A stretch of DNA of 64,000 nt, taken from the NCBI RefSeq assembly GCF_964355755.1, contig NC_092680.1, positions 18,515,001 to 18,579,000 of the forward strand, read 5' to 3'. A model generated the notes under the pieces. That model made no database searches. It worked only from the letters and a program-made list of their open reading frames with translations, and was not told the origin of the DNA. This document shows positions 1 to 64,000 of this stretch, piece by piece; position 1 is the first letter of the stretch; each line of letters starts with the position of its first letter. The position numbers and the translations under genes are program-made. The DNA is from Antedon mediterranea. Lineage: Eukaryota > Echinodermata > Crinoidea > Comatulida > Antedonidae.

Positions 1-1389
1 TAACAAGTACTGTAATTCTAATCCATATTCCTCCAGTGAGCATAAATGTCATGCATGTATTGTATAATGCTAAATATGCTATAGGCTATACAGATTTTTT
101 GTGTCAGATTTCCTGTAAATAAGTATCTTCAGTCAATAAGAAGATCTCAAATATACATGTATGAACATATTGATGTACTGTATTTTTAATATGCAATCAA
201 TGGGGTTTTTTTTCAGTTGTCACCAACAGACTGTGTACACATATTTTAGCCAATTTAATTGTGTGAAAAAAAAATACTACTGGTATATTTTTGGATGTAG
301 ATAATTGTATTCAAACACTTTATCTAAAGACTATATTAGCCTGGTTCATGATCTCACTAAAAACTTTTTTCTAAAATGTGTTTTAAAGGAGAGAATACAG
401 GACCTCTAAAAGCATCTGTGTGAACGATCTGTAAACGGTTCATACTGGACTGGCATCTATATTTTTTCTTCAAGATACTAGCAGTGTTTTAATGAAAAAA
501 TAAAAGCTTTATTTATCAAACCAGTTCTTTTTATCTTAAAGAATGGATATTTTCATCTAAGATTTAAGCAGAATATATTCACAAATATTTGATTGGGTTA
601 TTTTGAAAACTGATTTTTAAGCAAAATATTTTTTTTTATTTTGTTGCTATTAAGAATGTTTGTTATTAATCCAGCCACTTGTGATTATCACTCTCATCTA
701 CTGACACCTGGCATTGTTGGTATTATTTAAATTAACTGTATTCTAATGTCATTAAGTTTAAAAATCCTATATTTTCCTCAATTGTAATTTTCTTTAAATG
801 ATTGATATATTGTCAATAAAAAATATGTATTGCCTAATAAGATATTATACTGTATAAATAATAAATGTCAATAATTATTTTAAATTATGTGGCAATACAT
901 ATTTAGTGTTTAGATTTAGTTCCATGATGTTAGCATGTAATACAGTAATAATTATAAATTTAATGTTATTTATTAATGAAATTTATTTTTTTCTGTGTTT
1001 TATTTACATGCTTGATAACATTTATTTTAACTAATTATCATAATAAATCATAGGCACCAAAAGAGAGGGATGAACGAAGATGTGCTATACAGAGCAAATA
1101 ATTCCAGATAATATATGATTATGCTATTTATTATAAGATTTGTAAAGACTTTACAAATTATTAATCTAAATTTCAACCCCCTCTTCCAAAAATTCTGTTG
1201 TCCCCTAATGTATTTTCCCCAATATGTAGGTTAATTAAATGTCATACTCATATTGTTATTTGTTATTGTATGTAAAGCAATCAATGAGACGATTTTAATC
1301 AATTATTTTGGTCAATGTGTAATAAATTGGTTATATACAAGATTATGATTATTATTATATACAAGATATTCATAGACTACAGTACTTTG
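1..1389. other. AT-rich non-coding stretch
   Basis: No exon, RNA gene or recognisable repeat could be supported here on either strand. The sequence is very AT-rich with short homopolymer runs, and the open frames are short and lack family resemblance. It could be intergenic DNA or the untranslated part of a gene outside the window. Confidence 0.5.
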
Positions 1390-2200
1390 AGGCATTCGAA
1401 TCGGTCATTCATGTTAAACTGTGAAATGACAGAAATGGGCCTCACTGTTGCATTCAGAGAGAGATCAGATGGAATGGTGATGACATGGATGGAGGAATTC
1501 AGCATAACAAAAAGTGTGAGACAAGGGTAGCCTCATCATATCTCTTTGTGACATGCACAGAGAAAGCAGCGGGATGCCAGTGTGGATCATTATGGTGTCA
1601 AAATAGGAGCCATACCAACTTCTAACCACCGTTATGCTGATGACACGAAAGTTTAACATCAGCGATAAAAGAGACCAGTAAAAAGATGAATCAAACTCAA
1701 TGTGAAGAAAACAAAACTTCTTGTTGCTATGGGAGATGCAAAGAAGTATAATATCTTGATAGATGGATGAGAAGAAGTTAAACAGGTCAACAACTTCTAG
1801 ACTCAATTAAAACTTGCACTGCAAACTGCACAAATCGCAAGGATCGCAATGGCCAAAAGAAGGATGATATGAAGATGAAATTAACCAAAATCCTTGTACG
1901 GCTTGGAAGGCTGGACTGTTAAGAAAGGAGATGAGAGCTGAAATGTGGTTCTGGAGAAGATTGCTAAACATCACATAGAAAGAGAAAAGAACAAACAACA
2001 TACCTGAGGAACTTGGTGTGAAAAGACAACTGCTTGGGGAGAATCGTGAAAAGAAAGTCAGCCTACTTTTGATCATAAGAGGAAGCGGCAGTGCACTAAC
2101 ACTGCAGATGATAGAAAGAAAGATAGAAGGGAAGAGAAAGAGAGGAAGTCAGAAGAAACAATGGTTTGATAACACAAAAGAATGGACTGGATTGAATTGA
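1390..2200 (+). mobile_element. Degenerate non-LTR retrotransposon (LINE) reverse transcriptase fragment
   Basis: Broken pieces of a LINE reverse transcriptase read along the plus strand in several frames. At about 1519 the frame gives SVRQG, the usual (G)VRQGC block before the palm domain, followed by a stop. Near 1626 another frame gives NHRYADDT, which holds the YADD catalytic motif. Near 1695 LNVKKTKLLV matches the conserved block after the motif, and near 1940 AEMWFWRRLLNI matches the connection region. The last open piece (2018-2200) is Lys/Arg-rich. Stops and frameshifts separate every block, so this is a dead copy. The family (RTE, CR1 or L2) cannot be settled by eye. Confidence 0.75.
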
Positions 2201-2260
2201 ATTTAGTGCAAGCCAATTGGTGTCCTGCTCTAAACCTGCTTGGAAGAAAAATCCATATGT

Positions 2261-2410
2261 AAAGCTCTCTCTACACTATCAAACTAGTTTGACAAAAAAG
2301 TGTGATGTTCCCAAATATGGTAGTGATATGCTTAAGTATGGTAGTGATATGACATCATCGTGTCCATATATGGGCACATTAAATTTGTTTTGATAGTGTA
2401 GACAGAGCTT
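2261..2410. mobile_element. MITE family 1, copy a
   Basis: About 150 bp with terminal inverted repeats close to AAGCTCTGTCTACACTATCA and a TA at the left edge. The interior has the family's GGTAGTGATATG units and the CATCATCGTGTCCATATATG block. It has no coding capacity. Confidence 0.85.
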
Positions 2411-4436
2411 AAGATTTGAACAGATGGTAGCCAATCTTCAGTATTGATGGCGCCCGAACTTGATTCAAGATCGCTTGATTTTAAGTGTTATTACTGGGAT
2501 TTGATGAACATTTAATTTTGGCTCAATTTATTTAAACTAACCGCCCAGTACTTATCAATTCACACTTGCTTTTTGTCACAGTTAGTGAATCAGTTCACCT
2601 TCCTAAACTAATCATATTTAACATTTAAACGCCTTTGTAGGTATGATTACCTTTATTTTTCAATACCAACTACTGTATTTTCAACAGGGTCCAGAAATCT
2701 ATGCCACCGATATCGATGTAATGAAAGTATGTGTACTTTGCAACTACTTAAGTTAGGCATTTTTCATCTTAGTTATTGTCTTTTTCATGTTAGTATGTCA
2801 GTCGGCCTTTATATTCAATTTGCATGCTTGTATTAAATTCAGTATGCATGGATTGCTGTACTCAATCGTGTGTGTATATATATATAAAAAAATAATTATG
2901 GGACCTCAACTGTGTAAGGCTGGGTATAAAACCATTACACCAAACTCGAATTCACAAGGTTGTAATGAAATTAGCCTAATCACAAACAGCATTAGACACA
3001 AAAATAAAACAAAATAGAAATCAAATTTTACAGTAGGTAGATTTATGCACTCTCAGAGTTATCTGAAAATGACTTAATTTGAAGAAAAACAAAGGAAGCA
3101 ATTTATAAATTTCTGAGTAGTTCATAGCATTTTATTTCAAAAAATAAATAAAATAAAAAGGTAATCATAATTCTATTAAAAAATGTTATTAATTGAAGTG
3201 TGTATATGATAAGCTGACTCTATAATGGATAAAAACAATCTAATTATTGCATTTAATTAATAAATTTGACTGCATTATATATATAAATAATTATTCTACA
3301 CTGTCTATTAAAAAAGCATGTTTACTAAATTGAATATAAAAAATTCTCAAATAATAGATAAAAATAACCTACCTACAATCTTTAACAAACAATTTTTAAT
3401 GATTTAAATTTAATTTTGGAAAAGAAAAACCAGTTTTCAATTGCAGTTAAATTAAATTATTCCCATTTCCTTAAATACTAATAAATTTACATGGCTAAAT
3501 ACCATCAATACGTAATCTCATTCTAATGTTAACTGGGAATTATTACAGTGCGTGGAATGCTTAATTTAAACTTACATTCATCAAATAAATTCAAATAATA
3601 TGGCAAAAATAGCACTAGTTTAGGCAGGAATGAGATATTACGATTAAAAATGCATTATGTTTTATATTCATGCAATAAAGTACTATATTTATATTCTAAA
3701 TGGTACTTTTATTGTATAATAAAATACTATATTTCTGATATACAGTACACATGCACATGACTTTCCAATACAGTACAAAATGATATTTTCAAATTAATAT
3801 TATCACCGAGCAGTTTAGAATTGATTCTAATGCCTATGTCTATGTTTTTGAATCAAAAGGCAAATTACTGAAAAGATGACAATGATGTGGGAAGCAGTGG
3901 CTGGATCTCAATAGAGATGCAAATAAAGTATAGCAAAAAGCTGAAATTAAAATGATAAAGTAAAACAGCCAGAAAGAAATTGCAGGGCTTTCAAGTAACA
4001 CTAACCCTTCCTATTATTCCTTATTAATGTATGTTTTTTCATAAATTACATTACAATTAAGAAATTTTATATATATATAATCTATATAAAATAAAATTTG
4101 ATATTTGCCAAAATTTGCTGTGATTAATACAGTAGTATAATTTGATCAAGGAGAGATAACCTTATTTGTCCATCATTTGACACACTTTATATATCCTTAA
4201 CAAAACATAAGAATATTTGTAATTTTCATCAAAATATAACAAGCTTTTAGAATAACTATAAAAAATAGCAGCAAAAAAAAATGGTTGCAAATTGAATGTA
4301 TGCAGAATTATTACTTTTTACACTAAATATTTGTATATACTGTAAATGACAATCACATTCTCTTCTTCGGTATTAGCTCATTATTTAATCAGGTTCTCTC
4401 GCGACAAAACGTCCACATTGAAATCAACTCGCGCAT
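2411..4436. other. Non-coding stretch, possible syntenin 3' UTR
   Basis: Lies downstream of the minus-strand syntenin stop codon and may partly be its 3' untranslated region. AATAAA-type signals on the minus strand are common in such AT-rich DNA (for example near 3127-3145) and cannot be ranked. No other gene was seen. Confidence 0.4.
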
Positions 4437-7400
4437 TTAAACATCTGGAATCGAGTGATCCATTGACTTCTTCACAAGACTACTTGACATGCTAAAAAAA
4501 GGAAAATTAAATGAAACATTTACAAGTTTGTATTGTAAACAGATTATCACAATAGTTTATGTTTATTAGTAAACCGTAAAAATAAGACTTCAATTAAAAG
4601 AACTTAATTTTCAATCAATCATAATTGATTAATTTATTTTTAGGTGTTAGGGAAAAAATAAGTACTAAATACACGATCGTTAAATAGTACGTACTCTCGC
4701 ATGCCATGTGACCCAAGATTGTTCAATCAAATGAAAGGAATTTATTGAGACGTTATATAATATCAGATATTATTATTTCCAAATATCAAATAAATGTCAA
4801 ATCAAAGGAGGGGTTCTACCATAGTTCCAATATGCTATTTTTAAAAACAGATCTATAGCTCTGTCTACATTATCAAATTGTATGTGACAAAAAAAAATGT
4901 AATGTGCCCATACATGGACATGATGATGTTATATCACTACCATATTTGGGCATATCACTACCATATTTGGGCACATCACACGTCATTAGTTTGATAGTGT
5001 GAACAGATCTAAATCAATACCTTTTCATCATGTGATCATACACAAAGTTTGGCATAATGGTGATGGTTACAGTTCGAGGAGAATCTGCAAGGATTTTTGA
5101 TACTTCTTTATCCTATAAAATTCAAAAAATTTGATTACAAAGTTAAAGCCAAGATTAAAAGTACAGATTGTATCAGTAAAAAGACACTTTTGAATTTAGC
5201 CTGTTAGATCTAAAACCAGATCTTACAAATAAAATGTACATTGTTTTTATTATATTATGGTTTTTGATAAACACCACAATCAACAAGCACATGATTTACC
5301 GTTTGTATAATTATTACTACACATCTGGAAAAAGTAAAAACTTGTTGCAACACTTCAAAAAATATCAGCAAGGCGCCAGTTTTTTATTTTCAGATGACCT
5401 AAGTTATTACTTACAAAGAATATTTAATAGCCTTTTACTTACAAATCACAGTACATGAATACTACAGTATTCAAACTAATTGTTACTTATTACAATGTAT
5501 GCATATGGGAAATGGGTATTAGTTTGATTGTAAATTAATAAAATAATAATAATATCCTGGATTTATATAGCGCCTAATGTTGTGAAACCTCTAAGCGTTG
5601 AACAGTATTACCTCAGTCATTTTTTTCTGATCAAACACGTATGCAAACATACTCCCATAAGAAAATAATAAACATTTGGAATTGCCCAATAATTAATTAT
5701 TTTAAACATAATAATTGTCAATTCATTTAATTAGGTATTAGAATAAAAATATATTAGTTGTCTCACCTTTAGACCAATGACATTTTGGCCATTGACCTCG
5801 AGCAAAGCATGGTCAATCAACAGACCATTCCTAGCGGCCGATGTCTCTTTTGCAATGGCTGTGATTTTACCATTCTTGAAAACAAATCCAACATAACCAG
5901 CGCTGTCTTTCTGCAGTGTAATTGTTCTTTCAAATGGTCTACAAAGAAAAAATTAACATGTAATTCATTATTATTAATACTTGCTGGTACCTAGATTCAA
6001 GGTATTATCCTGTGAATTTATGTTGAAGTATGCTGATGATATATTGAGAATTTTAATACCATGCCGGATTTATCAAAGTTGCTTCGGAAAAAAAATTGTA
6101 TTAACTTTGCCTTAACTCATTGATTTTGCTTAAATCAGATTTATAAATATATATAAGCCAAAATATTTGCTTAATTTTGCTGCCCTCTAGAGTTTAATTT
6201 TGCGCATGCGCAAAGTAAAATTTACCTAAGACAATTTTTCTGCTAAAAGTTATTTGCTTAAGCGCTCCCTAAATATTTCAGGTTAAGCAAAAATATAAGC
6301 AGATATTGATGAATGCCAACCCAGGTCTCCCTACCTAGTGTCTCGATATTATTACTCATCATATTCCAAGTAATCTCCTATCGCTCGCTAAGGTGCAATT
6401 TCTCCTGACATTATATATAAAACATCGCAAATTTATGATTTATGCTTTTCTACTACTACTTACTAGGTATCTTTTGGTGACCTAAAGGTGACAAATATGT
6501 TGGAAACTAGTTTTCCACTGTGCACATTGGCCTGCTGTATTGCCATGCTTTGGAGAGGTCTTAGCATACGGTACCCATTATTTACTATGCTGATCGCCAA
6601 TATTATAAAAGAGCACCCTCTATGTTTGGATGTATGATAGCCCTTCATTTGTCCGGCCTTGCTTGATAAATCAACTGATATTTCATGTTCCCTAGCTAGT
6701 ACGACTGCAACTACTAACAATATGTGTACTTAGTATTGAAGTAGAGAAAGAGAAAATATCCTAACCGGGAAATAATGTTTGAACTTTCATTTTTAACAAA
6801 TAATGATAACCAAATAAAAGCAGGAAATGATGATCAGGCTACCTTTGACCTCAATTCTCTGTCTACACTATCACACTTGATGTGATAACAAAAATGTGAT
6901 GTGCCCACATATGGACATGATGATGTCATATCACTACCATATTTGGGCATATCACTACCATATTTTGGCACATCATACTTTTTTTTGTCAAACTAGTTTG
7001 ATAGTGTAGACAGAGCTTTAGACTAGCATCAAACTGAAAATGGCAGAATGTTGTAACTAAAAGTAAAACCACAAATTAAAAAACAAAATGCTTACCGATC
7101 TCTGACAGCGAAGGTAATTCGTTGTTCATCAGCTTTCTTAAGGATACTCATCGCCTTGTCTCTGCTCCAACCAGCAACATTTGAGCCATTTATCTGCAGA
7201 AGCTGATCTCCAAACCTCAGGCCACCCATAGCAGCTGGTGAACCAGACAATACAAATGCTACAAAAATTCCCTGAAATAAATTTGAACCATTGTTAACCA
7301 CCACTATACCCAAACAAGGTTACAAATATCAGTATTTTTAAGTATGTTTTATGTCTTGTAATTTTTTTTGTCTTTTTAAAATTTGTTATTGAGGACCCCA

Positions 7401-9672
7401 TTGGAAAAAAGTCCCACATTGGGACTTTCATGGCCTATCCTGCATCTCTGTCTTTTTTAATTTAATATATATATATTTTGTATCATAAACTGTGCATGTT
7501 TTTTTTAATGAGATGCAAATAAACCAAATAAAAAAATCCAATTAAATAAGTTAGGCTGTGTTCGGACGTAAAATCAGTTACATGTGTAACTTTACATGTG
7601 TAATCAGTGATCGTTCAGACGATGAACAATTTACATGTGTAAACTAACAAAAAATACCCAGCAAGGTCATATTTCATGCATCTCTATTACTATTAAGGTC
7701 AAATTGCTCCTTATCTTGCAGTTAATCAGCTTGCGGTTTAAGGTTTAATTGAAAAATCCACCTCATGAGGTAGATCCTTAAATTCTCAAGTTTATCTCAA
7801 AATTTACACCACACGCGACCATTACACATGTAAATTTGGTCCGTCCGAACAGGCTCTTACTGTCTCTACTGCAGCAGAATCTGTTGTATGGTAGCCTCTG
7901 TATTTATTGCAATATATGCAATATTCATTGAATGGCAGTTGCTACAGTAAGAGACCCCATTATTATCTTACATACCTTGCTAACAGCCTGTACTCTCATA
8001 CCAATCTTTCCATTTCCGTCTTTACAAACAACAACTTCCCGGATGCCTTGCTTGATTTCTGCTCTTGCAATACCTACATTGGTCTGCCCCGAGACTGGGG
8101 CAAGCACACCTCCGCTGGATGGAACAGCCACAGTCTATAGTAGATTATTCATACATAAAAGTGTGCAAGTATAAGAAGTGATGAAAAAAAAACAGGCCTA
8201 CGATAATATCTTTAATAATAATATATTTATGCTAATCCAATTGATACAGTATAATAATACAATATTTAATGTCATACAGACTCCTTTTTGAGAAACCCCT
8301 TTTCACACAACACTTTCCACTGAAAGGAAACATGGGCAATATATATTTTAACACTACGACCAACCCAATTAGGAGACACTTTGTTGGGTCTTGAAGGTGT
8401 CCTCATATAGGTGTTCTAATGTATAACAGTTATTATCTGATTGCTACAAAAGTTTAAAAGATCTAATAATAATGGTAACAATTACTAGAAGACTAATATT
8501 TAGTCACAATATTTGTTCAAAAATAATTATACAATTACATACAGAACTGTATAGATAGTTGCTTTTTCATTAATTGACTAAACTCATTAACATGTTTTAT
8601 GATGATCTACTTAATAATAATAATATAGGTATTTGTATAGCGCCAGAATCAACTAAACCGAAGTAAAAATCAAAGGCGCTTATATTGAATGTTTAAAAAA
8701 TGCGTTTTAAGTTCTTTTTTCAAAATAGCATTAGAAGTTAAATGAGAGGGAGGGAATTCCAAAGAGAAGCAGCAGAGAACATAAAAGACCTTTGTCCATA
8801 AGATTTGGTGTTAATTCTAGGAACAAGATCATTAGCAACCTTTTGTTTTTATACAACACACCAATGACTACGTACGTTGAGTCAAAACTATGGATGTTCA
8901 TCCTAACCATATTAGCTCGCGAAAATAGCTGTGTCAGAACTTCGTAAGAGCGACATTGACGATAACAAAATTTAATTCACTCACCTGTGGAGATTGTGCC
9001 ACTACAGGCATATTTTGAGCGATAGTCTCCGGTGTTAGGCTCAGGCCCATGTACTCATCCAGTGATGGGTACAGTCCAGAGGGCTGCTGCCCTGGTACAG
9101 AACCAGATGTAACTGTGTTGGCTACATGTTGACGATACTGCACCTGTGCCTGAGGAAAGAATAAAAGTATTTCCTAATATAATTTAAAACAAATCTTGTT
9201 AATTCTAATTTTTGAATAGAGAACTTTAAAATCGTAGTCATATTTGTTGAGGCTTGCTTACTCATACTGGGAATAGTTATTTACTTCGGTAGTTGTCTCC
9301 TATCCATCAGAGTTAGCAATAGCTAAACCAACCAACTACCAAATAATTAAACTGAACAGACCACATAAACAAAGATTCTAACCGACCTTTCCCTGATTAG
9401 TGTCAATGAGAAATTGTGTAATTAATCATTTGTATTGGTGTTTTCATATCCTGAGTCTGAGGTACCATTCAATGTAAACATCCCTATACGGGTGAATCTG
9501 TATTTTGACTACACAAATCACCAATTGATTGTCAGAATACACTGTTTAGAGTCACCCTCTATAAATAAGGTGAAATAAAATAAAAAATAAAAACAAATAA
9601 AAGAATTCAAATGAAACCAACCTGAGCCATTTTATCAACTTTCATATCTTCAAGTGAGGGATACAGAGACAT
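4437..9672 (-). CDS. SDCBP: Syntenin (tandem PDZ-domain scaffold protein)
   Basis: Seven coding exons on the minus strand: 9622-9672, 8985-9149, 7976-8134, 7096-7271, 5767-5938, 5021-5112 and 4437-4491. All have GT-AG borders and join to 870 nt, or 289 aa, close to the roughly 300 aa of vertebrate syntenin-1. The N-terminus starts [17 protein letters not shown] and a second [13 protein letters not shown] follows; in syntenin such LYPxL motifs bind ALIX. PDZ1 begins at about residue 110 ([18 protein letters not shown], then [13 protein letters not shown] and [13 protein letters not shown]). PDZ2 starts at [18 protein letters not shown] and contains [20 protein letters not shown]. The C-terminus is [11 protein letters not shown]. 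The family binds syndecan tails and phosphoinositides at the plasma membrane and endosomes and acts in exosome formation. A probable non-coding 5' exon ends near 10376 (donor GTAAGT on the minus strand). Introns hold MITE copies; one ends 10 nt from the donor at 5020. Confidence 0.95.
4857..5010. mobile_element. MITE family 1, copy b
   Basis: Ends AGCTCTGTCTACATTATCAA and GATAGTGTGAACAGATCT are imperfect inverted repeats. The interior carries two CATATTTGGGCA(T/C)ATCAC units. It sits in the last syntenin intron, its right end 10 nt from the splice donor of the preceding exon. Confidence 0.85.
5550..5660. repeat. Dispersed repeat, copy related to 41185-41265
   Basis: An ATAATAATATCCTGGATTTA lead into a GCGCC block is followed by a GAACAGTATTACCTCAGTCA / GATCAAACACGTATGCAAAC segment. 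The second segment recurs diverged at about 41200-41260 (GAACATTATTACCCCGGTCA, then GGATCAAACATATATGGAAA). A similar ATAATAATATAGGTATTTG / GCGCC head occurs at 8613-8643. It looks like the tail of an unidentified retroposon. Confidence 0.5.
6856..7018. mobile_element. MITE family 1, copy c
   Basis: Terminal inverted repeats CTCTGTCTACACTATCA and TGATAGTGTAGACAGAG, with two internal ATATTTGGGCATATCACTAC-type units. Located in a syntenin intron. Confidence 0.85.
7554..7856. mobile_element. Harbinger/Tourist-like MITE
   Basis: About 300 bp flanked by TTA on both sides. The left end GGCTGTGTTCGGACG and the right end, read from the other strand, GAGCCTGTTCGGACGG form an imperfect inverted repeat, followed inside by TTACATGTGTAA in both arms. 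A TWA target duplication with a G-rich end is typical of PIF/Harbinger elements. No coding capacity. In a syntenin intron. Confidence 0.6.
8608..8850. repeat. Dispersed retroposon-like repeat
   Basis: Begins with an (AAT)n run followed by GTATTTGTATAGCGCC and continues through a 200 bp body without an open frame. The head resembles the one at 5550. Class not identified. Confidence 0.4.
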
Positions 9673-10460
9673 CTTGCAAATTAGTTTTATTCTATTGATT
9701 AATAAAAACAAAATTAATGTATTATTTTTAAAGAATCATTGACTATAAGCATTATAAAGTATCCATAAATTTTATCAAAAATGTAACTACAGAAGCGTAA
9801 AAAAACAACAATAAGCATAAAACTAACATAGCGCAACAATTTCTTTTATCATTCAGAACATTTTTACAGCAATTTTTTTCTCAGGATAAGGACATGGCAT
9901 GGTGTCCTGAAATCCCCTGAAAACGCTATGTTATTTCTGTTACGGTTACGCTTCCCGGCACAGTATTGTTTGTTATCGATCAACGAAGAAGATGTCTTCC
10001 GTTTGGTGAAAATGGCAAAATTAATAATAAATAATTTATAAATTATAATTTATTTATTGTACTCTCCTTTATTTAATCATTAAATGAGTTCTAAATTAAT
10101 AATAATAATATAGGCTAGCTAATAGCCTATATACTAGGCTGCTTTATAGTACTATTTTACTAGGCTTAGACTATGATGCTTAAACTAGACTCTGCAGGGC
10201 CTAGCGGACCCCTCCACCAGGCGAGAGCCTACCTAGGCTACTTGCTTCTACTCCTTAGTAATAGTAGTAGTAGGCCTGACTGAGGCAGTGAGAGCCTAGC
10301 CTCGCTGGCGAAATCAACTCACTCGGTAATTAATAATAAAATAAATAATATATAATGTGTTGAACTGAATAACTTACTAGGCCTACTTCGATTTAGAATA
10401 ATGTTGAACGTAGTAGATGCTGCTTGTTGTTAGATTCTTGGATTTACACGACGAGAATGT

Positions 10461-11210
10461 CCGGAGAGAGAGAGATATATCAACAAAAAACTACTGAATT
10501 TGACTCATCTGATTAAAAACTAACGTCACATTTCTCACGTGAATTGATGATGAAATGTCTATTTTTAGAAAACCATGTGAGGGCGCCTATTTTTACATTA
10601 AAAGCAAAGATCTTAATAAGATCTTTGATTTAAAGGTAAGGTGCAGGCAAAAAATTTCTATTGATCATACATTCCAATAATTATCGATCTATCATAATTT
10701 TTGGGATTTTATTTGTGTTACATGAGCTTGTTGAAAATAAGCACTTTCTTATCAGTTCAAATTACACAGTAAAATATCTATTCTTTTGTACACAAATTTT
10801 GTAAATAGAGAGGCATTTTAAAAGCTATGAAAAATAAACGGTGTGGTAAAAAACGTTATCAGATGACTAAATATAGGTAATATAACTTGAATATTACATT
10901 TCTGATATTTTTATTCACCTTCACATTTTTATTTTCATGCTATAGCAAAAATTATCCACCGTATATCCACCATCTTTTTTCACCTTCTAGAGAGTCACCA
11001 GACATGTTATTACATTAGGTTATACCTAACTACTGAAAAAAAGTCTTCTTGGTTTTTATAGAAGAATTTTGCCAAATTTTGTATTTGACCATAATTATTA
11101 AGGGAAATTCATATTTTTTCGTCTTGATTTTTGTTACAAATATTTTATTTATGTACAATTAACCAAATATTATATTTAAATTCATGCCTGTACCTGAGCT
11201 TTAATCCAAT
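10461..11210. other. Intergenic, nothing recognised
   Basis: Between the putative syntenin 5' exon (minus strand) and the sialyltransferase cluster (plus strand). AT-rich, with no exon or repeat that I can support. Confidence 0.4.
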
Positions 11211-11219
11211 GTCGTAACT

Positions 11220-11620
11220 CTTTATATATATGGCTCTGGTGAATGTAGCTGAATAGCGCCATCTATGGTTTGTATTATAGCGCCTTCTATAGTTTGAAAC
11301 ATCAGAAATTGTATTTTTTCCGAAAGTCTGAGATGGGATTAATCACAGAATGGCTACTAATTATTTATTGAAAGTTATTTTGTCCATTCTGTCAGTTTAT
11401 TCATTTGTATTCATATGTATTATATTCTGCAATCAAAGCTTTTTTTGCAGCATTTTTACACGCATTCGGAAAAGGACGATAGTGGCACTGGAAGAAGAAC
11501 GGTAGCTTTTAATGTGACGTAAGTGATAGAGCCTATCCTTTTGCTCTTTTGTATAATTTTGTATGAGTATAGAAGTTTAAGTAAAGTTAATTATCACACT
11601 GAATAGGGTGATAATACCGA
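11220..11620 (+). repeat. Tandemly duplicated promoter and first-exon block of the sialyltransferase gene (copy 1)
   Basis: From GAATGTAGCTGAATAGCGCC to GATAATACCGA this block aligns almost base for base with 13073-13457, which holds the first exon and upstream DNA of the intact sialyltransferase gene. Similarity resumes at about 12195, after an inserted LINE tail, and continues to about 12340 (matching roughly 13457-13600). It is therefore a tandem duplication of the 5' end of the gene, not of the whole gene. Confidence 0.8.
11350..11518 (+). pseudogene. Frame-broken duplicate of sialyltransferase exon 1
   Basis: Starts ATGGCTACTAATTATTTATT, translating to MATNYLLKVILSILSVYSF, a short cytoplasmic tail plus membrane anchor nearly identical to the intact exon at 13183. 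A net 5 bp length difference after ATATGTATTATAT shifts the frame and gives a TAG at 11503-11505. The splice donor (GAC|GTAAGTG) is still intact, and in the shifted frame the sequence up to the donor still resembles the real exon (HFYTHSEKDDSGTGRR). It is best read as a decayed extra first exon; an alternative non-coding first exon cannot be excluded. Confidence 0.7.
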
Positions 11621-12194
11621 ATACCTAATACCTACTCGGCCTTAAACAACATCCTTCCTTACCATCTTTGTTATCTATTTACTTTTTCATTCCTTCTTTC
11701 ATTCCCATCACACACGTACTAAATAAATTATCAATACCTTTCCCATACAACAAATTCTTTCCAACATAACATTCGATACTCTGGACCCACCATTTGGAAC
11801 AACCTACCACCCTCCGTCCTAAAATCTGCTTTCCCAAAGATACTTCTCTCAAAATTAAAAAAATACACCTTTTCTTATACTTATTAAATATAATTAGTCG
11901 GTCATGTCTCGATCTGAAGTACCAACAGATTTTTTTTTTCTGTTATTCATATTTTAGATTATGAAATTTATTATTATTTTCTTCAATGTACTGACGTATT
12001 TCTTTTCTTTTTTATTTGTGTTTTTTTTTTCTGTCGAGGCTCAACCAGCCCAAGATGTTTCCCAACATCTTTCGGTGCTTTTGCCTTCATTTTCTGAAAC
12101 ATTTTTTATTTATAATACTGTTTCTTTGTTATCCTATGTATTCAGATTTTGTAAATAAATGTTTATTGAATTGAATTGAATTGAATTGAATTGA
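11621..12194 (+). mobile_element. 5'-truncated LINE insertion with (TTGAA)n tail
   Basis: The insertion interrupts the duplicated block: the paralogous block at 13457 runs straight from ATACCGA into AAGCAGACTG, whereas here about 570 bp intervene. Near 11765-11880 the plus strand reads RYSGPTIWNNLPPSV and then a Lys-rich stretch, the usual C-terminal end of CR1/L2/RTE-type reverse transcriptase ORFs. The 3' end is GTAAATAAATGTTTATTGAA followed by TTGAA repeats, a typical LINE tail. Confidence 0.75.
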
Positions 12195-12344
12195 AAAGCA
12201 GACTGTTTTTCGTATACCGAGACATCCGATTTATTGAAAAAAAAAGTAAGCCTACTCAAGCTCCAATACGATTATAACGACGAGCATTTGGCTTAACTTC
12301 GTTCTGTTTTAATTGTTCGAAGATATTTCAAGATTCAAGATTTA

Positions 12345-12530
12345 GAATGGAGATAATATGAGTACATTTTTAAAATTTTAAAATGTATATTAATAAAATT
12401 ATTACTATATACAATATTTATATTATTTAAAACAATCAATATATTAAAAACAGACATGAATACTACAACAATACTGCAACATATAGGCCCTAAGAACATC
12501 AAAAATACTATTAACATTACATTATTACTT
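12345..12530. repeat. Segmental duplication block, matches 18495-18680
   Basis: The stretch containing GGAGATAATATGAGTACATT through CAATCAATATATTAAAAACA is repeated with few changes at about 18495-18605. Both copies lie upstream of a sialyltransferase copy, so the duplication that made the second copy included several hundred bases of 5' flank. Confidence 0.75.
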
Positions 12531-12879
12531 TTGTCTTTTGTTAATAACTTTATCAAAACGAATGTAAATCTTATTCTATCATTGCTGTTTTAAGTTAAAG
12601 TGTTTTGTTCATGGCTCTTGGAGGAACCGTTTAATACAGTCGAGTGCCATCGGTAGGTTGTCATTATTCCAATAGAGATTATCATTATTATCATCATCCA
12701 CGTTCCTAAAAGCAGCAATGCGTTAACCATGGAGGGATACAAAAAACACATTTTCCACAATAACAAATGTCTACTTTTGATTGTTTTTTAAAAACATTTT
12801 GAGGATAAACTGCCTGGTAACCAGAGAGTGAAATGTCACTCTTCCCTATAATCCACAATCTATGGGAACTATCAGTTAA

Positions 12880-12930
12880 GGCTAAAATATGTGGCACCAC
12901 CGAAGGCTTTGCGAATGATGTTGATAAAAT
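12880..12930 (+). pseudogene. Possible relic of sialylmotif L exon
   Basis: The segment CACCACCGAAGGCTTTGCGA followed by ATGATGTTGATAAA is very close to the stretch of the active exon that encodes MAPTEGFENDVGTK (14964-15005). Upstream similarity fades quickly and no splice sites remain. It may be the decayed remnant of another duplicate, or a short chance match. Confidence 0.35.
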
Positions 12931-13182
12931 CAATTCTTTAAATGTATTCAACCATTAGCAAACAGGAGGTGATTACAAAATATACCTAATCAATAGAATT
13001 ATTGTGTAAGATTACAGTACATTCACACTGTACCATTCAGTGACATCATATTCATGGAAACGGAACGTAAGTGTGAATGTAGCTGGACAGCGCCATCTAT
13101 GATTTTTATTAGCGCCTTCTATAGTTTCAAACATCAGAAATTTTATTTTTTACAAAAAATCTGAGATGGGCTTTATCACAGA

Positions 13183-15938
13183 ATGGCTACTAATCATTTA
13201 TTAAAAGGTGTTCTGGCCATTCTGTCAGTTTATTCATTTTTAATCATATGTATTATATCCAATAAAAGCAACGTGCAGCATTTTTATACGCGTTCGGAAA
13301 AGGGCGATAATGGCACTGAAAAAAGAACGGCAGATTTTAATATGACGTAAGTAGAGCCTATCATTTTGCTCTTTTGTATAATTTTGTATGAGTATAGAAG
13401 TATAAGTAACGTTTGTAACCTAATTGCAATTTCACGCGAAATAGGGCGATAATACCGAAAAGCAGACTGTTTTTATAGCCTTGGTTTCGTGTACAGATTG
13501 AATTGTTAGGGAAAAAAAAGTACTTAAAGTCTTAAAACGTGTAAATACGATTATAGACGAGCATTTGGGTTCTGTTTATATTGTTTGAAGGTTTGCATGG
13601 CGAAAAAAGGATGTTGTTTAGGCATATCGTTGTTGTGTTTTTGTAAGCGTAGTAGAACAAAAAGTAATAAAATGATCAAGGAGGTAATATATATAATACA
13701 GAGTGAATTTACAAGATTTGAAAGATGATTTTTTTGTGAATATAAGTAGTTTTTACGCCACAAAAGAGAAACAAAAACACTAATCTTTACGCAACAATAT
13801 AGTCTTAAGCCAGTTTCCGCATGCATGCCCCATAACTACAGTCGAAATTCCTTTTCAGGCGCTGCTACACCGTTATGCATTGTCTGAATGATTTCCCTTT
13901 TCAACTCGGTTTTTTTCTTACCAAGATTCTATTATTGCTGTTTTGTTTGTTTTGGCCTGTTTTGCGAGTGCAATCAATATAATGGTGTCGTTATTCATAG
14001 GGATTTTATTCTTAACATTTACCATACCTAAAAGCAATGCGTTAACCAAGTGGAGGAAATAAATAGGCCTAGGTCTATATACATTTATTTTCTCTATTTC
14101 TCAGCTACAATTCTTCTTTCCTATCTCTTTCTGGTGCTTTTCATTTAAAAAAAATAAAAAACATTCATTTGAGAACTTGTTAGCAAAATTAAACATTTAC
14201 TGTATACATGGTATTTACTACAATAATAATATAATAGGGATTTGAATGTAAAAACTTCTCCTTCCTTCCACTCAGCAAAAAAATAAAAAATAAACACTTT
14301 TTCCGGTTTTTTCAGTAGGCTGGTAGTAGGTGTCAACAATTCAAATTTCAGCAGACACACGGAACTAAGTCTATCAGAGAAGTTTACTAGACATATTAAC
14401 CAACAAGCTCTTGTAAAGTTCAAGTAAGATATTTTGTAAACTAAACATTACAGTAAAATAATAAAACTACAGGGCCAATGATTGTCAGCATACGCTGTTT
14501 AGGGTCACCCTCTATAAATAAGGAATAAAATAAATAAATAATAGAGAAATTCGATCTGTAAACAAATAGAAAACTGTTTTTGGGCACAATTGAATATCGT
14601 CACTACGCATGATTTTGTGATAAAATAGTAGAAAATTACAAAATATTGGAACTTTGACGCCAAATCATGACGTACAATGAGAAATATTGTGACCATTCTA
14701 TAAAGAAAACATTTTTTTTCTAATTCAACAGACAGAAGATCGTGAAATATAAACGGTTTGACGCCAAGTTGGGTATTCTACTTTATGATGGAAATTTACA
14801 TAGTGATATGTTTAAAAATTGGTACAATCGAAAGACCCGTCCCAAAGAATCTCCTCCTTTAGGGACATACGACACATGCGCTATTGTAGGCAATTCAGGA
14901 GTGTTAAAACATAGTCATTGTGGCAAGGAAATTGATGAACATGACTTTGTTATTAGAAACAACATGGCACCAACCGAAGGCTTTGAGAATGATGTTGGTA
15001 CAAAGACAAGCCTGATGTCTATTAACAGTGCTTTAGTCAGTCAAATTAATATGTGCCTCGAAAATGCTACATGTCTTCCTACATATTTGAAGAAATTTAA
15101 AAGTCTTACTAAGAATACTATACTATGGTTTTCAAAAGTTTTCTCTCCAAGTAGCCGTCAAAAAAAATATTATACGTTATCAGAATTTGTCAAAAATGTG
15201 TCATTGCCTCTACGAATCGGGTTTCCTACTGGAAAAATGTCAACAACTGAGTAAGTGGGATTGGTCTTATCCGAAAGGTCCACATTTCTTGCTTTTACAT
15301 AATCTTTTAATTTAGCACTTAGCTTATTTTATTTTAATCTCCCCATTGGAATCCAGCCACTGTTACTCAAAGCATTGTAATTTTATTCAGTGATTTACCT
15401 TTGGATTCATATAGTATTTTGAAGACATCCTCGATGTGATTTATGGTCTTTTAAATGTTATATTTCTTAATGTATCAAACAAGTAAATAGACACACTTTC
15501 ATTGCACAACTTGACAATATGGCCTATGTACATTCCTTCCATTCAGTTTCACTAAGTTTAGATGTTGGCCAATTACATGAATTCTACAGGCAATGATCAT
15601 TAGTACTTTTGTCAAGTCAATAATATTATTGCTATGTTAAGGCTTACTGATGAAACAAGCAATACTAAACGCACTTTAATTTATATTCTAGGTTCTGGAA
15701 GATCAAACGTGCTTCATCCGGGTTAATGATGTTCTCTGTTGCTGCAACGTTTTGTAGAAACATAACTCTTTATGGATTTTATCCATATTCAACATCACCA
15801 TCTGGTCGTCAATTAACCTACCATTACTACGATAATTTTTCCTTTAAAAATAGTCATGATATGAACAGTGAGCATAAAACATTAACAGACCTAAACAAAA
15901 CAGGCGTTATCAGAGTTATAACAGACGATTGTAATTAA
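13183..15938 (+). CDS. ST8Sia-like alpha-2,8-sialyltransferase, intact copy
   Basis: Four exons: 13183-13346, 14316-14423, 14732-15250 and 15692-15938, joining to 1038 nt, 345 aa, the usual size for the GT29 family. Exon 1 encodes a type II Golgi anchor (MATNHLLKGVLAILSVYSFL...). Exon 2 gives the stem with NNSNFS glycosylation sequons. Exon 3 carries sialylmotif L (CAIVGNSGVLKHSHCG, then HDFVIRNNMAPTEGF and DVGTKTSLMSIN). Exon 4 carries sialylmotif S (ASSGLMMFSVAATFCRNITL), motif III HYYDN and motif VS HDMNSEHKTL (His-x4-Glu). All four motifs needed for CMP-sialic acid use are present, so it should be active in the Golgi adding sialic acid to glycans. The motif S and III forms fit ST8Sia rather than ST3 or ST6; the exact subfamily is not resolvable by eye. 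Exon 2 has a CAGTAG tandem acceptor, so 344 and 345 aa forms are both possible. Confidence 0.93.
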
Positions 15939-16720
15939 TAACCATTGTTTATGCTATTCTGACACGTTTTAGTAAAAACGAAATTAATACTGTTATCAAA
16001 CCTAAAGTGAATATACCACAGTAGTATATACTAAATTCAAGTGTCTACGACCAGTAGTTACGGAGATACATACGTGCCCTGGGTTGTGGGTCAAAGGTCA
16101 TAAATGATATTTCCGGTCATTTTTTACTAAAATATCCCATTAGCTTCTGATCAATTTGAGACCAAAATTACCTCGCTGTTTGTTGAGACATATTGGTGTT
16201 TGGTCTTATGACCTTTCACCCTGACCTTTTGATCTTTCGCCACATTTTCAAAATGTGTAACCAAGCCAAAAATGGATTGTTTGGCCACCCTAAACCAATT
16301 TCTGAAGTCAAATTCTCTGGACCTAAAAGTGCATACGAAAGTTGATCTAGCTACTAGAGTAATAAACGTTATCGACGATCTGGTGTATTAACAAATATAT
16401 CTTATACAGTGTGATTTAGTTTTTATAAAATGAAAACAATTATTCCTTAAATTTGAAGGTATCTGATAAAATAAAGTAGACCTAGATATTTAGAATAAAA
16501 ATTGTTCATATTTCTTTGTTTTATGTATAGGCCCAATCAGACAGACATCGTCGTACGTCAAAACCTGAAGCATCTTTACTTGACTTGTCGGTGCTTTCGT
16601 ATTGCACCATACAGTTGTATAGGCTACTGAGTCTAGTTCAAAAATATGTTGGGAAAAATAGTAGGCAAATGGTTTTCGGTTTTAAATGAATATATAAATA
16701 TGTTGTCCTGACCACACACT
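15939..16720 (+). other. 3' flank of sialyltransferase, partly duplicated
   Basis: Probably includes the 3' UTR. It contains short repeated GGTCA/TGACC words (16080-16230). The part at about 16360-16545 (GACGATCTGGTGTATTAACA onward) recurs at 23085-23225 downstream of the second sialyltransferase copy, so it belongs to the duplicated unit. Confidence 0.55.
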
Positions 16721-17442
16721 ACAAATCAACCCTCCGTCATCCACCGCCTCCATATAAAAGGAGCATAAATATGCAAATTAGCTATAAAACCAATATTTTC
16801 TTCTAAACTACGGTCCATTCATTACAATTTTTGTGGCAAACCCTTTATTTTCATACCCATCTTTTCGAGGTTTTACGGTATGCATAGTACTGTACTACGT
16901 GTATTTCTTTCATTCCAGTCGCCCATTAGCGGATCTCCACTAACAGTCTGTATCTCTTACCTACACATTTTAGTCAATATGATGTAATTTTCAAATGATA
17001 TCACATACACAAGGCCCGACACAAGGTCATATGTGATCTGTTAATATTGTTCGTGGTTCATAAAAACAATAGAAAAGGTAGTCGTTTATCCAGAAGCTAA
17101 ATTTACCCAAAAAAGTGATTTTCAAAAATCACTCAAGTGTGACTTAAATTACGTTTTCACCCGTTATACATTGTATGTGATCTATGGAAATTTACTTGTT
17201 CATTGGGTATGAAAACACAGGGTTTGTCACAAATAAATAGATTATTAGTTTAGGAGTGCAAAACCTGTTATACATGGTACACTGAAAATGCTTTCAATGT
17301 GTTCATTGGGTATAAAAGCATAGGGTTTGCCCTAAATATTGTTATTTTAGGGGAGATATCGTAAACATATGGGTTTTATAGCTAATTTGTGTATTTATGC
17401 TCATTTGCATATTAAGGCGGTGGATGACGGAGGGTTGATTTG
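16721..17442. mobile_element. Long-terminal-inverted-repeat DNA element
   Basis: Ends ACAAATCAACCCTCCGTCAT and, in reverse complement, AACAAATCAACCCTCCGTCA. The arms stay similar for about 70 bp (CCACCGCC, GAGCATAAAT, TAGCTATAAAACC). About 720 bp in total with no transposase frame, so non-autonomous. The superfamily is unclear because no clean target duplication could be read. It lies between the two sialyltransferase copies. Confidence 0.75.
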
Positions 17443-18480
17443 TTGTACATGATCAGAACAACATAATATACAACATTCATTTACCTCCGCCATGTTTCTG
17501 AGTGCTTTCATTTGTTTGTTTGTTAGCAGGATTACTCAAAAAGTAATTACAAGATCTTTACCAAAATGAATGTACAGATAGATTAAATTCATTATATTTT
17601 TGGACAATTTGGGACCACGGTCCCAATTCTGGACCACTTTTTAATATACTTTTCAGTTCTGCTAGTGTTAAAAGATAGGACAGAAATTTCAAATGCCGGT
17701 GAGCAGTCTTAAAGTAACAAGTAAACAAAAATTGTATATTATTTTTCTTCTTGAAAGGCGGGTTACATAACCTTTATATCAAACTCGCGCACACACGCTT
17801 ATAGTGTAATTATCCTAATTCAGACACAGCATTAAGACACACACCTTTTTCTACAATTTTGTCTCGTTCATAATGCTAGCAGTAGCCTAGTAGTTTTTAG
17901 GTCGTTGGGAATTTTAAACATGTTTAATTTTCTCCCGTCTGGCCTCGTCGAACTACTGTCGGAGTTGGCCTTAAGAAAAGTATCACGGTCGTTATCGTCC
18001 TGGTATGGTATGGGTGGTACGGTATAGCAGCCTTTACGATTGTAAGACACTGGGAACGGAGGCCTACATTACAACAGTTTGGCTGGATTTAAGGAAATCC
18101 ATCATGTTTAAATATTTCATTTTCCTTTGTTATACCAGGGAAGAGTTAAATTACTGTAATTTAACTCTTCCCTGGTTATACACGTAGGTCTAACTGATTC
18201 ATAAATAATTCTAATCTAAAACTCAATCTAAAAAAAATGCATATATCTCTTTGCATTCTTACTAGAAATTTCCCTATGAATTCCTGTTCCCGTTTGCCTG
18301 TTGTTAACACACGTACATACTATTGTTTGTTTAATTTAATTTCCGCCACTTGTAACAATCTACAAATTCACAATCTCCGTAACTCTCCATCGTTAAGTCA
18401 ATTCATTTGCTACCGTACCTATACATTTCATTCTGTAACTAACTAAATAGAAATTGAAAAATGTATTTCAAGATTCAATT
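17443..18480. other. Intergenic with duplicated fragments
   Basis: No gene supported. A GGTCGTTATCGTCCTGGTAT stretch at about 17988 is echoed at 23229 (GGTCGTTATCGTCCTAGTGT), and AACTCTCCATCGTTAAGT at 18381 is echoed near 23323. These fragments belong to the same segmental duplication as the sialyltransferase copies. The small open frames here follow the duplicated DNA and look non-coding. Confidence 0.5.
18136..18174. mobile_element. Mini-palindrome insertion P1
   Basis: A 39 bp near-perfect palindrome starting CAGGGAAGAGTTAAATTA and ending with its reverse complement TAATTTAACTCTTCCCTG, around a central CTG. It is flanked on both sides by GTTATAC (18129-18135 and 18175-18181), a 7 bp direct repeat that looks like a target-site duplication. 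Confidence 0.7.
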
Positions 18481-18494
18481 TTATTTTGCCAATT

Positions 18495-19290
18495 AAAATG
18501 GAAATAATATGAGTATATTTTTTAAATTTTAAAATGTATATTAATAAGTATTACTATATACAATATTTATATTATTTAAAACAATCAATATATTAAAACA
18601 GACTTGAATACCAGGGATACATCATTTTAAAAGCAACATATAAGCACATCAAAAATACTATTAACATTACATTATACTGGTTCCAATAATTAGATAAAAT
18701 ATGCAATAAAACTGGCTAAAAGAATAAATGAAAGTGTTGACTTTTCTATGCTTAGACCTACTATTCAGCGTTATACAACCTGATCGAGTAAGGAACACAA
18801 CTATTAATCTTTTATCTCTCGGTTCTACATAGATCTATACAGATCATTTCATTTTTATTTCAGTTAAGTAAGAAGTTAGATTATTAAATATTTTTATTCA
18901 CCAATACAATACAATACAATACACGTACCAATAAGAAACAAACGTGTTGTCTAGTGTATTAAGAGTACTGAATTTGATGTAGGCCTAGATGAAAGGGATC
19001 TCGAAAAAACCACTAGAAGATTGTGATAGGAAGCCCACTACATAGACATATAAAGTGGCTTGTGTTGCCCGAAAGCTCTGCTAACTTTTCTGGCCGTTTT
19101 GTTTTTAAATGTATTCAACCAGGAAACAGGAGGTGATTAAAAAATATCTAATCATGTTACAAAGAACGAATTGATTTATAGTATAGGATTCAAGTACATT
19201 CTCACTGTATCATTTAGTGAAATAGTTATTTATCCATGGAAATGGAACAAGTGTGACTGAGCTGAAATACTATATTCACCTCATTCAAGT
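18495..19290. repeat. Duplicated 5' flank of second sialyltransferase copy
   Basis: About 18495-18680 matches 12345-12530 and about 19105-19260 matches 12940-13075, both upstream of the intact gene. In the intact gene the first exon follows about 110 bp after the second block. Here no ATGGCTACTAAT-type exon follows, so exon 1 of the second copy appears to be deleted or lost. Confidence 0.65.
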
Positions 19291-19509
19291 ATTGTTTATC
19301 AAAGTGGATTTATCAAAATGCCTTTGATGTAATGTTTTCCAACATGTATTCAAAAACAACAAAGAGATGCTGAATAGGAAAATGATTACAAAGAAACATT
19401 TGTGTTAGATAGCAAAATCACTTTAGTTTCACGATCTGAGTATGAATGCGTAATAACTCTCCTTAGGCCTAAACAAAGCTTAAAAAGCTACTGTAGGCTA
19501 CATTAAAAC

Positions 19510-19745
19510 TTGTTTATGGAAGACTATAGATATCTCCATTAATAGAGATATCTCTATTTAAAACTAAGGTATCTTAGTTTTAAATAGAGATATCTTAGTT
19601 TTTAATAGAGGTCTTAGTTTTAAATAGAGAATCTCTACTTAATAGAGATATCTTATCTATATTCTTTATAGAGATATCTCTATTTAAAACTAAGACCTCT
19701 ATTAAAAACTAAGATATCTCTATTAAAAACTAAGATCTCTCTTGA
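19510..19745. repeat. Compound fold-back repeat
   Basis: Many direct and inverted copies of AGAGATATCTCTATTTAAAA and CTAAGATATCT-type words, so that large parts can pair with each other in a cruciform. No coding capacity. It may derive from nested palindromic MITEs or from template-switch replication. Confidence 0.75.
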
Positions 19746-20740
19746 ATAAATGACATATGGCGTGCCATACTTGTTCTGTTTTGTGCAATAATTGTTGTTA
19801 TTATATATTATTAATATCAGAGTCATATATACTTTCTTTTCTCATTCTCTCTGAGTAATTAATTGTTCATTTGTAATGTTAATACACATTCTAATGCTTT
19901 TCTAGTTGTCTAAACATCATTACAGTACAGTAGGTTTTAGCTAATAGAAAAAAATAGTGCACAAAGCCTAACGTGAAAAAGGGAAAATGTATAAAACCAA
20001 TTCCATTATTGAAGCGTTTCCACCAAAGGAATGCCCCATATAGTCACTATACAGTCGCCATTACTTCTTAACAAAACGCCTCAAAAGAAATGTATGAAAT
20101 TGGAGTTGTTATTCATTGTATTTTATTGTCTTGATGGTTTAACCGTGGAGCTATGGTAACAACGGCGCTCATGAATATTTTTCGTTCAGCTACAATGCTT
20201 CTTTTCTATCAGTATCTGATTTATTTTTTTTTTTTTTATTTTAGTTTTAAAAATCAATAACAAAAACGGAATAAAAAATGTCTACCCGGATTGTTTAGCC
20301 TACATTAAACTTGTTATAGTGGTGGTTAGTATAATTGCATCCCTTAATAGTTTGCTAAAAGTTGTCAGAACTGTAGATCAGATATATTACTAATTATTTG
20401 TATAATCATGGACCTATAATTTAGGTCCATGGGTTAATATTACCAAAATGCTTTAATGCATACCGTATTACATCATTTAAGCTATTAATTATATTAAATC
20501 ATTTCCCCTTTTCAAGTTTATATCTATTATATTCCAGTAACTACTCATTTTATGTGTGTATATAAGGAAATGTAGAAAATAAGCGACTCAAGTTGACTAC
20601 ATTAAACTTCTATAATACATTTTACTGCAAAACTAATACAATCAAATTTCCTCTACCTCGCTATCTCTCCCTAATTAACAACAAATAAACACCACTTTTG
20701 CCGTTTGTTTAAAGATGAGTATATCAGTCACATATCCCTT
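19746..20740. other. AT-rich intergenic or intronic stretch
   Basis: Upstream of the exon-2 duplicates of the second sialyltransferase copy. Contains a short perfect hairpin ATGGACCTAAATTATAGGTC-like around 20409-20432 but no exon resembling exon 1. Confidence 0.4.
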
Positions 20741-20750
20741 TTTTCAATAG

Positions 20751-22108
20751 GCTGGTAGTAGGTGTAAACAATTCAAATTTCAGCACACACCCGGAACTAA
20801 GTCTCTCAGAGAAGTTCAGTAGACATATTAACCAACAAGCTCTTGTGAAGTTCAAGTAAGATATTTTGTTAAAACTAAATTAATAATAGAACAGTATTTC
20901 ACTAAAAAATATAAATATATGCAGTAGGCCTTCCACTCAGCAAAAAATAAACATCACTTTTTCCGGTTTTTTTCAGTGGGCTGGTAGGTGTCAACAATTC
21001 AAATTTCAGCACACACACGGAACTAAGTCTATCAGAGAAGTTCAGTAGACATATTAACCAACAAGCTCTTGTAAAGTTCAAGTAAGATATTTTCTAAACA
21101 TTACAGTATAATTATAAATACAGGCCTAATAATAGAAAAGTATTTTGGACATAATTGAATATCGTCATCGGCACAAGAATGATTAAATATCATTTGTTTC
21201 TTGTATCTAAAGCTTTGTCTACACTATCAAAGTTTATGTGAAAAGAAAATGTGATATGCCCATAGGGACATGATGATGTCATATTTCTACCATATTTGGG
21301 TAAATCATACTTTTTTTGATAGTTTGATAGTGTGGACAGAGCTTTACTTGTATATTGTATTAAATTTATCCATCAGCTTTTTTGTCATCGTATTTCATTA
21401 TGTAGTAGGCCTATAGCATATTTGCAGCATAATATAATTTAAAAACAAAAATAATAATAATAAACAATTTTTAGATGTAACTAACTGCGCATGATGATTT
21501 TATGATAGACAAGCCATTTTTGCAGAAATATTGAATGGAAATAGTGTAGCCTACCATCCTACAAAACACTTTTTTTTCTATTTTAACAGACAGAAGATCG
21601 TGAAATATAATAAACGGTTTGACGCCAAGTTGTGTATTCTACTTTATGATGGAAATTTACATAGTGATATGTTTAAAAATTGGTCCAATCGAAAGACCCG
21701 TCCCAAAGAATCTCCTCCTTTAGGGACATACGACACATGCGCTATTGTAGGCAATTCAGGAGTGTTAAAACATAGTCATTGTGGAGAGGAAATTGATGAA
21801 CATGACTTTGTTTTAAGAAACAACATGGCACCAACCGAAGGCTTTGAGAATGATGTTGGTACAAAGACAAACTTGATGTCCATTAATGGCGAATTAGTCA
21901 AGACAATAACTAATTGTTTTGAAAATACTACATGTAGTCCTACATATTTGAAGAAAGTTAAAGTATTGAATGATACCATATTATGGTTTTCACGGGTTTT
22001 TTCTCCAAGTGTTCGTCAAAAGCAATATTATGCGCTATCGACTTTTATCAGAAATCACTCAATACCTTTCCGAATCGGTTTTCCTACAAAGCCATTGTCT
22101 ACAACTGA
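20751..22108 (+). pseudogene. Second ST8Sia-like sialyltransferase copy, missing first and last exons
   Basis: Recognisable exons are 20751-20855 (2a), 20977-21081 (2b) and 21590-22108 (3). Exons 2a and 2b are duplicates of the stem exon, each 105 nt, open, with intact AG and GTAAGAT borders and the same phase. Exon 3 is open over its whole 519 nt and encodes a complete sialylmotif L (CAIVGNSGVLKHSHCG, HDFVLRNNMAPTEGF), differing from the intact copy mainly after residue NLMSIN. No exon with sialylmotif S, III or VS was found downstream, even though the 3' flank of the duplicated unit reappears at 23085-23225; no membrane-anchor exon was found upstream. Without motif S and the VS His-Glu pair the product could not be an active enzyme. 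A truncated secreted product or splicing to exons outside the window is conceivable, but a recent pseudogene is the simpler reading. Confidence 0.75.
21209..21344. mobile_element. MITE family 1, copy d
   Basis: AAAGCTTTGTCTACACTATCA at the left and TTTGATAGTGTGGACAGAGCTTT at the right, with a TA next to both ends. In the intron between exons 2b and 3 of the second sialyltransferase copy. Confidence 0.85.
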
Positions 22109-22841
22109 GTAAGTGAAACTAAACTATCTTTTTCACTTTAGCAATATGAACAATATTATATACAAAAATTGATTGATAAGTTGACAAGAATAAAGCATGC
22201 TCAATAAATTGTCTTTCACACCTGTTCTGGTACGGTTCCGTCCGGTGTTGGTATCGTTATCAGAACTATTGCAAGCATAGGCCTCCACATCCACAAGGAT
22301 AGGATATAATACAGTATCCTGTTCCATTAGGCTTAAGCATATATGCAACAAACATTGTTTATATGCCTACATCAACGTTTATCTTGTTAGGCGGCGGCCC
22401 AACAAACCTTACAAGTTCAATATTTTATTAACCGATTCCTATTCTCTCAATTGTGTTGATCGAACCAAGCATAGGCCTATAGGCAAAGACTCAACTTAAC
22501 AAATGGCATTCACAACACTAATCCGGGAAAACCGCCTCTGCTGAAGAAATAGCACAGACACAGTGCAATATCTTAAACAAATTTTACTGTACATTCTGCT
22601 GGTGGATGTTATACTTGCATTAATTTAAACCTCTGTGCAATTTTCGATAGCTCCATATTTGTACACTTTTAGCACCTCATCCCAACCATCATGTCCTCTA
22701 CATTAATTGATCAGATGGCCTACCTGCATGAGTCCAACCCTCTAAACATTAATCCACACCTCTCTTCAGCTTCTTTTTGGTCCACTTTTTCAACATTCGC
22801 ACCCATCCAACACTGCGTTGTAGTCTAAGTATACTTGTTTA

Positions 22842-22998
22842 TAACTTCGCTTGTCATTGGTTAAAACGCTTGCGTTGCGTTTACGTCCTTGCGTTACGTT
22901 CTAGTGGGAACCAAGCTTTATAACTTCGCTTGTCATTGGTTAAAACGCTTGCGTTGCGTTTACGTCCTTGCGTTACGTTCTAGTGGGAACCAAGCTTA
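22842..22998. mobile_element. MITE family 2, two right-half fragments in tandem
   Basis: Two consecutive, nearly identical 77-79 bp units (TATAACTTCGCTTGTCATTG ... GTGGGAACCAAGCTT). In other copies this sequence is the right half of a palindromic element whose left end starts GCGTGGTTCCCACTAG. The left half is absent here. Confidence 0.75.
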
Positions 22999-23084
22999 AC
23001 ACGTTATACTGTATATAACTACAAACGAAATCAAACATAAATTTAACCTATACCTGTTTTAATTCAACGTGTATAATATTTAGT

Positions 23085-23270
23085 ATAAACGATATTGACG
23101 ATCTGGTGTATTAACATGTGATTTAGTTTAGTGAAATGAAAACAAATAATTATTATTTATTTGGTAAAATAAAGTAGCCAATAGTTTTAGAATAAATCTA
23201 TTATCATTTCTTTGTTTATGTAAGCATGGGCGGTCGTTATCGTCCTAGTGTGTATTATATCAGCCTTGCA
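23085..23270 (+). repeat. Duplicated 3' flank of sialyltransferase unit
   Basis: Matches 16360-16545: both contain GACGATCTGGTGTATTAACA, GTGATTTAGTTT, AAAATAAAGTAG and TTTCTTTGTTTATGTA in the same order. The distance from exon 3 to this block (about 980 bp here, about 1110 bp in the intact gene) leaves room for a last exon, but none is recognisable. Confidence 0.7.
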
Positions 23271-25600
23271 TATTATTATTATTGTTAATGTCATTTGGAA
23301 CAATCTCCCAATTTGTATGCGAACTCTCCATCGTCAAGTTAAGTTAGCTACCTATACCTGTATTTCTGCAAATACATTAAATTCAAATTAAACAACTTTA
23401 AGTTAATTAAAAACTTATAAGCATGCCATATCAACAAAGGGCAGTGAAAAACTTTAACTCTGTCGTCTGCTTCCTGTAGGCCTATGTCGTTTTTATTAGT
23501 ATCAGTGGGAAAGCCACTTTGCGTTTTGACCGTTAAATCGTGTAAAATCGACTTACTTCCGCATTGACGATTTTGAAGCGCCACCTATCGTTGAAAACTG
23601 AAACCACGATTTTTCGTCGCCTAGCAAATAAGTGCTGTTTTATTTTAAGCTCTCATGAATATTTAAGAACCGCCCAACATTACCTATTATGGTAAAAGCA
23701 TTTCCTAATAAGTATAATTGAATAACCAATCGGTTTCTTTCAAAGAAACCGAAGCTAATACAATACATTCGGCGACTGAAGTCGGGACTCGTGAAATTTA
23801 TAAATGTGGTACGATTTGACTACTGTTTTGTTGTCCATTTTCTGAATAGTCGGAGGTGCATCCCAACAAATTAAAACAATTATAATCAATTGTTTTATCA
23901 AGAATAATATTAGTTTAATCGAGTATGATATATTTCTATCCTGTTCAAAATTTGTTGGTGTATTCTCAGGCCTCGAAAGGTAGGTACATTTTCTAGCTGT
24001 GAGCGTGGTTTCGGCAACGCGAGACACGTGTGTCAGTATAGGCGATAGCGAGACGTGTGTTGTACTGTGTTGATGCTGATCCGATAGTCGTTAAGTTGTA
24101 CTGATTACGAGTATCATTGGTCCTGGCCGGCCTAGCCTGGTGATCTGATCCCCCCAAAAAAATACTTTTTTTCAATCAGTATTAATATATTATTTGATTT
24201 ATTAGGCTCAATAGATGCCTAGCTAGGCTACTAGTAGGCCTAGGCCTAGATTATAAATAATAATAGTAAATACTCTAATTTAATTAATAAAATACAGCTT
24301 CCATTTGCCTTACTTTTATGTCATCATATAATATTATAATTATATATACAACCAGACATTAACATTTTTTAAAATAATATTTATTATTTTTTTCTGACAC
24401 TTTCAGGAATCGTTGATGATGCAGAGTTCTTTTTCTTTGTGACTTCAAACTGAGAGTGAAGTGGATAAAAAGATGACACCGGTACCTACCGACATTGTCA
24501 TACCCAAACTATAATTTAATTATTTAAAACAAAATGTTGAATTACAAAAATGTATGTTGCAGAGGATTTAGATGAATATTACAATACAAATATTTATGTT
24601 GAATGCAAACCTACTACACTATACTCTGTAAATTATGTTATTGTCATGTGGTAGACCTTAAAAATTGAATATTTATTGTATGTTAGGCCTATTTTATATT
24701 TTATTATTATTAATACTGTATTAGTTTAATATTTATACTACAATGTATTAATTTATATTATACAGTACTAGTTTGTACATGTTTTTACCCCAAAAAAATG
24801 AATAAATAATTTGTTATTCAATCTAATTGCTTGTTTGTTCATCAATAGCAAAACAATTGTAAGCAAGTATATAACAGTTCTTGTTAGCCGCTTATTTCAG
24901 GTCATATTATTAATATTAGCTAGGCCCGACGCGCCCGACCACAACGTCACTAAGTGACTTTCCGCCCCTGGAACAATCGCTCGCTAATAGGGCTAGGCCT
25001 CGGACTCGTATAAAAGCTATTATAATAGTTATGATAAATATTCCTCAACTAACATGTATACTGTGATAAATAAACAAGTAATAATATACGTTGTATTGGA
25101 ATGTATTTATTTATATGAATTCTTATACGCGGACAATTATAAACATCGCGTATATCGTTCGCTATAAATAAATTCATAAACACGATGACGATGAGTTTAC
25201 AAAATGGCGGTTTCGCTAGTTTTCGATGGAACAAATAGTGGTACCTTTAGTTTGAATAGTCGGAGCTGCATCCCAACCACCGAATTTTGTATCTTAATTT
25301 CGTATTCTGTAGATTATTAATTTTTCTAACAGGGATTTTAAATTCAGGACTGTTCAATTTTTCTAAACATTTTATTTTAATGATTTTCTAGGGTACAATT
25401 TCGGAAAAAAGACATTGGTTGATTTTGCCGTTAAATTACAGATTATCGTTTTGTTCAAATACATTTAATTTTACATGATAATATATTAAAACCATTTATG
25501 AATTTATTTCACTAACAATATTTTTCCGATAATCAGCTAAATTTACAAATATTGTGTTTTAACACCCTAAAATTTAGCAATTTTCAACTAAATTAGAAAA
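23271..25600. other. Gene-poor stretch
   Basis: No exon supported. A GAATAGTCGGAG(G/C)TGCATCCC word occurs at 23846 and 25254, each followed by AACAA or AACC, suggesting two ends or copies of one unidentified repeat. GGCCTAGGCCTA runs occur near 24230. Confidence 0.4.
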
Positions 25601-25606
25601 GTAGGG

Positions 25607-25850
25607 CGCCCTCTCCGAGTCGAAATTTGACACGATTTGTCGACTGGCTGTCCCACTGGTATAGAACAAGTCTTCTCGGATAAGGACTATAAACCGTGGT
25701 CCAGTGTACATCTAGCTCATGTGCACTTTAAAGAACCTAGTACATCTTTCGAGACGAGTAGGGGGTTACCCTGGTGTACTAGTTCACACACAGAATTGCC
25801 ACTGTCACAAACTGGGCCCTTAGGAAGAACCTTCTTAGACTGAAGAGGCA
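25607..25850. repeat. Unidentified dispersed-repeat-like segment
   Basis: A GC-richer 240 bp island in AT-rich DNA containing GTGCACTTTAAAGAACCTAG and GAGTAGGGGGTTACCCTGGT. Its composition and lack of open frame suggest a repeat fragment, but I cannot assign a family. Confidence 0.3.
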
Positions 25851-26269
25851 ACCCAGTATAAAAAATAAATAAATAAAATATTTAGAATAAATGATTCACC
25901 TATTTATTTTGTAATTGTAGATCTATTTTGGCGGAAATAAATAAATTTTATTATCATTACTTCTTTTTATAATTTACTTCAATGTATTTTTCTAAATTAG
26001 TTTAACAATATAATTATAAGAAAATCCAGAATAATAGGCACAAATTTAATCATAAGTTACAATAATGTATTCATGTTATAAGACTTTATCGATCAATCTG
26101 TTTCTGGTATCATTTTAGAGTTTGTATCGTATGTCCTGTAAACATTCAATCAGTAATTCAAAGTTCATTGTTTGCTGTAAGCAGCAGTATATATTTATTG
26201 TAGTGAACTACGGTAATAATATTATCACTATGTTAGCAAACAAAAAGAAGGAAATTATAATTTGTTTTG

Positions 26270-26535
26270 GATGGATTCAACCATTAGCAAACAGGGGTGA
26301 AGGCAAACATAAACTCTTTACATTGAAGATACCTAATCATGTTATAAAGAACGAATTAATGTATTGTATAGGATAATGGAGTGGAGTGCTCCATGGTAGG
26401 ATTAAGCAGGGAGGTAGTATACCTCCCTGGATTAACCTGCATTCACACTGTACCATTCAGTGAAACCTTATTTATCCATGGAAACGAGTGTGAATTTAGC
26501 TGTGAAATACTGTATTCACCTCATTCAACTCTTAT
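26270..26535. repeat. Third copy of sialyltransferase upstream block
   Basis: Contains TTCAACCATTAGCAAACAGG, GTTATAAAGAACGAATTAAT, TCACACTGTACCATTCAGTG and CTGTGAAATACTGTATTCAC, in the order found at 12940-13075 and 19105-19290. No sialyltransferase exon follows it. Confidence 0.6.
26407..26429. mobile_element. Mini-palindrome insertion P2
   Basis: CAGGGAGGTAGTATACCTCC followed by CTG: a 23 bp palindrome with one unpaired centre. Flanked by GATTAAG (26400-26406) and GATTAAC (26430-26436), a 6 bp direct repeat or 7 bp with one change. It lies inside the third upstream block. Confidence 0.65.
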
Positions 26536-26550
26536 GCTCAAATATAGTGG

Positions 26551-26676
26551 TGACAAAAAGTTATATGCCCAAATTTAGTAGTGATTAAAATGGTAGTGAT
26601 ATGACATCATCATGTCCATATATGGGCACACCACATTTTGTTGTCACATAAAGTTTGATAGTGTAGACAGAGCTTT
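26551..26676. mobile_element. MITE family 1, copy e (left end lost)
   Basis: The right end AGTTTGATAGTGTAGACAGA followed by GCTTTA and the internal GGTAGTGATATGACATCATC block are intact. The left terminal repeat is missing. Confidence 0.75.
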
Positions 26677-26739
26677 AAAGACAGAAGAACTTGAGGCGTT
26701 ATGATAGAGGTCTTACTTATTCACCAGATTGAACATACT

Positions 26740-26800
26740 CAGCAGGGCCGTAGCCAGGATCTGTCAAGGGGGGGGGGGGGGGGGGGTTCGGACACTAAGT
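26740..26800. repeat. Repeat end with poly-G tract
   Basis: GCAGGGCCGTAGCCAGGATC followed by a long G run. The same GGCCCGTAGCCAGG word in opposite orientation with C and G runs occurs at 29824-29912, so both are probably ends of one element family. Confidence 0.5.
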
Positions 26801-26959
26801 ATTTGGGTCACTGTCCCACTGTCACTGTGTTTCCTTTGTGGCCCGGGCAACAGCCTTAATTTCATACTAAATGTTGTTTCTGCCACTAAATTGAAATTGA
26901 GTTCCATTTCATCGTATACCATCCGGACACAGAACTTGATAGGCTTAGTCATAAAGTAG

Positions 26960-27750
26960 TTACAGAGTTGCAGGGCATTTTATCATTGTTGACAGTTTTG
27001 ATATTAGCCTAATTGTTAAAACGACCTTCACAACCAAAATATTTCTTTGTAATAAAATCTATTTTAAATGGAACGCTACAAAAATAATCCTCTGCTTTAT
27101 CAGAGCATGCATACCTAATAACCAGACAAGAACGTGTCTTTATTATATTTTACTATCAATCTATTTTCAAGTCACGCAATCCATTTTCAACAATATAGTA
27201 GTATAATAACATTTTGATTGAATAGTGAGGGATTAGTTACAGTTTGACTTTGAATAAACAATTGGTAATTTACTGAAAATCCAAAATGAACTTGTGTTAT
27301 AATGCAAAAACAATTATTCAATCAAAGAAACGCTCTACTACACATGAGAAATAGATGTCGGTCGATAAACTTCTGACGACGACTAAAACAACGACAATCA
27401 GCTAAATGTTAGTAATTTTATTTCATCTCTGGCTTGTTACATTTTTCATGACACATTACCGGACTTCCCCCTCCTCTCGCAATGAACGACAGTACAGATC
27501 CTCCCTATCTAGGCTCGTGTATGTAGCATACTACTATACTACGTTATTCACAAATTACGCACGCATAGCAGTGTTACTAGAACCATCACAGATTACCTCT
27601 AATGGATCAATCATTCACACATGATTTAAAAAATTCATCGACAAACGAAATATAGCCTATATTCATTCCTTTTAAATATTAAGCATATTGCCAAGGCTAA
27701 TAATCGATTTGTCCATAATTATTGCGTTTTGCCGGGGGTTTTCCATAATC
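26960..27750. other. Gene-poor stretch
   Basis: No exon, RNA or recognisable element on either strand. Small open frames lack family resemblance. Confidence 0.4.
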
Positions 27751-27753
27751 TAA

Positions 27754-28537
27754 GGGCGCGTTTATACAACACGCTATTACACGCATATTCTACACGCCTG
27801 GACGAGAAGTGTGTTGTATAACAACAAAGAGATTCCGTGTAATGAGATTTTAATTGCAAAAAAGGCTACTTGGCTGAATCCTAAAATTTGGTGGATTCCC
27901 GGTCGCCGTTACCGTGTTGGAAGTGTCCTCAGGGTATATTTTGACCTCTCGTTAAAACAGGTCGTAATATCAATCATGTCATGCGACGTCTAACAAGATT
28001 GGGCCCATTTATTGCTGCTTCGCTGCCAGCAATCATCCTCCTACCACGTCTTACGCCTAGCCTGGTAGGGCCAACTCGTAGTGGTAGTAGGCCTCTATAG
28101 ATAGACTATCGTTTCCCACTCCAAACAGAATAAAAAATAACATCGCAAAAATGGCATCTTCTTCCATAGTGTATAGATGAAACAATGAAACCCTTAAAAT
28201 AACTTTTATTAATTTAAATGAACCGAGAACAAAATAAACAACAATGCAAACGTGAACGAATACAATAATGAAAATGGTAAAAACCGCGCGAATACATCGG
28301 ACAGCGAGGAGGCGACGATGATTTGTTGACAACAACCCAGCCAACAATTCAATTCAAGCGATCAACGATTTGACCTTTTATCCTAGCATGCACTGCGTGT
28401 TGATGAAACTTCCGGTACAACACGGTATCGTGATTTCTAGTATAAACAGCAAACGTTAAGGTGGGTTGACCTCGGTCCGAACAACACGCTAAAAATTTAA
28501 GCCGTGTTCAAATTTAGGGTGTTGTATAAACACGACC
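27754..28537. mobile_element. Harbinger-like DNA transposon, non-autonomous
   Basis: A 784 bp element flanked by TAA on both sides. The left end GGGCGCGTTTATACAACAC and the right end (complement) GGTCGTGTTTATACAACAC form a 19 bp inverted repeat with two mismatches. A TWA target duplication is the mark of PIF/Harbinger. A 96-codon minus-strand frame (28057-28347) and a 60-codon plus frame lie inside, but no DDE transposase motif was visible, so the copy is probably a deletion derivative. Confidence 0.75.
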
Positions 28538-28540
28538 TAA

Positions 28541-29800
28541 GGCCAATGTTTAGGCCAAATCATAATTGTGCGTATAGTGTTGTATTTCCGATGCGTGTAG
28601 TACCCTATTTATCTTCATTTCCGTACGTTCGTCGTAAATAGGCCGAATTTCCGTAGTAATTTATAGACGTTCCAAAATTTGAACCGTGTTATACCGGTAA
28701 CAGAGCAAAGTTTGCTTCTTTCTGCAAATTTCCTATCATTATTTTCTTTGTTTTATTTTGATCTGAGTGTGGTTTAAAACAACACTTTTGTAAAGTTTAT
28801 AGTGGATAAATGAAAATGAATTTTTGGAAAATGTGGTTTTAACATCTGACTTTATTTAGCATTTTTAAATGAATTAAAATTCCAAATTATACAATTTAAC
28901 CTTTTGCTCAATATATTTATAGCAACTGTTTCATATTTTTTGTACAACTTTTTAAAATTATTAATTGATAATTAATTTACATTAATTGAGTACAGTTATT
29001 AGAATGTATTACCGTACCAAAAGTACCTTAATCGGAGACTTCCCCGCGACGTTTGCATTGAACGAAAAAAAAATTATCATAAATTTACGTGCGAGAGTAC
29101 TATTTGCGGCCATTTAGGGGTGTCATTTAACAATTTGCTTGCTCAAATACTCAGTGTCTACAGCCCTGGAGTCTTTGGGCAACCCTCTTAAAATAGTCCT
29201 GCGACCGCCCCTGATAGCTCTATCTATATTTATTTACAGTAATTTGTTGAGGAAACTAAATATATCAATGTAAATAGGTGGTATTGATACAGTTGAGTAG
29301 GCCTACGTATCGGCTGGTGGTCTAGAAAAAAATAATCGAATGCCATAGGCCTAATGTAAACTACAGTACATGATACCATAGATATTATAGTGTAATATAT
29401 TAAATTCACTATAATCCTCTATGATGATGATACACTATACTTCATAGCCACACATAAATATTGTAGGTAACCGCCGCGTTCCATTTTTTGATGTACGTCG
29501 GAAGGCTATATACTTTATGCATGCTGACTGCCAGTGATCGAAACAATAGGTACGCGGTTGTCTAGCGGTGTTCTTTGTACGATTCGTTCGTGCCCAAGCT
29601 CGCGTCAATATCATGTTACATCCTGGGACCAAAAATTCGTATTATTTTTCAGGTGAAAATCGGCAACCAATTCATTTGTTTAACAATAAGGTATGAGTTA
29701 TTCAAATGAGTTTACAAATTTTTCAATTTACAAACAACCTTTTGTATTGTGGGGCACGTATTTGGAGGATTTTCAGAGATGAGGGTGTGGTGAGGTATTG
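28541..29800. other. Gene-poor stretch
   Basis: No exon or element could be supported. AT-rich with scattered GC-richer patches near 29460-29620. Confidence 0.4.
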
Positions 29801-29823
29801 TGGATGTCGGGGATAGGGTTCGC

Positions 29824-29912
29824 AGTCGGTTAAGGGGGGGGGGGGGGGGGGGGTCGCTGTAAAGGGGGGTTCGCCCGAACCATAAAAACCCCCCCTGGCT
29901 ACGGGCCTGCTC
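29824..29912. repeat. Repeat end with poly-G tract and GTAGCCAGG end
   Basis: A long G run, then GGGGTTCGCCCGAACC, then CCCCCCCTGGCTACGGGCC. The last word is the reverse complement of the repeat end at 26740. Poly-G tracts of this type vary in length and may not be exact in the assembly. Confidence 0.5.
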
Positions 29913-29984
29913 AGTTTCAGCGTTTTTCAATATCCCTCATCATTCAGAGTCTCTTCTTGTTTTATATAAAAGGGTGATTAAGGT

Positions 29985-30240
29985 TTTGAACAAACAACCC
30001 CACACGTTGTCTCATGGAGTTTATACAATAGAGAATACCACCTATGACAATTACATATATTCTTTGAGAGGAGCCAGTCCCCACGGGTAAAACAATACTG
30101 TCACTAAAGCCCTGTCTACACTATCAAACTTTATGTGACAATAAAATATGCCCATATATAGACATTATAAAGTCATATCACTACCATATTTAAGCATATC
30201 ACTACTATATTTGGGCATATAACTTTTTTTTGTAGAAATA
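29985..30240. mobile_element. MITE family 1, copy f, with an adjoining 105 bp segment
   Basis: 30106-30240 is a family 1 copy whose left end is GCCCTGTCTACACTATCAA and whose right end is lost. The 105 bp before it (CACGTTGTCTCATGGAGTTT to CCACGGGTAAAACAATACTG) is found in reverse complement at 33113-33212, again joined to a family 1 MITE. The joint is therefore older than the two insertions. Confidence 0.65.
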
Positions 30241-31187
30241 GCTTAAGGTAAGATAACACTAAGGTAGGTAATTTACGTTCTAGTCTGATGAACTTGAGCA
30301 GGCCTTTGTAATGTTTTTCAACACGTATTCAAACAAGGCCATATACATGGCTGCAGTCGCGACTAAAAAAAACAAAGATATATTGAATACAATATCTGTG
30401 CATAAAAGAATATGTATTAATATGAATAAATGCCCTGAAGCTTTTTTTAGGGTATAATGGTAATGTGTATAATCAAATAAATTATGATAAAATACAGTAA
30501 GCCTTTATTTGATGGGGTTGTTTATTCTCTAAACAATGTTCTATAGGGGCGTTTATTAGAGGAAGCTGTAACAGCTAATATAAATGTGACAATAAAATAC
30601 TATATAAAAATATTAAAAATTAATAATTTACTATATTGTTTTGATGGGTTTTATAAATAATAAATTGATGATAACAAAATTGATTATGAAATTAAGGCAT
30701 GTGTGGCCATAGATACGGTGGTCTATAAAAAACATTAAATTTAAAATTTTCATTACATACATTTCTATCACAATGGCATGTTTCTATGTACTATCTATGT
30801 ATAGTATTATGCTTTTGGTTTCACTCGGCAAAATGATTAGCACAAATTGAAAGTATTGGCTATTTCCATCTTCTAAATCCATTTCTATCGCTAATTCTAG
30901 AAGTTTTTGTCTCTAATTAATCAGAGCGCAGGAAATAAATTATCATGAGTCCATATCAAACAGTTGAGCAGACATGTGATCAAAGTTAATAAATCTTGCA
31001 ATTGAAAATAAGGGTAGTGCAAACAAAAACATTGACGAAGATAATAAAACTACTTGTTGATCTACCAGAAGTAAACGAACATGAATCATTCCCTGCTTAT
31101 AAAAATTATGTTGTGCTTCATTTCTTTGGTTAAATAAAGTTGATCCCTGCACCACAAATGATGATAAAATTCCTCCAAACTGCAACA
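30241..31187. other. AT-rich stretch, possible CIB 3' UTR
   Basis: Downstream of the minus-strand stop codon of the CIB-like gene, so some of it is likely its 3' untranslated region. No other gene seen. Confidence 0.4.
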
Positions 31188-34100
31188 TTACAATCGAATT
31201 TTAAATGAACTGAAAGGAAAAGTAATAATATTAATTTGGAGATATCATATTAATAATATAGTATTAAAAGTGCTGAATTCTAATATCCCGACAGAAAAAC
31301 TTCAGGAAACTGAATTCATTTTTTGTACGAAAAGAGATATTGTTATCTTACTATAATTCCATTATTCTTGGTTAATATAGCTATTGTTTGGTTTGCTGGG
31401 GTGGAAACATCTCACAAGGTGATAGGGACAGACTACAAAGGTTGGTTTGCTGGGGTGGAAACATCTCACAAGGTGATAGGGACAGACTACAAAGGTTTGT
31501 TAATAAGTTTGAGAGGATTATCGGTACAGAACTGCAATCGGTCTACCAAGAGCGATTAGTTGGTAACTTCGATGACGTAATGTCTGACGAAAGTCACCCG
31601 TTGCATTCGACTATTAGCAGTTGCATAGTACAACGGAGCGGTAAACTGAGGGTACCGGCGGCTAACACGAACCGATATCCCAACTCTTTCATTCCAAGAG
31701 GTATTGGCCTTTTCAATAGAAGATATGTTGTTATTAGTTATATTCTTTTGTCTTTAGTTAATTCTGTTTTTATATTTTTTGAGAGAAAAAGCTAAGAACA
31801 CTGTAATTTCCAAATTTATGGATGAATAAAGCGATGTCTATAACCATATTTGGGAGGCAGAAATGCGGAATCTGTTTGGCACACCATATTCAATGGTCAA
31901 TTCTTATGAAATACATCACAGCCTTAACCACTCGGCAAAGTTAGGTATTAGGGAGCTTGAGATTTACAACGACCGAAATACGTCTTAGATATTTGGACGT
32001 GTGTCTTCACCTCGACAGAGGTTTAAAGATTTCTAGGTCCAAGCGATGACCAACGAAACATTGATTGACCTGAATTGAAAAGCTCCCTATCATCTGAATA
32101 CAAGCCTTCAAAGTCTTAGTTCAGAAACCATGGGTTTTAATATCTAGCCATGTACGCCATCTTTTTCGGACCAAGGTCTCCCTTTATAGGGCTGCCTCCA
32201 CAATAGTGGTGTCCCCTCAATAGGACTGTACCCTCAATAAGGCTGTCCTCTCAATAGTGGTGTCCCCTGAATAGAACTGTCTCCTGCATAGAGCTGTCCC
32301 CTCAACAGGACTGTCTCCTGCATAGAGCTGTCCCCTCAGTAGGGCTGTCGACTCAATAATGGTGTCCCCTCAATAGTGGTGTCCCCTCAATAGTGGTGTC
32401 CCCTCAACAGGGCTGTCCCCTCAATAGTGGTGTCCCCTCAACAGGGCTGTCGCCTCAATAGTGGTGTCCCCTCAACCGGGCTGTCCCCTCAACAGGGCTG
32501 TCCCCTCAATAGTGGTGTCCCCTCAGCAGGGCTGTCCCCTCAGTAGAGCTGTCCCCTGCATAGGGCTGTCCCCTCAGTAGAGCTGTCCCCTCAGTAGGGC
32601 TCTCCCCTCAGTAGGGCTGTCCCCTCAGTAGGGCTGTCCCCTCAGTAGGGCTGTCCCCTCAGTAGGGATGTCCCCTCAGTAGGGATGTCCCCTCAATAGT
32701 GGTGCCTTCTGAAGGAACGTCCCAATTGAGAGGTTCTACTGCACAGTGCTATTAATCATATCTGTTCTTACTTGATGAAGTCAGGTGCTTTTGAAATGAC
32801 ATGTTCAAATTCAGCAAAGGACAGGTGGTCATCGTCATCAAGATCAGCCTCTTCAAAAATCTAAAAATAAAATTGAGTTCAATCATTTAAACATAAACTA
32901 GCTGATACCCATCCTATCCTCTCTGTAGATGTTGTGATACAGCACATGTCTGTTAAGCTCTGTCTAGACTATCAAGCTGGTTTGACAAAAAGTGTGATGT
33001 GCCAAAAGTATGGTAGTGATATGCTAAAACATGGTAGTGATAGACATCATCATGTCCATATAGGGGTACATATAACATTTTTGTTGTCATATAAAGTTTG
33101 ATAATGTAGACAGTATTTTTTTGCTTGTGGGGACTGCCTCCTCTCAAAGAATATATGTAATTGTCGTAGGTAGTATTCTTGATTGTATAAAGTACATGAG
33201 ACAACGTGCAGGGTCATGTCCATATATATATATGGGCACATCACATTTTTTTTTCCCAACAAATTTGATAGTGTAGACAGAGCTTTACTTCATCATAGGA
33301 AATATTTAGGACTTGTTAAATCAGATGAGACACACATGTGATGGTGTATTATATATTTTGTATAAATACAGAATCTAGATATAGAATGGTGAATCGGTAA
33401 GTGTATCCAATTGAAAATATTTCACTTTACATTGTTAATAAGATGTTGCATATCCTCGTCATTTAACGTCTGTTCACCGGTCAATCTATTGATGACCTCT
33501 CGAAGGTCACTACTACCAATAAAATCATCCTCATCAAAATCTTTTAAAAAAATTACAGAAATTATTATTATTATTCTTGTTTGTTATTCATATACAGTAT
33601 TGTTCTTGAGCAGTTACTATTTCAAGTTATGTTTACACTATGACACAAGTTCTGTACCATAAGTAATATTAGCAAGATTTCTGTGTGGACGATAATTTAG
33701 CAGACCGTAACAACTTGTGTACCTTAGACACATCACACTCATTCATCTACCATCTCAAAACAAAAGATTGATAAAAACTGTTGCTGGGTGGGTAAGAGTA
33801 CAATCATGTATGCGACTATACTCGGTTATTGTTATTACTGGTATAGATTTTTTCTTGTACACAATTTCAATGTTTGGGAAACTATGGGAAAGGGTACACA
33901 GAAGCTTTGGGAAAAAAGAATATGTATATACATGTGAACACATGTTTGCATAAATTGTTGACATGGTTGGAAAACATTTAGGGCACAAAGTTTTTGACAA
34001 CCAAGCATTATAGTATGACAATTACCGTAAATCCTGAAAGCATATTCTGCCTTGACAGATTTGGGTGCATTGTCACTGAATACAGACATCATGTCAAGAA

Positions 34101-34984
34101 AGTCTTCAAAGGAGATACTCTTGTCATCGCTAGACGAGAACGTGGCGCAGATCCGATCCTTGAAGGGGTTCACGTGAAGTTCCGGTAGGGTCAGAATCGT
34201 GTCCATACTCAGCTTAGCATTTTTGTCATTTCTTACTTTATCAGGATCAAGGAGATGAAACCTCTTATGAACACTGCAAAAGAGGAATTGACATTATTAC
34301 TTACAGTGAATATTACATACAGTAGAGCCTCTATAATAAGGGGAAACCTCTGTGTCGCAAAAGTGTTCCTTTATTATTAATAATAGAGTTAAATTATATC
34401 AATTTAAGCATTCATTCTGGTTTACTGTACTGTATTTAAATTTCATATGTTGGCCAGGTATTATATTATTTTATTCTTATTTTATAGGGCCTAAATCACT
34501 TACTGTAGTATTTCTTTCTTGCTGAAGAATGTCAACTCCTGTAAAAAAAAAATCACAATAAATAATTTAAATATATAATAGGTAGGCCTCTCTAGGCCTT
34601 AACTACTTTACTGAAGAACAACACAAGAATTATTATTGTTAATGTTATTAATTTAGGCCCTCCTATATTAAAATAAATATATTATTTAACTACACTTCAC
34701 TATAGCCTAGGACTAGGTAGCCAGTCTACAATACAAAAATCTACTTCATTTATGCCCTAGGCCCTATTCAACCAACAAGTGTACAAAGTGCCCCACGGTG
34801 CCGCCCCAAGCAAGCAAACCTGCTGTGAGACTCAGCGTGGTGGTAGTAGGCTTAGCCCTCTCTAAACTTATTATGCTATTATTTGGCCGGTTAAACATTA
34901 ATATTTAACAGAAAACACTATATTAGTAATTACCTGATATTCTTCTAATTGTGATTCGGTAAAAACGCTATGAGAACTACCCAT
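31188..34984 (-). CDS. CIB1/CIB2-like calcium- and integrin-binding EF-hand protein
   Basis: Six coding exons on the minus strand: 34934-34984, 34504-34538, 34026-34273, 33431-33540, 32772-32860 and 31188-31209. They join to 555 nt, 184 aa, the standard CIB length. The start MGSSHSVFTESQLEEYQ has the MG-x-x-x-S N-myristoylation pattern. The middle reads LPELHVNPFKDRICATFS and SISFEDFLDMMSVFSD, diagnostic of CIB proteins. The two functional EF-hands are DFDEDDFIGSSD (third, with Asp in place of Glu at position 12, as usual in CIB) and DLDDDDHLSFAE (fourth). The tiny last exon ends NSFKIRL, like the C-terminal FKI motif of the family. CIB proteins bind integrin alpha tails, TMC channels or kinases in a calcium-dependent way; which role applies here cannot be told. 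It is divergent from PEX13 with about 1 kb between starts. The last intron contains a large minisatellite and a LINE fragment. Confidence 0.93.
31388..31750 (+). mobile_element. LINE reverse transcriptase 3' fragment with internal 54 bp duplication
   Basis: The plus strand reads VCWGGNISQGDRDRLQR twice in tandem (54 bp unit), then a tail with ERIIGTELQS, DESHPLHSTI, QRSGKLRVP and NSFIPRGIGLFNRR. This is the C-terminal end of a LINE ORF2 (SHPL, RSG, SFxPxxxRxxN blocks shared with the copy at 36745-37101). The reading frame is open for 135 codons. It lies in the last intron of the CIB-like gene. Confidence 0.7.
32160..32705. repeat. Minisatellite, about 17 bp unit
   Basis: About 30 imperfect copies of a 16-18 bp unit such as GTCCCCTCAATAGTGGT and GTCCCCTCAGTAGGGCT, mixed in alternating blocks and then homogenised as the AGTAGGGCT form towards the right end. 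It sits in the last intron of the CIB-like gene. No open frame is conserved through it. Confidence 0.9.
32956..33290. mobile_element. MITE family 1, copy g, nested
   Basis: 32956-33112 is a family 1 copy (AGCTCTGTCTAGACTATCAA to TTTGATAATGTAGACAG). It runs into a 100 bp segment that is the reverse complement of 29990-30100, then into a second right half (33213-33288, ending GATAGTGTAGACAGAGCTTT). This is one MITE nested in or joined to another element. Confidence 0.7.
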
Positions 34985-34999
34985 TTTGGCAACAAAAAA

Positions 35000-36010
35000 G
35001 ACAACTTTAAATGGACTTTGGTCTAAAAAGCGGATGTTGACGAGACGCACGTCAAATCGCCACAACAGAAAGATCAATATTTATTTATTTATTTTGCATA
35101 ACAAAAAAAATGTAATGGTACGCCCTCAATCCTGGCAGCACCTACGTAAAAACAAAGATCAAGTTGCTACAAATCATCACAATCAGAGAGTCTAGTCATC
35201 AAGATAAGGTTTTTTTGTCGACATGTTTTTTTGTTATGCAAAGATCCTTTAAATAACACACGAATCTTTTTTATAAGCCAATGAAGAATTTACTCTACCT
35301 CAGTGCACCCGCCTTAATTTAACGAGTTTGCAAATCATATAATAAATTATTTCAAAACACGTTAAATTATGATTGTGTGACGTGTTTCTTGGAATCTAAA
35401 AAACTAAAAGGAGATGCGTCAAAATATATAAAAGTAGGAGCCTAAAATACTGATAAATAATTAAATAAAATCTAGATAAATAAATCATAATCCTAACGTC
35501 GGATTAATTAATTAATGATACCCACCTAATCGTTTTTACTGATGTTGCAGGGTTTGAATTTTTTTAACCACGTTTTTCAAAATTTGTTTCATTATACTTT
35601 CATGCGTCTTAAAAGTGCACATATCTTGACCTTATCCCGTGGAGGTATAAAATAATTCCTTTTTATCCTATCTACGTTATTTTTTAAGGGAAAACTAGGG
35701 CAACCATCTGGTTTAAAATGTAAAATCTTTAGTTTCAAATATGTTTCATGTCAGGGAGACTTTTTTTTTTAAATCAAATGTTATAATGCTTTCGATTGTC
35801 TTGTTAAAAAATAAAATGAATGTTCGTTTTAAATAACATTCACATAAAGGTCTCATGATAGTATTTTAGATGAAATTTCACAAATCAAACCCCTCTGGGT
35901 GGTGGTCCACCTCGGATATGCAAATTAGCCAAAATATCAAAGTTTGTAGTATAGGCTAATCTATAAAATTAATATTCTGCCAATACTGCCCTCTATAATA
36001 AGTAGTTGAT
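35000..36010. other. Divergent promoter interval between CIB-like gene and PEX13
   Basis: About 1 kb between the two initiation codons. It must hold both promoters and 5' untranslated regions, but no TATA box or CpG island can be singled out. At 35880-35930 a CAAATCAAACCCCTCTGGGT / ATATGCAAATTAGC string faintly resembles an end of the inverted-repeat element at 16721. Confidence 0.4.
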
Positions 36011-36015
36011 AAATA

Positions 36016-39000
36016 ATGGCTGCTCCTCAAAAGCCATGGGAAAGAGGAGCAACAAATAATCGTTTATTGACTGGTTATTCGCCCATTGCAAGCGGGTGTT
36101 TATTTTTAGATTTATTATAAACTAGACTATTTATTGTAAGCTAGGCCTAGCCTAGCTATTAGAACTAGCTAGGCCTAGGCATAAAAGGCTAGGCCCCTAT
36201 TCCTAAAGCCTCTGCTCTAGCCTAGCTAGTAGGCTAGCTACCCTAGCTAGTTAGGGTCTTGGCCTAGCCTGTAGGCTAGCCTTATAGTACGGCAAGTTAG
36301 GGTAGGCCTAGGCAAGGCTAACTAAGCTAGAGTGTAGCTGTAGTAGTATGCTAGTAGAATAGGCTAGACTAGTAGTACTATAGCAGGCCCTAAAACTAAA
36401 AAGTTAGCCTAATAATAATTTAATAATAATAAAGATATTTAATTTACTATGTAACTAGGCCTGTACTACTATCTAGCTAGGCCTATAGTAATTATAATTA
36501 TTATACAGTATCATAATAGATATATTCAATATATATATTCAATAAACTTTATTGTCAAACTCATGAATGGCTTGAAACTTTGGCTGAAAGTACACACATT
36601 AAAATTGTCTAAAAACATTGTCGCACAAACAGTAAAAAAGAATAAAATCACATAAAACTGAGAAAAAGATGTCATATAAAAAGTTAAAAGAGGGCACAAA
36701 AAATACAAATTGAGTTAAAAATACAGCTAAAATACTTATTGCGTTTATCTTTTCCACATTACATTAAAATGCCTCATAGCAGATGGCAGAAAGGATCTAC
36801 TTAGGCGTTCAGTGTTCCAGCGAGGATATGTAATGCGCCCAGACCTGCTTAACGTAATGTACTGGTTAAGGGGGTGGCTAACATCTAACATAATAACTTT
36901 AAGTTTATTTGTAAGTGCGTTGTTAACAACTTCATCTGATTTCTTAATATCGTTTCCTATTATCCTTTTGGCAGATTTACTTATTCTTTGTACTTTTTTC
37001 ATGCATTGCTGGTTTAAATTGTTGAACCAAACTATTGCATTAAAAGTTAAAACAGATAAAATAACAGATTCATAAAATAAAGTCAAGATCCTATTGCACA
37101 CATGAAATTCTTATCTTATCAAAAAGTACAGTCGTTTATAACAATTTGTGGTAACTAACTTAGTTTTTTCATCGATTACTGTGCCTAGATACTTAAAGCT
37201 ACTAACAACTTCTACTTCATCGTTTAATATACATAGCTTATGTGTTTTGATACCTTTTCTAAAACCATTTCTTTAGTCTTGTTAGATAGGCCTAGAAAGA
37301 GCTCAGAAACTGTGTGGATCCACTTTGTGCATTAAGACGACATATTAATAATAAGTATATTTTAAAATTCTTATGGATTATGATAATTGTTATAATTTTT
37401 TGTTATATTAGATCTGCAGGGATGTCTCAACGTGCTTCAGAGTTACCACCATGTTGTCAACCAGGAGGAGGAGGTATGATGGATGGTAGAACCTTAGGCA
37501 CACCAAGTATAAGCAGAACACCACCTTCCCTACCACCAAGGCAAACTCAGATTGGTGGCTACTCTCCTATGTCTCGTTATGGTATGGGTGGATATGGTAT
37601 GGGTGGGTATGGCTACGGTGGTGGATATGGTAGTGGGTACGGTAGTAGCTATTCCCCTTATGGAATGTATGGGTCAAGTGGTGGTATGTACGGATCATAT
37701 GGAGGAGGAATGTACGGAACAAATGGTTCACGATTTAGTGCGGAAAACATGGACAGTGGTTTCAATCAATTTCTACAACAAGCGGAAGAAAACAGTCGTC
37801 CTGCATTTCAGTCAATAGAAAGCATAGTGCAAGCATTTGCGTCAGTAAGCATGATGATGGAGTCAACGTTCAATGCTGTCTACAGCTCATTCCGTGCAGT
37901 GCTCGGTGTTGCTGATCATTTCTCACGACTCAAGCAGCATCTCGTAAGAGTTTTCACAGCATTTGCAATGTTCAGGACACTTCGTTATTTTGTGAGAAAG
38001 TTAATGGTTCTGCTAGGACTCCGGCAGGCTGGCATCCAAGAAGATGTTTGGTCTGAACTGCAGGATGGTGCCTTAGTGAATGAATCAAATCCGGACTTAA
38101 AATCTCAGCGGTCACCGTCGTGGCCCGTTTTTTTGTTTTTGGCTGTTGTGCTAGGAGGACCGTATTTAATTTGGAAATTGCTGTGCTCTTATGATAATGA
38201 AGCAAAAGGTGATGTTTCTTTTATTTTAACAATTTAACTTGCCAATTGTTACACAGTAGAACCTGGGAGGTATAACAAATCTCCCTCTCCTTTGGGACAC
38301 CATGTATTTTAAAAACACTATGTCCAATCTCTCTCTCTTCTTTGTTGTGGTCCCCTTAATAGGCTCCATTCCATTACAATTTTGTGTTTTAAAAACTCAT
38401 GGATAACCAATTATAATTGCATTGTCATGACATTCTAGTTAGTAGAATTCCTTTGAGACCCAACAAAGTGTCCCTTAAATAGGGTGTCTTAAAAGAGGCG
38501 TTACAATGTATTTAGGAGAATCTGATGGTACAGTACTTGATGGCAGTTATTTGATTTGTTTTCAGGTGTTGCTTGGGCAAGTGGAGATGATGATCATGTA
38601 GTTGGACGTGTTGAATTTGATTTTGAGGCTGCAAATAACAAAGAGGTTACTATTAAAGCTGGTGATGTAATCAACTTGGCTCCCAAAGGTACGTCATTCA
38701 TTTTCTTTCAAAATTTTACAATGCCTTACTACACTGCATTAGCTTACAATTATTTTAATAATTCCTCGTTTATAGAAATGCAACCGAAGGTTCGCGGTTG
38801 GTTATTAGCAAGTAAAGATGGCAAAGCGATAGGCTTGGTTCCTGCAAATTATATCAAAGTTCTAGGTAAAAGAAGAGGGAGGAAACATGTCCAATTGGAA
38901 CAGCAGCAGATGCAGACGACCATTGATGCAACACAATCAGCAGCAGTGGGAGGAATACCACAAGCAGAAGCAGTCACGGATTTACAGACAGATTCTCAGT

Positions 39001-39206
39001 TTGATCAAGTATTTCCTGATGTGACACAGGACAATGAATTATCCTCCAGTCAAGGGTTCCATGCCACTACTGTGGGTAATGAACCCAAAAGAGGATGTTG
39101 TAAATCAAAGGATGGTAAAAACGTTGCGCCACTCTCAACAGAGAGCGTTGGATTATCTTTTAAACAAGAATCAACAATGGATGTCGCCAATGAAGCGGAC
39201 GTATAG
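36016..39206 (+). CDS. PEX13: Peroxin 13 (peroxisomal import docking protein)
   Basis: Exons 36016-36095 (exact donor uncertain), 37412-38208, 38566-38688 and 38776-39206 join to 1431 nt, 476 aa. Exon 1 begins MAAPQKPWERG, matching the KPWE start of PEX13. Then follows the Gly/Tyr/Met-rich low-complexity region (GYGMGGYGYGGGYGSGYGSS) typical of PEX13, the conserved core (FNQFLQQAEENSRPAFQSIE, ASVSMMMESTFNAVYSSFRA, NHF-like DHFSRLK), a hydrophobic segment (WPVFLFLAVVLGGPYLIWKL) and a C-terminal SH3 domain (RVEFDFEAANNKEVTIKAGD, VRGWLLASKDG, GLVPANYIKVLGK). In the peroxisomal membrane PEX13 with PEX14 docks cargo-loaded PEX5. A second in-frame combination (exon 1 ending 36073, exon 2 from 37420) gives 466 aa. 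Intron 3 (38689-38775, 87 nt) is in frame without a stop. An AATAAA follows at 39475. A LINE fragment occupies intron 1. Confidence 0.95.
36525..37310 (-). mobile_element. LINE 3' fragment, minus strand
   Basis: On the minus strand an open frame (37101-36745) reads LFYESVILSVLTFNAIVWF, then RISKSAKRIIGNDI, VSHPLNQYITLSRSGRI and SFLPSAMRHFN, the C-terminal part of a LINE reverse transcriptase. Upstream, about 37130-37290, another frame reads FKYLGTVIDEKTKLV, the block before it. The 3' end is ACAATAAAGTTTATTGAATA, a typical LINE tail. Frameshifted, so inactive. It lies in PEX13 intron 1, antisense. Confidence 0.8.
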
Positions 39207-39474
39207 CAGTAAATGGCGATATATTGCTGTAAAAGGGTGAAATCAAATCCTGCAAGTTGATTAAGCATTATTAGAGGTCAAATCAACCTGATCGTGATTG
39301 GATTGGCCTTGTATCCATGCATGGATGAACTCATTCTTCCATGCTCCATGGACGTAGCTAAACATTTTTGATATGTCAAAGACAATCAAGAGAGGAAGAA
39401 ATTGAAGCTGTATTCAAATTGATATATCAATCATTCATATATAATCTATCTTTAAAATTTTAAAAATTTATTAA

Positions 39475-39480
39475 AATAAA
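39475..39480 (+). terminator. Candidate PEX13 polyadenylation signal
   Basis: AATAAA 269 nt after the PEX13 stop codon and the first clear hexamer on the plus strand in an AT-rich tail. It precedes the 5S-derived repeat. Confidence 0.45.
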
Positions 39481-39587
39481 ACTATTTTGAATTGACCATC
39501 ATTTGAATAATACTACAGTATAATATACTAATATTTGTAAAAGCAATTCAAACAAAAACGTCATAACTGGATTCTGTTTACCAGCAG

Positions 39588-39991
39588 TTTAGTGTCCCTT
39601 GCCACGTTGAAACACCGGTTCCCGTCTGATCACCGAAGTTAAGCCAACTCTGGGCCTGGTTAGAGCTTTGATGGGAGACCACCTGGGAATATCGGGTGCT
39701 GTATGAATATGATGCTGGGGTCCCATAGGCATTTGATACCAGCACTGCTGACTATTATGGCATCCCCTCCATCTAGTATCTGCCTCAGACGTATTTGCTT
39801 GTGCCTGTCCTCTGGTCAAGGTGGGCACTGGACAAGAGAAGCCCTTGGTCAATGCCAAAGATGATTGCAAACAGTCCTGGCTTACTGTAGTTTCATCCAT
39901 CATTCAGATTCACAATCATGTCGGCCATAAAATGAAAACAAAGAGACCAGCTAGTGCACCTCACAGGTTAATAGCTTTTCTTTTTTTTTTT
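39588..39991 (+). mobile_element. 5S rRNA-derived SINE-like sequence
   Basis: From about 39588 the sequence follows 5S rRNA: CCACGTTGAAACACCGGTTC, GATCACCGAAGTTAAGC, GGGCCTGGTTAGAGCTTTGA, TGGGAGACCACCTGGGAAT, CGGGTGCTGTA. The pol III internal control elements (A box, intermediate element, C box) are all recognisable but with substitutions, and the 5' end is diverged. Instead of a T-run terminator it continues into about 280 bp of unrelated body and ends at a run of T (39979-39991). That layout, 5S head plus body, is that of a SINE3-type retroposon. A 5S pseudogene next to other DNA is the alternative. Confidence 0.65.
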
Positions 39992-41379
39992 TTTACTTTT
40001 TTTTAACCTATCAATGTTTGAAAACGTTAAAAAAAACACATACATACAAAAATCATTAATTTAATAGATTGTTTATTCAGTACGGTTTGTACAGTAGTGA
40101 AATCATTACAGCTGTGATAGTAATACATTTATAATCTTTTGATGAATAAAGATGTAATTATGAAATTATTGAGGCAGCATGGCGATTTGTGTAAATAGAA
40201 ACGAGTTCTTTATAAAGAATCAATTTTATAAACGGTTTTAAAAACCCCAATTGATAACTGTCTTGATCATGTGATAATGGTCTTGATTATCAAAAACTCA
40301 ATTTGACCTCACCTTTAGAAGGTCACTGAATACAATTGATATTCTCTAAAATATAGTACTATGAAAAGTCCAATTGTGGGATTACCAATTACCGCAACAT
40401 TTCTTGGGAGTTTCAGATACAAGACTACAGAGATAACAAAAATACTTCTTCCAAGTATCGCAGTACGATTTAAGCAGACAGATTAACAGACCGAGCAAGT
40501 TAATATTATAAATGCTTTATAAATCTTTACAGGTATATGCAATTATTCAATAATAATAATCTATGATATATATTATACATAATACTATATACGTTTCATA
40601 TAATTAATGATTAATTAATAAGCTTAAATTGCAAGCATGACGGTATTTTTTACCTCTATGAATAAAAGATACTTATCGAGTGGCATAAAATGTTGCATCT
40701 TCCTTAAATATGTTCCACATTCACTCACATATGTATTTGATAAATGCATAAATCCCTGAATTTCTACCTTACAATCAACAGACAATGTTATCAAGTCAAA
40801 ATGTTAAATACTGTAATGATTGGATATGGATTTAATTTCAGAATAGTAATTGATAAATTTGATTGTTAATACCTTAATTTATTTTTCAAGGTTACGTGTT
40901 GTGAACGGAATGATTGAATATAATAATGTATTGATACAAAAATTTTACGGGTTTTGTGCTTGTTCTATCATAATACAACATTTTAGCATATAGACAAGCC
41001 CAACATCAATTGTAAGCATTTAGCTAAAACTAGTGAATAGTCTATCTGTAGGTCATTATTAAAGCTACTGCAGCCAGTCTCAGCTTCTACAGCAGGCATT
41101 ATTGGAATAAATACTCAAAAATGCCATCTGCCATTTTAGAAAGGCGGCAAAGACCAATAATAATAGTTCAATCTTATATAAGCAAGCTCTCAATGAGCTG
41201 AACATTATTACCCCGGTCATTTTTTGGATCAAACATATATGGAAACATACTCTGATAATAATGCAGCTAGTAATCAGTGCAAAGTTGTGTCTTGATCTAA
41301 CCGGGTACCCATTTTATACAGCCTCGATCTCAGCTTCAACATAAACACCTCGCATAATAAGCATGTGAAGCCCAAAGGC
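39992..41379. other. Intergenic stretch with TRAPPC12 3' UTR
   Basis: No exon supported. The right part is expected to include the minus-strand TRAPPC12 3' untranslated region. At about 41185-41265 it holds a diverged copy of the dispersed repeat seen at 5585-5660. Confidence 0.5.
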
Positions 41380-44300
41380 TCATGCCATCTTCAGACAAGC
41401 AACATTAAATCCATCACCACGGTACCTATTCACAAGGCCTAGTAGAGTCTGTTTTTTATGCATGCTCCTGGATGACTCCAGTTCATATAGGGTACACAGG
41501 TTGAATAGAAGGCCTTCGTCTAGATACTTCTCTGGGTCCTTATGCACAAGGCTTTCAAGCGATGCCAATGCCTCTCTTAACTTTCCCATGTAGAGCTGAC
41601 ACACCGATAGGTTGTTGACGGCCTGTTAAAAAGCATACCATGAAATTACACTTTAAATTATGCGTTACAAGACATTTTAAAATTACTTAAAATGAAATGT
41701 ATACTTACTTACTTAAAAGTAACAAATCACCTTATTATTCTGCTTTAATATATAGTATGAAAACTTTCATAGCAATTGTTGTTATATATTCAATAGAATT
41801 TCTTCCGTGTAAATTTATTCATGTCAATAATATTCATGTTATTACTGTATTATGCATATTACTGTATTTCACAGTACAGTCTAGGGGCCTGGCTAAAAAA
41901 TGTAGTCAAAATTATGGGGTAGGATTAATACTAAATAGATATACATATACAATATAATTAGTCACTTTATTATTGCTGTCAAAATACAATTTTTCCCTTT
42001 CTAAGCTATTTCTGTTCTTTAAATAATGAATGAACTTACTATATGGTTTGTCGGTTCTTTCTCAACAACCTCTAAAAACAGTTTATATGCCTCTGGGTAC
42101 ATGTGCTGAGAGAGTCGCATCAGAGCTCTGAAATAAGAAAAAAATAATCTGTGATTGTCTCATTTGCTTGAATTTTGTTAGTAAGGATTCCAGTTATTAG
42201 TAATATATATTTGTTAATTTTATGTTTTACGTAGAGTTGAGGGTCTTGTGTGCTACTGTATGTATAAATGAGGGAGATATAAAATATTATTATTATAGTT
42301 ATTTTATACCTCCCTGTATAAATCAAGCTCAGTCATTCTTCCTTAGTAAATTACACTTTATTTACACTAATTTATTATAGTGTGAATTGGGTAAGTTGAC
42401 CAAGAGGTAGTCGCATAAAGCATTCACACTGGACTTCATTCTCACCTGTTCATTGATACCTTTACCATTGGTTTATCTCTCTTTGTTGTACGGGTTTCTA
42501 ACTCATGAAATGCTTTTTGCGCAGACTTTAAATCACCAAGCTAAAATAAATTACAATATGTTTATTGAACCTGTTGAGTAAAGTGTGGTTCCCGCTAGAA
42601 TGCAACGCAACCTGTAATAAAATGCCCTTCCAATAATTGTGTTTTCCCCATCTGTGTGAACTAAAACCTGCTTGTTGCGCATCAACTTTGATCTGGTTCA
42701 CACCACGTATTTGGCTATGCGCTGTACTTTGTTTTCCTGTGTTGCGTGAAATCAAACTGATTTCCTGTAGCGATATTTGCATAACTGTTGCATCGTCGGT
42801 TCCCATATGTGATTACGCAATACAACACTTTGTGTCGATACCTTGCACTGCGTTCTAGTTGGAACCACGCTTTAATGCTTGTGACAAAGGCTCCATTTGA
42901 ACTCTAGTAAATCATAATTTATTGTAGTTTGGTTGTTCTCATGCTTGCTTACCAAGAAATGTTCTTTCTTATATTAACTATAGTGATGTATTGTACCAAC
43001 ATGAGAATAAAAGTGTGGCTGCCATTTGACAACCATGATCATGCAATTGTTCTTCCGTCATGGTTACAACCTCACTTCATACTGTAACAAGACTTAGTTT
43101 AGTTCAAGTTTACCTGTAAATGTATTCGTCCAATACCGGATAGGAGTTCTTCATCATTGCTTTCATCTTTTTCAAGTAACAATTCAAATATGGTGGCTGC
43201 CTTATTAAAATCCTGTAAAATAAATGAATGTTTTTATATGTTTTTAAATAAATAAATAAATATGTTTTTAAATAAATAAATATGTTTTTAAATAAATAAA
43301 TATGTTTTTAAATAAATAAATATGTTTTTAAATAAATAAATATGTTTTTAAATAAATAAATATGTTTTTAAATAAATAAATATGTCTTTAAATAAATAAA
43401 TATGTTTTTAAATAAATAAATATGTTTTTAAATAAATAAATATGTTTTTAAATAAATAAATATGTTTTTAAATAAATAAATATGTTTTTAAATAAATAAA
43501 TATGTTTTTAAATAAATAAATATGTTTTTAAATAAATAAATATGTTTTTAAATAAATAAATATGTTTTTAAATAAATAAATATGTTTTTAAATAAATAAA
43601 TATGTTTTTAAATAAATAAATATGTTTTTAAATAAATAAATATGTTTTTAAATAAATAAATATGTTTTTAAATAAATAACACAATTCTAATACAAAGTAA
43701 ATATATAAATTAAATTTATCAAACTTTTTTATCAAACATTTCATTTATTATAAATATGTGTGATGATCTAAACTCAACACATAACAGAACTTAAACACCC
43801 CATTCAAAGTGACCAATGACTAACACAGTGCAGTTACTTACCTTCATAGCCAACAGACAATTTCCAATTGAATATAAAATTCTTTTATCTCTTGAATTCC
43901 ACAGTTCAATCGAAGCTATAAAAATACAAAATTTATATCAAAATTGTTGTTGCCAACAGCCCAGGATTAATGTGACAATTTACAGTGAAATGAATGAGTT
44001 TAAAAACTGTATATGTTTAAACACTACAGCCAATGGGTTCTGCTGGAAAGGTATTGGGATCGGCCATCATAGACACTTTGCATGATTGTTTAAGAATAAG
44101 GACAATATGCCCTAGCTTTACAAATGTCGTGCCTAAAAGTGTAAAAAATACAATTTGACAACCGTGAAGAGCTTTTAAATTGAATCTAATAGATGAGATA
44201 TAAATTGCAAAATGTAATTTTATACCTTTTTTACTTTCTTCTTTTAGTTGAACAGGACTACCATCTTCAGCAAGCCCTTCATTTAAGTTTGATAATATCT

Positions 44301-47300
44301 AAAAAGACAAAAAAAATGTATTCTTACAAAATTTCTGAAAATGCCAAAAGTAAAGTAGGCCAAAAGTCCTGTAGTCATAATAAACAGGTGTGAATCTAGG
44401 AAACAGAAATATAAAAATGGCTTTTTTTGTTGGGAAAAAACCATTTACCTAAATTGGGGATCGGTTAAGACCTATTGTACGTCCCTAATCTTATGTCTAT
44501 AATAATACTGAGGTTCACAGAGTTTCTTGCGTTTATAATCTGGTAGTACACTAAAATATAAACAGGACCTCCTACAGTATGGTAATGATATGACATCATC
44601 ACGTCCATATATGACATCATCACGTCCATATATTACTCTACTGTAATGTCTATATAGCGGGACTTGCATAGTTTCTTGTAATAACCATAGTTAGCTTTGT
44701 GAGGCAAGCCACTTTTTTTAGAAAAGGAGCCATTATAAAATGTTTTTCAGAACTGTTCAGCACCTTCATCACACCATAAACCCACCTCCTTCCAAACCTC
44801 AATCTATACTTGATAGAAGTTAGGGCCTACCTTTCCACAAACTCCTTTAATCTTGTAGAGTGTATCAAGAGACTGCTGATGTTTTCCTGCATACTGCAGT
44901 AATTCTGCTTTTAAAACACGTAGTGAGAAGGGCACCATAGAACCTGGGAAAACATAGTATGATAATTATCAAAGAACATATTGTCAATACTTCTTATAAT
45001 GTTGTATTTGTATGAGGTTAGAATACTTTGATCTTAATTTGTCTTTGGACTTTATGTTGTCTTAGTTAAATTTACAGTAAATAATGATCAAATTAAACCT
45101 TGTAATGAAATAAACTTTAAAAGTCAAGTTTAATAAATGTACAATGCTGTTCGCATTGAATTTTTAAGGTTGGTTAAAGTAGCATGGTAAATCCTGAACA
45201 AATTTAATTGGGAAATTTGACCAAGAAGAAGTTACTAAAAGCATTCACAGTCCTTTCTTAAGGCTTTGTCTACACTATCAAACTATATGTGACAACAAAC
45301 ATGTGATGTGCCCATATATGGACATGATGATGTCATATCAATTATCACTACCGTATTTGGGCATATCACTACCGTATTTGGGCATATCACTACTATATTT
45401 GGGCATACCACTACCATATTTGGGCACATCACACTTTTTTGTCAAACTTATTGATAGTGTAGACAGAGCTTTATGGCAACAATGAGCCATCTTTACCTTT
45501 TCTTCCAGGATACAGATCTGGATAATATTCAAAGTACAAATCAGGCCTTTCAAAATCTCCAAATGCATTTGTTTCTGTTTCAGCAACGTTATATAGACGA
45601 AGCTTCATTAGTAATGCAATTCTGGTCAACCATACCTATGGGTTACATGCAAAAATATCTCAATATTTAGGCCTATCAAACAATATCCATTTACATAGTT
45701 TATTAATCTGAGAATGACTAACAGTGCTTGGATTTCCAGCCATATAGATGTTAAATGAAACCGAGTCCACGTTTACTCAAACTGAAAACTCCCTAAAACT
45801 TTGTTTACACTATCAAAGATGTGATGTGCCCATATATGGACATGATTAAATCACTACCATATTTACACATCACATTTTCTTTGTCAAACTATTTTGATAG
45901 TGTAGACAGAGCTCAATAAATTAATGGGTATGTGACACCTTTTAGATATAAATTAATTTTCTAAACCAACATATTTTGGACCTATCGTTGGGTAGACTTT
46001 TAACATAGTCCTTTGTAAAGTAATTATGCCATGGGAGAATTGTGGGTATGTTATCAAATAATGACTTACTTGCAAAGACTGGGGTGATTGTTTACTTGGT
46101 AGTCCTACTTGACCAGCACCTTGACCATGGATGGCTAGAATTTGTGCAGTAAGGTCAACAGCTGCTCTCAAACAACCTTTGTCCTGAAAGTATAAGCAAA
46201 TATTAAAATTTCTTTATTTTTAAAGAGGTAACCCTTCCAATTTAGCCCAGTGGGTTCATTTATATTTAGGGCCCTCTTTAATAAAATGAATTTACAATCT
46301 TATTGTACTATTATAGTAAAACTTCTCTAAGTGCTTTCATACAATCTGTTTTTGAGTTGACCAATCAAAAGCAAAGCTTGAATAACCCATTACTTGTGAT
46401 TTGTCAAATCACTTGCATTGCACTTACGTTCTTGCTTTGCATCGTATTGTAAAGCATTAAAGGAATTTAACATTGTCAAATGTTCAGCAATGGTTAGCAA
46501 GTATAATATACTAAGACATACCAACAATTGTTTTAAGCCCAATTCATCTTTGGAGACTTGGTTTGCAGTGAGTGAGGATCGTTTAGTACCTTCTATTTCA
46601 CCCATGTATCGAACAACCAGTTCGAGAACCGGGTCACCCTATAAAAATTCGTAAAAGTTACGTTAGTGAGCTTTCGATTTGTGATGACCTAGAATCTTAG
46701 ACTTGCCCCAAGTCTGTATTATCTTTTTTTTTTATTTATTTGTTTTTATTTCGACCGCGAATTTTGTCTGAAAATACACTACTAGAATCTATGCATTATG
46801 TCATTTTTCCAAACATCCCTGCTTGTGACATCTGTACACCCAAAAAAAGGTTTAAATGCACTGCGCCTATCTGTGGGAACTGAATCTACAGCTCTGTCTA
46901 CACTATCAAACTGTGCCCATATATGGACATAATGATGTTATATCACTAGCATATTTGGTCATATCACACTTTTTTTGTCAAACTAATTTGATAGTGTAGA
47001 CAGATCTTAAGGTGATCACCTCTTACCAGATTCGACCAAATTGTGGTCTGAAAAGATGGACAAATTTGTCTTTAAACCAAACTTGTATAGTATATTTTTT
47101 TTTTATCAATTTAAGATATTTATGCTGTTTTTTTACTTCCTGCCTCTCATCATTGCTCGGAGATCCATTAAACATTGTTTTTTACGCTTTTGTGGGACGG
47201 TGGAGGGTAAGCATGTTAATCCAGTTTCTTGTAATTTTAACATTAACATGGCTAAATAAATGAAATGCGGTGGTTTAGTTGTAGTCACAATGTTCTCCAA

Positions 47301-48585
47301 TGTTAAATGGCCTGTAAATACATAATTACTGTACATTAAACTTATTATGAATAGTGTGAAAGGTCATTATTCCACTTACCAAAAAATGTTCTAGACTAAC
47401 ACCAGGCATCGTCATATGGTTTTTGTCAATGAACTCTGACCCTTGTGGAGATGTCATTCGTGCAATGAGAACTTGTCTGGTTTTTTCGCTCGGTATCCAA
47501 GCATTGTGACGACGATCACTATCACCTCCACTGATGGCGGCAGTGAAGATGTCATCTTGATCACCAGAAGCACTTTGCAGAAATGGAATTGTTGTTGGAC
47601 TTTGTTGGAATATATTTGGCCGGTGTTGTTCTACTACTGGTTTTGAAAGAGTTTCTGGTTTTGAAAGAGATTCTGGTTCTTTTAAATCTTTATCTCCTTT
47701 TTGAAAAGTATTTGATTTTGAGGTGTCAGAGATTGGTTTATCTGAACTTGAGTCATCGGGAATCGGGTCATCAGGACTCTGCTCATCAGGACTTAACTCA
47801 GAAATAGTTGTAGCATCAGGAGTTGTGGCAAGACTTCCCTTTTGAGGACTTGATAAGTCAATCTGAAAACCATCATCTTTGCTATCATTTTCAATATTTT
47901 CAAATAAAACAGCAGATTTATCCTCCTCTAGTGGAATAGATGCTGCATCTCCCGTCTCATCAGGCTTTGATGACTTCACAGGCGAAAGTGGAGATTCCAA
48001 AGAACTTGGTGGCGTGGAATAGTCATAAGACATAAAAGAATCAAAAAAAGTTTTTCCTTCTGCATCAGTACCTTTAACATCTTCTTTAAAAAAGTTACTA
48101 ACACTTGGTTGGCGTGGAATCACACCTTCTGTGTCACCCTCACCAGTAAACATCCTTCCGGTACCTTCCATTGTCTGCATCCATGTCATCTGACTCTCTG
48201 GGCTGCCAATCGGCTGCGACTGGAATCCCTCCTCAGCACAATCTTGGATTACAATCGGAGCCGGTTTATACAGCTTTGTCGATTCTGGTTCTGACAGTGG
48301 ACTACTCTCATCAGATAGTGAAATGCTCTCTGTCATTGGAGAATTTGCATCAAGAAGTAAATCTTGAGCTTCTGTCAATTGATCATCCACATTGTGTACC
48401 TTAACATCTATTTTATGTTTACTTGTGATGCCGCCATCAAATTCTTCAGTTTTGCCATCAAGTAGAGACTTTTGTAATGGTTCGTCTAATGGTACATTTT
48501 CACTGTCATCATTGCTGGGAGAACTTTCTTTCTCATCAAGGAGCTCATTGGTGAGATCTGCACTTTCTCTTATTTCAGATTCCAT
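41380..48585 (-). CDS. TRAPPC12: TRAPPC12 (TRAPP III complex subunit, TPR protein)
   Basis: Eleven coding exons on the minus strand: 47380-48585, 46522-46638, 46070-46183, 45497-45635, 44831-44943, 44226-44298, 43842-43915, 43114-43212, 42446-42540, 42040-42127 and 41380-41622. They join to 2361 nt, 786 aa (vertebrate protein about 735). The first exon (402 codons) is a long acidic, Ser/Pro-rich, probably disordered N-terminus ending in the conserved AWIPSEKTRQVLIARM and LTMPG-like MTMPGVSLEHFL. The rest is the TPR region: DPVLELVVRYMGE, RAAVDLTAQILAIHGQG, FERPDLYFEYYPDLYPGRKG, SMVPFSLRVLKAELLQYAGK, SIELWNSRDKRILYSIGNC, LSGIGRIHLQ, and the end LLFNLCTLYELESSRSMHKK...CLKMA. The protein acts in TRAPP III in ER-to-Golgi traffic and autophagy, and in vertebrates also at kinetochores. 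A 5' untranslated exon border (AG at about 48605) lies just upstream of the ATG. Introns contain MITEs and a 20 bp minisatellite. Confidence 0.95.
42270..42316. mobile_element. Mini-palindrome insertion P3
   Basis: 47 bp running from GAGGGAGATATAAAAT to ATTTTATACCTCCCTG, an imperfect palindrome with a short AT loop. Flanked by TATAAAT on both sides (42263-42269 and 42317-42323), a 7 bp direct repeat. It lies in a TRAPPC12 intron upstream (in transcript order) of the exon at 42040-42127. Confidence 0.7.
42581..42873. mobile_element. MITE family 2, diverged long copy
   Basis: Ends AAGTGTGGTTCCCGCTAGAA and TTCTAGTTGGAACCACGCTT are inverted repeats of the family 2 type. The interior is different and longer than in other copies. 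In a TRAPPC12 intron, 40 bp from the exon at 42446-42540. Confidence 0.7.
43229..43679. repeat. 20 bp minisatellite, about 22 copies
   Basis: Near-identical tandem copies of TATGTTTTTAAATAAATAAA, with one variant copy (TATGTCTTTA) at 43381. The homogeneity implies recent expansion. It is in the TRAPPC12 intron next to the exon at 43114-43212, starting 17 nt from that exon's acceptor. Copy number is likely polymorphic and may be collapsed in the assembly. Confidence 0.97.
44560..44665. mobile_element. MITE family 1, internal fragment
   Basis: Contains GGTAATGATATGACATCATC and two copies of ATATGACATCATCACGTCC, the internal block of family 1, without recognisable ends. Confidence 0.55.
45261..45472. 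mobile_element. MITE family 1, copy h (expanded interior)
   Basis: Ends AGGCTTTGTCTACACTATCA and TTGATAGTGTAGACAGAGCTTTA. The interior has four tandem copies of the 21 bp unit (ATATTTGGGCATATCACTAC), against one or two in other copies. The right end is about 25 nt from the splice donor of the TRAPPC12 exon 45497-45635. Confidence 0.9.
45796..45914. mobile_element. MITE family 1, copy i (short)
   Basis: AAACTTTGTTTACACTATCA to TTTGATAGTGTAGACAGAGC, 119 bp, with part of the interior deleted. Confidence 0.85.
46330..46450. mobile_element. MITE family 2 fragment
   Basis: TTGACCAATCA, CTTGTGATTTGTCAAATCAC and CTTGCATTGCACTTACGTTC match parts of family 2 in diverged form, without ends. Confidence 0.4.
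46890..47008. mobile_element. MITE family 1, copy j
   Basis: Ends AGCTCTGTCTACACTATCAA and TTTGATAGTGTAGACAGATCTT, 119 bp. In the TRAPPC12 intron after the first coding exon. Confidence 0.85.
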
Positions 48586-48603
48586 GCCTTCTTTTATTCA
48601 ATT

Positions 48604-50526
48604 CTACATATAAATGAAGAGTACAGCATGTGTTATAGTGTAATATAATAATGTTTTTTAGATTGGCGGTTTTCGATGGTTTCGAATCCAGGACCAAATC
48701 TATGGGAGCACTGACTGCTCAACCATCTGACTGGCTTATGATGAAATGATGTCATATACTGTATAACCTATTAGTATTAGCAATTGAAAAACAAAAACTG
48801 GAATTGCTGTGCCATGCAGCTAGTATGCGCCGCTAGTATTGTCATTGACTCACAAAATAAATTTTTTAAATACCTTAATTAAAATAAATTGCAGTTACAA
48901 TACCTGCTGCAGCCTCAAGCAAAACAAGGCTCTAGATCATGCTTAGACCTAGTTACACTCTATAGCTACGACATTATATGCCTAGTTACAGGCCTGCAGT
49001 AGCTTAGTTTAGAGCAGGCCTAGGCCTAGCCTAGTCTAGCTAGAGGCCGCCCTGCTGCTGGGCCTAAGAAGGAGGCTAGGCCGCCTAGCCTAGCTTGACG
49101 AAAAGCCTTTTTAGGAGGCCTACTAGCCTCTACTACTAGCCTACTACCACTAGCCTAACTGGTTAACCTAAAAAAACTGCATAATTAATAAGGCGTAACC
49201 TATAAGAGTTAAATTACAATATTTAGTGGTTAGAATACATCCTTTTTTAACTTAATAATAATAATAATAATAATAACTGGTTTGTTGGCTATGCTGCCCT
49301 CTAGAGTAAACAAACTCTCAAGATCTTGTCTCGGATCAAATCAATTCACCTTCGATCTTTTTTTTAAAGTACAAAATAAAAACATCAAAAACAAGAAGGC
49401 TTGAATGTCGTCAATCCAATCTTTTATTTATTTTAATTCTGAAAACTTCATATTACCAGGAAAGAGTGAGATAATTACAATACCTCATGATACTTAGCAT
49501 CAAATGTTTTGTTTTCAAGAATGTAAACATTGTTTTGTATTTGTGACGTTCTTAGATATTGAGTAAAAAAAAAAGTTTTTACGAACATTTCCGGTCCACG
49601 AGCGAAAGAATATGCAAAAAGTGACGACGACTAGAGCAACAAATCCGCTGTCACAACCCCGGCTGAGGCCATGGAGCGATATAATCGGATTTCCATAATC
49701 TAGTTAATTGCAAACACATGTGAGCCGTTTTTTTATTCTTCTATAGTGGATATACTTTACCTTTTTGTTTCAATGCGCTGCCAGCGCCGCCTAGTTGAAG
49801 GTTCTTCACAAATATGTTTTTGTAAGATTGCAATCCAAATGACCATCCGGATTATAAGAAATGGTCTTTGTGGTTCTGTGTGGAGGTTTTTTGGCATATT
49901 AGATTTCTTATATTATTACTAATTCGTTTTCTACATAATGCAAAAACGCCTGTAGCCTACAGGTTGGCTAGTAATATTATAAAAAGCATATTTTTAAACT
50001 GTAGGTCCTATTTAATGAATGTAAAAGTATTTTATTTATAGTATTTTTGTAGTGTTATCGTTTCATTTATATAGAAATATTCCCTGATTTCACTTTGTTC
50101 CTCAGGGCCCACCTCAGGATCTTCGGAGGTTGTATTGTGTAATTTTAGACTGACCTGTGAATAAGAAAGTTGACATAACACAGATATTACAATAGATTAT
50201 TTCTGAGTACATAGTATAAAGTTCTTGGCTCTCTCAACAAACTTTTCAGCTCTCAAGACAATGTACAAATCCTGTTTTCCAATCTCAAATGAATAGGGGT
50301 GGTCACTTTTAACGGCCGGTTAGGCATCTTATATTTATTATTTAAATTAGCTTGGCATCATACGACGTTAAGTCATATCCTTTAAAAGAAAAAAAAGATC
50401 AGCCATGCACAACGATTTAGTGTAAAAAAACATCTGTAGTGAGGAGACCTCCAGGCTGCATAATACAGTATATTGGCTCTGTTTGAAATTCTGCTGTTCC
50501 TGTCATTAAAAGTAAAGACATTCAAC
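48604..50526. other. Divergent interval between TRAPPC12 and the SLC5 gene
   Basis: Holds both promoters. GGCCTAGCC-type composition around 49010-49150 and an (AAT)n run at 49253-49277. No additional exon could be supported, although non-coding 5' exons of either gene are likely here. Confidence 0.4.
48663..48733 (-). repeat. tRNA-like (SINE head) sequence
   Basis: Read on the minus strand: GCCAGTCAGATGGTTGAGCA, GTCAGTGCTCCC, then GGATTCGAAACC. The parts resemble a pol III A box (TGGTTGAGCAGTC) and B box (GGATTCGAAACC) at tRNA spacing. No closed cloverleaf could be drawn, so a tRNA-derived SINE remnant is more likely than a tRNA gene. Confidence 0.4.
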
Positions 50527-53500
50527 ATGGTAGACGTAGAGAATGCACCACGATTTAGCATTGCTGACTATTTAGTGTTCATATCAATGCTGATTGTATC
50601 TGCTGGTATTGGTGTTTACCATGCTCTTACTGGGGGTAAACAGAAGACAACCAACGAATTTCTTTTGGCCAACCAAAACATGAATCCGATTCCTGTTGGA
50701 TGTTCCCTGGTGGCGAGTTTCATATCGGCCATTACATTTCTTGGAACGCCTGCTGAAAATTATATATATGGACCAATGTTTATGCTATATGGTTTCAGCT
50801 ATGTATTTACAGGATTTGCAACTGCCTATATGTTTATGCCTGTATTCTATAGGCTGAATGTTACAAGTGCATACGAGGTAAGCTCTCATCTGATAATAAA
50901 TTATAGATGTCTGCGCAGGGAGATGTAAAATAAATTTATTTTACATCTCCCTGGTCTGCGCAACTATTTTCCATCCCGTTTTTAAACAATAAGTTGTACT
51001 TATCTGATTACGAATTCCTAGTTCAAATTCATTAATGGGACAGTCACAACTGTTTTTAAATAGGCCTTAGGCCTAGTATTAGATGTTAATAACTTTCTAA
51101 AGTATATGCCTAATGGTTTTGTTTGAGGGCGTATATGCAAAAAAAAGTTTGCGTAACTACATAAAGGTTTGGAAACGGTAGATCAGAGTAGGTCAAGGGT
51201 CATCTTATTTTGAAAATCATAAGTAGGTCAAGTGTTATGTGTGGGTGTGGCTCGAGATCAGAATATTCTTTACTCCATGATCAGAATAACGAATGTATAC
51301 AGTCAATAGACAATTTTCAGCTGTTTTTCAGCATGTCGTGTGTGGCCGCCGTACTGTACCGGGGGTATTGATCTATTTTGAGTGACTTTCAGATCTCTAT
51401 CTCTAAAATAGTGTTTTTCTCAGTTTTTAAAAATAAAGGAAACGGTTGCCACCCGCCTTCTGTCTTCTTGGGTTCATTTCAGCCGCATAGGCCTACTAAT
51501 CTAACTTGATTGAATTAAAAGAGTCGTGTCAAATTAATTCGATAGAGTGAACACATTTTTATAAAAATGGAAGCGTGGGCCTAATATGATCCAGTGGCGG
51601 ATCCCACCTCTCCAACCCCCCCCCCCCCCCCCCCCACGCCCCGCCTATAAATCTGGAGAAAAATTTATCCTACCATAAGGGAAAAAAAATTATCCTACCC
51701 ATAAGGAAAAACAATTTGAGGATCCGCCCCTGTGATCCAGCTGATTTTGTTTTCGTTTCATAGATTATTGTTTACATTAATTTGTTATTACTGTATACTA
51801 CCAAAGTACCCGAATCTGAAACTTCCCAGTTACAATTCCGGTCATTTTTTCAGATGTGCATGGATTTTACAACTTTGTATCAATCGAACAAACGCACAAA
51901 TACAACGCTCTTTCTTTTTCATTTGAGTTCGCAAGTGATACACGCCCCCTATAATGATCTGACCTTGAACAAAGCGTCATCTAGGGAGGGACGCGTTTAT
52001 TATGTAAACGGTTTCACTTTACTTTACACTGTCATTCAGATCGGCATCATTTCAAGTAACTTGCAGTGCATCTGAAGAACAAAATGGACGAAGAAAGTAT
52101 AAAAAGACAATTTGAAGTTGCCGACTATGTGGTTTTAACGGCCATGTTGGCAATTTCAATGAGCATCGGTTTATTTTATGGATGCACCGGAGGAAAGCAG
52201 CAAACTACCAATGAATTCCTGATGGCGAATAGGAATATGAATCCATTCCCGGTTGGAATATCTTTGGTGGCCAGTTTTATATCCGCAATAACAGTACTGG
52301 GTACTCCAGCAGAAAACTATGTATATGGGTGTATGTACTGGATGTTCGCGTTTGCATACATCTTAACTGGTCTTGCTTCGGCTTATTTTTTTCTTCCAGT
52401 TTTTTACAATCTTCGAGTTACAAGTGCCTACGAGGTAGGTTGTATCATTTACACTCATTGTTACATAGCAAATGTGTTTAGTGTTTACTTATCTACAATT
52501 ATGGAATTATGGAATTCACTCCCCTATTTTGTTCAAAGCTCAAAAGGTTATTTTTGTGAAATTCTTAGATTAAGAGAAATTGAATTTGCTATTTGTTTGT
52601 GTATTATGTTTAAGTAATTGTGGTTTTCCTTGTTTATTCTGTTATATTTGTTTAGGACCACAATGGAAATAAGTTTGCCGTCTCGGTACTTTTTTGTGTT
52701 TTGTTTGTGTTTGTTTTCACTTTTGTGTACTTTACTTTTTGGGACGGTGTATTTCAGTTTTCTTTTGCAGAAAGTTATAGTAAAGTATGACATTTTAGGA
52801 GTAGAGGCCTATAAAATAGCATCTATATTTTATTGATAACTTCGTCCGGAACAGAGTTACATACATACGTGTTGATTATCTTGTTATGAATGAATAATAG
52901 AGACAAGCACCATTATTTTCACTTGTTTTGTGGACGAAATAAGTTATCTTAGGAAAACGAGCAGATAAGTTTTGAATGATGTCTAACGTCTATTCTTATT
53001 GAACTTTTAATTTATATATCGGACTTTTAATTTCTCCTATTTGATTTTGTAACTTTATTTTAATACATGTTTTATATTTACTGACTGTATTATTCATCCT
53101 GTAATGACTGAAGTCTGTTTCATGTTATGGTCACTACAATGGAGTGACCAATCCCACTTTCCAATTGGTGGAAAAACAAAAACATTCCCCTATGACTGCT
53201 GAGGTTACATAATTACATCTCAGGTAGTTGGTTTTATTTTATATTTTTGTATCACATTCAACTACGTTTGGCTTGCAATAAATGAACGGATATATACTCA
53301 AAATTAGGTGTCTTTTGTGTCAACTATACACATCCAAAGATGTGTGGGTGTTGGACGGTCATCAAAAAGATTAGGTTCCTGGGTTTACCTTTCAGATGTA
53401 CTTTTAATGGTTTTGGATCGATAGCATGTTGACTGACAGCCAAAAAGAGCAATCTTTTCCGTGTGGTTTTGTCCTGGAGATTGGCTAAATCTATTGTAAA

Positions 53501-56500
53501 CAATTTTAACTGACACTTCGAAGGTCACGCTTTTGTTGTTAAATAAAAGAATTACGAGTGTCTTTGAGAAAGAAAACTTGATGTATCCCATATTCTATCA
53601 TTTAATTAGCTTTCTTAATCATTAATACAATTTTTTTCCCTGAAAAAGCTGTAATTTAATGCAAACAATTGTCAAATTGGCTGCCAGCTAACCATTTATT
53701 TTGTCATTTTATAAGTGAAAACATTTTTTTATAGATGTATTGTCCCCCCAAAAACATGAACATTTAAGATTAATTAAATCAAACTTTGAATATGCCCATA
53801 GTCTTAACAAAGGTAATCACTTCCGTAGAAAAAGAAAACCGAAAAAAAATGTTTTCACTTATAAAAATGACAAAATAAATGGTTAGCTGGCAGCCAATTT
53901 GACAATTGTTTGCATTAAATTACAGCTTTTTCAGGGAAAAATTTTTTCCGATCCAATTTGTTGTCAAAATGAATAACTGTGTGACAAGCTAGTACAGTAA
54001 ACTGTGTGTTGATTATCTTTACCAATATATTATCTTGCTACTATTTCGACTCTGTTATCGTTATTCACTTCGTGCCCATTGACACATGTACGGCCATAAC
54101 ATTATCTCCATCTCTCCCACTGCGTCTTCCTTCATCCCATTCCTATCCCTCCCCTCCCTGTGAGTCAGTTGTTCATCTCCGTGTCAACTTTGGTATAGGT
54201 TTGCCTCTGTTTCTCTATTTATTTCTACTGGTTTCCATAGCACATGTCCGAACCATTTCCATCTCCTCATGTGTGATTTCGTGCAGTAGCTGGTTTTATT
54301 GAAATGAGTGTTGGTGTAGCTCTAAAGTTACTTAGGGCCTATATGTTGGAATTATTCTTTTAAGTTAAAGAAAAAGTGTCGATAAGTTTCACTTAATTTT
54401 ATTTTACTTGGCTTAAAAATATTTATTTTTAACATAGGCCTATATATGATGGATTTCTCCATGCAAAATCACACAGTGTTCATACCTTCGAAATGTTGCC
54501 AATATTATTATTTATAAAGAACTATCGTTAATTAAGCAATTATTACGCTCGTATAAGTTCATAAACGGTTCTTTTTATTTAAGCAAATTTAGCATAAAAA
54601 TTAATATAGGTGAGTGATTGGCCACGATCGAATGCGTTCTCTCGACAGTGTTGACAATTGTCTGTTGCTACTCCCGTGGTCGACACTAAAGCTCTGTCCA
54701 CACTATCAAACTAGTTTGACCATGGAGGTACGTATACCTCCATGGTTTGACAAAAGAAGTGTGACGTGCCCAAATATGGTTAGTGATATGACATCATCAT
54801 TTCCATATATGGACAATATATATTTTTTGTCACATAAAGTGTTATATTGTGTAGACAGAGCTTTAGTACATTTAAAGAACGAATAGAGTTTGGTCTAAAG
54901 ATATTCTTCGCTCCATTTAGGCCTATGAACACCGTCTTTAATTCATATGCCTTTGTAAATACATTTCTTTATACAGGTACATTTTCTTTATTGTTAACTT
55001 TGTTAAGCGTGGTTCCCACTGGCGACGCAACACAAGGACGTAACGCAACGCAAGTGAATTGACCAATCACAAGATGGCTTATTCGCTTGTGATTGCTAAC
55101 TGTCTATAACTTTGCTTGTCATTGGTTAAAACGCTTCCGTTGCGTTTACGTCCTTGCGTTACGTTCTAGTGGGAACCAAGCTTTAACAGTATACAGTAGT
55201 AGTATAGTACTGTAAGTTACAGTACATCATACCTTTAAGGGGCAACTTTCGTTGCTGTTGGTTTTGAAGAAATAAAATAAAAATCTGTAGTAGTAGTATA
55301 GTTAATACAAGTACAGTAGCAATAAATAAGTTTCGTTAGAAAGTTCTTCCCTCTTTTTTTTTATTAATCCTCACTGACCTGAATCATATATAACTGACCT
55401 CGATCATATTACTGACCTGGATCAAGTACATACGTATAATATATGAGTGTAAACGGAAACATGTATTGTTGTCCCCTCTCCGAACCCTAACAGAATAATC
55501 GTCACAAACCTACACACATCTGGTTCACGATCGAAACAAAATGTCTTTGTTATCTACTCATTGGTTACGGTGGTACTTCTTCTTCGTCAGTGTAGGCCTA
55601 ATCATCGTTAACTACTCCATGTTTTTCCAACTCCTTGGTTAATTCTTCGTCAGTGGAATAATGGGTATCTACTCCATTTTTTCTTCTAACTGAGACTCAT
55701 TGGTTTATTGGTTACTGATTCATGGATCATGTCTTTGTCAGTGTAACCATTGTTAACTACTCCATATTTTTCTTCCAATTCCTTGATTAATTCTTCGTCT
55801 CAGTACAATAATACTTAGTTATCAACTCCATGGCCTATCTTTCTTCTAACTCCTTGTTACTTCTTTATCAATCATGTCTACGTCAGTTCAAACATCGTTA
55901 TCTAGTCGATAGTTTTTTATTCATAAAAAGAGAAACATTTAAAAAAAAAAACGAATATAGTATTTTTTTATTTTTTTTTATTAAACTTTGTTTAATGAGG
56001 GTGACTCAAAACAGCCGAGGCTGACATGCATGAGTTTCGTGTGTTTATCATGGAAGGTTAGAAGACTATATTGTTTTAATATGAAAAGTGTTAAAAGGTT
56101 AAAGCACATATCCGTATGAAAGGGCAAAAGAGCCGTATAGGCCTACGTATGCTAAAGTGCAGTTATGTACCGTACGTAGATAAAGAAGCCGAGCGATATA
56201 ATGTAAGAGCTAAACCACATGTTAAAAGAGCCGTACCATATGGTAAAAAAAACGAATTTTTAAAGAGCCGAAAAGGAGTAATGCTGTTCCATAGAAAATT
56301 GCCACCTTATTTTGACGATTGTTGCATAATGTGGGCACATGCACACTTTTTTTAATCGTCATTTTGGCTCATTTTCATGTTTTTTTTAAGAATGAGATCG
56401 GGGGAAATGATAACGAAATAATTATATTTCATCCCTATCCGTCCTAAATTAATAAATCAAGCCAGTCATCTTTTGTGTGTTATATAGTATGAAAGGTGAT

Positions 56501-59500
56501 TTTTTTTTCGTTTTCAATTAAATCGTATAAACTACAGTAGGCCTATATTTGTTCTTCTAGTATCTGGAGAAACGTTTTAGCAAAACAGTTCGTCTAATGG
56601 GAATGGTGACGTTCTCATTGCAAATGGTAAGTAAACGGTTTCAATTCAAAAGACAAAAAGTCAAAAAAAACTGTAATGACAGAATAAAACTATTGAAAAA
56701 AGTAATGGACGAATTAAGGCAGGATCCCAAAAAAGATGAGAATCTTGTGGCGGGATTGACAAATTAATAATTAAATATATGAAAAAATGAATAATAAATA
56801 AATTAACTAATTAAAAAAAATGAAATTTAAAAAATAAATATTATACCAGTAGATAAAATTTGAAAAGGTAAAGTAAAAATAATGATCAGATAAAAGTACA
56901 GCTGCAGGGCATAGTAACGAATAAGATGACGAAATGAATAAATTAAATGAAATTACTCTAGCAAGTCACGGAACATGAAACAACGACCTTATCGAACATA
57001 TCGATTTGTAGTAACGTGACAAAAAGTGATCTTTAATTTTCTTGGAGATTGAGTAGTAGTAGGTTTATATGGAGACTCGGAATAGGATCGTTAATGTACT
57101 TCAGTTAAAGTGTGGTTCCCACTAGCGACGCAACACAAGGACGTAACGCAACGCAAGTGAATTGACCAATCACAAGCGATGGCTTATTCGCTTGTGATTG
57201 CTAACTGTCTATAACTTCGCTTGTCATTGGTTAAAACGCTTGCGTTGCGTTTACGTCCTTGCGTTACGTTCTAGTGGGAACCAAGCTTTATGTACGCTTA
57301 ACTTTGAAATCAAAAGGGCCAAGAGCCTATTCGTATTAATTAAAACATGGAGTAATAATAATCACTCCATATATTACTCTATATTTGATCCAGGTTCTCT
57401 ATTATTTACCATCCTGATAAACGTGACACGGTGCATAAAATCAAATTAAATCGCGAAGTCAATGGGAGTTATGGCAACGGTAGAAAAAACACTTTGTTGT
57501 GTTATAAAATCTGCCTCAAGCGGTGATTTCCCATTTATATTTCAGTTTCAAATTATTTTGTCCTCAATGAAAATAGTTTAAACAAACATTACTTTGACGT
57601 CTTTTCTGGCGTTAAACAGGGAACGGATTGTAAACGAAATACCTGTAAGCTTATTTATAATCCAAGCAACGCGCGCCCTGCACCTGCCAGGCACCTTGAA
57701 TTCGGTAACCCCGGGTTAGGAAACCATTTTTGAAAAATAGTGATGGAATTCAGTTGCCTATTTTAATTGAGTATACCGCGGTAATAAATATTTTCCGAGG
57801 TAAATTTGTTCCAGTTTGGATGTTGTTAAAAGGGAATGCAAAGGCGCCAGTTTAAAGATGTATTGTCCCCAAGAACATGAACAATGAAAATTAATAAAAT
57901 CAGACTTTGAATTTTGTAAGTTGATCACTAAGGTATAGGAAAAAAAACCCCAAAATAATGTTTTCACTTATATAAAAAGACAAAATAAACGGTTAAATTC
58001 AATCAAAATTTCGCAGTACAAAGTTTATTAAACCTTAAAATCCTACGGAAAATCCTTCTTGGAATAGAATTACACGTGTCCGGATATTGTTACACAGTTA
58101 CACTGTACAGTGCCTTATTAAATTAAAACAAACGTAAACATCCCCTGGAAGTGAAAATTGTATACAATTTATGTTCCACGTCGTTTTTGTTCAAGTGACG
58201 TAATACAACGTAACCATTCATGTTAATGTGAATTTAATTGCTTTTTGCTTTATGCAAGAAATATGTGAACATTAAAACTGTATGTGTAAGGCGGTCTACG
58301 GTAGTAAAGGCAGACAGGATCCTTTGCCAGGTTCCTTCCTGTTGTCACTAGAACATTGTTCCAAATTTTTTCTAACAATAATGTTCTCACTGACCGAGTT
58401 TGATTTTTGTATACTGTATTCGTTATTGAATGATTCATGCTAGATTTTACCATACGGTACACAAATGTTGTTTTTATTATTGTCAATAAATAGTAACAAT
58501 AGGGCCTAATTAGATCCAAAAAAAATAACAGCGAAAAGCATATATATTGCCAACAATAACGACCTAAAAGGTGACAATTCGTTCGCAGGACAAATAAAAC
58601 AGGACAGCCGCTTTCGTGTTTTTAATTGATTTTAGAAATCAATCGTGTATGTATTGATTTTAAAGATACATTGAGGATGAATAGAATTCTGACGAAAACC
58701 AGACTTGGTTTAAAGGCCACTTTACACAGACGAGCGGCAACGGTAAGCGGAAAACCGCGTATAACGTCCCACGTAGAATCTGTATCTATCCTGAGCGGAA
58801 ACTGCTCGTACACTCCGCGTTGTGTGTAAATGGTCATAAGGAATAACATAGATTCTATATTTTTTTTCCGTTACCGCTTGTCTGTGTTAATTGGGCAAAC
58901 GTTTTCTTTTTGTTTCTGATTTATTTCGCAACATGCTCGCTCTTGTTAGCCAACGTGTCTTAGGCCTGCAATCCTATCCTTTACTACGTAAATGTTTTGT
59001 TTTCTTCGGCCTTTGTTTCTTCGCCGTTAGCAACGTTCAGCCTGGCTGCTTGGCATTGAATTTGATTGAATAACGATATTTGAATAGGAAAAAAAGCCAT
59101 CCAAGGACTTTTTTTATAGACATTATTTACTACTACTGTGAAAAAATAAAGCACGGAAAAGCAAAGGAAAGAGTGTGTGTGTGTGTTTAATCCGCGTCAA
59201 ATCTACCGTATTTGTGGGAAAACGTTTATGAATACGGACGTACTGCGGTCGTCATAACAACTACAATACATTTCTGACGTTTTACATGTTTTGTCAAGAT
59301 GTAACTTGATTGAAAATAAACACTTTCGTCCGAATGTTTTCTCGAACCTCAAATAACAGACAAAATTCGAATATTACGATAACATACTGTATATTATAAA
59401 ACATTACTTCAACTAGTTTCCTGAACGCAATTGTAGATTGAAGGGTTGGATTTTCAATGTATTTTGCTTTTACGTCACATCGTAAAATGTTAGTCTGTCA

Positions 59501-62500
59501 TTTAATTTGTCTTTCTCTTTATAGGTAATTTACATGGGAATTGTCATTTATGCCCCGTCTCTTGCTTTAAATGCAGGTATGTATAAAACCGTACGATATA
59601 ATATAATGTCTCAATAATTTTGATCATGTACCGGTAGTTAAAACAACAAAAACTGGGTTAATGTAGGCCTATACATTGTTGATATCTAAGCCTACGGGAT
59701 AAGTCCATTTTCGCCTACGGGATGAGTCCATCTTCGGCTACGGAATGAGTCCATCTTCGCCTACAGAATGAGTCCATCTTCAGCCACGGGACGAGTCCAT
59801 CTTCAGCCACGAGACGAGTCCATCTTCGCCTACGGAACGAGTCCATCTTCGCCTACGGAACGAGTCCATCTTCGCCTCCGGAATGAGAGTCCATCTTCGC
59901 CTACAGAATGAGTCCATCTTCGGCCACGGAACGAGTCCATCTTCGGCCACGGAACGAGTCCATCTTCGCCTACGGAACGAATCCATTTTCGCCTACAGAA
60001 CGAGTCCATCTTCGCCTACGGAATGAGTCTATTTTCACCTACGGAATGAGTCCATATTCGCCTACGTAATGAGTCCATATTCGCCTACGGAATGCCATCT
60101 TTACCTACGGGATGAGTTCTTATTCAGCTACAAGATTCGAAAACGAATTGTTACCATATTTAAATTATCAGATAATGTGTACTGTATTTCCAGGGCACAT
60201 CCCTAATTTTTCCAGGGAAGTTAAAGACAATGCATTTATAAGCATTGTTTTAAATCAACTCTATGTACATGTAACGTATATACAATACAAAAGTTTATTT
60301 AAGTATTTATTAACATACCGTAATCGAAACTTACAATAATACTAATTTTATATGTTTCAGTAACTGGTCTTGACTTATGGGGAGCTGTGTTTGCTATCGG
60401 TATTGTGTGTACTTTTTACACTACCATTGTAAGTAGTAATTGATAGGCTATAATAGACCTAGTATAGTCTTTGTTTCTAGCCTATGCCTTATAATAATTC
60501 AGTCTCTAAACACAATATGTGTATAACGATGAATCGTAAGCTTGTTTTCCTGTGAGTTTTAGAAGTCATTTTAATGATAACGATGATCCAACAATAAAGT
60601 CGAACTAGATTTATCTTCAAAGATTTTTCTTGTGGGTTGAACTCAATCAGCTTTAACTACCTTTTTCTTAAATCTTGTTGACACCCGGCCTAACCCAACG
60701 CACCCTAACCCGACGTTTAATCTTGGTTCCCACTATGACGCAACACAAGGACGTAAACGCAACGCAAGCATGTTGACCAAGCGACAGTTCGAATAATCCA
60801 TCGCTTGTGATTGGTAAACTCACTAAAAATTGGTTTCTCACTAGAACGTAAAGCGTGGTTCCCACTAGCGACGCAACGCAAGGACGTAACGCAACGCAAG
60901 TGAATTGACCAATCACAAGCGATAGCTTATTCGCTTGTGATTGCTAACTGTCTATAACTTCGCTTGTCATTGGTCAACACGCTTGCGTTGCGTTTACGTC
61001 CTTGCGTTACGTTCTAGTGGGAACCAATCTTAACGCAAGGACGTAAACGCAACGCAAGCGTGTTGACCAATGACAAGCGAAGTTATAGACAGTTAGCAAT
61101 CACAAGCGAATAAGCCATCGCTTGTGATTGGTAAACTCACTTACGTTGCGTTACGTCCTTGTGTTGCGTCTCTGTGGGAACCAACCAATAGGCTTACAGT
61201 AACCTAAACCAACTTTAAAAAAGTAACACAGATCTAGAGGGAAGTAATAAATACATACTTTATGGCATTCAATGTTTAATAATAATAATAATAATGTTTG
61301 TTTATGTTACGATCTCGTTTACTTTTCAAAATATTGATATGAATATGAACATTCTAAAAGATAAACCGCGTGGTTTCGATTTCATTATTTGGTACAGTCT
61401 TGTGGATGAGTATCTGCAAATGAAAACACATGTTTACGTTATTCATAGCCATATGCTGTGTATGCCTAATCAGTTATTAAACGACAATTTAATTTATTAA
61501 CCGTTTCCGCTGTGGCCAAACTTTCCCGCATTGCTAATTTAATTTTCTTTTGTTGCCATTTTATTAAATCGATCCTTGACTCTTTAGCTTGTTGTGTAAA
61601 TATATTATGGATACAATATTCTATAATTGCAATTCATTTTTTGCAAGTCAGGTTACATATTGTTTTGTAATGTCGTGCTTTGAAACTGTAAATTTAAACA
61701 AAACCTACTATATAAAATAATTGCATTTTAGCATCGTCTACGTCTCATAGTTCAATTTATTGCAGAAAGTACAGAAATTTACATTCAAATTAAAACGTAT
61801 TATAAAATGTCATCTCCATGTTCATTAAAATTTGAAATAGCCTACATACAATTAATTAAACAATTTAATTGCGCATTTTAACCTTGTTTAAGCTTGGTTC
61901 CCACTAGGACGCAACGCGTGGACGTAGACACAAGTGAGTTGACTACTGACAAGCGACTGTTCGAATAATCCACCATCGCTTGGTCGACTCGCTCACGTTG
62001 CTTCCTTGTCTTTGGTCATGGGAACCAAGCTTTAATACGTTCAATGTTACGTTTTACGTTGTTCTGTAGGGTGGTATGAAAGCTGTCTTATGGACCGATG
62101 TATTCCAAGTAACAGTGATGGTGATTGGGTTCTTAGCTATCATCATCCGGGGTTCCATGGACGTGGGAGGATTAGATAGAGTATGGAACATCAGTGCAGA
62201 AGGCGGACGCATTCAGTTTTTTGAGTAAGACATACATTAATTGATCAGACGCTTGCCATACGCTTGTACTTTATAAGTCTATATGAGAATAATTAGTCGA
62301 ATACGATTAGAACCCACGACCTCAAGATCACTAACCTAAACTAGAACTATTAAAATAAACCTGGCTAGCGACGAGGGCGTATCTCCATACTTCGGTTTGG
62401 GTTTAGCTTTGCAATATTTATTAGTTTGTTATTTTATCATATAAATAATAAAAGCAATATTATGTTCAAAATGTAAAACTATACAATGTTATCAAAGTAT

Positions 62501-63387
62501 TCAAACAAAACATAATCTTTAATGCAATATACCATTTTATCATATTTATGTTATATCGAATCTCTTTTTAATACTGAATATCAATCTTTATATCGTTTTA
62601 GCTCTGTAATATAAATTTTCTCTGTATACATGTTTGTTTTATCTAGATTTCAACACAATAACAAAATATTTTATATAATCTTTTAACCTCTGTCTGTCTG
62701 TGTAATATCACTTAAATATTCATTGATAAATAGATAGATATACATATATACTGTAACCTTCACCATATTGTTTATCATTGCAATAAAAGTGGGTTGCCCC
62801 CACAAAAGAGAAAAAAAAAGATCACTAACCTGGCATTCGTACCTATAGACCACCGAGCTTGTGATGATGGTGGCCCAAGGAAACAGCGAGTGCTGCATGT
62901 ACCATGACCTCCATGCATGTACCAACAGAATGAATTTCAGTTCGAGACTTATTCTGAAATGTATTTAGCAAAGTAAATTTACGTCAGAGTAGGGAAAAAT
63001 GACCACTTAACTTTGCTCCCTGGCGCAAAGATACTTAGTTACTAAAATGTAATTAATTCATCCTTTACCTGATTATTCCCTAAAGTACAACATTATATGT
63101 TGTAAAGCTAAATGAAATTGGAATAGCTAATTTCCTAGTACATTAACATTATTCCGTCACTAGTTTTGTTGTTTAAAGTTAAGCATGATGTTGATATTTA
63201 CCAAGTTTACTACTAATAATTTACTAAATAATATATTGCTTTTTAGTTTCGATCCAGATCCAACTGTACGACACACGTTTTGGTCCGTTGTTATTGGGGG
63301 AACTTTTACGTGGACGGCCGTTTACGGGGTGAACCAGTCACAGGTACAACGGTACCTAACCTGTGGAAGTCAGAGTGTTGCAAGAAT
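50527..63387 (+). CDS. SLC5 sodium-coupled (monocarboxylate-type) transporter, 5' part; runs off the window
   Basis: Exons 50527-50877 (1a) or 52084-52434 (1b), then 56561-56626, 59525-59576, 60361-60428, 62070-62224 and 63247-63387; the last exon ends in phase 2 at GTAAG, so the gene continues to the right of the window. The protein shows the SSF/SLC5 core: TM1 [20 protein letters not shown], then [113 protein letters not shown] and [20 protein letters not shown]. The order and motifs best fit SLC5A8/A12/A6-type carriers (Na+-driven lactate, short-chain fatty acid or vitamin uptake at the plasma membrane); the substrate cannot be read from sequence. Start 50527 is the first ATG in frame, in context AACATGG. 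Introns hold MITEs, minisatellites and mini-palindromes. Confidence 0.93.
50916..50953. mobile_element. Mini-palindrome insertion P4
   Basis: A perfect 38 bp palindrome: CAGGGAGATGTAAAATAAA and its exact complement with no loop. Flanked by GTCTGCG on each side (50909-50915 and 50954-50960). It lies 38 nt after the exon 1a splice donor of the SLC5 gene. Confidence 0.8.
51592..51732. mobile_element. hAT-like non-autonomous element
   Basis: Ends CAGTGGCGGATCC and GGATCCGCCCCTG are inverted repeats of the CAGNGGCGGATCC type common in animal hAT elements. The 8 bp word TGATCCAG occurs at 51587-51594, overlapping the first CAG, and at 51733-51740, consistent with an 8 bp target duplication. The interior includes a long C run and a duplicated TTATCCTACC(C)ATAAGG. 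Located between exons 1a and 1b. Confidence 0.65.
52084..52434 (+). CDS. Alternative first coding exon 1b of the SLC5 transporter
   Basis: Same length as exon 1a (351 nt, 117 codons) and same phase 0 donor (TACGAG|GTAGGT). It encodes a paralogous N-terminus: [80 protein letters not shown], ending VTSAYE like exon 1a. Only the downstream exons at 56561 onward follow, and only one set exists, so 1a and 1b must compete for them or 1a is an orphan. Skipping from 1a over 1b is sterically normal since 1b as a first exon need not have an acceptor. Confidence 0.9.
53628..53947. mobile_element. Long fold-back element
   Basis: Two arms of about 110 bp are inverted copies: CCCTGAAAAAGCTGTAATTT, GTCAAATTGGCTGCCAGCTA and CCATTTATTTTGTCATTTT in the left arm return in complement at 53850-53940. 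The central 100 bp includes GATGTATTGTCC and ACATGAAC, which recur at 57857-57880. In the intron after SLC5 exon 1b. Confidence 0.8.
54688..54865. mobile_element. MITE family 1, copy k, carrying a mini-palindrome
   Basis: Ends AAAGCTCTGTCCACACTATC and GTGTAGACAGAGCTTTA with TA beside each end. The usual CTAGTTTGACAAAA stretch is interrupted at 54721-54744 by the mini-palindrome P5 and a duplicated GTTTGAC. Confidence 0.9.
54721..54744. mobile_element. Mini-palindrome insertion P5 (inside a MITE)
   Basis: CATGGAGGTACGTATACCTC followed by CATG, 24 bp, palindromic apart from the centre. GTTTGAC is at both sides (54714-54720, 54745-54751). Other family 1 MITE copies show the uninterrupted AGTTTGACAAAA sequence, so insertion with a 7 bp duplication is directly visible. 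Confidence 0.8.
55006..55185. mobile_element. MITE family 2, complete copy
   Basis: Ends AGCGTGGTTCCCACTGGCGA and CTAGTGGGAACCAAGCTTTAA with TTAA adjoining both ends. The whole element is a diverged palindrome (CGCAAGGACGTAAC arms; central GCTAACTGTCTATAAC). 180 bp, non-coding, in an SLC5 intron. Confidence 0.88.
55560..55880 (-). repeat. Degenerate repeat with coding-like minus-strand units
   Basis: At least two diverged copies of a roughly 65 bp unit (TTCGTCAGTG ... GTTAACTACTCCAT ... CTCCTTGGTTAATTC). On the minus strand they read [18 protein letters not shown] and [18 protein letters not shown]. Stops and frameshifts interrupt the frame. It may be a decayed repeat-protein exon or simply a tandem repeat with a chance frame. 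Confidence 0.4.
57107..57290. mobile_element. MITE family 2, complete copy
   Basis: Ends AAGTGTGGTTCCCACTAGCG and CTAGTGGGAACCAAGCTTTA. Interior nearly identical to the copy at 55006, which suggests recent spread. Confidence 0.88.
57850..58010. mobile_element. Fragment of the fold-back family of 53628
   Basis: GATGTATTGTCCCCAAGAAC, ATGTTTTCACTTAT and GACAAAATAAACGGTTA match the central and right part of the element at 53628-53947; the outer arms are missing. Confidence 0.6.
59697..60120. repeat. Minisatellite, about 23 bp unit
   Basis: About 17 tandem copies of units such as TCCATCTTCGCCTACGGAA followed by CGAG, with point variants (GGCCACGG, GCCTACAG). It sits in the SLC5 intron between exons 59525-59576 and 60361-60428. 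Apparent repeat peptides in either strand are a by-product. Confidence 0.92.
60717..61192. mobile_element. MITE family 2, nested cluster of copies
   Basis: A first copy starts at about 60721 (CTTGGTTCCCACTATGACGC), is followed by a complete copy (about 60850-61030, GCGTGGTTCCCACTAGCGAC to TAGTGGGAACCAATCTT), and then a third, inverted part ending CTCTGTGGGAACCAACCAAT at 61192. The order suggests insertion of one copy into another. Confidence 0.8.
61890..62034. mobile_element. MITE family 2, short copy
   Basis: Ends AGCTTGGTTCCCACTAGGAC and GGTCATGGGAACCAAGCTTTAA, flanked by TTTA/TTAA. The right end is 35 nt before the SLC5 exon at 62070, so it touches the branch-point and pyrimidine region. 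Confidence 0.85.
62290..62870 (-). mobile_element. tRNA-derived SINE split by a later insertion
   Basis: On the minus strand, 62870-62818 gives ACAAGCTCGGTGGTCTATAG (A-box-like) through CAGGTTAGTGATCTT, and 62337-62290 continues AGGTTAGTGATCTTGAGGTC and GTGGGTTCTAATCG (B-box-like). Together they resemble a tRNA-derived SINE head. The two halves are separated by 480 bp. Confidence 0.55.
62338..62817 (+). mobile_element. Retroposed insert with poly-A tail and 14 bp target duplication
   Basis: AAGATCACTAACCT stands at both 62324-62337 and 62818-62831. The intervening 480 bp ends in CAATAAAAGTGGG...GAGAAAAAAAA, that is, a polyadenylation-like signal then an A run. Long target duplication plus A tail indicates LINE-driven retroposition. 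The source transcript is not recognised; no long open frame. Confidence 0.7.
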
Positions 63388-64000
63388 GTAAGTGAAACCA
63401 TAAATTTAGCTAGGGTAGGGAGACATTTCCAAATTCTCCTTAGATCGAGTCAAACTCATTATTTCTGTGATACCCGTAATTACAGGACGAAGTGACCCCG
63501 GGGATCTCCATGAAGTGATTGGCATGTCATCTGAAAAATGAAGTGCTGTTAAACCGCTCCTCATTGCTCTTCATCCAAAACAATTGAGGATAATTCCCGC
63601 TGTGAAATGTAAATGTTATGTTTTAATGAGATCGGAAATGAATGTAATTGCACAGCGTGCATTATGGAAAGTGCATTGTGGAAGTAGGCCTACTGATACC
63701 CGATTCACCTGTAGGCCTACAACCAAATACAGGTGTAACAGTATAAATGTTACATTGGTATTTCCCGAGGTGATCTTACTGAGTTTCAGCGCTTCTCACA
63801 CGCTAGAATGTATAGTAACAATGTTACCTGTATCCAGTTAATTATTATTATTATTAAGGGATGTTTTGACTTGCGTTGTTCAGTGGCCACAGACTTGTAC
63901 CATAGTGTCTATTGAACACGCAAAAATTGTTTAGGCCTAGGCCTATGTCTTACATGTGTAATTTTTTTTGTGAATTGTGTCTACGAAGTGGGGCGACAGC
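63388..64000 (+). other. SLC5 intron, right edge of window
   Basis: Follows the donor GTAAG at 63388. No further exon of the transporter was recognised before the edge; the next exon must lie beyond 64000. Confidence 0.5.

Follow-up and report, generated by a model that had tools for sequence, protein, structure and literature searches.

The closest described counterparts of the structures analysed here are the footprints left by excision of the Drosophila P element. Its transposase cleaves one strand at the tip of the element, and the cut in the opposite strand falls 17 nt further in (PMC7776569). The excision junctions of spn-A flies consist of one copy of the target-site duplication, at most 17 nt of one element end, a microhomology or insert, at most 17 nt of the other end and the second target copy (PMC2895639). 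In Table 1 of that work the flanks are 8-bp target duplications, and 40 of the 63 isolates are palindrome-like, with 16-44 bp, and others are one-sided. Galileo, a member of the P superfamily in Drosophila, has a 7-bp duplication, GTAGTAC (PMC2775673), while the P elements of D. melanogaster, Anopheles and zebrafish (Pdre2) make duplications of 8 bp, not 7 bp.

The short palindromes of Antedon mediterranea resemble the Drosophila P footprints (PMC2895639) in their two target copies, length-limited stubs of the terminal inverted repeat (TIR) and joints with microhomology or filler, and also in including asymmetric and one-sided products. They differ in the duplication (7 bp here, 8 bp in the fly) and in the stub (about 17-20 nt here, 17 nt in the fly), and whereas the fly footprints come from a laboratory assay with a known parent, the present set is natural, genome-wide and lacks its parent. 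With Galileo they share a 7-bp target duplication of palindromic consensus (GTTNAAC here), whereas Galileo has long fold-back-like inverted repeats, full-length copies and different ends, and the part of the source available describes no scar population. The likeness to Pdre2/THAP9 and Anopheles P lies in a P-type transposase outside Drosophila and in internally deleted relatives (P-MITEs); full-length or MITE copies of those elements exist, and no comparable scar set is described in the accessible parts of their sources. Element ends start with CA in Drosophila P (CATGATG; PMC2895639) and in Pdre2 (CATACC), as they do here (CAGGGA/CATGGA). Like MITEs, the palindromes are non-coding, with inverted-repeat ends and flanking target duplications, whereas MITEs are copies of one sequence; here most sites have an interior of their own, which is not long enough to be mobilised.

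The initial annotation of the window (C11:18515001-18579000, the whole stretch of 64,000 nucleotides analysed) had placed such palindromes, flanked by direct repeats, at five loci. All five are present, and the flanking repeats are exact over 7 bp at four of them; at 26407 the two copies agree at only 6 of 7 positions. The features are as follows, without strand unless one is given.

18129..18135: target duplication GTTATAC, left copy, of the 18136 putative scar
18136..18174: putative 39-bp scar of family C, with CAGGGAAGAGTTAAATTACA arms of about 20+20 nt
18175..18181: target duplication GTTATAC, right copy, of the 18136 putative scar
26400..26406: target duplication GATTAAG, left copy, of the 26407 putative scar
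26407..26429: putative 23-bp scar of family B, with CAGGGAGGTA.. arms
26430..26436: target duplication GATTAAC, right copy, of the 26407 putative scar
42263..42269: target duplication TATAAAT, left copy, of the 42270 putative scar
42270..42316: putative 47-bp scar resembling family B, containing an AT-rich filler; GAGGGA at its left end differs by one base
42317..42323: target duplication TATAAAT, right copy, of the 42270 putative scar
50909..50915: target duplication GTCTGCG, left copy, of the 50916 putative scar
50916..50953: putative scar, family A (CAGGGAGATGTAAAATAAAT arms), a perfect 38-bp palindrome
50954..50960: target duplication GTCTGCG, right copy, of the 50916 putative scar
54714..54720: target duplication GTTTGAC, left copy, of the 54721 putative scar
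54721..54744: putative 24-bp scar of family D, with CATGGAGG arms, lying in a dispersed repeat copy
54745..54751: target duplication GTTTGAC, right copy, of the 54721 putative scar
62903..62915, minus strand: CATGGAGGTCATG, possibly a one-sided scar of short length, flanked by exact GTACATG repeats; it may be chance (control hexamers give 0-3 such matches each)

The palindrome ends are CAGGGA at three loci, GAGGGA..TCCCTG at 42270 and CATGGAGG at 54721. Among window palindromes of 18-60 bp, three are flanked by exact 7-bp repeats, all of the present kind, and exact repeats of 6, 8 and 9 bp flank 1, 1 and 0, respectively; none with exact 7-bp repeats was found in any of eight Markov-shuffled windows. 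The window holds two palindromes of the strict pattern CAGGGAGRT..AYCTCCCTG, against about 0.04 from the genome average, which reflects either local clustering or chance. By eye, the window also contains gene fragments (Pex13-like, and exons of an SLC5-type transporter) and two similar exon-like open frames, sialyltransferase-like and perhaps tandem paralogues, at 14724-15254 and 21498-22112. Minisatellites with 17-, 20- and 23-bp units lie at 32129-32774, 43129-43799 and 59615-60140.

We searched the genome (354 Mb, 18 contigs) with the palindrome patterns and, as controls, with the same patterns reversed. Palindromes of the type CAGGGA..TCCCTG, 18-48 bp long, occur 2171 times (reversed control, 74), those of the type CATGGAGG..CCTCCATG 1057 times (control, 1) and the 14-mer arms of family C 972 times (control, 0), while the strict pattern is found at 244 sites between 18 and 48 bp (control, 0) and at only two between 49 and 79 bp, both of 50 bp. 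The genome-wide comparison with controls that the initial annotation had proposed shows enrichment, with fewer independent events than palindromes, since many sites ride within other repeats. The ends fall into the following forms.

Family A: CAGGGAGATGTAAAATAAAT
Family B: CAGGGAGGTATAAAAT
Family C: CAGGGAAGAGTTAAATTACA
Family D: CATGGAGGTATAAAAATA
Family E: CAGGGAGTTG
Families without a letter: CATGGAGGAAAAAATAAAT and CATGGAGGAAATATACA

At C1:2816765-2816836 (genome coordinates) a CAGGGAG.. palindrome and a CATGGAGG.. palindrome are separated by only 7 bp, an arrangement that would fit the entry of a second element into the first one's target duplication.

The flanks of 45 flank-deduplicated sites, mostly of families A and B, support the initial proposal that a DNA transposase making 7-bp duplications was responsible for insertion: 33 match over 7 bp with at most one mismatch (24 exactly, 9 with one mismatch), compared with one at 6 bp and two at 8 bp. 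Further sites of family C agree with a 7-bp target duplication, and in families D and E it was checked at one or two copies. The duplication follows the consensus GTTNAAC (both directions: G60% T81% T52% N A52% A81% C60%). The 54721 palindrome is located in one copy of a dispersed repeat, of which other copies in the window are uninterrupted and hold a single GTTTGAC, giving paralogous empty sites within the window.

2260..2330, plus strand: paralogous empty site of the 54721 putative scar, unbroken ..CAAACTAGTTTGACAAAA.. with one GTTTGAC
6948..7021, minus strand: second paralogous empty site
46918..47008, minus strand: third paralogous empty site

Since these repeat copies run through a single GTTTGAC, something entered at 54721 and duplicated 7 bp. 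The host is one copy of an abundant repeat with ends TAAAGCTCTGTCTACACTATCAAACT, found in the window at 2254-2413, 4848-4989, 6846-7021, 45253-45475, 46881-47011 and 54687-54866. Another candidate pair of filled and empty sites, L021 and L041, was dropped, as the gap was not clean.

The palindromes share their ends and differ in their interiors, in line with the first description: the outer ends are constant, with 36 distinct cores in the 49 listed sites of family D and 22 in the 27 sites of family E. Most cores differ, by truncation of the arms and not by point mutation. Unequal arms with both 7-bp target copies intact were observed at L097 (20+9), L127 (20+10), L102 (16+9) and L173 (20+6), and in L085 (17+1) and L080 (15+0) one arm is practically lost, again with both copies intact; L177 consists of CAGGGAAGAGTTAAATTCCCTG between GTCAAAT repeats. 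The arms have a limit. The family C consensus shows 97% agreement to nt 17, 63-74% at nt 18-20 and 43% at nt 21, that of family A decays across nt 17-21, and family D arms stop at about 18 nt. Total length tops out near 50 bp, about twice the arm limit plus filler, and the longer family C cases are due to filler, with a tandem copy of about 15 bp in a 66-mer (L141) and ATACATACATACA in the 55-mers.

The joints carry small fillers, trimming or short microhomologies. In family D, whose sample was not flank-deduplicated, the mean overlap exceeds chance with p 0.0002 by site and p 0.06 by distinct core; the effect is weak in family C (p 0.08), and family A has no excess over chance (p 0.52). This indicates that several joining routes are likely, and we suggest polymerase theta as a participant.

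A few cores are identical at unlinked sites (L153/L154 and L102/L119). A MITE would be marked by a single internal sequence repeated many times at independent positions, and this was not found, as the copies of the most repeated core, a 45-mer, share the same flanks. This 45-mer is carried as a passenger by an inverted-repeat element of 2.1-2.4 kb that is flanked by 6-bp duplications, and it was ruled out as a mobile unit by those flanks; 42-, 41- and 55-mers likewise recur with shared flanks. The carrier, inverted-repeat-rich and with ends TATGGAAAGCCAAACCCGCCAAAAATACATA, is seen at L049, L050, L055, L057, L059, L062, L068 and L070 (about 276-2860). Because recurrent scars share flanks or ride in a larger element, they are germline and inherited.

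The structure, the 7-bp repeats, entry into pre-existing sequence, variable junctions, the limits on arm and total length and the P-type genes described below are direct observations, and the anatomy and genome-wide reality of the palindromes are solid. We consider it likely that each is the end-joined excision scar of a transposon whose transposase makes a long internal cut. A P-type cut-and-paste element would insert at a GTTNAAC-like site, duplicating 7 bp, and would later be excised by a staggered cut that severs one strand at the tip and its partner within the TIR, about 17-20 nt in. Both target copies would then remain at the donor site, together with 3' single-stranded stubs, each at most about 20 nt long, from the two element ends, and the stubs would be joined through short microhomology, small fillers or trimming, by polymerase theta or other end joining. 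As the element ends are inverted repeats, the joined stubs would read as a near-palindrome, about 18-50 bp long and flanked by the 7-bp repeats. The arm-length limit may reflect such a staggered cut, with a 3' donor stub of about 17 nt, and we infer the former element at each site, the P-type transposase and the repair pathway.

That the putative departed transposons belonged specifically to the P superfamily is more likely than not. The palindromes show the two target copies, the outer TIR nucleotides up to a fixed limit and the variable joint of a P-type scar, and their 7-bp duplication and ends starting with CA (CAGGGA/CATGGA) agree with a parent from this superfamily, whose duplications are of 7-8 bp. 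To our knowledge, end stubs of this length are left by none of the other well-studied cut-and-paste families. The hAT elements were considered as a source for their CAGGG-type ends, but they make 8-bp duplications and cut at the ends, so that they should leave no 20-nt stubs.

P-type transposases are present in the genome, with 35 matches to PF21787 (the RNase H half) and 12 to PF21788 (the GTP-binding insertion). A 715-aa ORF (counted from its initial ATG; 794 aa between stops), of which there are three near-identical copies, matches the two domains as well as the structure of the Drosophila P transposase (6p5a, E 8.6e-15). Two further P-type transposase types have a weak zf-AD-like match at the N-terminus; at L022, L028, L029 and L031 it stands in place of a THAP match. 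No P transposase was linked to the palindrome ends among the P-type loci read, whose flanks were mostly covered to about 1.5 kb: L016-L045 have no CAKGGA ends with 7-bp repeats within that distance of the transposase match, and 1-kb extensions of L018 and L020 reached no inverted-repeat end.

The search for a full-length element with the same ends, suggested by the initial annotation, gave no full-length or MITE parent among the inward arm pairs followed. The 62 exact 20-mer arms of family A in the genome form no inward pair spaced wider than the palindrome, and none of the inward pairs in the first 100 of the 972 family C arms is a parent. Parents may therefore exist in low numbers. Four candidates were rejected. 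L076 (1098 bp), found by its 14-mer arm, the second arm being a variant outside the 20-mer match, proved to be a different dispersed element that sits within a palindrome of 48-50 bp, as other copies of its interior begin about 24 nt in from each end; this element (L076:101-1198), which measures about 1.05-1.25 kb and has long inverted repeats (..AGGCCAAWTAAAAAAAYATACTTGTTAAGCGTCA), lies at the palindrome centre. L033 (407 bp) is a 5S-rRNA-derived SINE copy between two 17-nt CATGGAGGAAATATACA arms with TTATTAT flanks (L033:2578-2984); the SINE, of about 355 bp, is very abundant, with 1692 first-look candidates, 40 of them scored at at least 93% identity. L140 (427 bp) is part of a larger inverted repeat, with inverted flanks and no direct repeats, and the match at L042 (1877 bp, TAACGCG repeats) is due to chance, as its right 'end' falls inside the transposase reading frame.

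It is unlikely that no full element was ever present and that end pairs of about 20 nt, or true micro-palindromes, were inserted directly with a 7-bp duplication; if so, no smaller insertions made by a transposase would be known from any animal. The proposal that the palindromes are genuine minimal transposons, two abutted ends cut and pasted by a transposase in trans, could draw on perfect palindromes with exact duplications (50916, L008 and L153), on the few identical cores at unlinked sites and on the parent missing from the arm-pair searches. It is nevertheless decidedly improbable: the cores are mostly unlike and vary by arm truncation instead of point mutation, one-armed copies, unable to transpose, still have both target copies, 18-bp copies are too short to seat two ends, and the most repeated core rides in a larger element. 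The palindrome as transposing unit, which the initial annotation had favoured, is thus not sustained by these new junctions and asymmetric or near-lost arms.

We know of no natural precedent for the integration of two end fragments of about 20 nt with subsequent joining of their open inner ends, by which the scar would record an insertion and not a departure. This route would yield the same 7-bp repeats, arms to about 20 nt and variable joint, and requires no parent at the locus, but excision has been shown by experiment to produce this very anatomy (PMC2895639), and we regard end-pair integration as quite improbable. Loss of the middles of full or fold-back elements through replication or gap-repair errors has very little probability. 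Interrupted gap repair after P excision does give internally deleted copies (PMC1562414), but random deletions are expected to leave a length continuum and unequal subterminal sequence, whereas lengths here stop near 50 bp (2 sites at 49-79 bp versus 244 shorter) and the arm consensus ends at 17-20 nt. Chance can practically be dismissed, for although inverted repeats are common in AT-rich DNA and many weak ones occur in the window, the reversed-pattern controls (2171 versus 74; 1057 versus 1), the confinement of the flank match to 7 bp and its absence from shuffled windows all speak against it.

End-joined excision, the reading we prefer, invokes a kind of scar that is already known from the fly laboratory; as far as the open-licence papers searched show, a natural, genome-scale, 7-bp and parentless set is a new variant. 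Scars should outnumber elements if each jump leaves one and template repair of the break is rare. If this explanation is right, one genome would preserve, as a natural collection, the healed sites of very many transposon departures, a record missed by repeat annotation built on element copies, in which many jumps scarred the genome while the elements themselves turned rare or extinct. The cut geometry of a poorly known lineage of the P superfamily, with a 7-bp duplication and a stub of about 17-20 nt, would then be readable from sequence, and so would the end-joining habits of a non-model animal.
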